Notes under the pieces: generated by a model
Seen by the model: the letters and a program-made list of their open reading frames with translations, nothing else
Told to the model about the DNA's origin: nothing
Databases searched by the model: none
Position numbers and translations under genes: made by a program
Shown here: piece by piece, positions 1-41,790 of the stretch
Layout of the letters: each line of letters begins with the position of its first letter
Position numbering within the stretch: the first letter of the stretch is position 1
IMG/VR virus record: IMGVR_UViG_3300025010_000120
Span: 1 to 41,790 of that record
Source of the DNA: a virus
Direction: 5' to 3' (one strand)
Length of the DNA stretch: 41,790 nt

Positions 1-3000
1 TTCGTATTAAGTTCTATAACATTTCCTTCAGCATCTAGTTTTTCAGTAATTCCTGGATAGAGTGCGGATAATTTTTCCGTAACATCTGCTAATTTTTCTT
101 TTTGTTCAGAAGTTAAAGATGTTGCTTGTGATAAATCATTATATGTTTTAATTAATTTCTCTGAGTTGGAAATTTCAGATGATAATGTGGATACATCATT
201 TTTTAATGATTCAAAAAGTTCTTGTTCTTTTTCTTTTGCGTGAAGGAAAGAATCTGCAAGTTTAAAAACCCAACCAACAGCATAAGAAAAAGCTACTGTA
301 CCAATTAACATTGTTGCTGTTTGTAAAGCTACTGTAGCTACTTTGGCTACCACTAATCCTGCTGTATACCTACTAACAGATGTAGTTAAGGCTGTCCAAT
401 TATTATATAATCCTTGATACATTCCTCTTTGTCCTAAAATGGTTTCATTATACATTTTAGCACCTTGCAATTTACTGTTATAATTGGATACAGCACTTGA
501 TAATTTATTCCAAATTGGAATTTGTGCTTGTAAACTAGCAGTAGTACCTGTTGGCAATTTAAAATTAGGTGGTAATATCGGCCCCTGTTGTCTTGAACCA
601 TATATTGATGTTGGTGTATTTTTTAAATCTGTCATAGCCATAGAACCAAGTAAAGTCGAAAATCTTTCTCTTGATTTAGTAGAAAATAATGCTACAGAAG
701 CTATTACTGTTGCCATTAAAGCAGGAAAACCACCAACAATAGCAGAAAAACTATTAAATCCATCCATTAAAGATGTTATTCCATCTAATGATTGTTTCCA
801 CATTGGAGTACTAATAGTATTTTTATATAGTTGTTCAAAGGCATTTTGTAATTTTTGCAGAGAACTATATAAAGACTTCATATAGATATCCTGTTTCTGC
901 ATTGCAACTGATTCGCTGTTATAAGCAGATTCTGTATTTTGTAGAACTTTGTCGAAATTATTCATTAAAGCAACAAATATGTTACGTTGATACATATTTG
1001 CAGCACCTGTAGCTAATTCTTGGCGTTGAATATCATTAAGTGTCTTCCATCGTTCAGCAGTTTCCTTCAATATCTGATTCATTGGCTTTATAGTATCAGC
1101 ATTTTCTTTGATACTAATACCCATATCATAAAAAACTTTTTCAACTTTTTTAAATTCTTCAGGATTTGCTTCTTCACCTACGTTAGCAATTCTGGAAAAA
1201 ATTGTCTTGAGTCCGTTGGAAATTTGTGAACCTGAACGCCTGGTAACTTCCACCAGCGTTCCTTGGATCGCAATTAAATCTTGGATAGGCATTTTTGCTT
1301 CTGCTGCCACTGATCCAACATATTTTAATCCTGAAGATATTTCCCCCAACGCTTTTGGAAAATCAACTTGTAAATTTCTTGCTACAGAAGCATATGTATC
1401 CACAATTGACATTAATTGATTTGAGCCTAATTTAAACTGGGTTTGTGCTGCCATTAAATCATCGGAAACTTCCAAAATACTACGTCCTGATATATTACTA
1501 AGAACAATTGCTGCTTCACTACGTTCTAAAACTTGATCCATTGAAGATGTATAGGTTCCGAACACACTTATCGCTTTCATAACCTCAGAACTTGTAGTAC
1601 CCATTGCTTTTGCATAATCTAAAGCACTTTGAGTAACCTCATTAAATTTAAGATTTTGATTTGTCATCTCCATCTGTAAATTAGTAAATAATTTTGTCTG
1701 TTCTAACATATAATCAAAAGATTCAGTTATTCTGTGTAATGCACCCATTACCAGAGAAGACATAAATATCCAAATCCCAAATTTACTTCCTGCCGTTTGA
1801 AGTGCATCACCTAAACTCATAACTTGCTTAGATGTTTGATTTAAACCTGTAGAAGTTGTATATGCTTCATTTCTCAATATTTTTAATTTGGAGTTAAAAT
1901 CACTTATTATATTGCCAACATTTTTATAATTATTTTCATCAATAATTAAATTTTTAGAATTATTTTGTAATCCACCTATTTTATTAACATCATATAATCC
2001 AGCATATTGTTTTTTTAATTTTTCAATATTAGAAGAAAACTCTATTTGAAATCTTTTAAACTTTTCTTGTGCTAATCTAATTTCATTTTCTAATGCTTGG
2101 GTATTTTGTCTTGTAATATCTGCTTCTTTAGATTTTTTATTATTATAATCTGTTTGTAAACTATTTTTTAAATTTAATAATTCTATTTCTTTAGTAGAAT
2201 TAGTTAATGAATTAGATTTAATATCGTTTCTTGCAATAGCAAGTTTTTGTCCTTCTAATCTTATCTGCTCTTTTAATTGAGCAGTTAATTCAATGTATCC
2301 ATTTTTTTCAGCATCTATTCTCTGTTTAGATAGTGCAAATATATTCTTCAATGCTTGTTCTTGTTGAGTATAAGCAGAATTAACAATACTTAAATTATTT
2401 TTACTTTCTTGACCTATACTTGAGTAATATTCTTTTTCTGCTCCTTTTAATGCTTGAATTAATCTTGCTCTTTCTTGTAAATCTGCTGTAGCAGTTCCTG
2501 ATAATTTACCACTATCATACAATTTATTTCCAGCATCCATAAACTCTTTTGCAGAAATTTTTGCTGCTTTATATTTTAAAATTAAATTATCAACTTCACC
2601 AATTTCCTTAGTTACAGATGTATCAGTTTTTGGTTTAGAAATAGAAGCGTCAAGTTCTTTTTGTGCTTTAGTTAGCACATCAATTAATTTTTTTCTTTCT
2701 TGTAAATCTGCTACAGAACCACTAGGCATGGAATTAAGCATATTTGTACCTAATTCTTTAAACTTTTCAGCACTTATACTTAATGCTTTATATTGAAGAA
2801 TTAATTTATCAAGTGCAGAAATTTCTTTATTAATTGATTCTGTATTTGCATTAGTAGAATCTTTTTGTGAATTATTATATTGATTTTGTACTTGTGTTAA
2901 TAATCTAAGTAAAGATGCTCTTGCTTGTAATTCTTCATTTGAACTATTTAACGAAACACTATTTTTTATAAGATTTCCTGCTTTAATAAATTCTTCTACT

Positions 3001-3605
3001 GAAATTGTTGCTGCTTTCTGTCTAAGAATTAATTCATTAATTTTAGCAATTTCTTCACTAATTGCTTGTTTTTTAGCATTTGTATCTTTAATAACTTTAT
3101 CAGCAGATTCCTTGGATGCCATTGAAACGTCACCCATTTTTAATATTTCTTGCTGTATCCCATCAGCACCTTTAACTGTACCCATAGTAACAGGAAATTT
3201 AAAAGCCTCTTTTATTTTACCATTAAGTTGTTCAACACTTACTTCAAATCTTTTTAAATCACTAGTAGCACTAGCAAATATTTGTTTAACTGAAACATTA
3301 TCGCCTAAATGAGAAAATTCAGATCTAATTCTCTCTATATCTGTCATCATATTTTTCATTTTATTGGCTGCTTCACTAAAATTCCCAACTTGTATTTGCT
3401 TTTTACCACCAGAAGATGCTTTTTCTTGTGCTTCTTTTATTTTTTCAGTAATTAATTGTATATCTTTAGAATTTATATTTAATTTTACTGATATGGCAGT
3501 TTTAATTTGGTTTGATAATAATTTAATCTGTTCTTCTAAACTTTTAATCTGTTCAGAAGAATTATCAATTCTAGTCTTAATGAGAATTGAGATATCTTGA
3601 GACAT
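1..3605 (-). CDS. tail tape measure protein, TP901-type, 3' end off the window
   Basis: This frame is open from an ATG at 3605 to the window edge, giving at least 1201 residues. I translated it by hand. The ATG follows TAAGGAGTTGGTTAA. The first two thirds are charged coiled coil (for example EQIKSLEEQIKLLSNQIK), including three degenerate repeats of about 70 residues (bases ~2420-3080). A TP901-like core follows around bases 1780-1140 (ALDYAKAMGTTSSEVMKA, GLKYVGSVAAEAKMPIQDL, NGLKTIFSRIANVGEEANPE), then hydrophobic stretches (FPALMATVIASVALF; AKVATVALQTATMLIG). Tape measure proteins set tail length and help DNA cross the membrane. The call rests on length, repeats, core and hydrophobic segments. 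It directly follows a HEG rather than the usual tail chaperone genes. Confidence 0.9.
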   Translation of the reverse strand, partial: MSQDISILIKTRIDNSSEQIKSLEEQIKLLSNQIKTAISVKLNINSKDIQLITEKIKEAQEKASSGGKKQIQVGNFSEAANKMKNMMTDIERIRSEFSHLGDNVSVKQIFASATSDLKRFEVSVEQLNGKIKEAFKFPVTMGTVKGADGIQQEILKMGDVSMASKESADKVIKDTNAKKQAISEEIAKINELILRQKAATISVEEFIKAGNLIKNSVSLNSSNEELQARASLLRLLTQVQNQYNNSQKDSTNANTESINKEISALDKLILQYKALSISAEKFKELGTNMLNSMPSGSVADLQERKKLIDVLTKAQKELDASISKPKTDTSVTKEIGEVDNLILKYKAAKISAKEFMDAGNKLYDSGKLSGTATADLQERARLIQALKGAEKEYYSSIGQESKNNLSIVNSAYTQQEQALKNIFALSKQRIDAEKNGYIELTAQLKEQIRLEGQKLAIARNDIKSNSLTNSTKEIELLNLKNSLQTDYNNKKSKEADITRQNTQALENEIRLAQEKFKRFQIEFSSNIEKLKKQYAGLYDVNKIGGLQNNSKNLIIDENNYKNVGNIISDFNSKLKILRNEAYTTSTGLNQTSKQVMSLGDALQTAGSKFGIWIFMSSLVMGALHRITESFDYMLEQTKLFTNLQMEMTNQNLKFNEVTQSALDYAKAMGTTSSEVMKAISVFGTYTSSMDQVLERSEAAIVLSNISGRSILEVSDDLMAAQTQFKLGSNQLMSIVDTYASVARNLQVDFPKALGEISSGLKYVGSVAAEAKMPIQDLIAIQGTLVEVTRRSGSQISNGLKTIFSRIANVGEEANPEEFKKVEKVFYDMGISIKENADTIKPMNQILKETAERWKTLNDIQRQELATGAANMYQRNIFVALMNNFDKVLQNTESAYNSESVAMQKQDIYMKSLYSSLQKLQNAFEQLYKNTISTPMWKQSLDGITSLMDGFNSFSAIVGGFPALMATVIASVALFSTKSRERFSTLLGSMAMTDLKNTPTSIYGSRQQGPILPPNFKLPTGTTASLQAQIPIWNKLSSAVSNYNSKLQGAKMYNETILGQRGMYQGLYNNWTALTTSVSRYTAGLVVAKVATVALQTATMLIGTVAFSYAVGWVFKLADSFLHAKEKEQELFESLKNDVSTLSSEISNSEKLIKTYNDLSQATSLTSEQKEKLADVTEKLSALYPGITEKLDAEGNVIELNT

Positions 3606-3623
3606 TTAACCAACTCCTTATAT

Positions 3624-3656
3624 TAAAATAAAAAGAGTTGGTGTTTAACCAACTCT
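3624..3656 (-). terminator. terminator whose 3' arm can also pair with the tape measure RBS
   Basis: Stem 3634-3642/3648-3656 (9 bp, 5-nt loop) is followed on the minus strand by a T-rich tract. It sits between the zinc-finger HEG and the tape measure gene. The 12-nt string TTTAACCAACTC occurs on the plus strand at 3644-3655 and again at 3605-3616, where it overlaps the tape measure RBS. The terminator's 3' arm (coding CCAACTC) is therefore complementary to the RBS core GAGTTGG. Confidence 0.75.
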
Positions 3657-3688
3657 ACTATCATATGTTTATATTATTTAATTGTAAA

Positions 3689-6265
3689 TTATATTTTTAT
3701 AAATAACCCCTTTTTATAATTATTTGCATTTTCACCAACTAAATATTTAGATTGCCAAATCCCTTGACATTCAACTGAACAAAATCTCTGTTTTTTTAAA
3801 CTTAAAATAACTGCAAAATCATTCCCACAAATTTCACATTGTTTAGTAATATGATGTTGTTCTGATCTCCACTTATCTGAACATTCATTGCTACAAAAAT
3901 GATTTTTAGATTTATCGTATTGACTTTGTGTAACTTCTTTTTCTTTACCACAGTATTCACAATTAAAAATCACTCTTTTTCTTTGATATAAAGCACCACA
4001 TTCTTTTGAACAACATTTGTCTTTACCTTCAACAATTCTACTAGCAGGAAGATAAAATTCTTTACTACATACTTGACAATTTCTCTTTACTTTTATTTTT
4101 GTTCTAAGTTTAAGTATTTTTACTATATGTTCAAGAATATCTTTTAATGGCATATGTAAAATAATTTCTAATTCATTTAAGTAGATTATCTTATTATAAA
4201 TGATATTATTTAAAATTATATCTGTAATTTCTTCCGTCCATTTATCATCATAAATTAAATTATTTTTATATTTAAATAAACAAACTTTACATAAACCATT
4301 TATATGAGGAATATTATTCCCACATTCTTTACAAACATTATTTGATTTTAATTTCTTATTTCCATAATAAGAAGTATTACATTTTGTTGAACAAAAATGA
4401 TGTTCTGATCTATTATATTGAAGTAAATTATCTGTTGTTTCTTTGCCACACCATTCACAATTATATGTAATATGTTTATCTGGATCGTATTGACTCTTTT
4501 GTTCTCTTACTGATAAATCAATAATTTTATTTAATACATTAATTTTATAGTCCATATAAGGAATATCAATATCTTCATTCATATTCAAAACATTGTTATT
4601 TATGTTATAATTAAAACTATGATAATTAGATAAAATCCCTTTACTATTAATGTATTCTAAAATTAATTGTTTGCATAATTCTAAATTATTTTCAATATCT
4701 TCTTCCCACAAATATAAAATATTAATATTATATTTATTATATATGTATGTTTTCTTGCTTTTATCATTTTTTATATTATCTACTTGAGTTAAATAATTTA
4801 TTTCTTTATACTTTCTATGGTCGCAATGCCAATATTTTCCTTGAACCTCAATCATCAAATTATAATCAATTAAATAATTATCTATAAGATAATATTCACA
4901 TTCATATTCATTATCATATATTATATTTAAATCATTTAATAATTGATTAATTAATAATTGCGGATAAGTTTTTGTATGAGAAAATATTCCATTAGAATAT
5001 CTTTTAAGCATTTCTTCTCTCATAAAATCTTTCCATTCATCTGTTTGTGAAAAAACTTTGGCATGGTATTCATGTTGACATTCTCTGCCACAAAAATGTT
5101 TTTCTGATAAAATATAACTACTTTCTAATTCTCCAAATATTTCTCCACACCAATCACATTCTACTTTTAATCTTTCTTTGTATAAAGAATTATTTTCACC
5201 ACTCATTTTTTCTCTAAAACCATTTTTACTACATTCTTCTGAACAATATATTTTTCCTGTATTATATTCTTTTCTTTCAAATTCTTTTCCACAATATTGA
5301 CAATTAACTATAACTAAATCTTTTGTTCTCTCTTTAGCATGATATTTAGTAGAACATTCTGGTGAACAAAAGTAATTTTCTTGTCCTTGTCGTGGAGTTT
5401 TATAAAATTCTTTACTACACCATTTACAAGACATTAATATTTCTTTTGATTGCCATTCATCATAGCATTCTTTAGAACAAAAATAATTTTTATTATTTAA
5501 ATAAGCATATAAAGTACGATAAATATCAGTATTACATTGTTCACATTTAATTTTAACTTTTATTTCTACACTACCTGTTTTTAAATCAGTTTGTAAAATA
5601 TCAATAATATCCTCTAATGTCTTATTATTTAAAAATGGAATAATGTCATTTATACAATTCACTTTTTTATTAAGCAAATTATCAATAATAATTTTATATT
5701 CATTAAGTGTCCAATTACTTTTTATATTCAATTCTCTATTTTTGAAAAATTCACAAACATTACAAATTGTGTGACGTTTTTCTTTACTATTTTTATTAAA
5801 TTCATCATATGATTTTTCTTCTCCACAATCACCACATCGTTGATATCCTTCTTTGCATCCATAAGAATAACTTTGAAAAATATCATGACATTTTGCACTA
5901 CAAAAATAATTAGTTCTTTGTAAATATGTAGAAATTTTATATGTTGATTCCATTCCGCATACTTCGCAATTGGCTTTTACAGATAATTTAACTTTTTTTA
6001 TATTCAAATTTTTAATATTTATTAAAATATCTTTTAATGGTTTATGTAATATTTCTTCAAAATCATTTAAACAACCTACTTTAAAATTTAAAATATGATC
6101 CAGTATAATTAAATTATCCTCTTCAGAAAAATTATTTATATTTTTTATATCTTGATGTTTACTTAGATATTCACATATTTTGCATATAGATTTTCTACTA
6201 TGAAACTCACCAACTAACTTCTCTTCTCCACAAACTTTACAAACTTTTGTCTTTACATCACTCAT
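3689..6265 (-). CDS. free-standing homing endonuclease with twelve zinc fingers around a Vsr-like nuclease
   Basis: The protein has 858 residues. Twelve CxxC...CxxC or CxxC...CxxxC treble-clef-like fingers are visible: seven at about residues 9-400 and five at about 603-838 (for example CEWCGKE...HFCSTKC). Between them, about 430-535, is a nuclease-like segment with IDYNLMIEVQGKYWH (D467, E473, H480) and NILYLWEEDI. This resembles the Vsr/EDxHD homing nucleases. Family knowledge suggests a double-strand cutter that promotes its own spread; the fingers would give DNA recognition. The ATG at 6265 follows GTAGGAGGTTATGTT. A structured leader lies upstream (6331-6405). The many fingers are unusual and suggest repeated internal duplication. 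Confidence 0.75.
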   Translation of the reverse strand: MSDVKTKVCKVCGEEKLVGEFHSRKSICKICEYLSKHQDIKNINNFSEEDNLIILDHILNFKVGCLNDFEEILHKPLKDILINIKNLNIKKVKLSVKANCEVCGMESTYKISTYLQRTNYFCSAKCHDIFQSYSYGCKEGYQRCGDCGEEKSYDEFNKNSKEKRHTICNVCEFFKNRELNIKSNWTLNEYKIIIDNLLNKKVNCINDIIPFLNNKTLEDIIDILQTDLKTGSVEIKVKIKCEQCNTDIYRTLYAYLNNKNYFCSKECYDEWQSKEILMSCKWCSKEFYKTPRQGQENYFCSPECSTKYHAKERTKDLVIVNCQYCGKEFERKEYNTGKIYCSEECSKNGFREKMSGENNSLYKERLKVECDWCGEIFGELESSYILSEKHFCGRECQHEYHAKVFSQTDEWKDFMREEMLKRYSNGIFSHTKTYPQLLINQLLNDLNIIYDNEYECEYYLIDNYLIDYNLMIEVQGKYWHCDHRKYKEINYLTQVDNIKNDKSKKTYIYNKYNINILYLWEEDIENNLELCKQLILEYINSKGILSNYHSFNYNINNNVLNMNEDIDIPYMDYKINVLNKIIDLSVREQKSQYDPDKHITYNCEWCGKETTDNLLQYNRSEHHFCSTKCNTSYYGNKKLKSNNVCKECGNNIPHINGLCKVCLFKYKNNLIYDDKWTEEITDIILNNIIYNKIIYLNELEIILHMPLKDILEHIVKILKLRTKIKVKRNCQVCSKEFYLPASRIVEGKDKCCSKECGALYQRKRVIFNCEYCGKEKEVTQSQYDKSKNHFCSNECSDKWRSEQHHITKQCEICGNDFAVILSLKKQRFCSVECQGIWQSKYLVGENANNYKKGLFIKI

Positions 6266-6330
6266 AACATAACCTCCTACTATTATATTATTATTTTATA
6301 AAATTAAACAATAAAACCCAACTTACCTAT

Positions 6331-6405
6331 CTCCTACAAACAAAAAACATCGGGAAGGAGGTAGGAGTTCTCCTTATCAGTAGGTTAATTACTCCTACCT
6401 ATCCC
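6331..6405 (-). promoter_or_regulatory. HEG leader RNA element, copy 1
   Basis: Read on the minus strand: short closing helix GGG/CCC (6403-6405 with 6352-6354), then AUAG, hairpin A (6394-6398/6380-6384, 9-nt loop AGTAATTAA), linker UGAU, and hairpin B (6370-6375/6355-6360, 9-nt loop AACTCCTAC). Loop B has a perfect 7-nt complement, GTAGGAG, downstream at 6331-6337, which would form a pseudoknot. The gene's own RBS at 6274-6280 carries the same GTAGGAG, so loop B could pair with either. No clear promoter lies just upstream. A long alternative hairpin (GGTAGGAGT/ACTCCTACC) is also possible. Related elements precede three other HEGs. Confidence 0.65.
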
Positions 6406-6435
6406 AAAATCCATAAAACTACAAAACTAAATATA

Positions 6436-6465
6436 AAATAAAAAGAACCTACATTTAGCAGATTC
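6436..6465 (-). terminator. rho-independent terminator
   Basis: Stem 6445-6452/6458-6465 (8 bp including G-U pairs, 5-nt loop) is followed on the minus strand by TTTTTATTTT. It lies after the 67-residue gene and upstream of the first HEG leader element. Confidence 0.65.
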
Positions 6466-6525
6466 TTCAATATTACCAACATATCACATCAAAAAATCAA
6501 TTATATTTATTTTAAAAACAAAAAA

Positions 6526-6729
6526 TCAAAACTTACCAGTCAACTCAAATTTCTCAATCTGCTGACCAGTATACTTGCCATCACAAAAATTTTCAAATTG
6601 TGTATATGTCAAATCAGTGTGAAATTTTATTTCAACATTTAGCACATAAGCAATATGACAATATTTGTAATTGCACAGCATCAAACTTTCTGAATCCTCT
6701 GCACAAATAATCGGTTTTCTTTTCAACAT
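6526..6729 (-). CDS. small hypothetical protein
   Basis: The protein has 67 residues if it starts at the ATG at 6729, which follows AGGAGGAATTGATA at good spacing. A TTG six bases upstream is possible but sits too close to the RBS. It begins MLKRKPIICAEDSESLM and I recognise no domain. A terminator follows. It forms a short pair with the gene at 6776-7066 between the RHH gene and the zinc-finger HEG. Confidence 0.65.
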   Translation of the reverse strand: MLKRKPIICAEDSESLMLCNYKYCHIAYVLNVEIKFHTDLTYTQFENFCDGKYTGQQIEKFELTGKF

Positions 6730-6775
6730 TATCAATTCCTCCTAATAATTATACTCAACAAATAATTCAGTAAAA

Positions 6776-7066
6776 TCAACACATACTTAAAACAATCTGT
6801 TCAGCACCCATACTAGGAGCAATTGGATTCCTATGTATGTCTAACACATCTAACTGATTAATTAATAAATTCTCATATTCACGTTCCTCATTGTACTCCA
6901 AATTCCCAAATTGATATTTCCCATTCACAAAACTAAGAAATTCAAAATTTTCATAAAAAGTATGCTTACTAACCGTATCTGTCTTAACTTCCAACCATAC
7001 AGGTTTTCCTAATAATTCTTCCATAATCTCTTCAAACTGCAATTTAGTTAATTGATTATAATTCAT
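6776..7066 (-). CDS. small hypothetical protein
   Basis: The protein has 96 residues from the ATG at 7066 (MNYNQLTKLQFEEIMEELLG), which follows ATGGAGG with a 10-base spacing. An in-frame start at 7117 would add 17 residues but has no RBS, and the better RBS lies inside that extension. The protein is acidic and has no domain I recognise. A probable promoter lies at 7129-7157. Confidence 0.65.
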   Translation of the reverse strand: MNYNQLTKLQFEEIMEELLGKPVWLEVKTDTVSKHTFYENFEFLSFVNGKYQFGNLEYNEEREYENLLINQLDVLDIHRNPIAPSMGAEQIVLSMC

Positions 7067-7128
7067 AAAATAAAAACCTCCATAATTAAATTTACAAGGA
7101 TTTATAATTTCCATCACCTTGTAAACTT

Positions 7129-7157
7129 ATTATACAGGTTTATCAATGGGTATACAA
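7129..7157 (-). promoter_or_regulatory. probable sigma-A promoter upstream of the 96-residue gene
   Basis: On the minus strand, TTGTAT (7152-7157) is followed by a 17-base spacer and a perfect TATAAT (7129-7134). An imperfect inverted repeat, ACAGaTTT...AAAcCTGT, covers the spacer and could be an operator. Confidence 0.5.
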
Positions 7158-7249
7158 ATCTGTTAACCCATCATATTTGACCAAATAATTAAGTTATAGC
7201 ATATTATCTCCAAATAACTAACTATTTCACAATATACCTCAATATGTCT

Positions 7250-7594
7250 TTAAATTTCTTTACTATTTAAATAATCATTAATATATTTTTCCATCTCATA
7301 AATCTTTTGCTGTATGCGTACTAATTCCAATATTAATTGCTCAGTTTCTTCTAAATTAGAATCATTAATTTTGTTTTTATATATCTTATCTTGAAGTATT
7401 TCTCTATCACGAAGTAATTGTCTCAATATATTAATTGAATCTAAATATTCAGGTTGTTCTTTATCTAAAAACATAGTAATAATATCTCTAACAAAATCTG
7501 AAACATTTTTATTCTGTTTTCTAGCGGTAGACTCAATACGCTTTTTTAACCCAGGTGTTACCCTTATTATTAATTTTTCATCTTTTGTTGACAA
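7250..7594 (-). CDS. ribbon-helix-helix DNA-binding protein
   Basis: The protein has 114 residues from a TTG at 7594 after TAGGAGTGTGATTTAA. The N-terminal half fits a ribbon-helix-helix fold (LIIRVTPGLKKRIESTARK then NVSDFVRDIITMFL): a short beta strand followed by two helices. The C-terminal half is a predicted coiled coil. Such proteins are usually dimeric repressors. It has its own upstream control region with two promoters (7619-7624, 7721-7749) and repeats, so autoregulation is plausible. The upstream promoter shares a 45-base region with the promoter at 18009-18037. I infer that this protein is one candidate for binding there. Confidence 0.75.
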   Translation of the reverse strand: MSTKDEKLIIRVTPGLKKRIESTARKQNKNVSDFVRDIITMFLDKEQPEYLDSINILRQLLRDREILQDKIYKNKINDSNLEETEQLILELVRIQQKIYEMEKYINDYLNSKEI

Positions 7595-7618
7595 TTAAAT
7601 CACACTCCTATCTATATC

Positions 7619-7627
7619 ATTATACCA
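7619..7627 (-). promoter_or_regulatory. extended -10 promoter for the RHH gene (proximal)
   Basis: The minus strand shows TGGTATAAT, a perfect extended -10. The predicted start is near 7612, giving a leader of about 18 nt. That leader would lack the CTCTATCT segment (7651-7658) which could pair with the RBS in a longer transcript. Confidence 0.5.
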
Positions 7628-7720
7628 CAACTATGTAATCCACAAAAATAAGATAGAGAATGTTTATTTATCGCTAATTTTGATTACTAATTATTATTAG
7701 TAATTTTATTGCTTAATCAT

Positions 7721-7749
7721 ATAATACCATACTATAAAAATAAAGTCAA
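7721..7749 (-). promoter_or_regulatory. sigma-A promoter for the RHH gene (distal)
   Basis: TTGACT (7744-7749), a 17-base spacer and TATTAT (7721-7726) preceded by TGG. The 45 bases 7745-7789 match 18033-18077 at 41 positions, so two promoters 10 kb apart share their upstream DNA. Confidence 0.75.
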
Positions 7750-7774
7750 CATATTTATTTTATTATTTTGTAAA

Positions 7775-7814
7775 GTTATTTTATGTTATTTTATGTTATT
7801 TTATGTTATTTTAT
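7775..7814. repeat. four perfect tandem copies of a 10-bp repeat
   Basis: GTTATTTTAT occurs four times head to tail (7775, 7785, 7795, 7805). The period is about one helical turn, so all copies face the same side of the DNA. The array lies just upstream of the distal RHH promoter and about 230 bp from the integrase 3' end. It could hold operators, iterons or integrase arm sites. Confidence 0.85.
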
Positions 7815-8007
7815 AATTCAAATTAAATAATCACAAGTAGTAACTAAGATTTATATATTTATAGATGTATTTAATATAATTTAATATTATATTTTAACCT
7901 TAGTTACTTATTTCTAATTATTTAATTGATTTCTGTGTTAATTTATGATTTCACTATTTTTACGATTTTGCAAATGCTTATAAAATAAGGGTTTATAGCA
8001 TGTTAAA

Positions 8008-8055
8008 ATTTATAATATCATAACAAAATGAGGATTTGGTTATGATATTATAAAT
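8008..8055 (-). terminator. 17-bp hairpin at the integrase stop codon
   Basis: Arms 8008-8024 and 8039-8055 are perfectly complementary (17 bp, 14-nt loop) and include the integrase stop. The minus-strand arm is followed by only TTTT. It is probably a terminator; a role in recombination is also possible because it borders int. Confidence 0.55.
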
Positions 8056-9073
8056 CACTCAAAGATTTTCTTTCAGTTTGTTTAATACCATCTTCATTAA
8101 AATATTTACCTAATTCTTCATCAACTTCAGTATCATTGTATAAACTTACCATATCAGTAGATTCCCATCCTATAATATCTTTAATTACATCCGCTGGGAT
8201 ATTCGCTTTGCATAGAGAGGTGTTAAAAAAATGACGTGCCGAGTGCCAATAATAATCAATTCCAAGAATATTAGAAAATGTTAATGCCCATGAATTTAAT
8301 AAAGAAACATCTGCTGGTTTCCAAATACCACCATATTTATTCCAAAATAATTCTTCACCTTCAATACCTAGTTCTTGTCTTTGTTTCATCCATAAATCAA
8401 AATAAGGTTTAAAAGTTTTTACTAACACATATCTATATATAAACTTACCATTACCCATTCCTTTAGTTTTTATTTTCTCAGGTGTTTTATATAAAGCACC
8501 ATATATAATATTTTCATCAATAAAATAATTAGTTTTAAATCTAAGTATTTCAGATTTTCTTGAACCACTAGATACAGCTAATGCAAATGCACATGCTTGT
8601 TGATATTTACCTTTATCAACGAGATAATTCAATAAATATTCAATTTGATTATCTTCTAAGATTGTTTTATTCCTAACTTCTTGTTTAGGAGGAGCAGGTA
8701 TTTTATTTATAATTGGTCTAAAATTAGGATACAAATCATCCATTATTGCTTCAATAAAATTAGACATACTACTAATAGCAGATTTTAATCTTCTAACCCT
8801 TGCAGAACTTAATTTTTGTGTATTGACCATCCACCCCTGATATTTAATTACATCACGTTTAGTAAAATCAACAAAAAACTTATTATTATTGTATTGTAGA
8901 TTCCAAGTTAGGAAGATCATGATGTCATTTAAATAACCATCTACTGTTTTTGTTGATTTATTTGTACTTTTACAATATTCAATAAACTCATTCATTAATT
9001 CTTTGTTCTCATTTGAAACTTTATCCCATAATTCAGGAGTTACTATAGTATGTTGTTCAGTTTTTCTAGGCAA
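8048..9073 (-). CDS. int: tyrosine recombinase / phage integrase
   Basis: The protein has 341 residues from a TTG at 9073 after GGAAGTGATTTAATA. The N-terminal part (about 20-125) looks like a SAM-like core-binding domain. The catalytic domain shows R172 (SSGSRKSEILRF), a Lys near 202-204, H277-x-x-R280 (YYWHSARHFFNT), W303 and the nucleophile Y312 (MVSLYND). All expected catalytic residues are present. It catalyses site-specific integration and excision between attP and attB. It follows the HEG at 9098 by 24 bases, so the two are probably co-transcribed. The following non-coding region (7595-8047) is the likely attP location. Confidence 0.92.
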   Translation of the reverse strand: MPRKTEQHTIVTPELWDKVSNENKELMNEFIEYCKSTNKSTKTVDGYLNDIMIFLTWNLQYNNNKFFVDFTKRDVIKYQGWMVNTQKLSSARVRRLKSAISSMSNFIEAIMDDLYPNFRPIINKIPAPPKQEVRNKTILEDNQIEYLLNYLVDKGKYQQACAFALAVSSGSRKSEILRFKTNYFIDENIIYGALYKTPEKIKTKGMGNGKFIYRYVLVKTFKPYFDLWMKQRQELGIEGEELFWNKYGGIWKPADVSLLNSWALTFSNILGIDYYWHSARHFFNTSLCKANIPADVIKDIIGWESTDMVSLYNDTEVDEELGKYFNEDGIKQTERKSLSDL

Positions 9074-9097
9074 TATTAAATCACTTCCTTCAAATTA

Positions 9098-10672
9098 TTA
9101 TTTTAAAAAACTAAAAATTTCATCTAACTTATTTAAATCTTTAGGATAAATAGCAATAAAATTATCTTGTAAATTTGCTTTCTTAATAAAATCAATTTTT
9201 GTTTTATGTCTTTTGTCATAATTATAGTTACCCATAAGTCCAAAATACTCAATAATATAAAACTTATCATCATTTTGCAACAACCAATCAAACCTCTTAT
9301 ATCCAATAAATTTTCTTAATTCTTCATTATCTTCAACTAAATTTTTATAGCAATATTCTTTTGCAATTATATTAATATTATTATTAAGAAAATAATTATG
9401 TATTAAACATTCAGATATAGATAAACACATTGTTTCATCTTTTGCATAACATATTGTTCCTCTGGCATGATCTGAATTAGGTATACAACCAAGTGATTCC
9501 ATAAATTCATTCCAACTACATTTTAATCTTCTAATAACTGTTCTTGGTGATGGCAATTCATAAACTTTTTTACAAAACTCATATGTAGGTGTAATATCTA
9601 AATCTTCAATAAAATCTTTATATACTTTAATTATTTCTTCATTAGTTAAATGTTGTGAAATATCTTTCTTATTTGGTATGTGTCCCAAAGATAAAAATAC
9701 ATTGTTAATTCCACCAAAATAATTAAAATAAGTACAAGCATTAACCATATCTTTATTATCATTTACCTCTTTTGTAGATGGTAATCTACCTAATTGATTA
9801 ATAAAAATTTTCATATCTTTAATCATTTCTTCTTTTGATCTTTGTCTATCAATCATGCTTTCTTGAATTATTTCAAGTCCAAGCTCTTCTTTCATTTTAT
9901 TCATGGTTCCCCAATGATTATTTATAGTTTTTATTCCAATATCATTATCTTTATTTATATTATTAAAATCTTCTAACATAATAGGTCTATTTAATTTATT
10001 TTTCAATTCTAATATCATTTTAATAGCTAACTCTTTAGATATATTATATCTAGGTTTATAACCAATATATTCTATAAATTGGTTATAATCTTTAACATTT
10101 TTATTTGGACAATATTTTACAAACCAATTAGCTGTTGGTAATTGATAATTATTATGTAATAATTCATGATATTTTAGTGGTCTTTTTAATTCATTACTTA
10201 TTTCTTTAAATTTATTCATATAATCATTATATTTATTAATATCTGGATAAAATATATTATATTCAGATATTAAATATTCTGACCATGAAGTATTATTTAA
10301 TTTTAATATACTTGTTACTTTTTGAAATGATGGCATTTCATTATTGCCAGTATTAAAATCTTCTGAAGTTGGATATCTATTATGTATTTTATAAAATTCA
10401 GAAAATATTATTTTTAAATCATTCATATTAATACTACGAGGTGATTTATATTTATCACCAACTTTAATATCTCTATCTTTTTTAAATCCTTTTTCTCTAT
10501 AATAATCTTCCCATTCATTATAACCTAATTTTTTAAAATATCTTTTTATTGGTCTTATATCACCAATAATTTTTTCTTTATAAATTACTGAATTAATTGG
10601 AATTATTCCAATCTTTTTAATTAATAATTCAATTTTTTCTAAAACTTCTTCATAATTAATTTTCTCACTCAT
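9098..10672 (-). CDS. homing endonuclease with HNR-type repeats and PD-(D/E)XK-like nuclease
   Basis: The protein has 524 residues from an ATG at 10672 after AAAGGATGGTG. Most of it is a series of degenerate helical repeats of the type (L)xRPxxxDF...HWGTMNKMKEELG, matching homing-endonuclease-associated repeats thought to bind DNA; about six are discernible. The C-terminal 110 residues hold a nuclease-like segment: SECLIHNYF, then GYKRFDWLLQ and YIIEYFG, fitting E...D...ExxxF of a PD-(D/E)XK fold. It carries a copy of the leader RNA element (10709-10801). It lies directly upstream of the integrase. Confidence 0.75.
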   Translation of the reverse strand: MSEKINYEEVLEKIELLIKKIGIIPINSVIYKEKIIGDIRPIKRYFKKLGYNEWEDYYREKGFKKDRDIKVGDKYKSPRSINMNDLKIIFSEFYKIHNRYPTSEDFNTGNNEMPSFQKVTSILKLNNTSWSEYLISEYNIFYPDINKYNDYMNKFKEISNELKRPLKYHELLHNNYQLPTANWFVKYCPNKNVKDYNQFIEYIGYKPRYNISKELAIKMILELKNKLNRPIMLEDFNNINKDNDIGIKTINNHWGTMNKMKEELGLEIIQESMIDRQRSKEEMIKDMKIFINQLGRLPSTKEVNDNKDMVNACTYFNYFGGINNVFLSLGHIPNKKDISQHLTNEEIIKVYKDFIEDLDITPTYEFCKKVYELPSPRTVIRRLKCSWNEFMESLGCIPNSDHARGTICYAKDETMCLSISECLIHNYFLNNNINIIAKEYCYKNLVEDNEELRKFIGYKRFDWLLQNDDKFYIIEYFGLMGNYNYDKRHKTKIDFIKKANLQDNFIAIYPKDLNKLDEIFSFLK

Positions 10673-10708
10673 TACACAAACACCATCCTTTAATGTTTTA
10701 TTTTATTT

Positions 10709-10801
10709 GTCCTATAACTCCTAATAAAAAATAAAAAAATATCAAGTAGGAAACATTAGGACTTATGCTTATCGTGTTGCAATCACTATCCCACTTGATA
10801 T
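10709..10801 (-). promoter_or_regulatory. HEG leader RNA element, copy 4
   Basis: The closing helix is strongest here: 12 bp, 10790-10801 with 10739-10750, one G-U. Then AUAG, a short hairpin A around ATTGCAA, linker (C)GAU, and hairpin B (10765-10770/10751-10756, 8-nt loop AAGTCCTA). The loop can pair with TAGGAC at 10709-10714 (6 bp) or ATTAGGA at 10719-10725 (5 loop bases plus 2 of the stem). The 3' arm plus loop (10751-10758) is also complementary over 8 nt to 10691-10698, directly upstream of the SD, giving a possible switch. Confidence 0.6.
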
Positions 10802-10846
10802 AAACTTAAATAAATTTAATAAATCTAAAAAACTTAATCCATAACA

Positions 10847-10879
10847 CAAAAATACCCACCACATTTTCGTGATGAGCAT
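10847..10879 (-). terminator. rho-independent terminator after the ORF6N gene
   Basis: Stem 10852-10862/10869-10879 (11 bp with several G-U pairs, 6-nt loop) followed by TTTTTG on the minus strand. Between it and the ORF6N stop, the 14-bp GTAGATAGTTTGAT is repeated twice in tandem (minus strand) and supplies extra stop codons. Confidence 0.65.
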
Positions 10880-10942
10880 TTTCCTACCATAAATTAAATT
10901 GTAAATAACCATAAAACCATCAAACTATCTACATCAAACTAT

Positions 10943-11797
10943 CTACACTAACAATCTAATCTCACTATCCCCAACCACCAACCTCTTACTATTCTTAATA
11001 TCCATAATAGATTTCTTTGCTTTTTCCGGTTTCCTCTTCTCAGGATATTCTTTTAACAATTCTTCATATATTTGTTCCCAACTATAACCTTTCTTCTCCA
11101 TAAAATGTATTTCATCTTCAATCTCTCTGATTTCTTCTAAATCTTTCTGAGATAAATAATCTCTAAGATTATCTTTTTGTCCCAAATCTAAATAATCTCT
11201 AATTTCTTTTGCATTCATACCGTACAAAATATTATATGTAATGTTCGTCACATCTTTATAAGTCTTGCGTCCTTTAGGTAATTCACCTTTACCAATCATT
11301 TTAGTAATAGAAGCAGTTTCTCTCTTCCTTCTAAAAGTACCATCCATTCTTATTACTAATCTTTCTATATCCTTACCTGTTAATATATTTTCTATTTTCT
11401 TTACTATTTCTTTTAATTCAAAATATTCATCAATAACTTCTTTATATTGTTTCATTGCTAACTCTGAATCCATCAATTTAAGTAACAATGTATAACCTCT
11501 TTGAGATAATAAATAAATATTCTTACTTGCATTGATTGATTGTCTTGTAAAAATCTTACTATCGTTTAAAACGAGAGCTACATTTTTATCATTTTTTAAA
11601 TCTAAAATATCAATTCCATAAACAAAGTGTTGTAAATTATTATTAATCAATTCATTAATATGTCCTAATTTTTTATTATGTATCTCAGCAACAGTTTTTG
11701 CTAACATAACTTTCTGATCTTTCCCAAATCCACCATAAACAATTGGCACTTCTATCCCACAAACCGTTGTATTACCTTTAACTACTAAATTACTCAT
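10943..11797 (-). CDS. ORF6N-domain phage antirepressor-like protein
   Basis: The protein has 284 residues from the ATG at 11797; a GTG six bases upstream is an alternative, both served by AAAGGAGAG. Residues about 1-130 resemble the ORF6N domain (GFGKDQKVMLAKTVAEIHNK, FVYGIDILDL, IYLLSQRGYTLLLKLM) found in phage antirepressors. The C-terminal part has a helical region ending in a basic tail. Such proteins often counter a repressor or regulate phage genes. An upstream hairpin (11838-11867) has an arm complementary to the RBS. Confidence 0.8.
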   Translation of the reverse strand: MSNLVVKGNTTVCGIEVPIVYGGFGKDQKVMLAKTVAEIHNKKLGHINELINNNLQHFVYGIDILDLKNDKNVALVLNDSKIFTRQSINASKNIYLLSQRGYTLLLKLMDSELAMKQYKEVIDEYFELKEIVKKIENILTGKDIERLVIRMDGTFRRKRETASITKMIGKGELPKGRKTYKDVTNITYNILYGMNAKEIRDYLDLGQKDNLRDYLSQKDLEEIREIEDEIHFMEKKGYSWEQIYEELLKEYPEKRKPEKAKKSIMDIKNSKRLVVGDSEIRLLV

Positions 11798-11837
11798 AAA
11801 CACAATCTCTCCTTTTATTCATTAATTAAATTTATTA

Positions 11838-11867
11838 GAGTAGGAGAGGTTTTATTTTCTCCTACTC
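11838..11867 (-). promoter_or_regulatory. leader hairpin with an anti-RBS arm, ORF6N gene
   Basis: Arms 11838-11847 and 11858-11867 form a perfect 10-bp stem with a 10-nt loop and no T tract. The 3' arm and its loop base (coding CTCTCCT, 11842-11848) are exactly complementary over 7 nt to the RBS AGGAGAG at 11807-11813. Stem opening could therefore let the arm block translation. Confidence 0.55.
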
Positions 11868-11919
11868 AACTACCTATCTAACTACTTAATCACATACTGT
11901 ATATATGTAAACAAACACT

Positions 11920-11952
11920 TATAGGATTAGTGGCGCGACTACTATTCCTATA
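11920..11952. repeat. 11-bp imperfect hairpin with GC-rich loop
   Basis: Arms TATAGGA/TCCTATA and TAGT/ACTA flank a 9-nt loop that carries self-complementary GCGC in very AT-rich DNA. It lies in the ORF6N leader. Kissing or dimer formation is possible; function unknown. Confidence 0.5.
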
Positions 11953-11966
11953 TATAATTTATTTTT

Positions 11967-12005
11967 ATATAGTGAAGATAATGTTAGATTTTATCTTCAC
12001 TATAT
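11967..12005. terminator. 15-bp hairpin after the HU gene
   Basis: Perfect 15-bp stem 11967-11981/11991-12005 with a 9-nt loop. There is no T tract on the minus strand, so it may stabilise the HU mRNA 3' end or terminate weakly. Confidence 0.55.
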
Positions 12006-12037
12006 TTTATTAATCTATGTATTCAACTAACTAAATA

Positions 12038-12403
12038 CTATTCTTCACTCTCACTTTCATTAACTTCACTAACAATACCATTTACTTTATCCTTAAAAAC
12101 CTTACCTGCCTTAAAACTAATTACAAAATGGTCTACACTATTATATTCTTCACCTTTTTTCGGCCCAACATTAATAGTACCAGTTTTACCTTCTTTAAAT
12201 TTCTTCTCAAAATTTCCAAAACCAACAAGTTTCAAATCATCATTTGCAACAGTATCCATGATTAAATCTAAAAAACATTCACCATAAAATTCTGCTTCTT
12301 TTTTTGATACTTTCTTTGATTTTTCAACCTTATCAGCCTCAAATGCTTCTTTCTTTTCGTTCAGTACCTCTGCATAGCGGTTCAATAATTCTTTCTTAGT
12401 CAT
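12038..12403 (-). CDS. HU-family DNA-binding protein
   Basis: The protein has 121 residues from ATG 12403 after AAAAGGAGAAATGATTT. It matches HU/IHF in order: an N-terminal helix pair (MTKKELLNRYAEVL), then LKLVGFGNFEKKF, a short arm region with NVGPKKGEEY, and FKAGKVFKDKV near the end. It is longer than classical HU (about 90) because of inserted charged residues near 20-40 and an acidic tail ESESEE. HU proteins bend and compact DNA. It has its own consensus promoter, so strong, probably early, expression is expected. Confidence 0.88.
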   Translation of the reverse strand: MTKKELLNRYAEVLNEKKEAFEADKVEKSKKVSKKEAEFYGECFLDLIMDTVANDDLKLVGFGNFEKKFKEGKTGTINVGPKKGEEYNSVDHFVISFKAGKVFKDKVNGIVSEVNESESEE

Positions 12404-12443
12404 AATAAATCATTTCTCCTTTTATTTTATATTATTTTTATTT

Positions 12444-12463
12444 CCTCAGTTCATTTTCTGAGG
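12444..12463 (-). repeat. 5' hairpin in the HU leader
   Basis: CCTCAG/CTGAGG stem (12444-12449/12458-12463, 8-nt loop) within the first ~25 nt of the predicted HU transcript. A 5'-terminal hairpin commonly protects mRNA; that role here is inference. Confidence 0.5.
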
Positions 12464-12471
12464 TTAAATTT

Positions 12472-12500
12472 ATTATACATTTATTTTTATATTCTGTCAA
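12472..12500 (-). promoter_or_regulatory. consensus sigma-A promoter of the HU gene
   Basis: Perfect TTGACA (12495-12500), 17-base spacer, perfect TATAAT (12472-12477) on the minus strand. The spacer (ACAGAATATAAAAATAAAT including the -35 end) resembles the repeat flanking the 18009-18037 promoter, suggesting a shared operator. Confidence 0.88.
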
Positions 12501-12589
12501 CAGGTATTTAGATTTATTTTAGGGATTTATAATTTTATTTTATGGATATTTTTAAGCAAAGGACGGGGCAAATAATTACTTATAATAAT

Positions 12590-13027
12590 TTACTTACAAT
12601 CAACACCCTGTCTCCGTAAACCTTTGAGGATTGCTTCTCTGGCTTTACCATTCTTTAATTCTATAAAACTATTATGAATAAATGGTCTTGCTCCAATTGT
12701 ATCATCAAGAGTTTGAGTCCAGTAACCTTTACCATATTCTATAACTTTGTCAACCATTCTTCCATCTAATTCATCTTTACGAATATTTTTAACTTTTAAA
12801 GTATTATCATCAATCATAGTAGTTTCTATATTATCACGGTCTAATAAACCTCCTTGATCATAAGAACGAGAGTACGATTTAGGTTCGTATACATTATATA
12901 CGTCTTCAACAACATGCATCTGGACAGTAGTTTTTGATTGTTGAGATAATTCATTTTGCATTGCAGATTTTATTTTCTTTTGTAATTTTTTTTCTATCTC
13001 TAATAATTGTTGCTGTAAACTTGCCAA
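12590..13027 (-). CDS. HK97 gp10-like / head-tail joining family protein
   Basis: The protein has 145 residues from a TTG at 13027 after GGTGAAATATTA. It has an N-terminal helix (LLEIEKKLQKKIKSAMQNEL), then YSRSYDQGGLLDR, VIEYGKGYW and ARPFIHNSF with a C-terminal helix ending LRRQGVDC. This spacing of a Y.R...GGL segment, a VE.G-like motif and ARPF is typical of phage gp10-like neck proteins. It lies far from the head genes, between HU and a GIY-YIG HEG. Confidence in the structural role is moderate. Confidence 0.55.
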   Translation of the reverse strand: MASLQQQLLEIEKKLQKKIKSAMQNELSQQSKTTVQMHVVEDVYNVYEPKSYSRSYDQGGLLDRDNIETTMIDDNTLKVKNIRKDELDGRMVDKVIEYGKGYWTQTLDDTIGARPFIHNSFIELKNGKAREAILKGLRRQGVDCK

Positions 13028-13100
13028 TAATATTTCACCTACCTTTATAAAATAATTTAATTAATCAATAAAAATTATTAATACTATCTTATCTAATCAA

Positions 13101-13916
13101 TCATCTAACAATCTTACCATCAACCATATTTAACTTTTCTTGCATTATAAAATCTAATATTAATTCTTCAGATTCTTTTTTGCTGAAATAATTATTTAAT
13201 ATTTTTATATAAGTATTTAATGACGCATAATTATTTTTATCAATATCATTATGTATGTCTGAGATAATATCAAACTTTATAAGAGGGTAGAGGTTGTTAT
13301 TTAATTTTATAATATCTTCCTCGTTATTATTATTTATATTAACATTATCATATTGTTTTACTTTAGAATATAATCTTCTACCACAAACAGGACAATAATT
13401 AATAATAAAATCACCTAAAACACTTGCACCACTATCATCTGCTTCTAATAAAACTATTGTATTATCTGACATATATACAAGAAATTCATCATCACGAAAA
13501 TTACCATAAATTAAAGTACCTATTTCTTCAATTTTCTGAGAACAATATTTACATTTACTATTTTCAACACTATCATAATTCATTTGACTTCTATCTATTT
13601 TATTAAAGTCTTGATCAGGAGTTAAATTAATATTATATATGTATTTTCTACTCATTATTTCTATATATGATTCTATCTCACTTCTTTCTTCTATTTTTAA
13701 TAAATGTTTATTATCAATATTTTTTATCATAAAGAAAACAAAAGCATCTTCACCATATTTATTATAATCATTTTGAAGTTTAAAATTACAATGACTACCA
13801 TTACTTAAATCTTTTAAATGTTCACTTTTTCTTCTTTCAAAATTATTCGTACTACCAATATAAACCATCTTATTTACTTTATTCTCAATTTTATAAATTC
13901 CCATTTCTTTACCCAT
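13101..13916 (-). CDS. GIY-YIG homing endonuclease
   Basis: The protein has 271 residues from ATG 13916 after AAGGAGTGGATAATT. Residues 6-95 carry the GIY-YIG module: MGIYKIENKVNKMVYIGST (GIY, YIG), NFERRKSEHL with the catalytic-type Arg and Glu/His, and DYNKYGEDAFVFF. A four-Cys zinc site follows (CKYCSQ near 140 and CPVCGRR near 180), then a helical tail. Free-standing GIY-YIG enzymes nick or cut DNA to copy themselves into related genomes. It carries leader RNA element copy 2 (13956-14050). Confidence 0.85.
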   Translation of the reverse strand: MGKEMGIYKIENKVNKMVYIGSTNNFERRKSEHLKDLSNGSHCNFKLQNDYNKYGEDAFVFFMIKNIDNKHLLKIEERSEIESYIEIMSRKYIYNINLTPDQDFNKIDRSQMNYDSVENSKCKYCSQKIEEIGTLIYGNFRDDEFLVYMSDNTIVLLEADDSGASVLGDFIINYCPVCGRRLYSKVKQYDNVNINNNNEEDIIKLNNNLYPLIKFDIISDIHNDIDKNNYASLNTYIKILNNYFSKKESEELILDFIMQEKLNMVDGKIVR

Positions 13917-13955
13917 AATTATCCACTCCTTGTCGTGTTATTTTATTAATACTAT

Positions 13956-14050
13956 TTCCTTGTATTATTTCTCACCTATAAAAACAAAAAGAAGAGAGGA
14001 CACAAGGAATCCTCTCTTATCAATTGGGTTAATTACTCCCAATCTATCTT
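13956..14050 (-). promoter_or_regulatory. HEG leader RNA element, copy 2
   Basis: Minus strand: closing AAG/CTT (14048-14050 with 13989-13991), AUAG, hairpin A (14038-14043/14023-14028; loop AGTAATTAA, identical to copy 1), linker UGAU, and hairpin B (14010-14018/13992-14000, 9 bp; 9-nt loop TTCCTTGTG). The loop pairs with ACAAGGAA at 13956-13963 over 8 bp plus a G-U. The RBS of the GIY-YIG gene (13927-13933) repeats ACAAGGA, so the same loop could also cover the RBS over 7 bp. The closing helix is weak; the two hairpins and the pseudoknot are strong. Confidence 0.68.
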
Positions 14051-14260
14051 AAATTAAATTGTAAAATTACAAACATAAAAACAAATAAAATATATTCTAA
14101 AATTATTTTTGTGGAGTTTACGGAACAAAATAATTTTTAGATTAGTTATAAAGTCTTAAGACTTTATAACTAATAATGTTTTTAATAATAGTTATAATTT
14201 TGCACCCTTTTTTACTTATGAATAAGTCTTTTATTATTCAATAGTAAATTTAGGGGCAAA
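14051..14260. other. structured helicase-HEG intergenic region
   Basis: No gene is seen. From the helicase stop it holds a long-range stem TTTGCCCCT/AGGGTGCAAA (one bulge) enclosing ACTTAT/ATAAGT, the 34-bp palindrome, and a hairpin 14099-14109/14127-14137 with a 12-16 nt loop. No consensus promoter was found. Confidence 0.5.
14141..14174. repeat. 34-bp perfect palindrome
   Basis: The 34 bases equal their own reverse complement, with centre AAGTCTTAAGACTT and no loop. It lies between the helicase stop and the GIY-YIG leader. It may act as a cruciform, a dimeric operator or a weak terminator (no T tract follows at once). Confidence 0.8.
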
Positions 14261-15730
14261 TTAATCTTCAATTAATTTTATAACCATCCAAAAAGTTTTC
14301 TTATAGTTTTTAGATTTTCTACTATTTTCTTTATCAGAAGTAATTCTATAATTAACTTGATATTCTTCAAATAAAGAATTAATAGTTTTTAATCCTACTG
14401 AACCATGATTTGCTTTAGGAGCATTTAATAATTCTTTCATAAGAAATTCCTTAAAATTATTTTGTTCGTCTTTAAACATTTTGACTCCTACTAATTCATT
14501 TAATTTATATTCAAGAGTAATTTCATCATAAAAATCTTCTAACATAAAAATCGTATCTCCCATCTTTTGAAATCTTTTCATTACTTCATCTATATAACCT
14601 TCACTATCTTCATTTTCTAACATATATTTACATAAATTATTCTCATATAAATATTTAAAATGCATAATCTCATTAATTTTTAAAGTTACACCATTTCCAC
14701 TATTAATAACATCAATCATATCACCTATAGTTTCTTTCTTATATTCACTAAGAAATTTTACTTCACTATTATTTTCTAAATATTTTGCTTGTGCTAATTT
14801 ATCATTGTTAAAATTAATTCTAGTATTTAAACTTCTGCCTTTTCTATCTTTTATGTATATATTAATTTTATCATGTTCATCTAATATTCTTTTCCTGCCA
14901 ATACATTGTTGTAGTATATCTAAATCAAATATGTCTATAATAATATGTTTTACTAATTTATCTTTTATATTAATACCATTATCTAATACACTAGTACAAC
15001 ATAATATTTGACAATTAAATTTTTCATTTTCTATTATATTTTTTCTTTCATCTTCATCAGAATATTGAGCATATAATTTACTATGTTTGCTACATATAAA
15101 TTTAGCATTATCAAATTTATTGCTCATTTCATATGCTCTTTTAGCACCTGTAAAATATATCACCTTTTCACCTTCAGGTATTTCAGTTAATAATTTTTCA
15201 AGGACATCATTATTATAATAAAAATAAAAATCATTTATATAACTATAATTAGGTTTAATTTCATATTTTATAGGTTTTATATTTTCTATTTCAAGATATT
15301 CTTCTAGAATATTACAAGTAGCACTAAGTAATATTTTTAATGAACTATGATTAATTACCCAATTGAATGATATATCTGTCTTTCTTGAAAATGTAGAATC
15401 TAAAAAGAAATAATGTGTTTCATCTGCTACGATAATATCATAAGGAATTATCTCTTTCCCATTCATTAACGCATATTCTATTTGCTGATAATTCATAATA
15501 TTAATTATAGTATTATTTTGTTTTGATAATTCTTTTATATTTTGTTCTTTTAATATATCTCTATTTGTTAAAAGTAAAATAGTTTTATTATTTATCCTAC
15601 AATATTCACTTAAAATGTATTTAACAAAATGTGATTTCCCACTTCCTGTAGGAGATTTAATTAATATAATATCATCTTTATTCCATTGTTCAATATCTTC
15701 TAATTTTATTACATTACTTACATATTTCAT
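14261..15730 (-). CDS. SF2 DEAD/DEAH-type helicase
   Basis: The protein has 489 residues from the ATG at 15730, chosen because GGATGAGGTG lies 8 bases upstream; in-frame starts at 15745 and 15763 lack an RBS. Motifs are in order: Walker A SPTGSGKSHF, motif II VADETHYF, motif III LLSATC, motif IV-like VIYFTGAKRA, motif V CTSVLDNGINI, motif VI QQCIGRKRI. These define an SF2 ATPase that translocates on or unwinds nucleic acid. It resembles helicases used in phage replication or replication control. A terminator (15763-15794) precedes it. Confidence 0.88.
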   Translation of the reverse strand: MKYVSNVIKLEDIEQWNKDDIILIKSPTGSGKSHFVKYILSEYCRINNKTILLLTNRDILKEQNIKELSKQNNTIINIMNYQQIEYALMNGKEIIPYDIIVADETHYFFLDSTFSRKTDISFNWVINHSSLKILLSATCNILEEYLEIENIKPIKYEIKPNYSYINDFYFYYNNDVLEKLLTEIPEGEKVIYFTGAKRAYEMSNKFDNAKFICSKHSKLYAQYSDEDERKNIIENEKFNCQILCCTSVLDNGINIKDKLVKHIIIDIFDLDILQQCIGRKRILDEHDKINIYIKDRKGRSLNTRINFNNDKLAQAKYLENNSEVKFLSEYKKETIGDMIDVINSGNGVTLKINEIMHFKYLYENNLCKYMLENEDSEGYIDEVMKRFQKMGDTIFMLEDFYDEITLEYKLNELVGVKMFKDEQNNFKEFLMKELLNAPKANHGSVGLKTINSLFEEYQVNYRITSDKENSRKSKNYKKTFWMVIKLIED

Positions 15731-15762
15731 ACTAAAACACCTCATCCTATTATTTTTAAACA

Positions 15763-15794
15763 AAATAAAAACACCTAGATTATTTCTAGGTGTT
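15763..15794 (-). terminator. strong rho-independent terminator
   Basis: Perfect 10-bp stem 15770-15779/15785-15794, 5-nt loop, followed on the minus strand by TTTTATTTTG. It ends the methyltransferase operon just before the helicase gene. Confidence 0.9.
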
Positions 15795-15813
15795 AAATCA
15801 TCATAATTTATAT

Positions 15814-16005
15814 TTAATTCTTTTTCCTATTGCACCACTCACAATATGCATTATATGTATCCTTATATCCAAACTTATACCACGTTTTCTTAGTAGTAGG
15901 ATGGACACCTGTTTCTAATATTCTACATCCTTTATTTAAATAAAAATTACATTGAAAAACATTGTAGATATAAACCGTACCACTTTTTTGCTTTTCAGTA
16001 TTCAT
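15814..16005 (-). CDS. small hypothetical phage protein
   Basis: The protein has 63 residues from ATG 16005 after AAAGGAGTGATAAT. It is rich in aromatic residues, with Cys and Lys (NVFQCNFYLNKGCRILETG) and a terminal CEWCNRKK. The KGC.ilE.G...T.K.wYkF pattern recalls small DUF5659-like phage proteins. No function is assigned. It is the last gene of the 17945-15814 group. Confidence 0.6.
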   Translation of the reverse strand: MNTEKQKSGTVYIYNVFQCNFYLNKGCRILETGVHPTTKKTWYKFGYKDTYNAYCEWCNRKKN

Positions 16006-16049
16006 ATTATCACTCCTTTCATCTTATAAAATAAATTATATTTCCAATC

Positions 16050-16265
16050 TTAACTCCTAAAAACCAAAGTCTTAATATTCTCATAGCATCCCATATATTT
16101 ACTAATATCTGAATTATAAAAATCCTTCAACATTTCATCAATTAATTCATTATCCTCATATATGAATACTTTTTTATTTCCTTCTCTAATGAATCTTGTG
16201 AAATTTACATTGCGAAGGTTTAAATATGCTATTTGTTTTGTATCTGTTAAACGGATTTCTGACAT
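16050..16265 (-). CDS. small hypothetical phage protein, DUF5659-like
   Basis: The protein has 71 residues from ATG 16265. It overlaps the end of the methyltransferase by 19 bases and its GAGGAGG RBS lies inside that gene, so translation is probably coupled. The pattern IRLTDTKQIAYLNLRNVNF...KKVFIYEDNELIDEMLKDFY fits small phage proteins in which a beta hairpin ends in vFiyed. Function unknown. Confidence 0.65.
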   Translation of the reverse strand: MSEIRLTDTKQIAYLNLRNVNFTRFIREGNKKVFIYEDNELIDEMLKDFYNSDISKYMGCYENIKTLVFRS

Positions 16266-16990
16266 GATATATCCTCCTCAGAGTATTTTCCTAATCTTTT
16301 ATGTATTAATTCACAATATTTTTCATCAATTTCACTACCTATAAAATTCCTATTTATATGTATACATGCTTCACTTGTAGTACCACTACCCATAAATGGA
16401 TCATATACAACATCACCTTCTTGTGTACTTGCGTTAATACATCTAATTGGTAAATTAATATGAAATGTTGCTGGATGACCACTTATTTTTCTAGATACTT
16501 TTTTCATTTCCCATACGTCAGTCAAACATTCTATATTATTTAATTTTATTTTTGTGCTTTTATTAAGAATAAATAATAATTCATAGACAGGGAAGAATCT
16601 TCTCTTGTCTACATTGGCAGTAGATTTTAAATTTAATATTATAATTTGATATACATTAAACTTTGATTTATATATCCAATCTAAAGGACTAATAATACTT
16701 CCTTTTACAATTCTATTTTTATGATTATAAAACATAAATCCATCATCTTTTAAAATCCTATGACATTCATTTAAAACTTCTATTTGCCAATTTTGATAAT
16801 CTTCTTCTGTTAATTTATCTTTATATTTGTTATAATCACCATATGTAATACGTTTACCATTTACAAAAGTATGAAAATCACCACCTAAATTATAAGGTGG
16901 AGAAGTAATTATACAATTTACTTCTTGTTCTTTTATTTTACTCATAGTTACCATACAATCTTCATTGTACACCTTATTAATTTCAATCAA
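16247..16990 (-). CDS. DNA methyltransferase, N6-A or N4-C, SPPY type
   Basis: The protein has 247 residues from TTG 16990 after GAGGAGGAATTTTA. Catalytic motif IV is SPPYNLGG (residues 30-37) and motif I is DPFMGSGTTSEACI near 205, so the order is that of beta-class amino methyltransferases. The SPPY form is most frequent in N4-cytosine enzymes but also occurs in N6-adenine enzymes. No restriction endonuclease partner is encoded nearby, so self-protection against host restriction or a regulatory role is likely. Only ~130 bases separate it from the second methyltransferase. Confidence 0.88.
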   Translation of the reverse strand: MIEINKVYNEDCMVTMSKIKEQEVNCIITSPPYNLGGDFHTFVNGKRITYGDYNKYKDKLTEEDYQNWQIEVLNECHRILKDDGFMFYNHKNRIVKGSIISPLDWIYKSKFNVYQIIILNLKSTANVDKRRFFPVYELLFILNKSTKIKLNNIECLTDVWEMKKVSRKISGHPATFHINLPIRCINASTQEGDVVYDPFMGSGTTSEACIHINRNFIGSEIDEKYCELIHKRLGKYSEEDISCQKSV

Positions 16991-17026
16991 TAAAATTCCT
17001 CCTCATAGTTTTATTTTATTTGTGTC

Positions 17027-17077
17027 ATCTCAACACAAAAAGAGACACCATTCAGATGTCAAATTTTCTATTGAGAT
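17027..17077 (-). terminator. nested terminator hairpin between the two methyltransferases
   Basis: Inner stem 17044-17049/17055-17060 followed by TCTTTTTG, enclosed by an outer 7-bp stem ATCTCAA/TTGAGAT (17071-17077/17027-17033). The outer stem could fold only if transcription reads through. Confidence 0.65.
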
Positions 17078-17120
17078 AAATATATTATGAAAAATTTATA
17101 TTACTAATCTAACCAATCAA

Positions 17121-17945
17121 TTAACTAACACACTCACTAACATTACCTTCAACTTTACCATCAACTTCCATCAACCTTTTCTCACTAATCTCAATTGCCC
17201 TTTCACTAATATCACAACCAATAAACTTCCTACCCAATTCTTTTGCTACTACCATAGTTGTTCCACTACCACAAAATAAATCTAATACTATTTCATCTTT
17301 ATTTGATGATGCTTTAATTATTCTTTCTAATAGAGATTTCGGTTTTTGGTTATTATATCCTGTTCTTTCTTTTGCTCTAGGATTTAATATATCAATACAC
17401 CACACATCATCAATTTGTCTTTCATATTGAGGAAAATATTTAACACTTCCATCTTCATTTCTAATTACATCACCATTTTTATTTTTCCTATTTTGATATA
17501 ATTTAGGATTCTCAATTTCCTCATATAAATGATTTATTTTATTTTTACCTTTAGAATAAAATAAAATATTATCATGCATTGATTGTAATTTTATTTCTGA
17601 TTTACCACACCATCTTTTATAACTCCATATTATCTCATTCCTAAAACAATCAAATCCAAATATTTCATCCATCAATACCTTCATATAATGTACTAACCTA
17701 TAATCCATATGTAAATAAATACTTCCAGTATCCTTTAATACCCTATACATTTCTTCAATTCTAGGTCTATACCATTCAATTGCTTGCATAGGAGTACCTA
17801 GATTGTCATTATAGTCTTTAAATTTTCTGCCTGTGTTGTAGAGAATATCACAGTAGATGAGATTTATATAGTTACTAGGTAATTTATTTAGTAATTCTAA
17901 ATTATCCATTTTGTAGACTTTGTTTAATTCAAGCAAATCAATCAA
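17121..17945 (-). CDS. DNA methyltransferase with variant DILY motif
   Basis: The protein has 274 residues from TTG 17945 after AAGGAGG. Motif I is VLDLFCGSGTTMVVAKELG (about 223-241) followed by KFIGCDIS. Motif IV reads CDILYNTG (33-36 DILY), where most N6-adenine enzymes have DPPY/F. The rest (IEWYRPRIEEMYRVLKDTGSI, NEIIWSYKRW) fits N6_N4 methyltransferases. Both prolines are missing, but Asp and the aromatic residue remain, so activity is possible. It is driven by the promoter at 18009-18037. Confidence 0.82.
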   Translation of the reverse strand: MIDLLELNKVYKMDNLELLNKLPSNYINLIYCDILYNTGRKFKDYNDNLGTPMQAIEWYRPRIEEMYRVLKDTGSIYLHMDYRLVHYMKVLMDEIFGFDCFRNEIIWSYKRWCGKSEIKLQSMHDNILFYSKGKNKINHLYEEIENPKLYQNRKNKNGDVIRNEDGSVKYFPQYERQIDDVWCIDILNPRAKERTGYNNQKPKSLLERIIKASSNKDEIVLDLFCGSGTTMVVAKELGRKFIGCDISERAIEISEKRLMEVDGKVEGNVSECVS

Positions 17946-17975
17946 ATAATTATTACCTCCTTAATGTATAATAGA

Positions 17976-17996
17976 ATATTTATTTTAATATTCTGT
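17976..17996. repeat. 21-bp direct repeat, downstream copy; part of an operator-like palindrome
   Basis: These 21 bases are identical to 18039-18059, so exact copies flank the promoter core. On the minus strand this copy also forms AGAATAT-N8-ATATTCT (17974-17995), a perfect inverted repeat placed just downstream of the start site. A dimeric repressor site is the simplest reading. Confidence 0.75.
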
Positions 17997-18008
17997 TGGT
18001 CTGATGTT

Positions 18009-18037
18009 ATTATAACTTATTGCCGAAGGTATGTCAA
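18009..18037 (-). promoter_or_regulatory. perfect consensus sigma-A promoter of the methyltransferase group
   Basis: TTGACA (18032-18037), exactly 17 bases, TATAAT (18009-18014). The start is expected near 18002. The flanking 21-bp repeats suggest repression. Confidence 0.92.
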
Positions 18038-18038
18038 C

Positions 18039-18059
18039 ATATTTATTTTAATATTCTGT
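18039..18059. repeat. 21-bp direct repeat, upstream copy
   Basis: Exact copy of 17976-17996, abutting the -35 hexamer. The larger block 18033-18077 matches 7745-7789 (RHH promoter) at 41 of 45 positions. Confidence 0.75.
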
Positions 18060-18086
18060 AAAATTATTTTATATTATGTATTTTTA

Positions 18087-18126
18087 TTTAGTGTAGAGTG
18101 AGATGTGATTTACACTCTACACTAAA
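18087..18126. terminator. 14-bp hairpin after the rha-like gene
   Basis: Perfect stem 18087-18100/18113-18126 with a 12-nt loop, 15 bases after the stop codon. There is no T tract in either direction, so it is terminator-like only. Confidence 0.55.
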
Positions 18127-18141
18127 TTGTTAATAAATTAA

Positions 18142-19296
18142 CTAATCAATATTTCTAATACATATATATATTTTACCTTGGGAATAAGAATTCACTGTTT
18201 TATTTTTCTCTACGATTACTTTGTCAACAATATTGTCATCTTCACCGTACTCTCTAGTTATCACCTGATCTAAAATACTTTTAGCAAGATTTTGAACATC
18301 TATAGATTCTATACAGTCAAATTTTAAAAATACAATAATTGGTTTATTCCAATCAATATTTAATTCATTTTTATCTATTAATTGATAGGAAGGAAACGTA
18401 TTAATCCAATTTTTATATGTTTTTGTCTTAACGGTAATAATATCATTAGACCATTTATCTTTTACATTCTCAAATAGATAATTATTTGACATTCCATGCT
18501 TATTTATTATCATATATTCATCTATTTTGGGGTTTAAATTTTGAATCATATCTTGTTGTTCTTTTATAATTTCATCCTTATATCTAATCTTTTGACCGTA
18601 TGATTTATTTTCTGAAATACTTTTTCTATTTGAAAATTCTTGTATAAAGTAACTATATGTAGTAGTTTTTGGAAGATACATTTTATCTGTTGGCGAAATA
18701 TTATTACGATTCTTAGTTAGTCCATCAATAAATCTTCCATATTCTATTCTTTTAATTTCTGAATTTTTTATTTGTACAAGATATTCTTCAAATAATTTAA
18801 CTAATTCAGGAAACTCTTCATAACTACAAGTTTTAAATGTAGTTACAGTTTTACGTTTACCAAAATGTGATTCAAGTAATTGTTTGCGTTGTAATTTATT
18901 ATCTTTTTCATTTAATGCTTTGACTACATCTAAAGATACTTGTCTACGGTGTTCTAATTCTTCTATCATTTCTTCAAATGCTTTGGTATATTTATATGTA
19001 AATATCAATGCATCATCACCAGTGAATTTATTAACCAAAATTGAAAATCCCTGACGATCCATTAAAAATTCTGGTCTTGATTGTTTGTTTTCATCTAAAT
19101 ATGACCCCAAGGTAAAATTTCCTTCGGCTAATTCTGGAATTGCTTCTATAAATTTTCTAATTTTCTTTAATACATCTGAATGATCTTTACCATACTTTAA
19201 TGCAACAGTTCTACTACTAACTACAACCTTACCATCCTCATTAACCACTAAACCAAATTCTTTTTCAAACTCCATCAATTTACTTTCCATTTGCAT
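18142..19296 (-). CDS. Rha-family phage regulatory protein
   Basis: The protein has 384 residues from ATG 19296 after AAAGGAGTCGATTATT. Residues about 13-115 match the Rha domain (VVVSSRTVALKYGKDHSDVL, MDRQGFSILVNKFTGDDAL, TYKYTKAFEEMIEEL). The rest is charged, with a possible helical region at 120-170 and a C-terminal domain of unknown role. Rha proteins are phage regulators first linked to interference with host strains lacking IHF. A long structured leader (19354-19502) precedes it, implying control at the RNA level. Confidence 0.85.
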   Translation of the reverse strand: MQMESKLMEFEKEFGLVVNEDGKVVVSSRTVALKYGKDHSDVLKKIRKFIEAIPELAEGNFTLGSYLDENKQSRPEFLMDRQGFSILVNKFTGDDALIFTYKYTKAFEEMIEELEHRRQVSLDVVKALNEKDNKLQRKQLLESHFGKRKTVTTFKTCSYEEFPELVKLFEEYLVQIKNSEIKRIEYGRFIDGLTKNRNNISPTDKMYLPKTTTYSYFIQEFSNRKSISENKSYGQKIRYKDEIIKEQQDMIQNLNPKIDEYMIINKHGMSNNYLFENVKDKWSNDIITVKTKTYKNWINTFPSYQLIDKNELNIDWNKPIIVFLKFDCIESIDVQNLAKSILDQVITREYGEDDNIVDKVIVEKNKTVNSYSQGKIYICIRNID

Positions 19297-19353
19297 AATA
19301 ATCGACTCCTTTACATTTTATATTTTATTAATGATTTTCAAATATTAAATAGC

Positions 19354-19502
19354 AGTTGCGATACTATCTAATAACAAAAAATCATTTAGAGAAAAGTTAG
19401 AAGAAATATTAACATCTAACTTCTCTCTCGCAACTTCTCATTAATAAGAAATATAAAGGAGATGTTAGAATAGTTTCTCAAACTACTCTCTAAATGATTT
19501 TT
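19354..19502 (-). promoter_or_regulatory. pseudoknotted leader RNA of the rha-like gene
   Basis: A 16-bp helix (19487-19502 with 19377-19392) encloses about 94 nt and is followed by TTTTTT. Inside are hairpins 19415-19422/19394-19401 and 19480-19485/19471-19476 (3-nt loop GAG). An internal AGTTGCGA complement (19428-19435) pairs over 8 bp with 19354-19361 outside the helix, forming a pseudoknot. An alternative 8-bp pairing (19460-19467 with 19410-19417) would break the first hairpin. The layout is that of a switch. No known riboswitch class is recognised. Confidence 0.6.
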
Positions 19503-19533
19503 AGAGGGAAAATATAAAATATTAAATTGTGCT

Positions 19534-19588
19534 ATATTTCAATAAAAAGACACTTCAATTAAGAAATGTCTTTTATCTATTGAAATAT
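19534..19588 (-). terminator. nested terminator after the 191-residue gene
   Basis: Inner stem 19546-19556/19563-19573 (11 bp, one G-U) followed by TTTTTA. Outer 11-bp stem ATATTTCAATA/TATTGAAATAT (19534-19544/19578-19588) encloses it. The same nested design occurs at 17027-17077. Confidence 0.8.
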
Positions 19589-19621
19589 TATATTTAATTA
19601 TTATTAATATTATTTATTTTC

Positions 19622-20197
19622 TTACTCCGTAATCTCAATCTTACTAACTACTTCATCTACTTCGTCCGTTACAATCTCATCTGTTTTGTCAGAAACAATA
19701 TCTACAATATTTTCACTTTTATTAACACTTTCAATCTCACCACCAAAAACTTCCTTCAAATACTCAATACTTTTCCCATCATTTATAAATTGATCAATTC
19801 TACTATTAAATTTCAACATATAATCATTAATTTTTTCTAATTCACTTTCTGGAAATTCTCCTATAATTTTGTCAAAAATTTCTAAATCTAACATTGCATT
19901 TAATACCTTAATTTGAGTTTGAAAATCATCAGTTTTAGCAATTTCCACATTTGTAAATGTTTTTATTGCAAGTAGCATTAAATATGAAACTTTAACTGAT
20001 TCATCTAAATCTTTTAAATTATCATAATTGCTAATAGATTCCATAATTAATGCATTTAGTTTGGTAGGGATAAATACTTGATCCACCAATACTTCATAAT
20101 CTTTTTTGTTAAGAGTGACAATTACTTTTCTCTGCACAAATAATTTTGATTGTTCCTGAAGGAGAATAGAAGAAGTTAGTTTATTTGATTTTGCCAT
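19622..20197 (-). CDS. hypothetical acidic phage protein
   Basis: The protein has 191 residues from ATG 20197 after ACGGAGGTATCCCTATT. It opens with a basic segment (MAKSNKLTSSILL), then a helical middle (VSYLMLLAIKTFTNVEIAK) and an acidic C-terminal tail rich in Asp, Glu and Val. No domain is recognised. It has its own strong terminator and lies between the coiled-coil protein and rha-like genes. Confidence 0.65.
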   Translation of the reverse strand: MAKSNKLTSSILLQEQSKLFVQRKVIVTLNKKDYEVLVDQVFIPTKLNALIMESISNYDNLKDLDESVKVSYLMLLAIKTFTNVEIAKTDDFQTQIKVLNAMLDLEIFDKIIGEFPESELEKINDYMLKFNSRIDQFINDGKSIEYLKEVFGGEIESVNKSENIVDIVSDKTDEIVTDEVDEVVSKIEITE

Positions 20198-20262
20198 AAT
20201 AGGGATACCTCCGTTTATTTTTTATTTTATTTATTTAATTATGTAAAATATTTAAAAAGAAC

Positions 20263-20297
20263 AATAAAAAAAGAATATAGAAAAAATCTATATTCTT
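20263..20297 (-). terminator. strong rho-independent terminator
   Basis: Perfect 10-bp stem 20271-20280/20288-20297 with a 7-nt loop and TTTTTTT on the minus strand, after the coiled-coil gene. Confidence 0.88.
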
Positions 20298-20327
20298 AAA
20301 TATTACTAATATTAAATTAAAATATTA

Positions 20328-21761
20328 TTAATCACTATTCATTTTAATCAATCCTAATTTAATTCCAGCGAATCTTACTCTTCCAACAATACTATCTTCA
20401 TTATCTTTCTCTATGAATTGAAATTTATCATTGTCTTTAAAAGACATATTTACTAACTTATTAACATAATGTCTGGTATGTCTTCTACAAATGATAACTA
20501 TATCTGAATGTTTAATCATAATTTCTAACTTATTTACATCATCTACATCAAATGAATCAAACCATAATACATTTAATCCATGTTTCTTTAATCTGCCCAT
20601 ATATTGATTTTTATATTGTGAACCAACAATTAAAACTGTAAAATTACCAAAATTAACATATTCATCAGTGTTGTTATTTTTACGCTTATACTTATTAATA
20701 AATAAAGAATTTTCTTCATACATATCATAATCAAAACTATAATACTGAAATGCTTTAACTAATTTTGCTAATCCAAATTCTACAATTGCTTTCGCAGGAA
20801 TTCCATTTTTCATATATGGAATAGTATTAATAATAGGATAAGTTTTATAATTTGTTCCAATAAAAAACCATCTATTATTAATTAATCTTAACCAACCAAA
20901 TTCTATGTTAACATTATCTTCTATTTTCTGCACATCAGATTTACAATTATAACCTAATCCAAATTTCATTTTATTAAAATATAACTTATATAAATTATAG
21001 ATTTTTTCATATTCCATATAATTTGTATCATTAAACCTTGCAGTTAATTCATCTATTAAATCTAAAATTGTTAAAGATTCTTTATAATTCTCAGCAAGGT
21101 ATTTAAAATGTTGCAATTCAATACTCATATTCATAATAATTTCTTTATGTTTCTTTAAATCTTCTGCTATTGTAGAAGTATTAATATGTGTTAAAGCAGT
21201 TTTAAGTTTTTCATATTTAACACGCAATTCTTGATGCTCAAGTTTCATTATTGCAAATGTACTTCTATAACTCTTATTATCTTCTACTAACTTATCATAA
21301 TTATCCTTATAAGGAAGTCTATTTAATACATCTTCCTGAATTTTAACTAAAATATTTTCCTGCTCAGTAATTTTATTTTTCAACGATAATATTTCAGCAC
21401 TTTCATCAAGAATATTCTTCTGTTTTAAATCGTAAATTTCTTTCTTCAAAAGGGAGATAGTAGATTTATTATCTTTTAATTCTTTATTTTTTAATACTAA
21501 ATCCTTTTGTAGATTCTCAATTTGTTTATCTTTTTGGCGTAATTCTTTTGAATATTCTTTATTATTGTTATTACTATTAACATCATTGTTATTAACAATA
21601 ATATCATTTAATTCTTCAGAATCTTTTACATTTTCAACTTTAGTTACATTTATAAATTTTTCAAGTAATTGTTTCTTCTTATTTGCTGTTTTATCTTTAT
21701 CATTTTTATAGGTTTCTGCAAATTTAAGTTTGGGATCTACTGACATCATTTTAATATTCAT
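20328..21761 (-). CDS. coiled-coil protein with DUF2325-like C-terminal domain
   Basis: The protein has 477 residues from ATG 21761 after GATGAGGTGATAATAATAAA. An Asn-rich low-complexity linker (about 55-68) is followed by coiled coil to about 215 (KQIENLQKDLVLKNKELKDN). The C-terminal 110 residues, from FTVLIVGSQYKNQYMGRLKK to DIVIICRRHTRHYVNKLVN, fit the DUF2325 pattern: a Rossmann-like vlivG start, then aDvVii...H. DUF2325 function is not settled. It is driven by an extended -10 promoter (21824-21832). In a phage it may be a regulatory or replication-associated scaffold; this is inference. Confidence 0.65.
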   Translation of the reverse strand: MNIKMMSVDPKLKFAETYKNDKDKTANKKKQLLEKFINVTKVENVKDSEELNDIIVNNNDVNSNNNNKEYSKELRQKDKQIENLQKDLVLKNKELKDNKSTISLLKKEIYDLKQKNILDESAEILSLKNKITEQENILVKIQEDVLNRLPYKDNYDKLVEDNKSYRSTFAIMKLEHQELRVKYEKLKTALTHINTSTIAEDLKKHKEIIMNMSIELQHFKYLAENYKESLTILDLIDELTARFNDTNYMEYEKIYNLYKLYFNKMKFGLGYNCKSDVQKIEDNVNIEFGWLRLINNRWFFIGTNYKTYPIINTIPYMKNGIPAKAIVEFGLAKLVKAFQYYSFDYDMYEENSLFINKYKRKNNNTDEYVNFGNFTVLIVGSQYKNQYMGRLKKHGLNVLWFDSFDVDDVNKLEIMIKHSDIVIICRRHTRHYVNKLVNMSFKDNDKFQFIEKDNEDSIVGRVRFAGIKLGLIKMNSD

Positions 21762-21823
21762 TTTATTATTATCACCTCATCAGTATATGGTATTATATAG
21801 TATTATATGTTTTATATAAAAAT

Positions 21824-21832
21824 ATTATACCA
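21824..21832 (-). promoter_or_regulatory. extended -10 promoter of the coiled-coil gene
   Basis: The minus strand reads TGGTATAAT, a perfect extended -10, about 62 bases from the start codon. No good -35 was found. Confidence 0.55.
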
Positions 21833-21898
21833 TTGATAAATGATAAAATAAAGTGTAAATGATATGAGAGGAGGTAAGATTATATTTATATTATAAAT

Positions 21899-22366
21899 TT
21901 ATATAGTTTTCTTTAATTCCTTTGCTTTCTTTCTCTCTTTTCTTCCTTTTGCAATAACTTTTACATCAACCCAACCTTCATTTTCTTCATTACCATCAAT
22001 TTTGCTATAATTTATAACATTTAAAATTTTATCAGGATATTTATAATTAAACAATTTTTCCTTGAGCAAGAAATCCTGTGTTGGCATGCCCTTAACATCA
22101 AATATAATCATATTTCCATTTGTATACTCTACTTCAAAATCAGAAATATAATAAATTGGTAGATACTTTTTACCATGTTTTTCAAATTTATCTTGAAGTA
22201 AATATTTAGGTTGAATTCTTATATTCTTAACTATTCCTTTTTCTTGTTGTAAGAGAAGATATACATAGAATCTGTATTCAACATCTGAAGAAAATGTATG
22301 TCCATTTAATGTCCTTTTTTCTTTTGCTTTAGTATTTGTATTTACGTTAAATTTTGATCTTGCCAT
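21899..22366 (-). CDS. DUF1064-like phage endonuclease / resolvase
   Basis: The protein has 155 residues from ATG 22366 after AGAGGTGTATTG (the preceding TTG is rejected). It shows FSSDVEYRFYVYLLLQQ, IQPKYLLQDKF, YYISDFEVEY and IIFDVKGMPTQDFLLKEKLF. This is the order E...D-x-E...K of DUF1064 nucleases (PD-(D/E)XK-like), with E31 region, ISDF and DVKG as probable active-site elements. DUF1064 proteins are phage nucleases proposed to act in DNA processing or branch resolution. The C-terminus is strongly basic. Confidence 0.8.
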   Translation of the reverse strand: MARSKFNVNTNTKAKEKRTLNGHTFSSDVEYRFYVYLLLQQEKGIVKNIRIQPKYLLQDKFEKHGKKYLPIYYISDFEVEYTNGNMIIFDVKGMPTQDFLLKEKLFNYKYPDKILNVINYSKIDGNEENEGWVDVKVIAKGRKERKKAKELKKTI

Positions 22367-22399
22367 CAATACACCTCTTTAAATTAATAATTTTAAAAC

Positions 22400-22435
22400 A
22401 AAAATAACTACCCTAAAAAAATATAAGGTAGTTAT
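22400..22435 (-). terminator. terminator or attenuator upstream of the DUF1064 gene
   Basis: Perfect 9-bp stem 22404-22412/22427-22435, 14-nt loop, then TTTTTG on the minus strand. It lies in the leader of the DUF1064 gene, so read-through would be attenuated there. Confidence 0.65.
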
Positions 22436-22524
22436 CTCTAATCTAAAAATCACAAACTATTGATATTATTGACTTTTCAAACCTCAAAATCATGACAAAA
22501 CCGAAATTTTATGTTGATTTGGTT

Positions 22525-22567
22525 AAAAAATAAGGATTGATCTCATAAATAGATCAATCCTTATTTT
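22525..22567 (-). terminator. very strong terminator closing the DGR / tail-fibre module
   Basis: 17-bp perfect stem 22527-22543/22551-22567, 7-nt loop, followed by TTTTTT on the minus strand. It separates the structural module from the regulatory block. The 297 bases 22376-22672 hold nothing else but a short hairpin AGTTAG/CTAACT after the upstream stop. Confidence 0.93.
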
Positions 22568-22672
22568 TAGTATTATTATAGAATAATGAATAAATATTTA
22601 ATTGTTATGTATAAAATATTCAGTTGTATCTTAGAAATTAACCAGTTAACGCACCCCAGTTAGTTTGCTAGT

Positions 22673-22966
22673 CTAACTAAACGTATAAAACTTATTTACC
22701 TTAATGATTTTAGCAAAAAATGGTATCTCATCCTTATATTTTTCAATTTGTTCCATGAGAACATTTGACCCAGTAAATAAAATTCTACCAACGCCATCGA
22801 GATTAAATTGTAGCGTAAGGACTTTACCATCTTTAACCTTTGCGTACTTACTATCCGAAATTTTATAACCAATTACTTCAATTTCTTTATCTAAAACTTC
22901 TTCAATTTTTATTTTGTCACCAGTTATTGCACTAGACTCAGTGGCAAAATCTGAAAATCTTTTCAT
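22673..22966 (-). CDS. small beta-rich, OB-like protein next to the DGR
   Basis: The protein has 97 residues from the ATG at 22966 after AAGGGTGGTGGCA; upstream GTGs are rejected. It starts MKRFSDFATES and continues with GDKIKIEEVLDKEIEVIGYK, LTLQFNLDGVGRILFTGS and IPFFAKIIKVNKFYTF. Alternating beta strands and the GDKI...iGyk...tGS pattern resemble small single-strand-binding OB folds, but this is a by-eye judgement. Similar small proteins occur in many Firmicutes phages. Since no Avd gene is seen, it is a candidate DGR partner. Confidence 0.6.
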   Translation of the reverse strand: MKRFSDFATESSAITGDKIKIEEVLDKEIEVIGYKISDSKYAKVKDGKVLTLQFNLDGVGRILFTGSNVLMEQIEKYKDEIPFFAKIIKVNKFYTFS

Positions 22967-22977
22967 TGCCACCACCC

Positions 22978-23109
22978 TTATACTACATATTCTTCTCCTG
23001 TGATTTCTTTAAATTGCTCAACGGTTATTTTACTTTTTGCCACAGCTTGCTTACATTGTTCTAATGTAGCCATCCCTTTCGGATAAGTTACTTTAAGCCA
23101 TGCGTACAT
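22978..23109 (-). CDS. xkdX: XkdX family protein
   Basis: The gene encodes 43 residues, MYAWLKVTYPKGMATLEQ then KSKITVEQFKEITGEEY. It matches the XkdX pattern: W near position 4, Y.kG..t..qc..aV....IT..qf.eITG..Y. XkdX proteins are encoded after tail fibre genes in PBSX-like and other Firmicutes phages; their function is unknown. The stop lies 11 bases upstream of the next start. Confidence 0.85.
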   Translation of the reverse strand: MYAWLKVTYPKGMATLEQCKQAVAKSKITVEQFKEITGEEYVV

Positions 23110-23112
23110 CTT

Positions 23113-23472
23113 TTACACCCCCAATATTATGTCTGTTAGTTGTTGTCCGAGTAATTGCAGATCATCAACAATTGTTCCCTCTTGTATAATTTGTTTTGCC
23201 TTCGCAATCTTAGCTTCTCTTTCGGATTTCTCAGCCATTTGCTGTAACCCCAAATCAAATAGATTACCAAAATTTTGAGTAATAAATTCCTGAATATTTT
23301 CTCTGTCAGGAATAAATACATCTACCTCTTCAAATGTATATTGTTTTTCTTCTAACTCTTCATGAAGAATAATTTCTTCTGTGAAGTTCCTACGGAGAGT
23401 AACATGTCTAACCCCGTTTTCAACTTCTCGTAACCAAACTGTATCTGGCATAAAACTGCATTGAGAAATCAT
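23113..23472 (-). CDS. tail-fibre-associated phage protein
   Basis: The protein has 119 residues. Its ATG overlaps the reverse transcriptase stop (ATGA), so translation is coupled. It has a beta-rich N-terminus (TVWLREVENGVRHVTLRRNF) then a helical part (NFGNLFDLGLQQMAEKSERE) rich in charged residues. Proteins of this size precede XkdX in many phages, with no known function. Its tight coupling to the RT makes a DGR role possible but unproved; it does not look like Avd, a four-helix protein. Confidence 0.6.
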   Translation of the reverse strand: MISQCSFMPDTVWLREVENGVRHVTLRRNFTEEIILHEELEEKQYTFEEVDVFIPDRENIQEFITQNFGNLFDLGLQQMAEKSEREAKIAKAKQIIQEGTIVDDLQLLGQQLTDIILGV

Positions 23473-24473
23473 GTTATAACCAACTCCTTCATGTATTTTT
23501 CTTTCAACCTGTAAGAATTACACCACTTCAACCAACCCAAATATGATTGAGTCGAGCATCTATCAGAATAAGTTAAAGTTCTTTTTTTCTGGAATTTACG
23601 CATCTTCCGTTTGAAATTTAAGCAAGTTGATTTCCTTAATAATACATAATCCCTAAATATGCGATACCCTAAGAAATCAATTCCTCTCACATCAACAGGA
23701 AATACTTGATAATTACCTTTGAGTTCTAATTTAAGTTCTCCAAGATAACCTTTTATTTCTTTTAAAAGTGCATGTAATTCTTCTTTTGAATTAGATAGTA
23801 TAACTACATCATCCATATATCTGAAAACATATTTACAGTGTTTTACTTCCTTTAACCAATGGTCAAAGTTACTCAGGTATATATTTGCGCTCCATTGAGA
23901 TAAATAGTTACCAATTGGGATACCTGTATCGTTAGACATTTCAACACTGTCTATTATTTCGTCAATTAACCATAATAAATCTTGGTCTTTAAATATCCTG
24001 CGATATTTTTGTTTTAGGATTTTGTGATTAATAGATGGATAATATTGACGAATGTCAAACTTCAAACAGTATTGAGCATATGCCTTATTTTTTAATGCAC
24101 GTTTGACTTTACTTAATCCTTGGTGAATACCTCTCCCTTTGATTGAAGAAAGAGTATTTGATACTAAAGTTTTAAGCAAATAAGGTTCGATGATTTGCAA
24201 GATTGCCCACTGTACAATCCTGTCTGGATAATATGGTAGTTTATAAATCTCCCTTTCTTTTACTCTGTCCCATTTTTTAAATACCTCATATAGACTTGTT
24301 TTGTACGTCTTATTTATAAGCATTTCTTGGATTTGTTTAAGATAATAATCCTCGCTATCATTAATCATTTTTACGTCTTTGTAAAAACTCTTACCTTTTC
24401 GTGCATTTTTATGCGCCAATCTTAGGTTTTCTAAATCATAAATTTTCTCATATAAATTACCAATTCTTTTCAT
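23469..24473 (-). CDS. DGR reverse transcriptase
   Basis: The protein has 334 residues from ATG 24473 after AGAAGGAATGCA. RT motifs: fingers with RVKEREIYKLPYYPDRIVQW (motif 1/2), FDIRQYYPSI (139-148, catalytic Asp), GIPIGNYLSQWSANIYL (184-200), YRYMDDVVIL with YMDD (219-222), and GIDFLGYRIF. The IGxxxSQ signature in motif 4 is diagnostic of DGR enzymes, as opposed to retrons or group II introns. It uses the TR RNA as template with adenine-specific errors; the cDNA replaces the VR. The TR lies 127 bases upstream. Confidence 0.95.
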   Translation of the reverse strand: MKRIGNLYEKIYDLENLRLAHKNARKGKSFYKDVKMINDSEDYYLKQIQEMLINKTYKTSLYEVFKKWDRVKEREIYKLPYYPDRIVQWAILQIIEPYLLKTLVSNTLSSIKGRGIHQGLSKVKRALKNKAYAQYCLKFDIRQYYPSINHKILKQKYRRIFKDQDLLWLIDEIIDSVEMSNDTGIPIGNYLSQWSANIYLSNFDHWLKEVKHCKYVFRYMDDVVILSNSKEELHALLKEIKGYLGELKLELKGNYQVFPVDVRGIDFLGYRIFRDYVLLRKSTCLNFKRKMRKFQKKRTLTYSDRCSTQSYLGWLKWCNSYRLKEKYMKELVIT

Positions 24474-24564
24474 TGCATTCCTTCTTGTGCTTTGTATTGT
24501 ACCTGGCCTTCGAGAATTAACCTACCAGCACGGTTTTTAAGTTTTTATGTTTCACCAAGAGGTG

Positions 24565-24742
24565 GGGCAAAATAAATCACAATGTTTTCACCAAAGCATA
24601 AAGGTGTGTGCTGATATTACGATTACGATTACCTGAGCTATTATTCAGATTCCAATAGAATGCTCCCGTATTCGCTCCATTATTCCAATTACTGCCTAAT
24701 TGAGTGACGAAAGTGCCTACGTTTTTCGTAATTATTTTGCCC
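24565..24742 (-). repeat. 11-bp inverted repeat flanking the TR
   Basis: GGGCAAAATAA at 24565-24575 is perfectly complementary to 24732-24742. It would close the TR RNA into one large loop of 156 nt. In the known BPP-1 DGR RNA, flanking spacer sequence is required for cDNA priming, so a structural role is plausible. Confidence 0.7.
24600..24726 (-). other. DGR template repeat (TR)
   Basis: 127 bases align without gaps to the VR at 24773-24899 (offset 173). They differ at 25 positions, all of them plus-strand T, i.e. coding-strand A. All 83 non-A positions are identical, and 19 of 44 adenines are unchanged. Changes are A to G 19, A to T 3, A to C 3. It can be read as TQLGSNWNNGANTGAFYWN, rich in AAT/AAC codons. 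The TR lies within a 55-codon ORF starting at 24744 (stop 24577-24579), probably incidental. Confidence 0.96.
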
Positions 24743-24750
24743 ATATATAA

Positions 24751-24768
24751 TTAATTTTTAAAAATTAA
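24751..24768. repeat. 18-bp palindrome just after the VR
   Basis: TTAATTTTTAAAAATTAA is its own reverse complement and contains the target gene's stop codon. Hairpins or cruciforms directly downstream of the VR are known to help DGR homing. Confidence 0.7.
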
Positions 24769-25994
24769 GCGGAAAGGCGCGCGCCGATACTACGACCACG
24801 ATAACCCGAGCTATTATTCAGATACCAATAGAATGCCCCCGCATACGCTCCATCACGCCAATGACCGCCCAATCGAGCGACGAAAGCGCCCACGCTGTTT
24901 TGGTAATAATAGTCTGCGAATTTTGAACTTGACGTGCCGAGGCACTCGGCAGGGACAAACCCGTAATCAAAGTTGTAATTCAATAAATCTTTTGACATAT
25001 AACCGTTTGCGTGTGCTAATTCTCCAACCTTTATATACTGACCTGTAAAAACATCCGAAACAAAATTTCCATTAATATTGCTAATATAGGCGAATCCATT
25101 ACTTATGTTAAATCCATCTGTCCATTTCCAGATGTTGCCCCAAAAGTTTTCAAATCCACGATAACTTATTGAAACTAATCCGTCTGTGCCGACTGCTCTG
25201 CCTGATTTGTTACCAAGATAAGATGTACCACCAGTAATAATTGAATTATTATCCGTATTTGGTACATCTGGTACATTTGCTACACCTTGACCTATTTTTG
25301 ATTGTGAATTTAAACCTGCGTATTCTACAATCAGCAACATTTGAATAGCACTTACGGCATTAAAATACTGTTGTTGCCAACCTGTACCACGATTAGTTGC
25401 AAGTATCCTACTATTTGGCAATGTTAAATTTTGCGTCAAACCAGAACAAGGTTTAACCCCTGCAATACTGCATAATTTATCTCCAGTAGTAACAGTAAAA
25501 TCTGCAATTTGTTCATCTGCCAATAAATAAGCACTTGCAGAAACGTCATATATCGAACCTTCATAAGCACTAAAATACGCTTTTGTTCTTGTTTTACCAT
25601 TCGCATCATAAAACCACGGATGAAACTTCATACCAGTTAAAGGCAACATACTAATATAAGTGTCAATTGTGTCACTATCTACTAGTTGTCGACTATAATA
25701 AAATGCAGGAATTTCAACCATAACTTGACCATTTGATCCATCTTCGATATATCCAGTATCACCATAATAAGCATTTACTTTTAAGGCATCGGATAAATTA
25801 CAACGTCTCATACCAGCCCAAGGCATAATATTATTAAAATCATTCAATCCATCACCAATGTTTGCTACTTTACCGACAGAATTGCCAATACGAGTTATTG
25901 TGTCTGTCGATATTTTATATCTTATACCGTACTTTGCTACACCCATTTCTGTAATAGGAGCAATAAAGTTTGCACTATACCTAGATTGCGACAT
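24765..25994 (-). CDS. DGR target: phage receptor-binding protein with C-type lectin-like variable domain
   Basis: The protein has 409 residues from ATG 25994 (MSQSRYSANFIAP), after GGGGAGGGAATTTCCT; a GTG at 26012 overlaps the RBS and is rejected. It overlaps the upstream gene by 14 bases. The C-terminal 200 residues fit the formylglycine-generating/C-type lectin fold used by DGR targets: FENFWGNIWKWTDGF, FVPAECLGTS and the variable GGHWRDGAYAGAFYW...NNSSGYRGRS...GAR. It probably sits at the tail tip and its variation alters host binding. The gene lies in the tail-fibre group upstream of the RT. Confidence 0.92.
   Translation of the reverse strand: MSQSRYSANFIAPITEMGVAKYGIRYKISTDTITRIGNSVGKVANIGDGLNDFNNIMPWAGMRRCNLSDALKVNAYYGDTGYIEDGSNGQVMVEIPAFYYSRQLVDSDTIDTYISMLPLTGMKFHPWFYDANGKTRTKAYFSAYEGSIYDVSASAYLLADEQIADFTVTTGDKLCSIAGVKPCSGLTQNLTLPNSRILATNRGTGWQQQYFNAVSAIQMLLIVEYAGLNSQSKIGQGVANVPDVPNTDNNSIITGGTSYLGNKSGRAVGTDGLVSISYRGFENFWGNIWKWTDGFNISNGFAYISNINGNFVSDVFTGQYIKVGELAHANGYMSKDLLNYNFDYGFVPAECLGTSSSKFADYYYQNSVGAFVARLGGHWRDGAYAGAFYWYLNNSSGYRGRSIGARLSA
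24773..24899 (-). other. DGR variable repeat (VR) at the 3' end of the target gene
   Basis: It encodes residues from about VGAFVARLGGHWRDG to GRSIGARLSA at the protein C-terminus. About 16 residues differ from the TR reading (for example N to H, R, D, Y, Y, Y, G, S). Beyond its 3' edge, CCTTTnnGCTT is shared with the TR side but nn is CC here and AT there, fitting the IMH/IMH* polymorphism that makes homing one-way. Confidence 0.95.
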
Positions 25995-26556
25995 AGGAAA
26001 TTCCCTCCCCACTCACAGACGCATCAATCCATATCTGGTTTACGTTAGCTACTGCAAATGTATAACTTTCTTTTGCGGAAAGTTCTACTCCATATACGGT
26101 AGAAGATACATTACTTCCTCCTGCATAGATGTATCCTGAGTTTATACGTTTGGCAATAATCGTTACTTCCCTGCAAGATACACTAGGCAATTGTACCCTT
26201 GTTCCTGCTGTTGTTACGTTTTGTATTATCCCAGTTATCGCAACAATACTACCAGTTAGTTTCATACTCCCTGGACTAGCATCAGTGAATATCTCATTCC
26301 CATTTGCATTTTTATTTACTACAGCATTAGTAGTTCCTGGTGTAGTTTGATCAATATTAACTTTAACATTGCCTAAAGCAGTAACTATATCTGCTAAACT
26401 CTTTACTGTTTCTCCTGTTTTTGTAATTGCATCTCTTAATGCTGATAATTGAATATTTAAATTAGCATTGGTTACAGCAGGAATATTTGTTATTTCTGTT
26501 CTTAGAGAATTTGTTCCTCCAGACAATATATCTGTTAAGGGAATATTTTCAGGCAA
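25981..26556 (-). CDS. tail structural protein paired with the DGR target
   Basis: The protein has 191 residues from TTG 26556 after AAAGGAGTGATATATA. It has an N-terminal helical segment (LSALRDAITKTGETVKSL), then Thr/Asn/Gly-rich beta sequence ending in VNQIWIDASVSGEGISY. It is typical of small phage tail or baseplate fibre proteins, with no catalytic motif. The last 14 bases overlap the DGR target, suggesting coupled synthesis and perhaps joint assembly. Confidence 0.65.
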   Translation of the reverse strand: MPENIPLTDILSGGTNSLRTEITNIPAVTNANLNIQLSALRDAITKTGETVKSLADIVTALGNVKVNIDQTTPGTTNAVVNKNANGNEIFTDASPGSMKLTGSIVAITGIIQNVTTAGTRVQLPSVSCREVTIIAKRINSGYIYAGGSNVSSTVYGVELSAKESYTFAVANVNQIWIDASVSGEGISYVAI

Positions 26557-26619
26557 TATATATCACTCCTTTATATTAATATTTAATTTAACATTATAAT
26601 TTAAAATTATTTTAATATT

Positions 26620-26790
26620 TTAAACCCAAACTCTATCTATATCATTAATAACTGTGATTCCAAATAGTAGGTTAAATAGTCCACCTATTGACAAATTATC
26701 TATAGGTGTGGTAGTATTAATTTGATTATTTATATTAATAATTTGTGTAGGGATTAATTGTTCATTATTTCCTAACCAAACGTATTTCAT
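26620..26790 (-). CDS. small phage protein between collar and fibre genes
   Basis: The gene encodes 56 residues, MKYVWLGNNEQLIPTQI to TVINDIDRVWV. The ATG at 26790 follows AAGAGGTGAT by about 10 bases. The protein is mostly hydrophobic and beta-like. It is short, but its RBS and its place in a tight gene series support it as a real gene. Confidence 0.7.
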   Translation of the reverse strand: MKYVWLGNNEQLIPTQIININNQINTTTPIDNLSIGGLFNLLFGITVINDIDRVWV

Positions 26791-26824
26791 ATTTTAAAAA
26801 TCACCTCTTTTGTGAGAATTTATT

Positions 26825-28186
26825 TTAATACTTAATTACATAGTTCATTACTAAGTAAGGTTGTAAATTATTATGTGCTAAACCACCACCTGTATTGGAA
26901 GTTCCCCAAGTTCCACTACCTGGATCTAATCTCCAATCGTTTGTGAATATATCACTAGTATCTGTATTCGTATTATTCCATGCCGTGAACGTATGATTAT
27001 GTGAAGGCATTTCGGGTGTAGTAAGAGTATGTGTTTTCTCACCACCACTTTCACCTAATGTATCAAATTCTGTTTGTAAAGAATCTAATCCTACTGGTAC
27101 TTTACCTTTTAGATTTGGAATATTAAAAGTAGTACTGCCATTTCCTACACCATAAGTATCACCAATTACATTAAATAATGCAGAATATGTATTTCTTGAA
27201 ATAGCAGATCCATCGCAAATGAGATACCCACTAGGAGAAACAGAACCAGCAAACATTTGAATTGAACCTATTACTACACCATTTGATGCAGAAGCAGGAG
27301 CAAATAGTGTTTGAAATGCTGAATCAATTTGAATTGGTATATCTGATCCTTTTTGCACGATAATTTTACCAACAAGCATTGCATTTGTTGCTACTACTTG
27401 TGGAATTTCAGGTGGCTGACATGCTTTTGCTTGATCTAAACTAGCATCAACATCATAAAGAAATATATGTATTCGTGCAGAATCTATATCTGGTCTACAC
27501 ATACAACGATATACCCATACTACAGCATATTTTCCATCTGTAAGAGTTGATAATGTGCCAGTTTTAGGATCATATTGAGTATTTGGAAATTGAGTTGCAA
27601 TGCTACTAGAAAATGTACCATCACCATTATTTATCCAAAGAAGCATTGTATCTACACTTGAATCTACTGTTGGAAAACTACTACTATATGATCCTTCCCA
27701 TGCTTTTCCTGTATTTATAATAATATTTCTACTTTCTGATACTTCTAAAGTAAGTCCAGATGCTCTCTCAAATCTCCTTGTTTCAATTAATCGTCTGTGA
27801 ATTTTATTTGATAACCCAAGTCCAGGTTCATCCCAATCAATTACTGAGATTCCATCACCTATACGAGCAATAGTATATACTGGAGTATTATTAGACCAAT
27901 TAATATCTAATAAATTAAGAGTAATAACATATTGTGGATTACCATCATTATACTGAGCAATAAGATAGTTTGTAACCATATCAGTAGTTGCTAATGTTGT
28001 TTCTGGAATAGTATATTCTGTTATTAAACCAGTATAATTAGTTGTATTATATAATCTAAAAATACCTTCACTTATTGTAATTGTTCCTAAACCTGTATTA
28101 TAAGTTATTGTTGGTTTTATAATAGTTCCAGAATTTGTTTTTAAATATGAACCAGATAAATTATTAGTATTATTATTTAAAGGCAT
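26825..28186 (-). CDS. tail fibre protein with phage tail collar domain
   Basis: The protein has 453 residues from ATG 28186; its RBS GAGGGGGTG lies at the end of the previous gene. The N-terminal 290 residues are beta-rich fibre sequence. From about residue 302 the tail collar domain is clear: GSIQMFAGSVSPSGYLICDG, TYSALFNVIGDTYGVGNGST, FNIPNLKGKVPVGLD, then HNHTF and a C-terminal HNNLQPYLVMNYVIK. Such proteins are distal tail or short fibre parts. No variable repeat is present here. Confidence 0.85.
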   Translation of the reverse strand: MPLNNNTNNLSGSYLKTNSGTIIKPTITYNTGLGTITISEGIFRLYNTTNYTGLITEYTIPETTLATTDMVTNYLIAQYNDGNPQYVITLNLLDINWSNNTPVYTIARIGDGISVIDWDEPGLGLSNKIHRRLIETRRFERASGLTLEVSESRNIIINTGKAWEGSYSSSFPTVDSSVDTMLLWINNGDGTFSSSIATQFPNTQYDPKTGTLSTLTDGKYAVVWVYRCMCRPDIDSARIHIFLYDVDASLDQAKACQPPEIPQVVATNAMLVGKIIVQKGSDIPIQIDSAFQTLFAPASASNGVVIGSIQMFAGSVSPSGYLICDGSAISRNTYSALFNVIGDTYGVGNGSTTFNIPNLKGKVPVGLDSLQTEFDTLGESGGEKTHTLTTPEMPSHNHTFTAWNNTNTDTSDIFTNDWRLDPGSGTWGTSNTGGGLAHNNLQPYLVMNYVIKY

Positions 28187-28192
28187 ATTATA

Positions 28193-28738
28193 TTACACCC
28201 CCTCAGTTACAAGTAAATTCTTCAAACCAATTGAATTATGTATACAATTTATTGCTTGTGTTGATATAAACCAAGGTTGTAATTCATAATTACCATTACT
28301 AGAATTTACAGGTATTCCTTCATTTAATACAGCATCGGTTCCAAATGATAAATACATATCTGTATCTGAGTTATTAACAATAAGTAGATATTTTCTATTA
28401 GAATTAGCAGGGAGGATGGACGTAGATGTGGTGGATACTTGAATTGTTGTGTGTGTTAATGTTAAATTTGGAAATGCTGCTATTACTGTGCGTTGTACAC
28501 CTAAACCTTGAGGATCTTTTTCGTATGAATTGTTGACTGTAGTACCGTCTGTGGATATGCCTTTTTGAATGATTGCTGTCTTATCTGTCTCCCATGTAGT
28601 ACCATTGAAAAGAAATTCATTGCCAGTATCTATTTCTACAAGTTTATCACCGACATCTGTATGAGTTGGTTTGGTATCAGTTGATAGAGCATAGTAAGTA
28701 TTTAGATGTTTATAGTGTGATGCATTTCTAACAGTCAT
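28193..28738 (-). CDS. tail fibre-associated structural protein
   Basis: The protein has 181 residues from ATG 28738 after AAGAAGGTGATAATTCAAC. It has a beta-rich sequence with GDKLVEIDTGNEFLFNGTTW, a segment typical of phage tail proteins near fibres, and SNRKYLLIVNNSDTDMYLSF resembling a small beta-sandwich in phage virion proteins. The stop lies 6 bases before the collar gene. The exact role is not known. Confidence 0.7.
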   Translation of the reverse strand: MTVRNASHYKHLNTYYALSTDTKPTHTDVGDKLVEIDTGNEFLFNGTTWETDKTAIIQKGISTDGTTVNNSYEKDPQGLGVQRTVIAAFPNLTLTHTTIQVSTTSTSILPANSNRKYLLIVNNSDTDMYLSFGTDAVLNEGIPVNSSNGNYELQPWFISTQAINCIHNSIGLKNLLVTEGV

Positions 28739-28842
28739 GTTGAATTATCACCTTCTTTATTGTTTTTGTTTGGATATAAGGTTATAGAAAAGGCTATTTG
28801 ATTTGTTGAATGATCTTATTGTATTTATTAGAATATTAAGCA

Positions 28843-28877
28843 AAAAATAAAAAAATAGTCTATTAACTAGACTATTT
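28843..28877 (-). terminator. rho-independent terminator after the HEG
   Basis: 10-bp stem 28853-28862/28868-28877, 5-nt loop, TTTTTTATTTTTTG on the minus strand. It insulates the tail-fibre group from the HEG. Confidence 0.88.
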
Positions 28878-28878
28878 G

Positions 28879-30030
28879 TTATTTTTCTATATCTTTTTTA
28901 GTTATACATCTTAATTTTCCATAATCATGTTTTTCTTTAAACTCAGAACAAATTATTTTACTATTATCTATATCGAATATAATCCAAGAATGACCTGTAT
29001 TTAAATAATTTTTTGCTAAATTAATTATTTCTACAATTTTATCATCTAAAGGTAATAAATCATTTTTAGAAATTAATCTAACCATTTTCCAGTCTTTATT
29101 TTTAAAATAATAATATCTTCTTATTTCTTTTTTATCAAATTCTTCTTGTGTCATTTTACCAAAAATTACTCTTAAACCATGCCCTCCACCATCATATTCT
29201 ATATAGATTTTTTCATCTAGAAATGCAATATCTAATAATGATATTTTTGTGGCAAAATTTAATTCACCACCTAATAAATTATGTAAATATATTTGTTGTC
29301 TACTCGTTGGAGTGCTGCCATTTTTACATAAAGAGGCAATACTTTTTTCTACAGACTTTAATTTTATTTCTTCGACTTGCATAGGATTGTCACAACCAAA
29401 TTTATTACGAAAAGTTTGTAAAATTTTATTTTTAACTTCTTTATTTTTACTTGGATTATCTGTACCATATTTTACTAACCATGTTTTAATACTCTTACCT
29501 CGTATTTTATCAGTTTGTAAAGGATAATCTACACCAAAATTATCATTATAATATTGCTTGGATTTTTCTATATAATCATCAGTTTGAAAATAAAATTCTT
29601 TTCCCCAATTAGATAAAGATGTTTCTATCTTTTTTTGTTTAACATTTTCTATTTGAGAATTATGTTCTACTCCATACTTATTTAAATTAGTTTGTTTCAT
29701 TTTATCTTTAGATGATTGTAATTTTGCAACATTATTAACATTATATTTAATTAAATTACTTTCTTTAATTTTTTTACCTTTACATTCTTTACAACAGTCT
29801 TTATGTATTATACCATTTATATTTTGAGTTATATGTTTATTATAACTTTGAGAAAATTTTTTACCACAATAATCACATGTTACTTCAACATAAATTTTTG
29901 CATTTTCTCTTAAATCAAGAACATCTATTACGATTATTTCATTATACTTCCAATTATAACCCTTTGGTTCTAAGAACTTTTTATTATTTGGTCTGCATTT
30001 TATATTAACATATTGAGGTAATATTAACAT
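28879..30030 (-). CDS. free-standing homing endonuclease with zinc finger and PD-(D/E)XK-like domain
   Basis: The protein has 383 residues from the ATG at 30030 (7 bases after AGGAGG; the ATG at 30036 is too close). A CxxC...CCxxC zinc site (CDYCGKKF...DCCKEC) is followed by several copies of a KYG-x-x...Q-x repeat (TNLNKYGVEHNSQ, NFGVDYPLQ, KYGTDNPS, KFGCDNPMQ). The C-terminal nuclease shows SRQQIYLHNLLGGEL, LDIAFLDEKIYIEYDGGGH (D and E) and KNKDWKMVRLI. This design occurs in phage HEGs. It sits behind a perfect promoter and leader element copy 3. Confidence 0.75.
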   Translation of the reverse strand: MLILPQYVNIKCRPNNKKFLEPKGYNWKYNEIIVIDVLDLRENAKIYVEVTCDYCGKKFSQSYNKHITQNINGIIHKDCCKECKGKKIKESNLIKYNVNNVAKLQSSKDKMKQTNLNKYGVEHNSQIENVKQKKIETSLSNWGKEFYFQTDDYIEKSKQYYNDNFGVDYPLQTDKIRGKSIKTWLVKYGTDNPSKNKEVKNKILQTFRNKFGCDNPMQVEEIKLKSVEKSIASLCKNGSTPTSRQQIYLHNLLGGELNFATKISLLDIAFLDEKIYIEYDGGGHGLRVIFGKMTQEEFDKKEIRRYYYFKNKDWKMVRLISKNDLLPLDDKIVEIINLAKNYLNTGHSWIIFDIDNSKIICSEFKEKHDYGKLRCITKKDIEK

Positions 30031-30057
30031 GATCATTCCTCCTGTAGAATTTTATTA

Positions 30058-30137
30058 TCCTGAAGGTTATTAAAATAGGGAAGGGGATTCAGGAAATATC
30101 CCCTTTGTCATAAGTTGATCACACTTATCTATCCCTA
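30058..30137 (-). promoter_or_regulatory. HEG leader RNA element, copy 3
   Basis: Closing helix TAGGG/CCCTA (30133-30137 with 30076-30080), AUAG, hairpin A (30124-30128/30110-30114, 9-nt loop TGTGATCAA), linker GACA, hairpin B (30098-30105/30081-30088, 8 bp, 9-nt loop ATTTCCTGA). Loop TCCTGA pairs with TCAGGA at 30058-30063, extendable to 7 bp. The element begins at the predicted transcription start, so it is the transcript's 5' leader. The loop shares only 5-nt complementarity with the RBS. Confidence 0.68.
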
Positions 30138-30142
30138 AATGT

Positions 30143-30171
30143 ATTATACAATTATATTAGTATTTTGTCAA
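30143..30171 (-). promoter_or_regulatory. perfect consensus sigma-A promoter in front of the HEG leader
   Basis: TTGACA (30166-30171), 17-base spacer, TATAAT (30143-30148). The predicted start near 30136 coincides with the leader RNA's closing helix. The HEG thus has its own transcript within the late structural module. Confidence 0.9.
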
Positions 30172-30188
30172 TAATTATTTCTTAATTT

Positions 30189-30413
30189 CTATTTTTTTAC
30201 TATAATATTATCTTCTAATTTATTAGTTCCTAACGCATTAAAATTAAATATATAATTACCAATTTCATCAATTATATATTCTGATTCTATAAAATCACCT
30301 TTTATATTTATAACATCTCCATCAGCAACCATTACTTGACCATTAACTAGAATATATATAATTTCATCATGTTTTTCAAAAATAAGAAATTTACCTTTCT
30401 TTATATCTACCAT
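30189..30413 (-). CDS. small hypothetical protein after the tail tube gene
   Basis: The protein has 74 residues from ATG 30413 after AAAGGAAGTGAATTATT. It is a beta-rich small protein (FEKHDEIIYILVNGQVMVAD...GNYIFNFNALG). It is the last gene of the head-tail module before the HEG. It may be a small virion or tail-assembly protein; no family recognised. Confidence 0.6.
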   Translation of the reverse strand: MVDIKKGKFLIFEKHDEIIYILVNGQVMVADGDVINIKGDFIESEYIIDEIGNYIFNFNALGTNKLEDNIIVKK

Positions 30414-30434
30414 AATAATTCACTTCCTTTATTG

Positions 30435-31208
30435 TTATTCTATAATATCAATAATAACCATTTGGTTAGAAGAGTTTGGAAATGCTTCGCAATTAAAATC
30501 AAATACAGAAGGTTCGCCCTCAGAAGCATTTTCGATGGTAAATGAACTTGCAATCTTAATTTTTGGCATAGTAAACCTTGCAGGTAAATCAACACCGTCT
30601 GTTTCTCTCCTCCAAAGAGTATCTGCCTCAATTTTATAATAACCTGCAAATTTACCAGATTCAATTACAATTTCTTTTGCAGTTGCAGCAGAATCATAAT
30701 AATAATCTACTATTACTTTATCTCCTGCAATTAATTCATGAGAAAGTACAGTACCAGCAAAAGTAAGTGTTTTTGAGGCAAGTTGATAACCATTAGTTGC
30801 ATTTGAAGGTATTGCAATACCAATATCATCACCATTTACAGTTAAAAATACAAATAAAGGTGTTGCTGTTGCAACAGCAGGAGTTTCCGTAGTAGTAACT
30901 TCTTTAGAACTATTTAAAGTTAATACTTCTTTTTTATGTACTTTGACAACTTTAGTAGTAACTGTAGTACCTGCTAACATTGCCAAAGATTCTGGTGATA
31001 TCAGACTATCTTGCATTTTATACATTACTTCTTTATTACTCTCCCACATTAATCGCTTGGGATTCCCAGCACCTCCACGGGCATAACTGGCATCGGCAGT
31101 TATCTCGGTAGATGATGTCTTGAGACTTTCTAAATAAAGTACAGGTTTACCAGTAGCAATTTCTTTAAAAACAACATTAGATATTTCTCTAGTACCAAAT
31201 CTTGCCAT
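30435..31208 (-). CDS. probable major tail tube protein
   Basis: The protein has 257 residues from ATG 31208 after AAGGAGGAATTAATT. It has an N-terminal beta segment (MARFGTREISNVVFKEI), an insertion rich in Thr/Val/Ala at 80-175 (possibly an Ig-like or display loop), and a C-terminal half with KFAGYYKIEADTLWRRE and SFTIENASEGEPSVFDFN, a pattern seen in tail tube-like phage proteins. It follows the neck genes, as expected. No sheath gene is seen beside it. Confidence 0.6.
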   Translation of the reverse strand: MARFGTREISNVVFKEIATGKPVLYLESLKTSSTEITADASYARGGAGNPKRLMWESNKEVMYKMQDSLISPESLAMLAGTTVTTKVVKVHKKEVLTLNSSKEVTTTETPAVATATPLFVFLTVNGDDIGIAIPSNATNGYQLASKTLTFAGTVLSHELIAGDKVIVDYYYDSAATAKEIVIESGKFAGYYKIEADTLWRRETDGVDLPARFTMPKIKIASSFTIENASEGEPSVFDFNCEAFPNSSNQMVIIDIIE

Positions 31209-31224
31209 AATTAATTCCTCCTTA

Positions 31225-31941
31225 TTATAATTTAGTTATAAAATTTTTAATTTCAACTTTTTTAGGATCTGCACCATGTAATAAACTTTGAATACTAATC
31301 TCATAGTTATTAACTAATTGCATACGTTGAAATTGGTTATTAAACTGATAAATAGTCATTTCAAAAATACTATTTAAATCAGTATTTTTATTATAAAAAG
31401 CAAAAGCAGATATTAAATCACCCAAACTTAAATTTTCACCACTTTTTGATTTTATTTTATTTATTTTTTCTCTAGCTTTTTTAATTCTTTCGGCAATTTC
31501 TTTTGCTTTCTCATTTGCTGGATTAAATTCAATATCTTCTTTATTTATCATACAATTTATCTCTTTTAATAAACTAATAATATTATCAAAATTATCCTTA
31601 CAAATTATATTATTGTTATTATCATCAAAATAAAAAAAATATTTTCCTAATTTAATAGGTTTTTTAAAAAATAATTCTAGCATTTCACAATAATTTATTC
31701 TAAATTGTTCATAATTTAAACAACTATGAAATATAATATCAAAATTACTAACTTTACTTAAATCATCTTCTTCATTTTGTAAATTTGATTTATCAATTAA
31801 TAACAAAGAAATATAATAATTATATTTACTATATCTTAATTTAACTATATCTTTTAATTTTATTGGATATAAATTACCAATGTCTATAGATATTGGTAAT
31901 CCACTTAATAACAGTAATTCTAAATCATCTTTTAAGATCAT
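31225..31941 (-). CDS. hypothetical head-tail module protein
   Basis: The protein has 238 residues from ATG 31941, or 241 from a GTG at 31950 that overlaps the preceding stop. It is rich in Leu, Ile, Asn and Lys; a helical segment lies near 160-180 (AKEIAERIKKAREKINKIK). It ends LLHGADPKKVEIKNF. The place between neck-like and tail tube genes suggests tail completion or assembly. No family recognised. Confidence 0.6.
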   Translation of the reverse strand: MILKDDLELLLLSGLPISIDIGNLYPIKLKDIVKLRYSKYNYYISLLLIDKSNLQNEEDDLSKVSNFDIIFHSCLNYEQFRINYCEMLELFFKKPIKLGKYFFYFDDNNNNIICKDNFDNIISLLKEINCMINKEDIEFNPANEKAKEIAERIKKAREKINKIKSKSGENLSLGDLISAFAFYNKNTDLNSIFEMTIYQFNNQFQRMQLVNNYEISIQSLLHGADPKKVEIKNFITKL

Positions 31942-31946
31942 ATTAA

Positions 31947-32432
31947 TCACAACCTATTGGAAAAATCAATGAACTTATAAGAAATTACACAACCAAAATA
32001 GTCATCATTAATTTTAAAATCACCACCAGAATAAAGTTCTAAACTAAAATCACCAACATCTTTCTTTTTATTAAACATGGAATCAATTTGATCAAGCATG
32101 TAATCATATCGAAGACCATATTCTGTTTCAATTAATGAACTATGTGAAAAAATATAAATATTTAATAATCCAGACTTAAATGAATTATTAATATACTTAT
32201 AATTGCCAAATGACATTGTTATATAATTTAATGGGTTATCTTGAATATTTATAGTATATTGATAAGGAAATATTTGCGAATATATTAAACTAGAAGGAAT
32301 AAAATCATTTGGTAAATTATAATTTAAGAAATCTTTAGAATTAATTACTAACGCTTTAAGTAAATTTTCATTGGTAATTAATTTATAAATAATATTATTT
32401 TTATAATCTGTTAAACTGCTAAATTGACCCAA
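31947..32432 (-). CDS. probable neck or tail completion protein
   Basis: The protein has 161 residues from TTG 32432 after AAAGGTAGTGATTTAA. It has an N-terminal helix (LTDYKNNIIYKLITNENLLKAL), then YITMSFGNYKYINNSFKSG, LNIYIFSHSSLIET, YDYMLDQIDSMF and FGCVISYKFIDFSN. The pattern of a helix plus a beta sheet with a DxxI in the middle is common in phage tail terminator or completion proteins. Assignment is from position and pattern only. Confidence 0.55.
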   Translation of the reverse strand: MGQFSSLTDYKNNIIYKLITNENLLKALVINSKDFLNYNLPNDFIPSSLIYSQIFPYQYTINIQDNPLNYITMSFGNYKYINNSFKSGLLNIYIFSHSSLIETEYGLRYDYMLDQIDSMFNKKKDVGDFSLELYSGGDFKINDDYFGCVISYKFIDFSNRL

Positions 32433-32466
32433 TTAAATCACTACCTTTACATTAACTACCTAAAAA

Positions 32467-33639
32467 TTAAAATAAATTTTTCAATCTAATACTCTTCTCA
32501 ATAAATTTACCATTGCTATTGTCAGTTGCTTTTAACATAATATTATAAGTTACTAAATTAGCAGTAATACTACATTGATCTGCATCAATAATATTCAAAG
32601 TATAAGCATTTATAGGTGTAGTACCTGGAATAATGCTAAAAGTAAATTCTGCTCCTTCAACTAAAATTCCATTGTTATATTTTTTTGTAATATAATTCTG
32701 AGAATAATTTTTAATAATATCTGCATTACCTAACAATTCATAAGTTATATTATCTTGAGGTACTTCAATCACATTTATAGTAATAGTATCCAATATAGTA
32801 TTATCAGATGTTAATTTAACAGTAATATTACAACTACCAATATTACTTAATGCTGTAACTAATCCACTAGAATTAACTGTACAAATTCCAGTATTACTAC
32901 TTGTAAAAGTTAATGAAGGAGTAGGGGAAATTAAATTATTGTTATCATAAACATTACAATTTAACTGTAGAGTAGTAGATTCTTGAATATCTACTAAATT
33001 TCCATTCAAAATCTCCAAAGTATAAACATGTTCTTCCTGACTAACCTCACTATACTTCATTTTAAAAATTAACAATCCAATACTTGAAATATCGTCTGGA
33101 ACACTTGAAATTTGATAATTATATTTTCCTAAATTATAAATATCATTAACTTTAATTTGCTGTGTTATTAATGTATTTGATACAATTAAAAATAATGAAT
33201 TATCAACAGTTTCAATATATTTATTTTCTTCTGTGTTAAGATTAAGTGATTTTGAAATAATACAAGGTATTTGATATAAAACGGAGTTTTGATCATAATA
33301 TTTTAATGTGTTGTTGCATCTAGTAATTAATCCAACATCATTTATCTGAGAAGTAGTATCTGTTTCTGTGCATATCCATTTAGAATTATCAAATTCAACA
33401 ATATTACCAATATTAATAGTTTCATCTGGATAACATAATAATCTTTTCTTATTTGGATTTTTAATCAAAGAATTATCTTCAACAATACGAACATTTTTAT
33501 CAACATCATTAATTTTTACTAAATTATAACTTGTAGAATTTTTAAATTCAGTTGATATTATACTTTTCATATTGTTTACATATAAACTTTTTCTATCTAT
33601 TCCTCGTCTTGCTTGATAGTCAGTCCACCAAGTTATAAT
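32467..33639 (-). CDS. head-tail structural protein with Big2/Ig-like domain, non-canonical start
   Basis: The protein has 390 residues if it starts at the ATT at 33639; ATA at 33636 is the alternative. AAAGGAG lies 5-8 bases upstream. The first ATG (33570) has no RBS and would drop a conserved-looking TWWTDYQARRGIDRKSLYV segment. After an N-terminal domain (LLCYPDETINIGNIVEFDNS) comes a bacterial Ig-like (Big2) domain near residues 208-290: LTFTSSNTGICTVNSSGLVT. A second beta domain completes the C-terminus. Ig-like domains often decorate virions and bind surface glycans. Confidence 0.75.
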   Translation of the reverse strand: MITWWTDYQARRGIDRKSLYVNNMKSIISTEFKNSTSYNLVKINDVDKNVRIVEDNSLIKNPNKKRLLCYPDETINIGNIVEFDNSKWICTETDTTSQINDVGLITRCNNTLKYYDQNSVLYQIPCIISKSLNLNTEENKYIETVDNSLFLIVSNTLITQQIKVNDIYNLGKYNYQISSVPDDISSIGLLIFKMKYSEVSQEEHVYTLEILNGNLVDIQESTTLQLNCNVYDNNNLISPTPSLTFTSSNTGICTVNSSGLVTALSNIGSCNITVKLTSDNTILDTITINVIEVPQDNITYELLGNADIIKNYSQNYITKKYNNGILVEGAEFTFSIIPGTTPINAYTLNIIDADQCSITANLVTYNIMLKATDNSNGKFIEKSIRLKNLF

Positions 33640-33668
33640 ACCAACTCCTTTAAATTTCTAAAAATTAT

Positions 33669-33696
33669 ATAAAGGGAGTGAAATATCTCCCTTTAT
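33669..33696 (-). terminator. terminator after the 92-residue gene
   Basis: Perfect 10-bp stem 33669-33678/33687-33696, 8-nt loop, then ATAATTTTTAG on the minus strand, directly upstream of the Big2-domain gene's RBS. Confidence 0.75.
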
Positions 33697-33711
33697 TATA
33701 TTAGCAATATA

Positions 33712-33990
33712 TTAAAAACTTTTTTCTCTTAAACCAATAAATCTAAAAGCAGTTGGATTAGCAGCAGTTTTGTAATATAATTTATTAACAAAAACAGGGA
33801 AATTTTCTAACCTTTCTCCTGCTTTAAGAGTGATTGTATTTCCATCTGCTACAGCATTATCAATATTAAAAGTAATATCACCTGCTCCATCATTTATTAA
33901 AAGTTTAATTTCATAACAATTAACTACAGTATTCAATTCTGCAACCCCAGCATTAGTAGAAAGAGTTACATATCCAGTTACATTAGCCAT
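33712..33990 (-). CDS. small virion/decoration-like protein
   Basis: The protein has 92 residues from the ATG at 33990, nine bases after GGAGG; the ATG at 33996 is only 3 bases from it. It starts MANVTGYVTLSTNAGVAEL and is almost all beta strand with ITFNIDNAV and LKAGERLENFPVFV. It looks like a small head decoration or spike protein. Position between capsid and neck genes supports a virion role. Confidence 0.6.
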   Translation of the reverse strand: MANVTGYVTLSTNAGVAELNTVVNCYEIKLLINDGAGDITFNIDNAVADGNTITLKAGERLENFPVFVNKLYYKTAANPTAFRFIGLREKSF

Positions 33991-34058
33991 ATTCATATTC
34001 CTCCTTAAATTTATATTTGTATTTAATAATATTTAATTCAATTTTTCAATAATAGTAA

Positions 34059-34442
34059 TTAAACTCCTATAGCAATCCATGCAACATTGGCAAATGTGGA
34101 TGTAGCTGCTATAGGAGTTACATCATTTGCAGCAGTTGGTTTCCATGATTTAATTCTAATACTACCTGCTGATGGTGCTCCAGCTTGATCTCCCACCGTT
34201 ACAGAAGAATACATGTGTGTCATAGATGGATCTCCAACTAATGATACTACTGCACCAACAATTGTAGTTAATCCAGTTGCTATATCTTTACTGGCAGCAT
34301 CTATAGTTGCTGTTCCTCTTGCAATCTTATATCCTGATGCAACACCTTGTACTAATAAATTAATTTTAGCAGTTGTAACTGTAATTCCATCAAGTACACC
34401 TAATTCACCTTGAGAAATATTACTAAATTTAAAATCGCTCAT
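34059..34442 (-). CDS. virion surface/fibre-like protein
   Basis: The protein has 127 residues from ATG 34442 after AAAGGAGATTGAAAT. It has a start GELGVLDGITVTTAKINLLV followed by a Ser/Ala/Thr-rich beta domain with AWIAIG at the end. The N-terminal motif is like those of phage head fibre or decoration proteins. Function is inferred only from this and position. Confidence 0.6.
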   Translation of the reverse strand: MSDFKFSNISQGELGVLDGITVTTAKINLLVQGVASGYKIARGTATIDAASKDIATGLTTIVGAVVSLVGDPSMTHMYSSVTVGDQAGAPSAGSIRIKSWKPTAANDVTPIAATSTFANVAWIAIGV

Positions 34443-34479
34443 ATTTCAATCTCCTTTCTTTGATATATTTATATAAAAA

Positions 34480-34917
34480 TTAACCACCAGACTTATAAAA
34501 ATTAGAATACAAATATCCATCATACAAATAATCATTAACTTTTAATTTTAATTCTCTGTCATATTGTGTTTTTAATTTACTCAATACTTGAAGTTTATCG
34601 GAAGGACTAAATAATTTAAAATCTTTATCTGAAAGATTTAATTTTAATAAATTACCATTATTTATTATTTCATCAAACCAAACTTTTCTCATATAATCAG
34701 CAATTATCCATTGTTCTTCTTCTTTTAAATTGTTTGTAAATAATTCTGAAGTATCATCTCTGATTAAAGATTGTTTACATTTTTTAAATAATGTCACAGC
34801 TTTAGATAAAGTTAATTTATTTTCAATAAGCATATCTTCTTCATCCAAAGATGTTAAATCAAAATCATCAATTTCGTGCATAAATTTTTGAAAAATTAGG
34901 TCGTAAGAGGTTGACAC
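34480..34917 (-). CDS. probable head-tail adaptor/connector protein
   Basis: The protein has 145 residues from GTG 34917 after GAGGTTTGATATATA. It is mostly helical: YDLIFQKFMHEIDDFDL, KAVTLFKKCKQSLI, EEEQWIIADYMRKVWF and DKLQVLSKLKTQYDREL. This series of helices is typical of small gp6-like connector proteins that sit below the portal. No enzyme motif is present. Confidence 0.6.
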   Translation of the reverse strand: MSTSYDLIFQKFMHEIDDFDLTSLDEEDMLIENKLTLSKAVTLFKKCKQSLIRDDTSELFTNNLKEEEQWIIADYMRKVWFDEIINNGNLLKLNLSDKDFKLFSPSDKLQVLSKLKTQYDRELKLKVNDYLYDGYLYSNFYKSGG

Positions 34918-34937
34918 TATATATCAAACCTCCTTTA

Positions 34938-35459
34938 TCATTTAGTTTTATTTTTATCTTGATTTTCTTTGTTAGCTTTTTCATCTTCTTTTATAAGACT
35001 AATTTTAACTTTAGTTTCATCTTCAATGGTATCAATTACAGAACCTTTTAAATTGCTATATTCACTAATTGCTAATTCAGCTAATAATTCTTTATTACCA
35101 TCTGGAAGTTTTAAAATTTCTTCTTTTAATTCTTCTGCTTCTAAATTTGCTAACATACGTTTTAATTCAGAATGTAATTTTATATCCTCATGTTTTAAAT
35201 TTAAAATTCCTAATGAATCAAATACTTTTTTATCTGGAACATAAATATCTCCAGTTTGAATTAAATCACTAGTGTATGCCATGTTTTCTAATTCTACATA
35301 AGGTAATGAAGCTGGGGCAGCAATTTTCATTAAATTAATAGGTCTGCCATTTAATTGAATCCAATGAATTCTAGAATTGGAGTTGTTAATAATTCTAACT
35401 TTTACATCTGGATCGATTGTATAATTAATATTATCTAATTTAATATCTTTTCTTGCCAT
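34938..35459 (-). CDS. hypothetical head module protein
   Basis: The protein has 173 residues from ATG 35459. It has a beta-rich N-terminus (VKVRIINNSNSRIHWIQLNG) with a helical and charged C-terminus (LKRMLANLEAEELKEEIL) ending in KANKENQDKNKTK. It may be a small head completion or scaffolding-like protein. No family is recognised. Confidence 0.6.
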   Translation of the reverse strand: MARKDIKLDNINYTIDPDVKVRIINNSNSRIHWIQLNGRPINLMKIAAPASLPYVELENMAYTSDLIQTGDIYVPDKKVFDSLGILNLKHEDIKLHSELKRMLANLEAEELKEEILKLPDGNKELLAELAISEYSNLKGSVIDTIEDETKVKISLIKEDEKANKENQDKNKTK

Positions 35460-35521
35460 AAAATAATCATCCTTTATTTTAATTTTGTTATCTATTCTAA
35501 TTAATATTAAATATATAAATA

Positions 35522-35555
35522 ATTAAAGGAGTGATTATTATTTCACTCCTTTAAT
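35522..35555 (-). terminator. hairpin after the major capsid gene
   Basis: Perfect 13-bp stem 35522-35534/35543-35555, 8-nt loop, followed by an A/T tract rather than a pure T tract. It is probably a partial terminator or mRNA-stabilising element that tunes capsid against downstream expression. Confidence 0.6.
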
Positions 35556-35597
35556 ACATTTATATTATTATTTAATTTAATAAATATATTATTATTC

Positions 35598-36599
35598 TTA
35601 GAGCGATGTATTACGAAACATACAGTAAAAATTACTATAAACAATGGTTAAACCGAATTTTTTATAGGATTTGAACTCTATACTGTCATCAGAATTCTCT
35701 GTTTCTTTCACAATAGTATCACCTTCAAATGCAACTTTAACAATCTTACTTTCATTAGTTGCAACAATAATAGCATATTGATCACTTAATACCTTAGTAG
35801 TATTGCCATCATCAGCAAAAGCATTGGGTAATACAACAACACTTGCACCTCTAAATTTACCAATTCTACCAAATTCTCTACGTTCAGTTTTATCCATATC
35901 GCTAATAAAACCAGGAGTCTCTTCAATAGTACCTGCAAAAGTAGGAGTACAGAAAATAACTACATTATCACCATAAGATTGTACATTAGTAATCAATTGA
36001 CCCATTTGACTAGGAATAAAAGCATTAGCTTGTACTTTCATATTAGCTGATAAACCAGTAAACGAAGCAATTAAAGTAGATTGAATTTGAATATTAATTT
36101 TTTCCATAATACCATCTACAATAGCATTAATTAAATCAGTCCAGTCTATGTGGCCGTCTAAAAATTGCTCGAATTCCACATATACGGCCCCGCCATATGC
36201 TTCCATAGTCATATTAATGTAATCAACATCTAATCTAGTTCTTTCAATTACACCACCAAGACCAACTTTGGTAATGAAGTTAAGTAAACCTCTTTTACCT
36301 TTCTTAGTTTTAAATTTAGGTTTTTGTCCCTGATCTAAAATTTGATACTCAACAAAACCACCATAAGCATCATCAACTCTTTTTGGTAGAATTTCATCAA
36401 CATTTTCTTCGATTAATTCAAAAATTTCATTTTTGTTATTTCTGAAACTCTTATATCTATTTTTACCATCAGGCACTAATTCTTTAAAAGCATTTCTTAA
36501 TGCTTCATTTCTTTCAGCAGAAGTATATGTAACACCATCAACTACTGAATCTTCTCTATTATATGTAGCTTTTGCTAATTCAAAGTATTTTCTTTCCAT
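35598..36599 (-). CDS. HK97-fold major capsid protein
   Basis: The protein has 333 residues from ATG 36599. Sequence features fit HK97-like coat proteins: an N-terminal charged region, an E-loop-like segment (FVEYQILDQGQKPKFKTKKG), YGGAVYVEFEQFLDGHIDWT (spine helix) and IFCTPTFAGTIEETPG, with a terminal beta part FGLTIVYSNFYCMF. It follows the protease/scaffold gene, as usual. It builds the icosahedral shell and is probably the most abundant virion protein. Confidence 0.85.
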   Translation of the reverse strand: MERKYFELAKATYNREDSVVDGVTYTSAERNEALRNAFKELVPDGKNRYKSFRNNKNEIFELIEENVDEILPKRVDDAYGGFVEYQILDQGQKPKFKTKKGKRGLLNFITKVGLGGVIERTRLDVDYINMTMEAYGGAVYVEFEQFLDGHIDWTDLINAIVDGIMEKINIQIQSTLIASFTGLSANMKVQANAFIPSQMGQLITNVQSYGDNVVIFCTPTFAGTIEETPGFISDMDKTERREFGRIGKFRGASVVVLPNAFADDGNTTKVLSDQYAIIVATNESKIVKVAFEGDTIVKETENSDDSIEFKSYKKFGLTIVYSNFYCMFRNTSL

Positions 36600-36643
36600 A
36601 TTAACTATTCCTCCTTTAAAATTTATATTTGTATTTTATATTA

Positions 36644-37195
36644 TTAAGATTTTGTACAGGTAAACATTAATCCAAGTTCGCCAGCAGGTAAAGTTACAAC
36701 TCTAGTTGCTTGTAATTCAATTACAGCATTTGCATCTTGAACAGCAACCAAACCAATTTGTCCAGTACTAGTTGCATAGCCATATACAGGAGTACCAGCA
36801 GTAATAGTAGCAACAATAGCAGCATAATCTGCATAAGTACCATCATCATACTTAAAGTTATTAGTATCAAACATATCACCAATTTTTAAACGATAAATTC
36901 TAGGCAAGAATTCATTTAAATTTAACCTAAAATTACCAAGAGACATATCACTTTCATCATACATTTTTTCTACACATGCTACTAAACCAACTCTTACAGT
37001 ATTATTAGCAGGTAAACCAAGAGTTTTAGTATAATGTTCTTCTTCTAAAAGGAAACCATTTTGACAAGCAGTAGCAGCAAAATCAGTTGCATTCAAAGCA
37101 TACTGAATGTTGTGTTCACCTGTTTTAACCCCTGCTACTTTTCTTAAATTAACAATACCATATCTTCCTGTTGCTACGTTATTAACATTAGCCAT
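36644..37195 (-). CDS. head decoration-like protein
   Basis: The protein has 183 residues from ATG 37195 after AAGGAGGAATTAACTT. It starts GRYGIVNLRKVAGVKTGEHN; a beta-rich middle (LPRIYRLKIGDMFDTNNF) and GTPVYGYATSTGQIGLVAVQ follow. Position between scaffold/protease and capsid and the beta composition suggest a decoration protein. Not confirmed by a known motif. Confidence 0.65.
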   Translation of the reverse strand: MANVNNVATGRYGIVNLRKVAGVKTGEHNIQYALNATDFAATACQNGFLLEEEHYTKTLGLPANNTVRVGLVACVEKMYDESDMSLGNFRLNLNEFLPRIYRLKIGDMFDTNNFKYDDGTYADYAAIVATITAGTPVYGYATSTGQIGLVAVQDANAVIELQATRVVTLPAGELGLMFTCTKS

Positions 37196-37232
37196 AAGTT
37201 AATTCCTCCTTAAATTTAATTTATTTTTTATA

Positions 37233-38828
37233 TTACTTAGGTATTAATGAAGTCCAATCTTCTTTTTTCTTAATAGAAAAATTAAAAATTGGAATCTCTG
37301 TTTCAGTTTTCTTTTTAGTTTTAGAAAATTTTGTAGATAATTCTTTAGAAGCATACATAAGTTTAAATTCTTTCTCCATATCTTCAATAGAAATTTCTTT
37401 ATCTTGAATAGATTGAATTTCTTCAACAGATAATACTTTTGAGAAATTTTCAATTAATTCTGCTTTAAGTTGTTTTTGCTGAGATTCAAATGCTTCTAAT
37501 TGTTGCTTTGTAATTTCAGATTTGAATTCCAATAGGGAAGTATTAGATTGAGTAAGAGTTTCGTTAGAATTAATAAGTGTTTCATTTTCTGATTTTAAAG
37601 CAGAATATTTATTTTTATAATCTTCTAATTCAGGTTTAATTATTTCATATTCAGACTGAAGTTTAGAATAATTACTTCTCATTGCATCTAAAGCATCTTT
37701 TTCTTCTTTGGTAAGTCTTTCTTGAAATAATTCAATTCTTTCACCTTCAAAAGATACATTGTCTCCATCTTTTTTATATTCTTGACGATAAATTTTTGTG
37801 CCTTCCCAATTTTCATATTCAAATCTGCCATCATATACTTGGTCAATAAAATACCATTCATTATCTTCTGATTCTACAGGAGACAATAATTTATATAATG
37901 CATATCTAATTTCAGAATGAGAAAGTTCAAATGTTTTAATGAATTTTTCTGGTTCTGAAATTTCTTCTTCTATTACAGTTTCTTCAATAATTTCTTCAAT
38001 ATTTTCAGTATTGAATTCATTCAATTTAATTTCTAAATCTTCAAAACTCATACCTTCAATATCAAATGGTACATTATCAACTGTAAAATTGAATTTTTCT
38101 AGTAATTCTTTGATATTTTCGTCCAAAACTTTACCTCCTTCTTCTATGGGATTATTTATATTATTATATTGTGTAAGAGTGTCTTTTAACTCTTCCATCA
38201 TAATAATAAACTTTTCTTTGAAATTGCCTTCTGAAAACATACCAGTAGTTGCTAATGCATTTTCCATACCAGTACCAAAATCTTTATTTAAAAAAGTAAT
38301 TCCTTGATACCTATAATCTGTGATATTATAAACTTTATCTTTAGCATTATAAGAATATGAATCAATCAATATTTCCATTGATAATTTAATTTCATTATCT
38401 CTTTCTATAATATCTTGTGCATAATTTGAATACTCCTTCCAAATATATGCATCACAAAATACATAATTTTTATCATTGAATTTTTCAATAGTATGATTAC
38501 AATTTTCAGGTACTAATCCTATGGGAGTTTCTTTGTAAATTAATTTATATTCTCCTTCGTTTGTCTTACTTTCTTCTATTACCATATCATGACCACCAAA
38601 CTGAGGTTGATCATTTTCATCAAATATTACATTGGCAAGAATTGGGATATTTTTAATAGAGTCTTTTGTTTTCTCCATATTTTCTACATTAAATTCGCTT
38701 CGATTTGGATTTATCTGGTCATGGCAGACTCTAAGCCTCATTTTGATGAATTTATCAGAATCAAAACTATTGTCAATTTCATATGAAGTAGCAAGAGATA
38801 AATGTTGTAATTCTTTTGCTGTATTCAA
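37233..38828 (-). CDS. prohead protease-scaffold fusion
   Basis: The protein has 531 residues from TTG 38828 after AAAGGTGGTGAAAAATA. The N-terminal 200 residues (FIKMRLRVCHDQINPNRSEF, IPILANVIFDENDQPQFGGH, IKLSMEILIDSY, ITFLNKDFGTGMENA) resemble phage prohead maturation proteases, with His and Ser in the expected places. The C-terminal 200 form a scaffold-like coiled coil (SKLQSEYEIIKPELEDYKN). Fusion of protease and scaffold in one chain is known in tailed phages. It processes itself and helps capsid assembly. Confidence 0.72.
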   Translation of the reverse strand: MNTAKELQHLSLATSYEIDNSFDSDKFIKMRLRVCHDQINPNRSEFNVENMEKTKDSIKNIPILANVIFDENDQPQFGGHDMVIEESKTNEGEYKLIYKETPIGLVPENCNHTIEKFNDKNYVFCDAYIWKEYSNYAQDIIERDNEIKLSMEILIDSYSYNAKDKVYNITDYRYQGITFLNKDFGTGMENALATTGMFSEGNFKEKFIIMMEELKDTLTQYNNINNPIEEGGKVLDENIKELLEKFNFTVDNVPFDIEGMSFEDLEIKLNEFNTENIEEIIEETVIEEEISEPEKFIKTFELSHSEIRYALYKLLSPVESEDNEWYFIDQVYDGRFEYENWEGTKIYRQEYKKDGDNVSFEGERIELFQERLTKEEKDALDAMRSNYSKLQSEYEIIKPELEDYKNKYSALKSENETLINSNETLTQSNTSLLEFKSEITKQQLEAFESQQKQLKAELIENFSKVLSVEEIQSIQDKEISIEDMEKEFKLMYASKELSTKFSKTKKKTETEIPIFNFSIKKKEDWTSLIPK

Positions 38829-38845
38829 TATTTTTCACCACCTTT

Positions 38846-39022
38846 CTAAAAAATCATTTTATTACTAAAAATAAATTGTTTTTTATCTATTTGTTTAAAA
38901 TTAAACAATAGAGTAGGAGAGTTTTCAAAAATAAAAAAACCATTAGTTTCAGCTAATAGTTTAAAACCATTTTGAAACAATTTATTTTTTAGTTCTTCTG
39001 AAAAACAATGAATAAATTTCAA
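38846..39022 (-). CDS. small phage protein coupled to the HEG stop
   Basis: The gene encodes 58 residues, LKFIHCFSEELKNKLFQNGF to ..DKKQFIFSNKMIF. Its TTG start at 39022 overlaps the HEG stop (TTGA) and its RBS (AAAGGAGG) lies inside the HEG. The pattern of ..L...GFKLL.E...FFIFEN.P.L.FNF is recurrent in small phage proteins. It is probably real and co-translated. It ends 17 bases before the protease gene. Role unknown. Confidence 0.7.
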   Translation of the reverse strand: MKFIHCFSEELKNKLFQNGFKLLAETNGFFIFENSPTLLFNFKQIDKKQFIFSNKMIF

Positions 39023-40092
39023 ATAGCAAATGCCTCCTTTAAATCAATATTAAAATTAGACATAAAAAAAGATATTAGTTTATTTCTAATACCTTCAAAA
39101 TTATTCTTTAAATCTGTAGGATAGAGGTCTATAAAGTAATAACCATCTAAACTGTTAAAATAATTAATTTTATCAATAGTCTTTTCCTTATATTTTTGAA
39201 ACATTAAATATTTTGATTCATTTTTATACATACCAAAATATTCTAGAATAATAATAATGTCGTTATAATATATAAAAAAATCTGGTTTATATCTTCCACT
39301 TTTATTATTAAATAATATCTTATCATTTTTTATTATATTATAATAATTTTTTAAAAATTTATATAATAATATTTCTTCTTTACTATCAAATCTAATATTA
39401 TCAATATAATTAATATTCTCAATTTTTATATTTTTATAAATCAAATATTCTTTTATAATTCCAATTCCACGATAATATATCATGCTTTTATGAAAATATT
39501 TATAAATAGTTTTTAAATCAAATAATAAAATTTCAGATGGATCATTAATTACTTTATCATTAATTGCTGAATTAATACCATTACTTATCATATCAAAACA
39601 ATTATAATCTTTATTCCAAAATCCTTCTCTTACCTGCAAAGTATTAAAATTATATTCCTTAAGTTTCATCTCAGGAAAGCATCTAGAAATAAAATCAAAA
39701 CAAGAATGCCATTTTTTCTTTATTCTACTATATAATTTTGCATCTTTAAGTAATTTTGAAAAGAAAATATTATATATAAATTCCTTTGTTATTTTAATAT
39801 TATTTATTCTTAAATAATACTTAAAGAGTAATATATCGTATTCTAAAATATAATCTGTTTTGAATTTTTTAATTTCATTATTTAATAATCTTTTATAATC
39901 TATAAATACTTGATTTAAATTATGATATTCCGTCCTATTAATTTTCTTGCATTTTAAATTAAGATTATTTAATTTTACCCATATCTGTTGTCTAGTTCTT
40001 TTTAAAATATATGATAATTCAAATACATCATTATATTTATATTTTTCTTTTAAAATTTGTATCTCTTCATCAGTCCAAATAATTTTGTCCAA
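39019..40092 (-). CDS. homing endonuclease with Myb/SANT-like N-terminus and PD-(D/E)XK-like nuclease
   Basis: The protein has 357 residues from the TTG at 40092, nine bases after TTGGAGG; the ATG at 40101 abuts the RBS. The N-terminal 50 residues (IWTDEEIQILKEKYKYND ... RTRQQIWVKLNNL) form a SANT/Myb-like helix-turn-helix. The C-terminal nuclease has FDSKEEILLYKFLKNYYN and KSGRYKPDFFIYYNDII IILEYFG (E..PD..ExxxF). It is the only HEG here without the leader RNA. It lies between portal and protease, right after a terminator. The downstream small gene is coupled to its stop codon. Confidence 0.75.
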   Translation of the reverse strand: MDKIIWTDEEIQILKEKYKYNDVFELSYILKRTRQQIWVKLNNLNLKCKKINRTEYHNLNQVFIDYKRLLNNEIKKFKTDYILEYDILLFKYYLRINNIKITKEFIYNIFFSKLLKDAKLYSRIKKKWHSCFDFISRCFPEMKLKEYNFNTLQVREGFWNKDYNCFDMISNGINSAINDKVINDPSEILLFDLKTIYKYFHKSMIYYRGIGIIKEYLIYKNIKIENINYIDNIRFDSKEEILLYKFLKNYYNIIKNDKILFNNKSGRYKPDFFIYYNDIIIILEYFGMYKNESKYLMFQKYKEKTIDKINYFNSLDGYYFIDLYPTDLKNNFEGIRNKLISFFMSNFNIDLKEAFAI

Positions 40093-40126
40093 TATTATCA
40101 TCCTCCAATTTAAATTATTTTAAATT

Positions 40127-40154
40127 AAAAAAGAACTGGCAATTAAACCAGTCC
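40127..40154 (-). terminator. terminator overlapping the 80-residue gene's stop
   Basis: 7-bp stem 40133-40139/40148-40154 (one G-U), 8-nt loop, TTTTTT on the minus strand. It would stop portal transcription before the HEG. Confidence 0.8.
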
Positions 40155-40385
40155 TTGTTTACGTTTTGTAAGATATTCACATAATGTTTCAGTCCTTAAA
40201 AATACCCAACAATATTTATTTGTGTTTTCATTTAATGTTCTAGCAATATATCTTTCACCTATATTTAATAATTCTTTCTTAAGTCTATTACTGTAACAAT
40301 AAAAAGGTTTCAAAATTAAAAACACTTCCTTTAAATTATATTTACCTTTTATTTGTTTCTCCATCTCTTGCTTTAATGCCTCCAT
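40143..40385 (-). CDS. small hypothetical protein overlapping the portal gene
   Basis: The protein has 80 residues from ATG 40385, overlapping the portal gene by 44 bases. It has a basic N-terminus and a beta-like C-terminus NKYCWVFLRTETLCEYLTKR, compatible with a DUF5659-like small phage protein (vF..Te.L...l). It is moderately confident as a gene because it ends in a terminator and occupies the space after the portal. Confidence 0.6.
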   Translation of the reverse strand: MEALKQEMEKQIKGKYNLKEVFLILKPFYCYSNRLKKELLNIGERYIARTLNENTNKYCWVFLRTETLCEYLTKRKQGLV

Positions 40386-41790
40386 CAGTTAAATCTCCAT
40401 CTGCAACTGACGGACGGCCTCCTTCGTCATCTTGACTACCAGAATTTTGATTCATACTAATAGGAGCAACCCATAATCCTTTTGATTTAATTAAATTTTC
40501 AAATTCTAAAGTAGCATTGTAATCATTAGTATTGTGACCATTGATGCTAGTAAGTATATTTAATGATCCTCCAATAGAAGTTAATTTATATTCTCTGTCA
40601 AAAAATTCTTGCTGATTATACCAAGTTGTTTTCCAAATATTAAGTTTAAATGTATATTTTTTGCGTAAGTTTACATTGCTAATTCTATAATTAAACCAAC
40701 TCTGTATTTTATCTAACATGCTAAAAACTATTGATTGGATATAAATTAAATTCTGTGCTATACCAACAGATGAATTTGTACTTGAACCTCCGAGTAATAA
40801 AGGATTTGCTCCTGCTTGCATATATGCCATCGATTTAGCAAATTCAGCTAAATTAGTTTTTTCATTTTGTATGCTTCTAAATGGAATTTCACGTAGAGGA
40901 TATGGTGATCCAGTTATAGTAACTTTATCAGAAACCCCAGAAGCTACAACATTTACCCATTGAGACACAATATCTGGTTCTACTAATGGAATTCCTGTTT
41001 CTTTATCGTGTGGAAATTCAATATTAATGAGTTTTATTGAATCGTCCCTTGAACTCTCAATCTCCTCATCAATTAAATCATTTAACAAATATAACTCAGT
41101 AAATAATTGACTATATAATGGCAAGAAGAAAGTATCATTGTCTCCACCTAATTTAATACAACATACTTTATCACTAGATAGAGGTTGCCACTCTGGATAC
41201 CTTAATCTATCTGAATTAGTTTTATACTTATTATACAAAACCTTAAATTCATCAGGATATATTTCTTCCCATACGAATTCAGAAAGTTCACTATCCCTTA
41301 ATAATTCTTCAAAATATTTAAAGTTAAATTCTACAGTAAATTGTCCTGATTTTATTGAACGTAATCTAACATATTTTATTGGCAAATCCCATAAATAAGG
41401 GAAATTACCATCATTCTTTTCAAATCCACAGTAAGCACCATATCTAACTAAACTTTCTATAATTCTACGTCCTGTTTTTTTTATATCTATACTATCAATA
41501 TATTTTCTAACAGTAGAAAACTCATTATTAAAATTCTTTAGAAGTTTATTTATTATCTCTTGTGATTCTTCTTCAGATAATTCTTTTGATGTTTGATTAG
41601 CAATTTCTTCTTTTAATTTTTGCATTGTAGAAAAATCAGGTTGAAGATAATTATCTAATGTAGCCATATTTGTAGTTAAATTAACTAATACTTTATACAT
41701 TCCTTCAGGTGCATATAAATTATCTGATAAATCAAGTATCTCATTTTGATATTTTTGTGGATTGCCTAACCATAATTTTATTTTATCAAT
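40342..41790 (-). CDS. portal protein, 5' end off the window
   Basis: An ATG lies at 41700, but the same frame is open to the edge (LWLGNPQKYQNEILDLSDNL before MYKVLV), so 482 residues are visible and the true start lies beyond 41790. Features of phage portals are present: an N-terminal NPxxYQ..I..LS..LY segment, YVRLRSIKSGQFTVEFNF in the stem region, and a C-terminal helix LDKIQSWFNYRISNV with a polar tail. Portals form the dodecameric DNA channel and bind terminase. Terminase genes should lie upstream of the window. Confidence 0.85.
   Translation of the reverse strand: MDKIKLWLGNPQKYQNEILDLSDNLYAPEGMYKVLVNLTTNMATLDNYLQPDFSTMQKLKEEIANQTSKELSEEESQEIINKLLKNFNNEFSTVRKYIDSIDIKKTGRRIIESLVRYGAYCGFEKNDGNFPYLWDLPIKYVRLRSIKSGQFTVEFNFKYFEELLRDSELSEFVWEEIYPDEFKVLYNKYKTNSDRLRYPEWQPLSSDKVCCIKLGGDNDTFFLPLYSQLFTELYLLNDLIDEEIESSRDDSIKLINIEFPHDKETGIPLVEPDIVSQWVNVVASGVSDKVTITGSPYPLREIPFRSIQNEKTNLAEFAKSMAYMQAGANPLLLGGSSTNSSVGIAQNLIYIQSIVFSMLDKIQSWFNYRISNVNLRKKYTFKLNIWKTTWYNQQEFFDREYKLTSIGGSLNILTSINGHNTNDYNATLEFENLIKSKGLWVAPISMNQNSGSQDDEGGRPSVADGDLTDGGIKARDGETNKR

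Follow-up and report, generated by a model that had tools for sequence, protein, structure and literature searches.

A candidate class of pseudoknotted phage mRNA 5′ leader that may act as a two-state switch of translation initiation

Introduction

The window (the whole stretch of viral DNA analysed here, 41,790 nt of IMG/VR record IMGVR_UViG_3300025010_000120) carries four free-standing genes whose products look like homing endonucleases by PHROG, PF18780 and GIY-YIG profiles. A preliminary description of the sequence proposed that each is preceded by an RNA of the same pseudoknotted architecture: E1 (nt 6331–6405), E2 (nt 10709–10801), E3 (nt 13956–14050) and E4 (nt 30058–30137). All four lie on the minus strand, and the spans run from the closing helix, P1, to a downstream pairing site. 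The locus raises the question of what kind of RNA stands in front of these genes and what it may do there.

Results

Each element consists of P1, an AUA junction, hairpin A, a GAY linker, hairpin B and the closing strand. Hairpin B begins with AAG and ends with CUU (UUU in E2). The linker, previously given as 3–4 nt, is indeed 4 nt in E4 (GACA), but it is 3 nt in E1–E3 because the nucleotide that opens hairpin A pairs with the one just before GAY, a G-Y pair present in 83 of 84 sequences. Loop B is complementary to a downstream site in all four elements, as had been claimed, the pairs being CUCCUAC/GUAGGAG in E1, UCCUAA/UUAGGA in E2, UUCCUUGU/ACAAGGAA in E3 and UCCUGAA/UUCAGGA in E4. The preliminary description was right about the shared fold but offered no mechanism and missed two features, a palindrome in loop A and a second site complementary to loop B at the start codon. 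The latter is strong in E1, E3 and E4 and weak in E2. Coordinates are given in Table 1.

Table 1. Genes, RNA elements and predicted pairing sites in the window.
Feature	Position (nt)	Strand	Remarks
E1 gene, 858-aa HNH-type endonuclease	3689..6265	-	phrog_1271 HNH endonuclease, E=4.9e-44
E1 site 2, GUAGGAG	6274..6280	-	ribosome-binding site, also complementary to loop B
E1 site 1, GUAGGAG	6331..6337	-	partner of loop B CUCCUAC
E1 core (P1, hairpin A, GAU, hairpin B, P1 closing strand)	6352..6405	-	R2 match 6348-6410, E=9e-16
E1 loop A palindrome, UAAUUA	6386..6391	-	
E2 gene, 524-aa protein, homing endonuclease associated repeat	9098..10672	-	PF18780, E=1.6e-18
E2 candidate site 2, AGGAU	10685..10689	-	weak, 5 bp including one G-U
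E2 site 1, UUAGGA	10719..10724	-	second match UAGGAC just downstream
E2 core, UUGCAA subtype	10739..10801	-	R2 E=1.9e-4; another search E=2.5e-6
E2 loop A palindrome, UUGCAA	10777..10782	-	
E3 gene, GIY-YIG endonuclease, 271 aa	13101..13916	-	E=1.3e-10
E3 site 2, ACAAGGA	13927..13933	-	ribosome-binding site
E3 site 1, ACAAGGAA	13956..13963	-	
E3 core	13989..14050	-	R2 E=1.3e-10
E3 loop A palindrome, UAAUUA	14030..14035	-	
E4 gene, 385-aa homing endonuclease (DUF7487)	28879..30036	-	phrog_12131 homing endonuclease, E=7.5e-43
E4 site 2, CAGGAG	30039..30044	-	ribosome-binding site
E4 site 1, UUCAGGA	30058..30064	-	
E4 core	30077..30136	-	R2 E=6.6e-8
E4 loop A palindrome, UGAUCA	30116..30121	-	
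E4 promoter, TTGACA, 17 nt, TATAAT	30143..30171	-	match 12/12; ends just upstream of P1

A covariance model (R2) was built from members with non-canonical loops in other phages, leaving out the relatives of the window. Applied to the 41.8 kb window, it returned exactly E1–E4 and nothing else at E ≤ 1, in agreement with the proposal of a single architecture, and a simple consensus pattern, for which 0.57 matches were expected in the window, gave five (E1–E4 and one other). The family has over 130 distinct members, carried by phages and prophages of hosts from several bacterial phyla and including some in contigs with as much as 63% G+C. Many of them precede endonucleases of different families. 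Two isolated, cultivable phages carry the RNA, Parabacteroides phage PD491P1 and Bacteroides phage C3_41T2LP. Stem covariation was strong in three alignments, the observed score being reached in none of 500 shuffles. The compensatory changes read earlier from the four stems were supported, doubly changed stem cells numbering 228 in one alignment (77 in shuffles) and 454 in a second (146 in shuffles), and in the second 88% of cells were paired with the proper structure compared with 45–54% once the structure was slid. About 20 nucleotides are highly conserved across several bacterial phyla, most of them in the junctions, where the motifs AUA, GAY and AAG/CUU stand out.

No family in Rfam 15 matched the elements, either in the window (at the gathering threshold and at E ≤ 1) or at 16 further loci (E ≤ 1); the same search returned RT-17, tRNA, C4 and isrK matches and so was working. 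As far as Rfam 15 reaches, the RNA therefore belongs to no named class, as had been supposed. The literature searched describes no such leader, though coverage was incomplete and an earlier description outside Rfam is possible. Searches of named phages with the canonical hairpin (megablast and short blastn) gave mostly chance matches, and matches to a looser pattern were attributable to chance only, showing neither the pairing nor a model match. A group I intron or its remnant was rejected, as no Rfam intron matched at the elements, which form a three-way junction of about 55–65 nt with the gene directly after it. An IscB/TnpB guide RNA (HEARO/omega RNA) was likewise rejected, there being no Rfam match and the downstream genes belonging to unrelated families. 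Further copies near homing endonuclease genes, covariation and the lack of an Rfam match, on which the preliminary description had staked its proposal, all came out in its favour.

Its view that the RNA goes with the selfish way of life of homing endonuclease genes was not supported in that form. Homing endonucleases of different families lie downstream in most cases, but the RNA also precedes AntA and Bro antirepressors, DnaD-like replication initiators, Prim-Pol primases, tyrosine integrases and a terminase, genes without a common metabolic theme. The three copies of phage C3_41T2LP stand before a DnaD/HTH protein, an I-HmuI-type endonuclease and an AntA antirepressor. Eight named phages encode relatives of three of the nucleases, and neither model found the RNA with those genes (a positive control among named records was obtained only later), so it is not tied to those nuclease families.

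Across the family, loop B is complementary to two downstream sites. Site 1 lies at a fixed distance from the core, about 17 nt after hairpin B, and site 2 covers the ribosome-binding site/start codon. The standard deviation of the position of site 1 is 4.8 nt measured from the core and 12.1 nt from the start codon, whereas that of site 2 is 4.3 nt from the start codon and 14.5 nt from the core. Both sites pair over at least 6 nt for 37 of 58 unique loops (0.8 with swapped loops, maximum 4), and for 27 of 64 in an independent set chosen regardless of the sites (0.47 with swapped loops, maximum 2). A bias from Shine-Dalgarno sequences is countered as a source of this result by the swapped loops and by loops lacking anti-Shine-Dalgarno motifs, 20 of 31 of which have both sites. 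Among elements with both sites, the mean duplex energies are -9.9 and -10.2 kcal/mol (difference -0.2 ± 1.6), and with two pairings so nearly equal in energy the arrangement looks like a two-state translation switch. E2 and a minority of other leaders have a single convincing site.

In many leaders a -10-like box ends 7–10 nt upstream of the core, ten copies begin no more than about 5 nt from a tRNA gene, and the E4 promoter lies upstream of the whole element. The RNA would then form the 5′ end of the mRNA.

Loop A is commonly self-complementary. A palindrome of at least 4 nt occurs in 40 of the 44 distinct non-canonical A loops (shuffled mean 16.4, maximum 27 in 2000 shuffles), leaving four non-palindromic types, and a palindromic 6-mer occurs in 22 (shuffled 3.2, maximum 9); the corresponding counts for loop B, taken as a control, are 17/104 and 1/104. 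The commonest palindrome is UAAUUA. In the canonical loop, AG(UAAUUA)A, two unpaired nucleotides precede it and one follows, the 2+6+1 layout of the HIV-1 DIS loop, while some A loops of 7–8 nt have no unpaired 3′ base. Pairing of loop A within its own leader was rejected, since the palindrome recurs downstream in none of 36 non-UAAUUA leaders and loop A consequently has no partner in cis. The palindrome is unlikely to be a DNA dyad (operator), since in 40 of 41 loop types it lies towards the 3′ side of the loop and does not share its centre with the stem dyad. The palindrome, its 3′ skew and the missing cis partner together suggest dimerisation, although the contact made by UAAUUA would be weak (6 bp, all A-U), perhaps too weak at mRNA concentrations.

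Discussion

With alternative partners for loop B and a self-complementary loop A, the element looks like an undescribed, probably dimer-forming on/off switch. We put at about 0.6 the probability that these phage mRNA 5′ leaders form a class not described before, one that switches translation initiation between two states and in which loop A probably makes a kissing contact. The features on which this builds (fold, two anchored sites, near-equal energies, palindromic loops, and position by promoters and tRNA ends) are read from sequence. In the proposed mechanism the three-way junction of P1, hairpin A and hairpin B would present loop B to either of two copies of the same sequence. Pairing with site 1, a decoy copy of the start site, would form a pseudoknot with the core and leave the start site free (ON); pairing with site 2 would cover the ribosome-binding site and start region, block ribosome loading and so repress translation (OFF). 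As the pairings are mutually exclusive and near-equal in energy, a small input could tip the balance. The loop of hairpin A most likely would kiss a second copy of the leader, so that the switch may respond to dimerisation and hence to the local transcript concentration; loop A would then dimerise in cells and dimerisation would be coupled to the switch. We slightly favour the view that the folded dimer would stabilise the pseudoknot with site 1 and so be the ON state. More tentatively, the leader may dimerise without protein and serve as a copy-number sensor, loop B being paired with the decoy in one of the two forms, monomer or dimer, and with the start site in the other. Translation would then be set by the number of transcripts in the cell, and therefore by the number of phage genomes. 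Against the leader being a two-state, dimer-forming switch stand the weak UAAUUA contact, the non-palindromic loops (4/44), the single convincing site of E2 and some other leaders, and the strongly conserved junctions (AUA, GAY, AAG/CUU), which would also suit a ligand pocket.

That last point leads to a metabolite or ion riboswitch, in which a ligand bound in the junction pocket would stabilise the pseudoknot with site 1 and so leave the start free, the palindrome aiding folding and sensing nothing. The concentration of some 20 conserved nucleotides in the junctions across phyla argues for it, and the RNA has an aptamer-like conserved core joined to the two-state expression platform that a riboswitch needs. 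The preQ1, SAM-II, fluoride and ZTP riboswitches are similarly compact pseudoknotted leaders whose core is conserved and which control the ribosome-binding site. Their pseudoknot partner is typically the expression platform itself, however, whereas here there is a duplicated decoy, and no Rfam match. Since the downstream genes share no metabolic theme and a ligand leaves a palindromic loop of changing sequence unexplained, we consider a riboswitch unlikely. Control by a widely conserved protein of host or phage, such as a ribosomal protein, that binds the junction and picks the pairing would account for the same core occurring in phages of very different hosts; if that protein were dimeric, the palindrome might offer it two sites. 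Similar pseudoknots occur in leaders under ribosomal-protein control, but there is no candidate protein here, and this explanation seems distinctly improbable.

The position of the RNA just after a promoter or tRNA 3′ end would also suit a 5′-terminal element shielding the mRNA from 5′ exonucleases, as flaviviral xrRNAs do. These likewise combine a three-way junction with a loop-to-downstream pseudoknot, and helices and pseudoknot come in the same order, yet the likeness is confined to that order, with no common sequence and no Rfam match. Exonuclease resistance leaves both the start-codon-anchored site and the palindrome unexplained, which makes this very improbable. Even less probable is a transcription attenuator in which hairpin B and P1, followed by a U-rich stretch, terminate transcription. 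Positions 7–15 after hairpin B are U-rich, in several GC-rich contigs included, and there is one terminator-like match at E3, but site 2 tracks the start codon, and both sites lie downstream of the U stretch, so that termination cannot hinge on whether loop B pairs with either. In AT-rich DNA such as the window (26% G+C) hairpins and short matches arise easily, but chance resemblance is refuted by the independent model finding only E1–E4, by covariation, by the swapped-loop controls and by members in contigs of up to 63% G+C.

The proposed translation switch has partial parallels. In T4-type homing endonuclease genes (I-TevI, segB, mobE), hairpins that sequester the ribosome-binding site control translation (PMC2988022), and here too the leader of a phage endonuclease gene can pair with that site (site 2). 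The T4-type leaders are simple hairpins, whereas the present core is conserved across phyla, has a built-in decoy and precedes genes other than those of endonucleases. In I-TevI the inhibitory structure is found on read-through transcripts only and is absent from late ones; unlike the T4-type promoter, which gives structure-free transcripts, the promoter here, where recognisable, lies upstream of the whole element. Functional RNA homodimers are seldom seen in nature (PMC7357161). Palindromic kissing loops are found in the guanidine-II riboswitch, the hatchet ribozyme and MoMuLV stem-loops, and the palindromic apical loop of the HIV-1 DIS lies near alternative pairings involving the start codon (PMC7357161). 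Guanidine-II kisses through a 2-nt palindrome, whereas each leader here has one hairpin with a palindrome of 4–6 nt. The HIV-1 DIS has a 6-nt palindrome between flanking unpaired bases and a 3′ skew, but there is no homology; the phage palindrome is A-U rich, the RNA has a three-way junction and its own pseudoknot, no genome packaging is involved, and the dimer is a prediction.

Sequestration of ribosome-binding sites and kissing loops are thus already known; as far as our searches reach, their combination and the RNA family are new. If the switch reading is correct, a widespread class of phage regulatory RNA that Rfam 15 lacks, that can be recognised in sequence data and that occurs in cultivable phages would give homing endonucleases, antirepressors, replication initiators and integrases a common mode of regulation by RNA. 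If the copy-number reading also holds, the translation of these proteins would depend on the number of phage genomes per cell. The finding bears on the old question of how selfish endonucleases and lysis/lysogeny genes are restrained, and on whether phages can count genomes by RNA alone.

Leader elements and their common structure

The window, a virus record from IMG/VR (41.8 kb, G+C 26%), carries genes for portal and tail proteins, integrase and reverse transcriptase. Sequence reading and ORF calls place its four leader RNA elements, E1–E4, on the minus strand, each directly upstream of its own ORF. All four ORFs match endonuclease profiles, in agreement with the preliminary description, which had each leader preceding a homing endonuclease gene. 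The consensus core consists, in order, of a closing helix (P1) with final G, AUA, hairpin A, GAY, hairpin B and the C of P1, and is followed by a U-rich linker, two sites complementary to loop B (site 1, then site 2) and the start codon. The outermost pair of hairpin A is G with U or C, while hairpin B starts with AAG and finishes with CUU; the E2-like subtype has a short hairpin A stem and the loop AUUGCAA.

Recognisable promoters end just upstream of P1. That of E4 is perfect (TTGACA-17-TATAAT), with 6 nt between its end and the core; the corresponding position in Bacteroidota-type phages holds a TAnnTTTG box. In ten copies a phage tRNA gene lies upstream, its 3' end at most about 5 nt from the start of P1 (seen in loci L004, L011, L021, L022, L035, L042 and L076), so that tRNA 3' processing may generate the leader 5' end. 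These placements suggest that the element forms the very 5' end of a primary or processed mRNA. A second perfect sigma-70 promoter (12/12) in the window precedes a DNA-binding protein gene that is without this leader RNA. Elsewhere, an RT-17 RNA (Rfam RF03020) adjoins the reverse transcriptase gene, with tail genes nearby, and the pair looks like a diversity-generating retroelement.

Coordinates of features in the window and at related loci
Feature	Position	Strand	Assignment
E1 gene	3689–6265	−	HNH endonuclease profile
E2 gene	9098–10672	−	Homing endonuclease associated repeat PF18780 profile
DNA-binding protein gene	12038–12403		
Sigma-70 promoter	12472–12500	−	Perfect match
E3 gene	13101–13916	−	GIY-YIG profile
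Reverse transcriptase gene	23469–24473	−	
RT-17 RNA	24483–24569	−	RF03020
E4 gene	28879–30036	−	Homing endonuclease/DUF7487 profile
L058 leader	2753–2821	−	
L058 leader	6759–6827	+	
L080 (Pasteurella)	4009–4250		C4 antisense RNA and isrK matches
L157 (Synechococcus phage S-CRM01)	899–919		Single hairpin
L158 (crAss-like phage cr271_1)	899–919		First hairpin
L158 (crAss-like phage cr271_1)	1026–1046		Second hairpin

Covariation and distribution

A first search pattern, made up of the common junctions and loop A but omitting the P1 and hairpin A stems, matched 70 viral contigs (few by chance) and 12 genome contigs (1–2 by chance), the latter from Planctomycetota, Bacteroidota, Bacillota, Pasteurellaceae and Kiritimatiellae; further copies exist well beyond the window. 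In this set the omitted stems pair and covary, with 228 cases of change on both sides of a pair, compared with 77 in shuffles, and a score reached by none of 500 shuffles, and pairing collapses when the structure is slid by 1–3 positions. Extension to 84 distinct members gave 454 changes against 146, bearing out the compensatory change described earlier. Covariation is claimed from the first set and this extension, since the copies of the later scan (see loop A below) were selected with hairpin A pairing required; the arms of hairpin B were assigned by pairing, and how often they pair is therefore no independent evidence.

Covariance model R1 matched exactly the four elements in the window. 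Model R2, trained only on members with a loop A other than the canonical AGUAAUUAA and with the window's relatives excluded, did the same, with no other match at E ≤ 1 (E-values from a shortened calibration). No Rfam family matched the leader elements, consistent with the earlier remark that no named RNA class is known with this layout. The leader is a real, widespread RNA. It is rare in cellular genomes: with search-seeding genomes included, it occurs in 5/170 from the order of a planctomycete, 6/140 from the family of a Pasteurella, and 2/395 and 2/398 in two phylum samples. The C4 antisense RNA and isrK matches at the Pasteurella copy suggest a P1/P4/P22-type prophage region.

Loop B and its two sites

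Loop B had been described as complementary to one downstream site; the complementarity is present, but to two sites. Site 1 holds its spacing from the RNA core; for site 2, at the ribosome-binding site/start codon, it is the spacing from the start codon that is kept. Among 58 elements with different loops, 37 have both sites at ≥6 nt, against a mean of 0.8 (maximum 4) when loops are swapped between elements. Shine-Dalgarno bias is ruled out as the cause, since loops lacking anti-Shine-Dalgarno motifs perform equally (20/31). In a second set of 64 elements, chosen blind to the sites, both were found in 27, against 0.47 with swapped loops. For elements with both sites, the duplexes average −9.9 and −10.2 kcal/mol, which differ by −0.2 ± 1.6; these values ignore tertiary context. 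In the related pairs E4/L049:4867 and E1/L066:10402, promoter, P1 and hairpin A are common to both leaders, loop B differs, and both sites are altered to match; in E2/L066:6824, site 1 changed along with loop B, and site 2 is weak in both. The two-site and co-change evidence supports mutually exclusive loop B pairings that would govern start-site access. Pairing with site 2 would repress translation, given where this site lies and precedents such as the leader hairpins of T4 endonucleases (PMC2988022).

The palindrome of loop A

A second scan fixed only the junctions, P1 and the hairpin B ends, leaving the hairpin A loop free; together with earlier loci, 132 copies pass the pairing filter. Besides the canonical AG[UAAUUA]A, loop A carries UAGCUA, UGAUCA, UCAUGA, UCGCGA, UUGCAA, AGUACU, GAUC, GUAC, GGCC and other palindromes. 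Of 44 distinct non-canonical loops, 40 contain a palindromic stretch of ≥4 nt (16.4 when shuffled, maximum 27 in 2000 shuffles) and 22 a 6-mer (3.2, maximum 9). As a negative control, loop B of the same elements gave 17/104 and 1/104, respectively. The palindrome is offset to the loop's 3' side in 40/41 loop types, as in the HIV-1 kissing loop; this offset disfavours a stem-centred DNA dyad. The palindrome recurs elsewhere in the leader for 0/36 non-UAAUUA loops. The likeliest explanation for its conservation despite sequence change, with no partner in cis, is that two RNA copies make contact; loop A probably dimerises.

A probable group I intron of cr271_1, flanked on either side by a DNA polymerase ORF, contains a pair of hairpins that both have the AGUAAUUAA loop. 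They could kiss within one molecule, a hint of independent support for this loop as a kissing module. In S-CRM01 a single AGUAAUUAA hairpin lies directly 3' of tRNA-Thr, without P1 or hairpin B.

Downstream genes and carriers

Downstream genes are mostly homing endonucleases of differing families (HNH/NUMOD, GIY-YIG, DUF4379, PD-(D/E)XK). The same leader also precedes genes for antirepressors (AntA, Bro-N), for DnaD-like replication initiators, for Prim-Pol primases, for a terminase and for tyrosine integrases, the last being what follows it in the Planctomycetota loci read, so that the tie to the selfish life style of homing endonucleases, in the form proposed, is not supported. Among named isolates, Parabacteroides phage PD491P1 has a single copy, in which both sites can be seen and which lies upstream of an I-HmuI-type HNH gene; the three copies of Bacteroides phage C3_41T2LP lie upstream of DnaD/HTH, I-HmuI-type and AntA genes. 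In one phage (L193, 23-kb record G529), three same-loop leaders stand before three genes, two of them small and one coding for an AntA antirepressor; in L204 and L217 the genes that follow the leader are glycosyltransferase-like (Anp1/Glycos_transf_2) and do not fit the early-gene theme. GIY-YIG genes of L022, L042 and L076 are open only with TAG read as Gln, and L042 also has a suppressor-type tRNA (anticodon CTA), which suggests that several carriers are recoded gut phages. The two L058 leaders, from one phage, are identical down to the start codon and precede different genes, pointing to recent exchange of leader or gene.

Proposed mechanism and novelty

A ligand-binding riboswitch, the main rival, fits much of the evidence and is considered unlikely. 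A two-state translational switch, taken alone, is considered likely. The combined reading, in which the input to this switch would probably be RNA dimerisation via loop A, is given a probability of about 0.6; its strongest version, a leader that senses copy number, is tentative. Each single principle of the leader has precedent. As far as Rfam and the open-access literature covered reach, the RNA family appears to be new, and so does a phage leader that has both a palindromic loop and a decoy of its start site.
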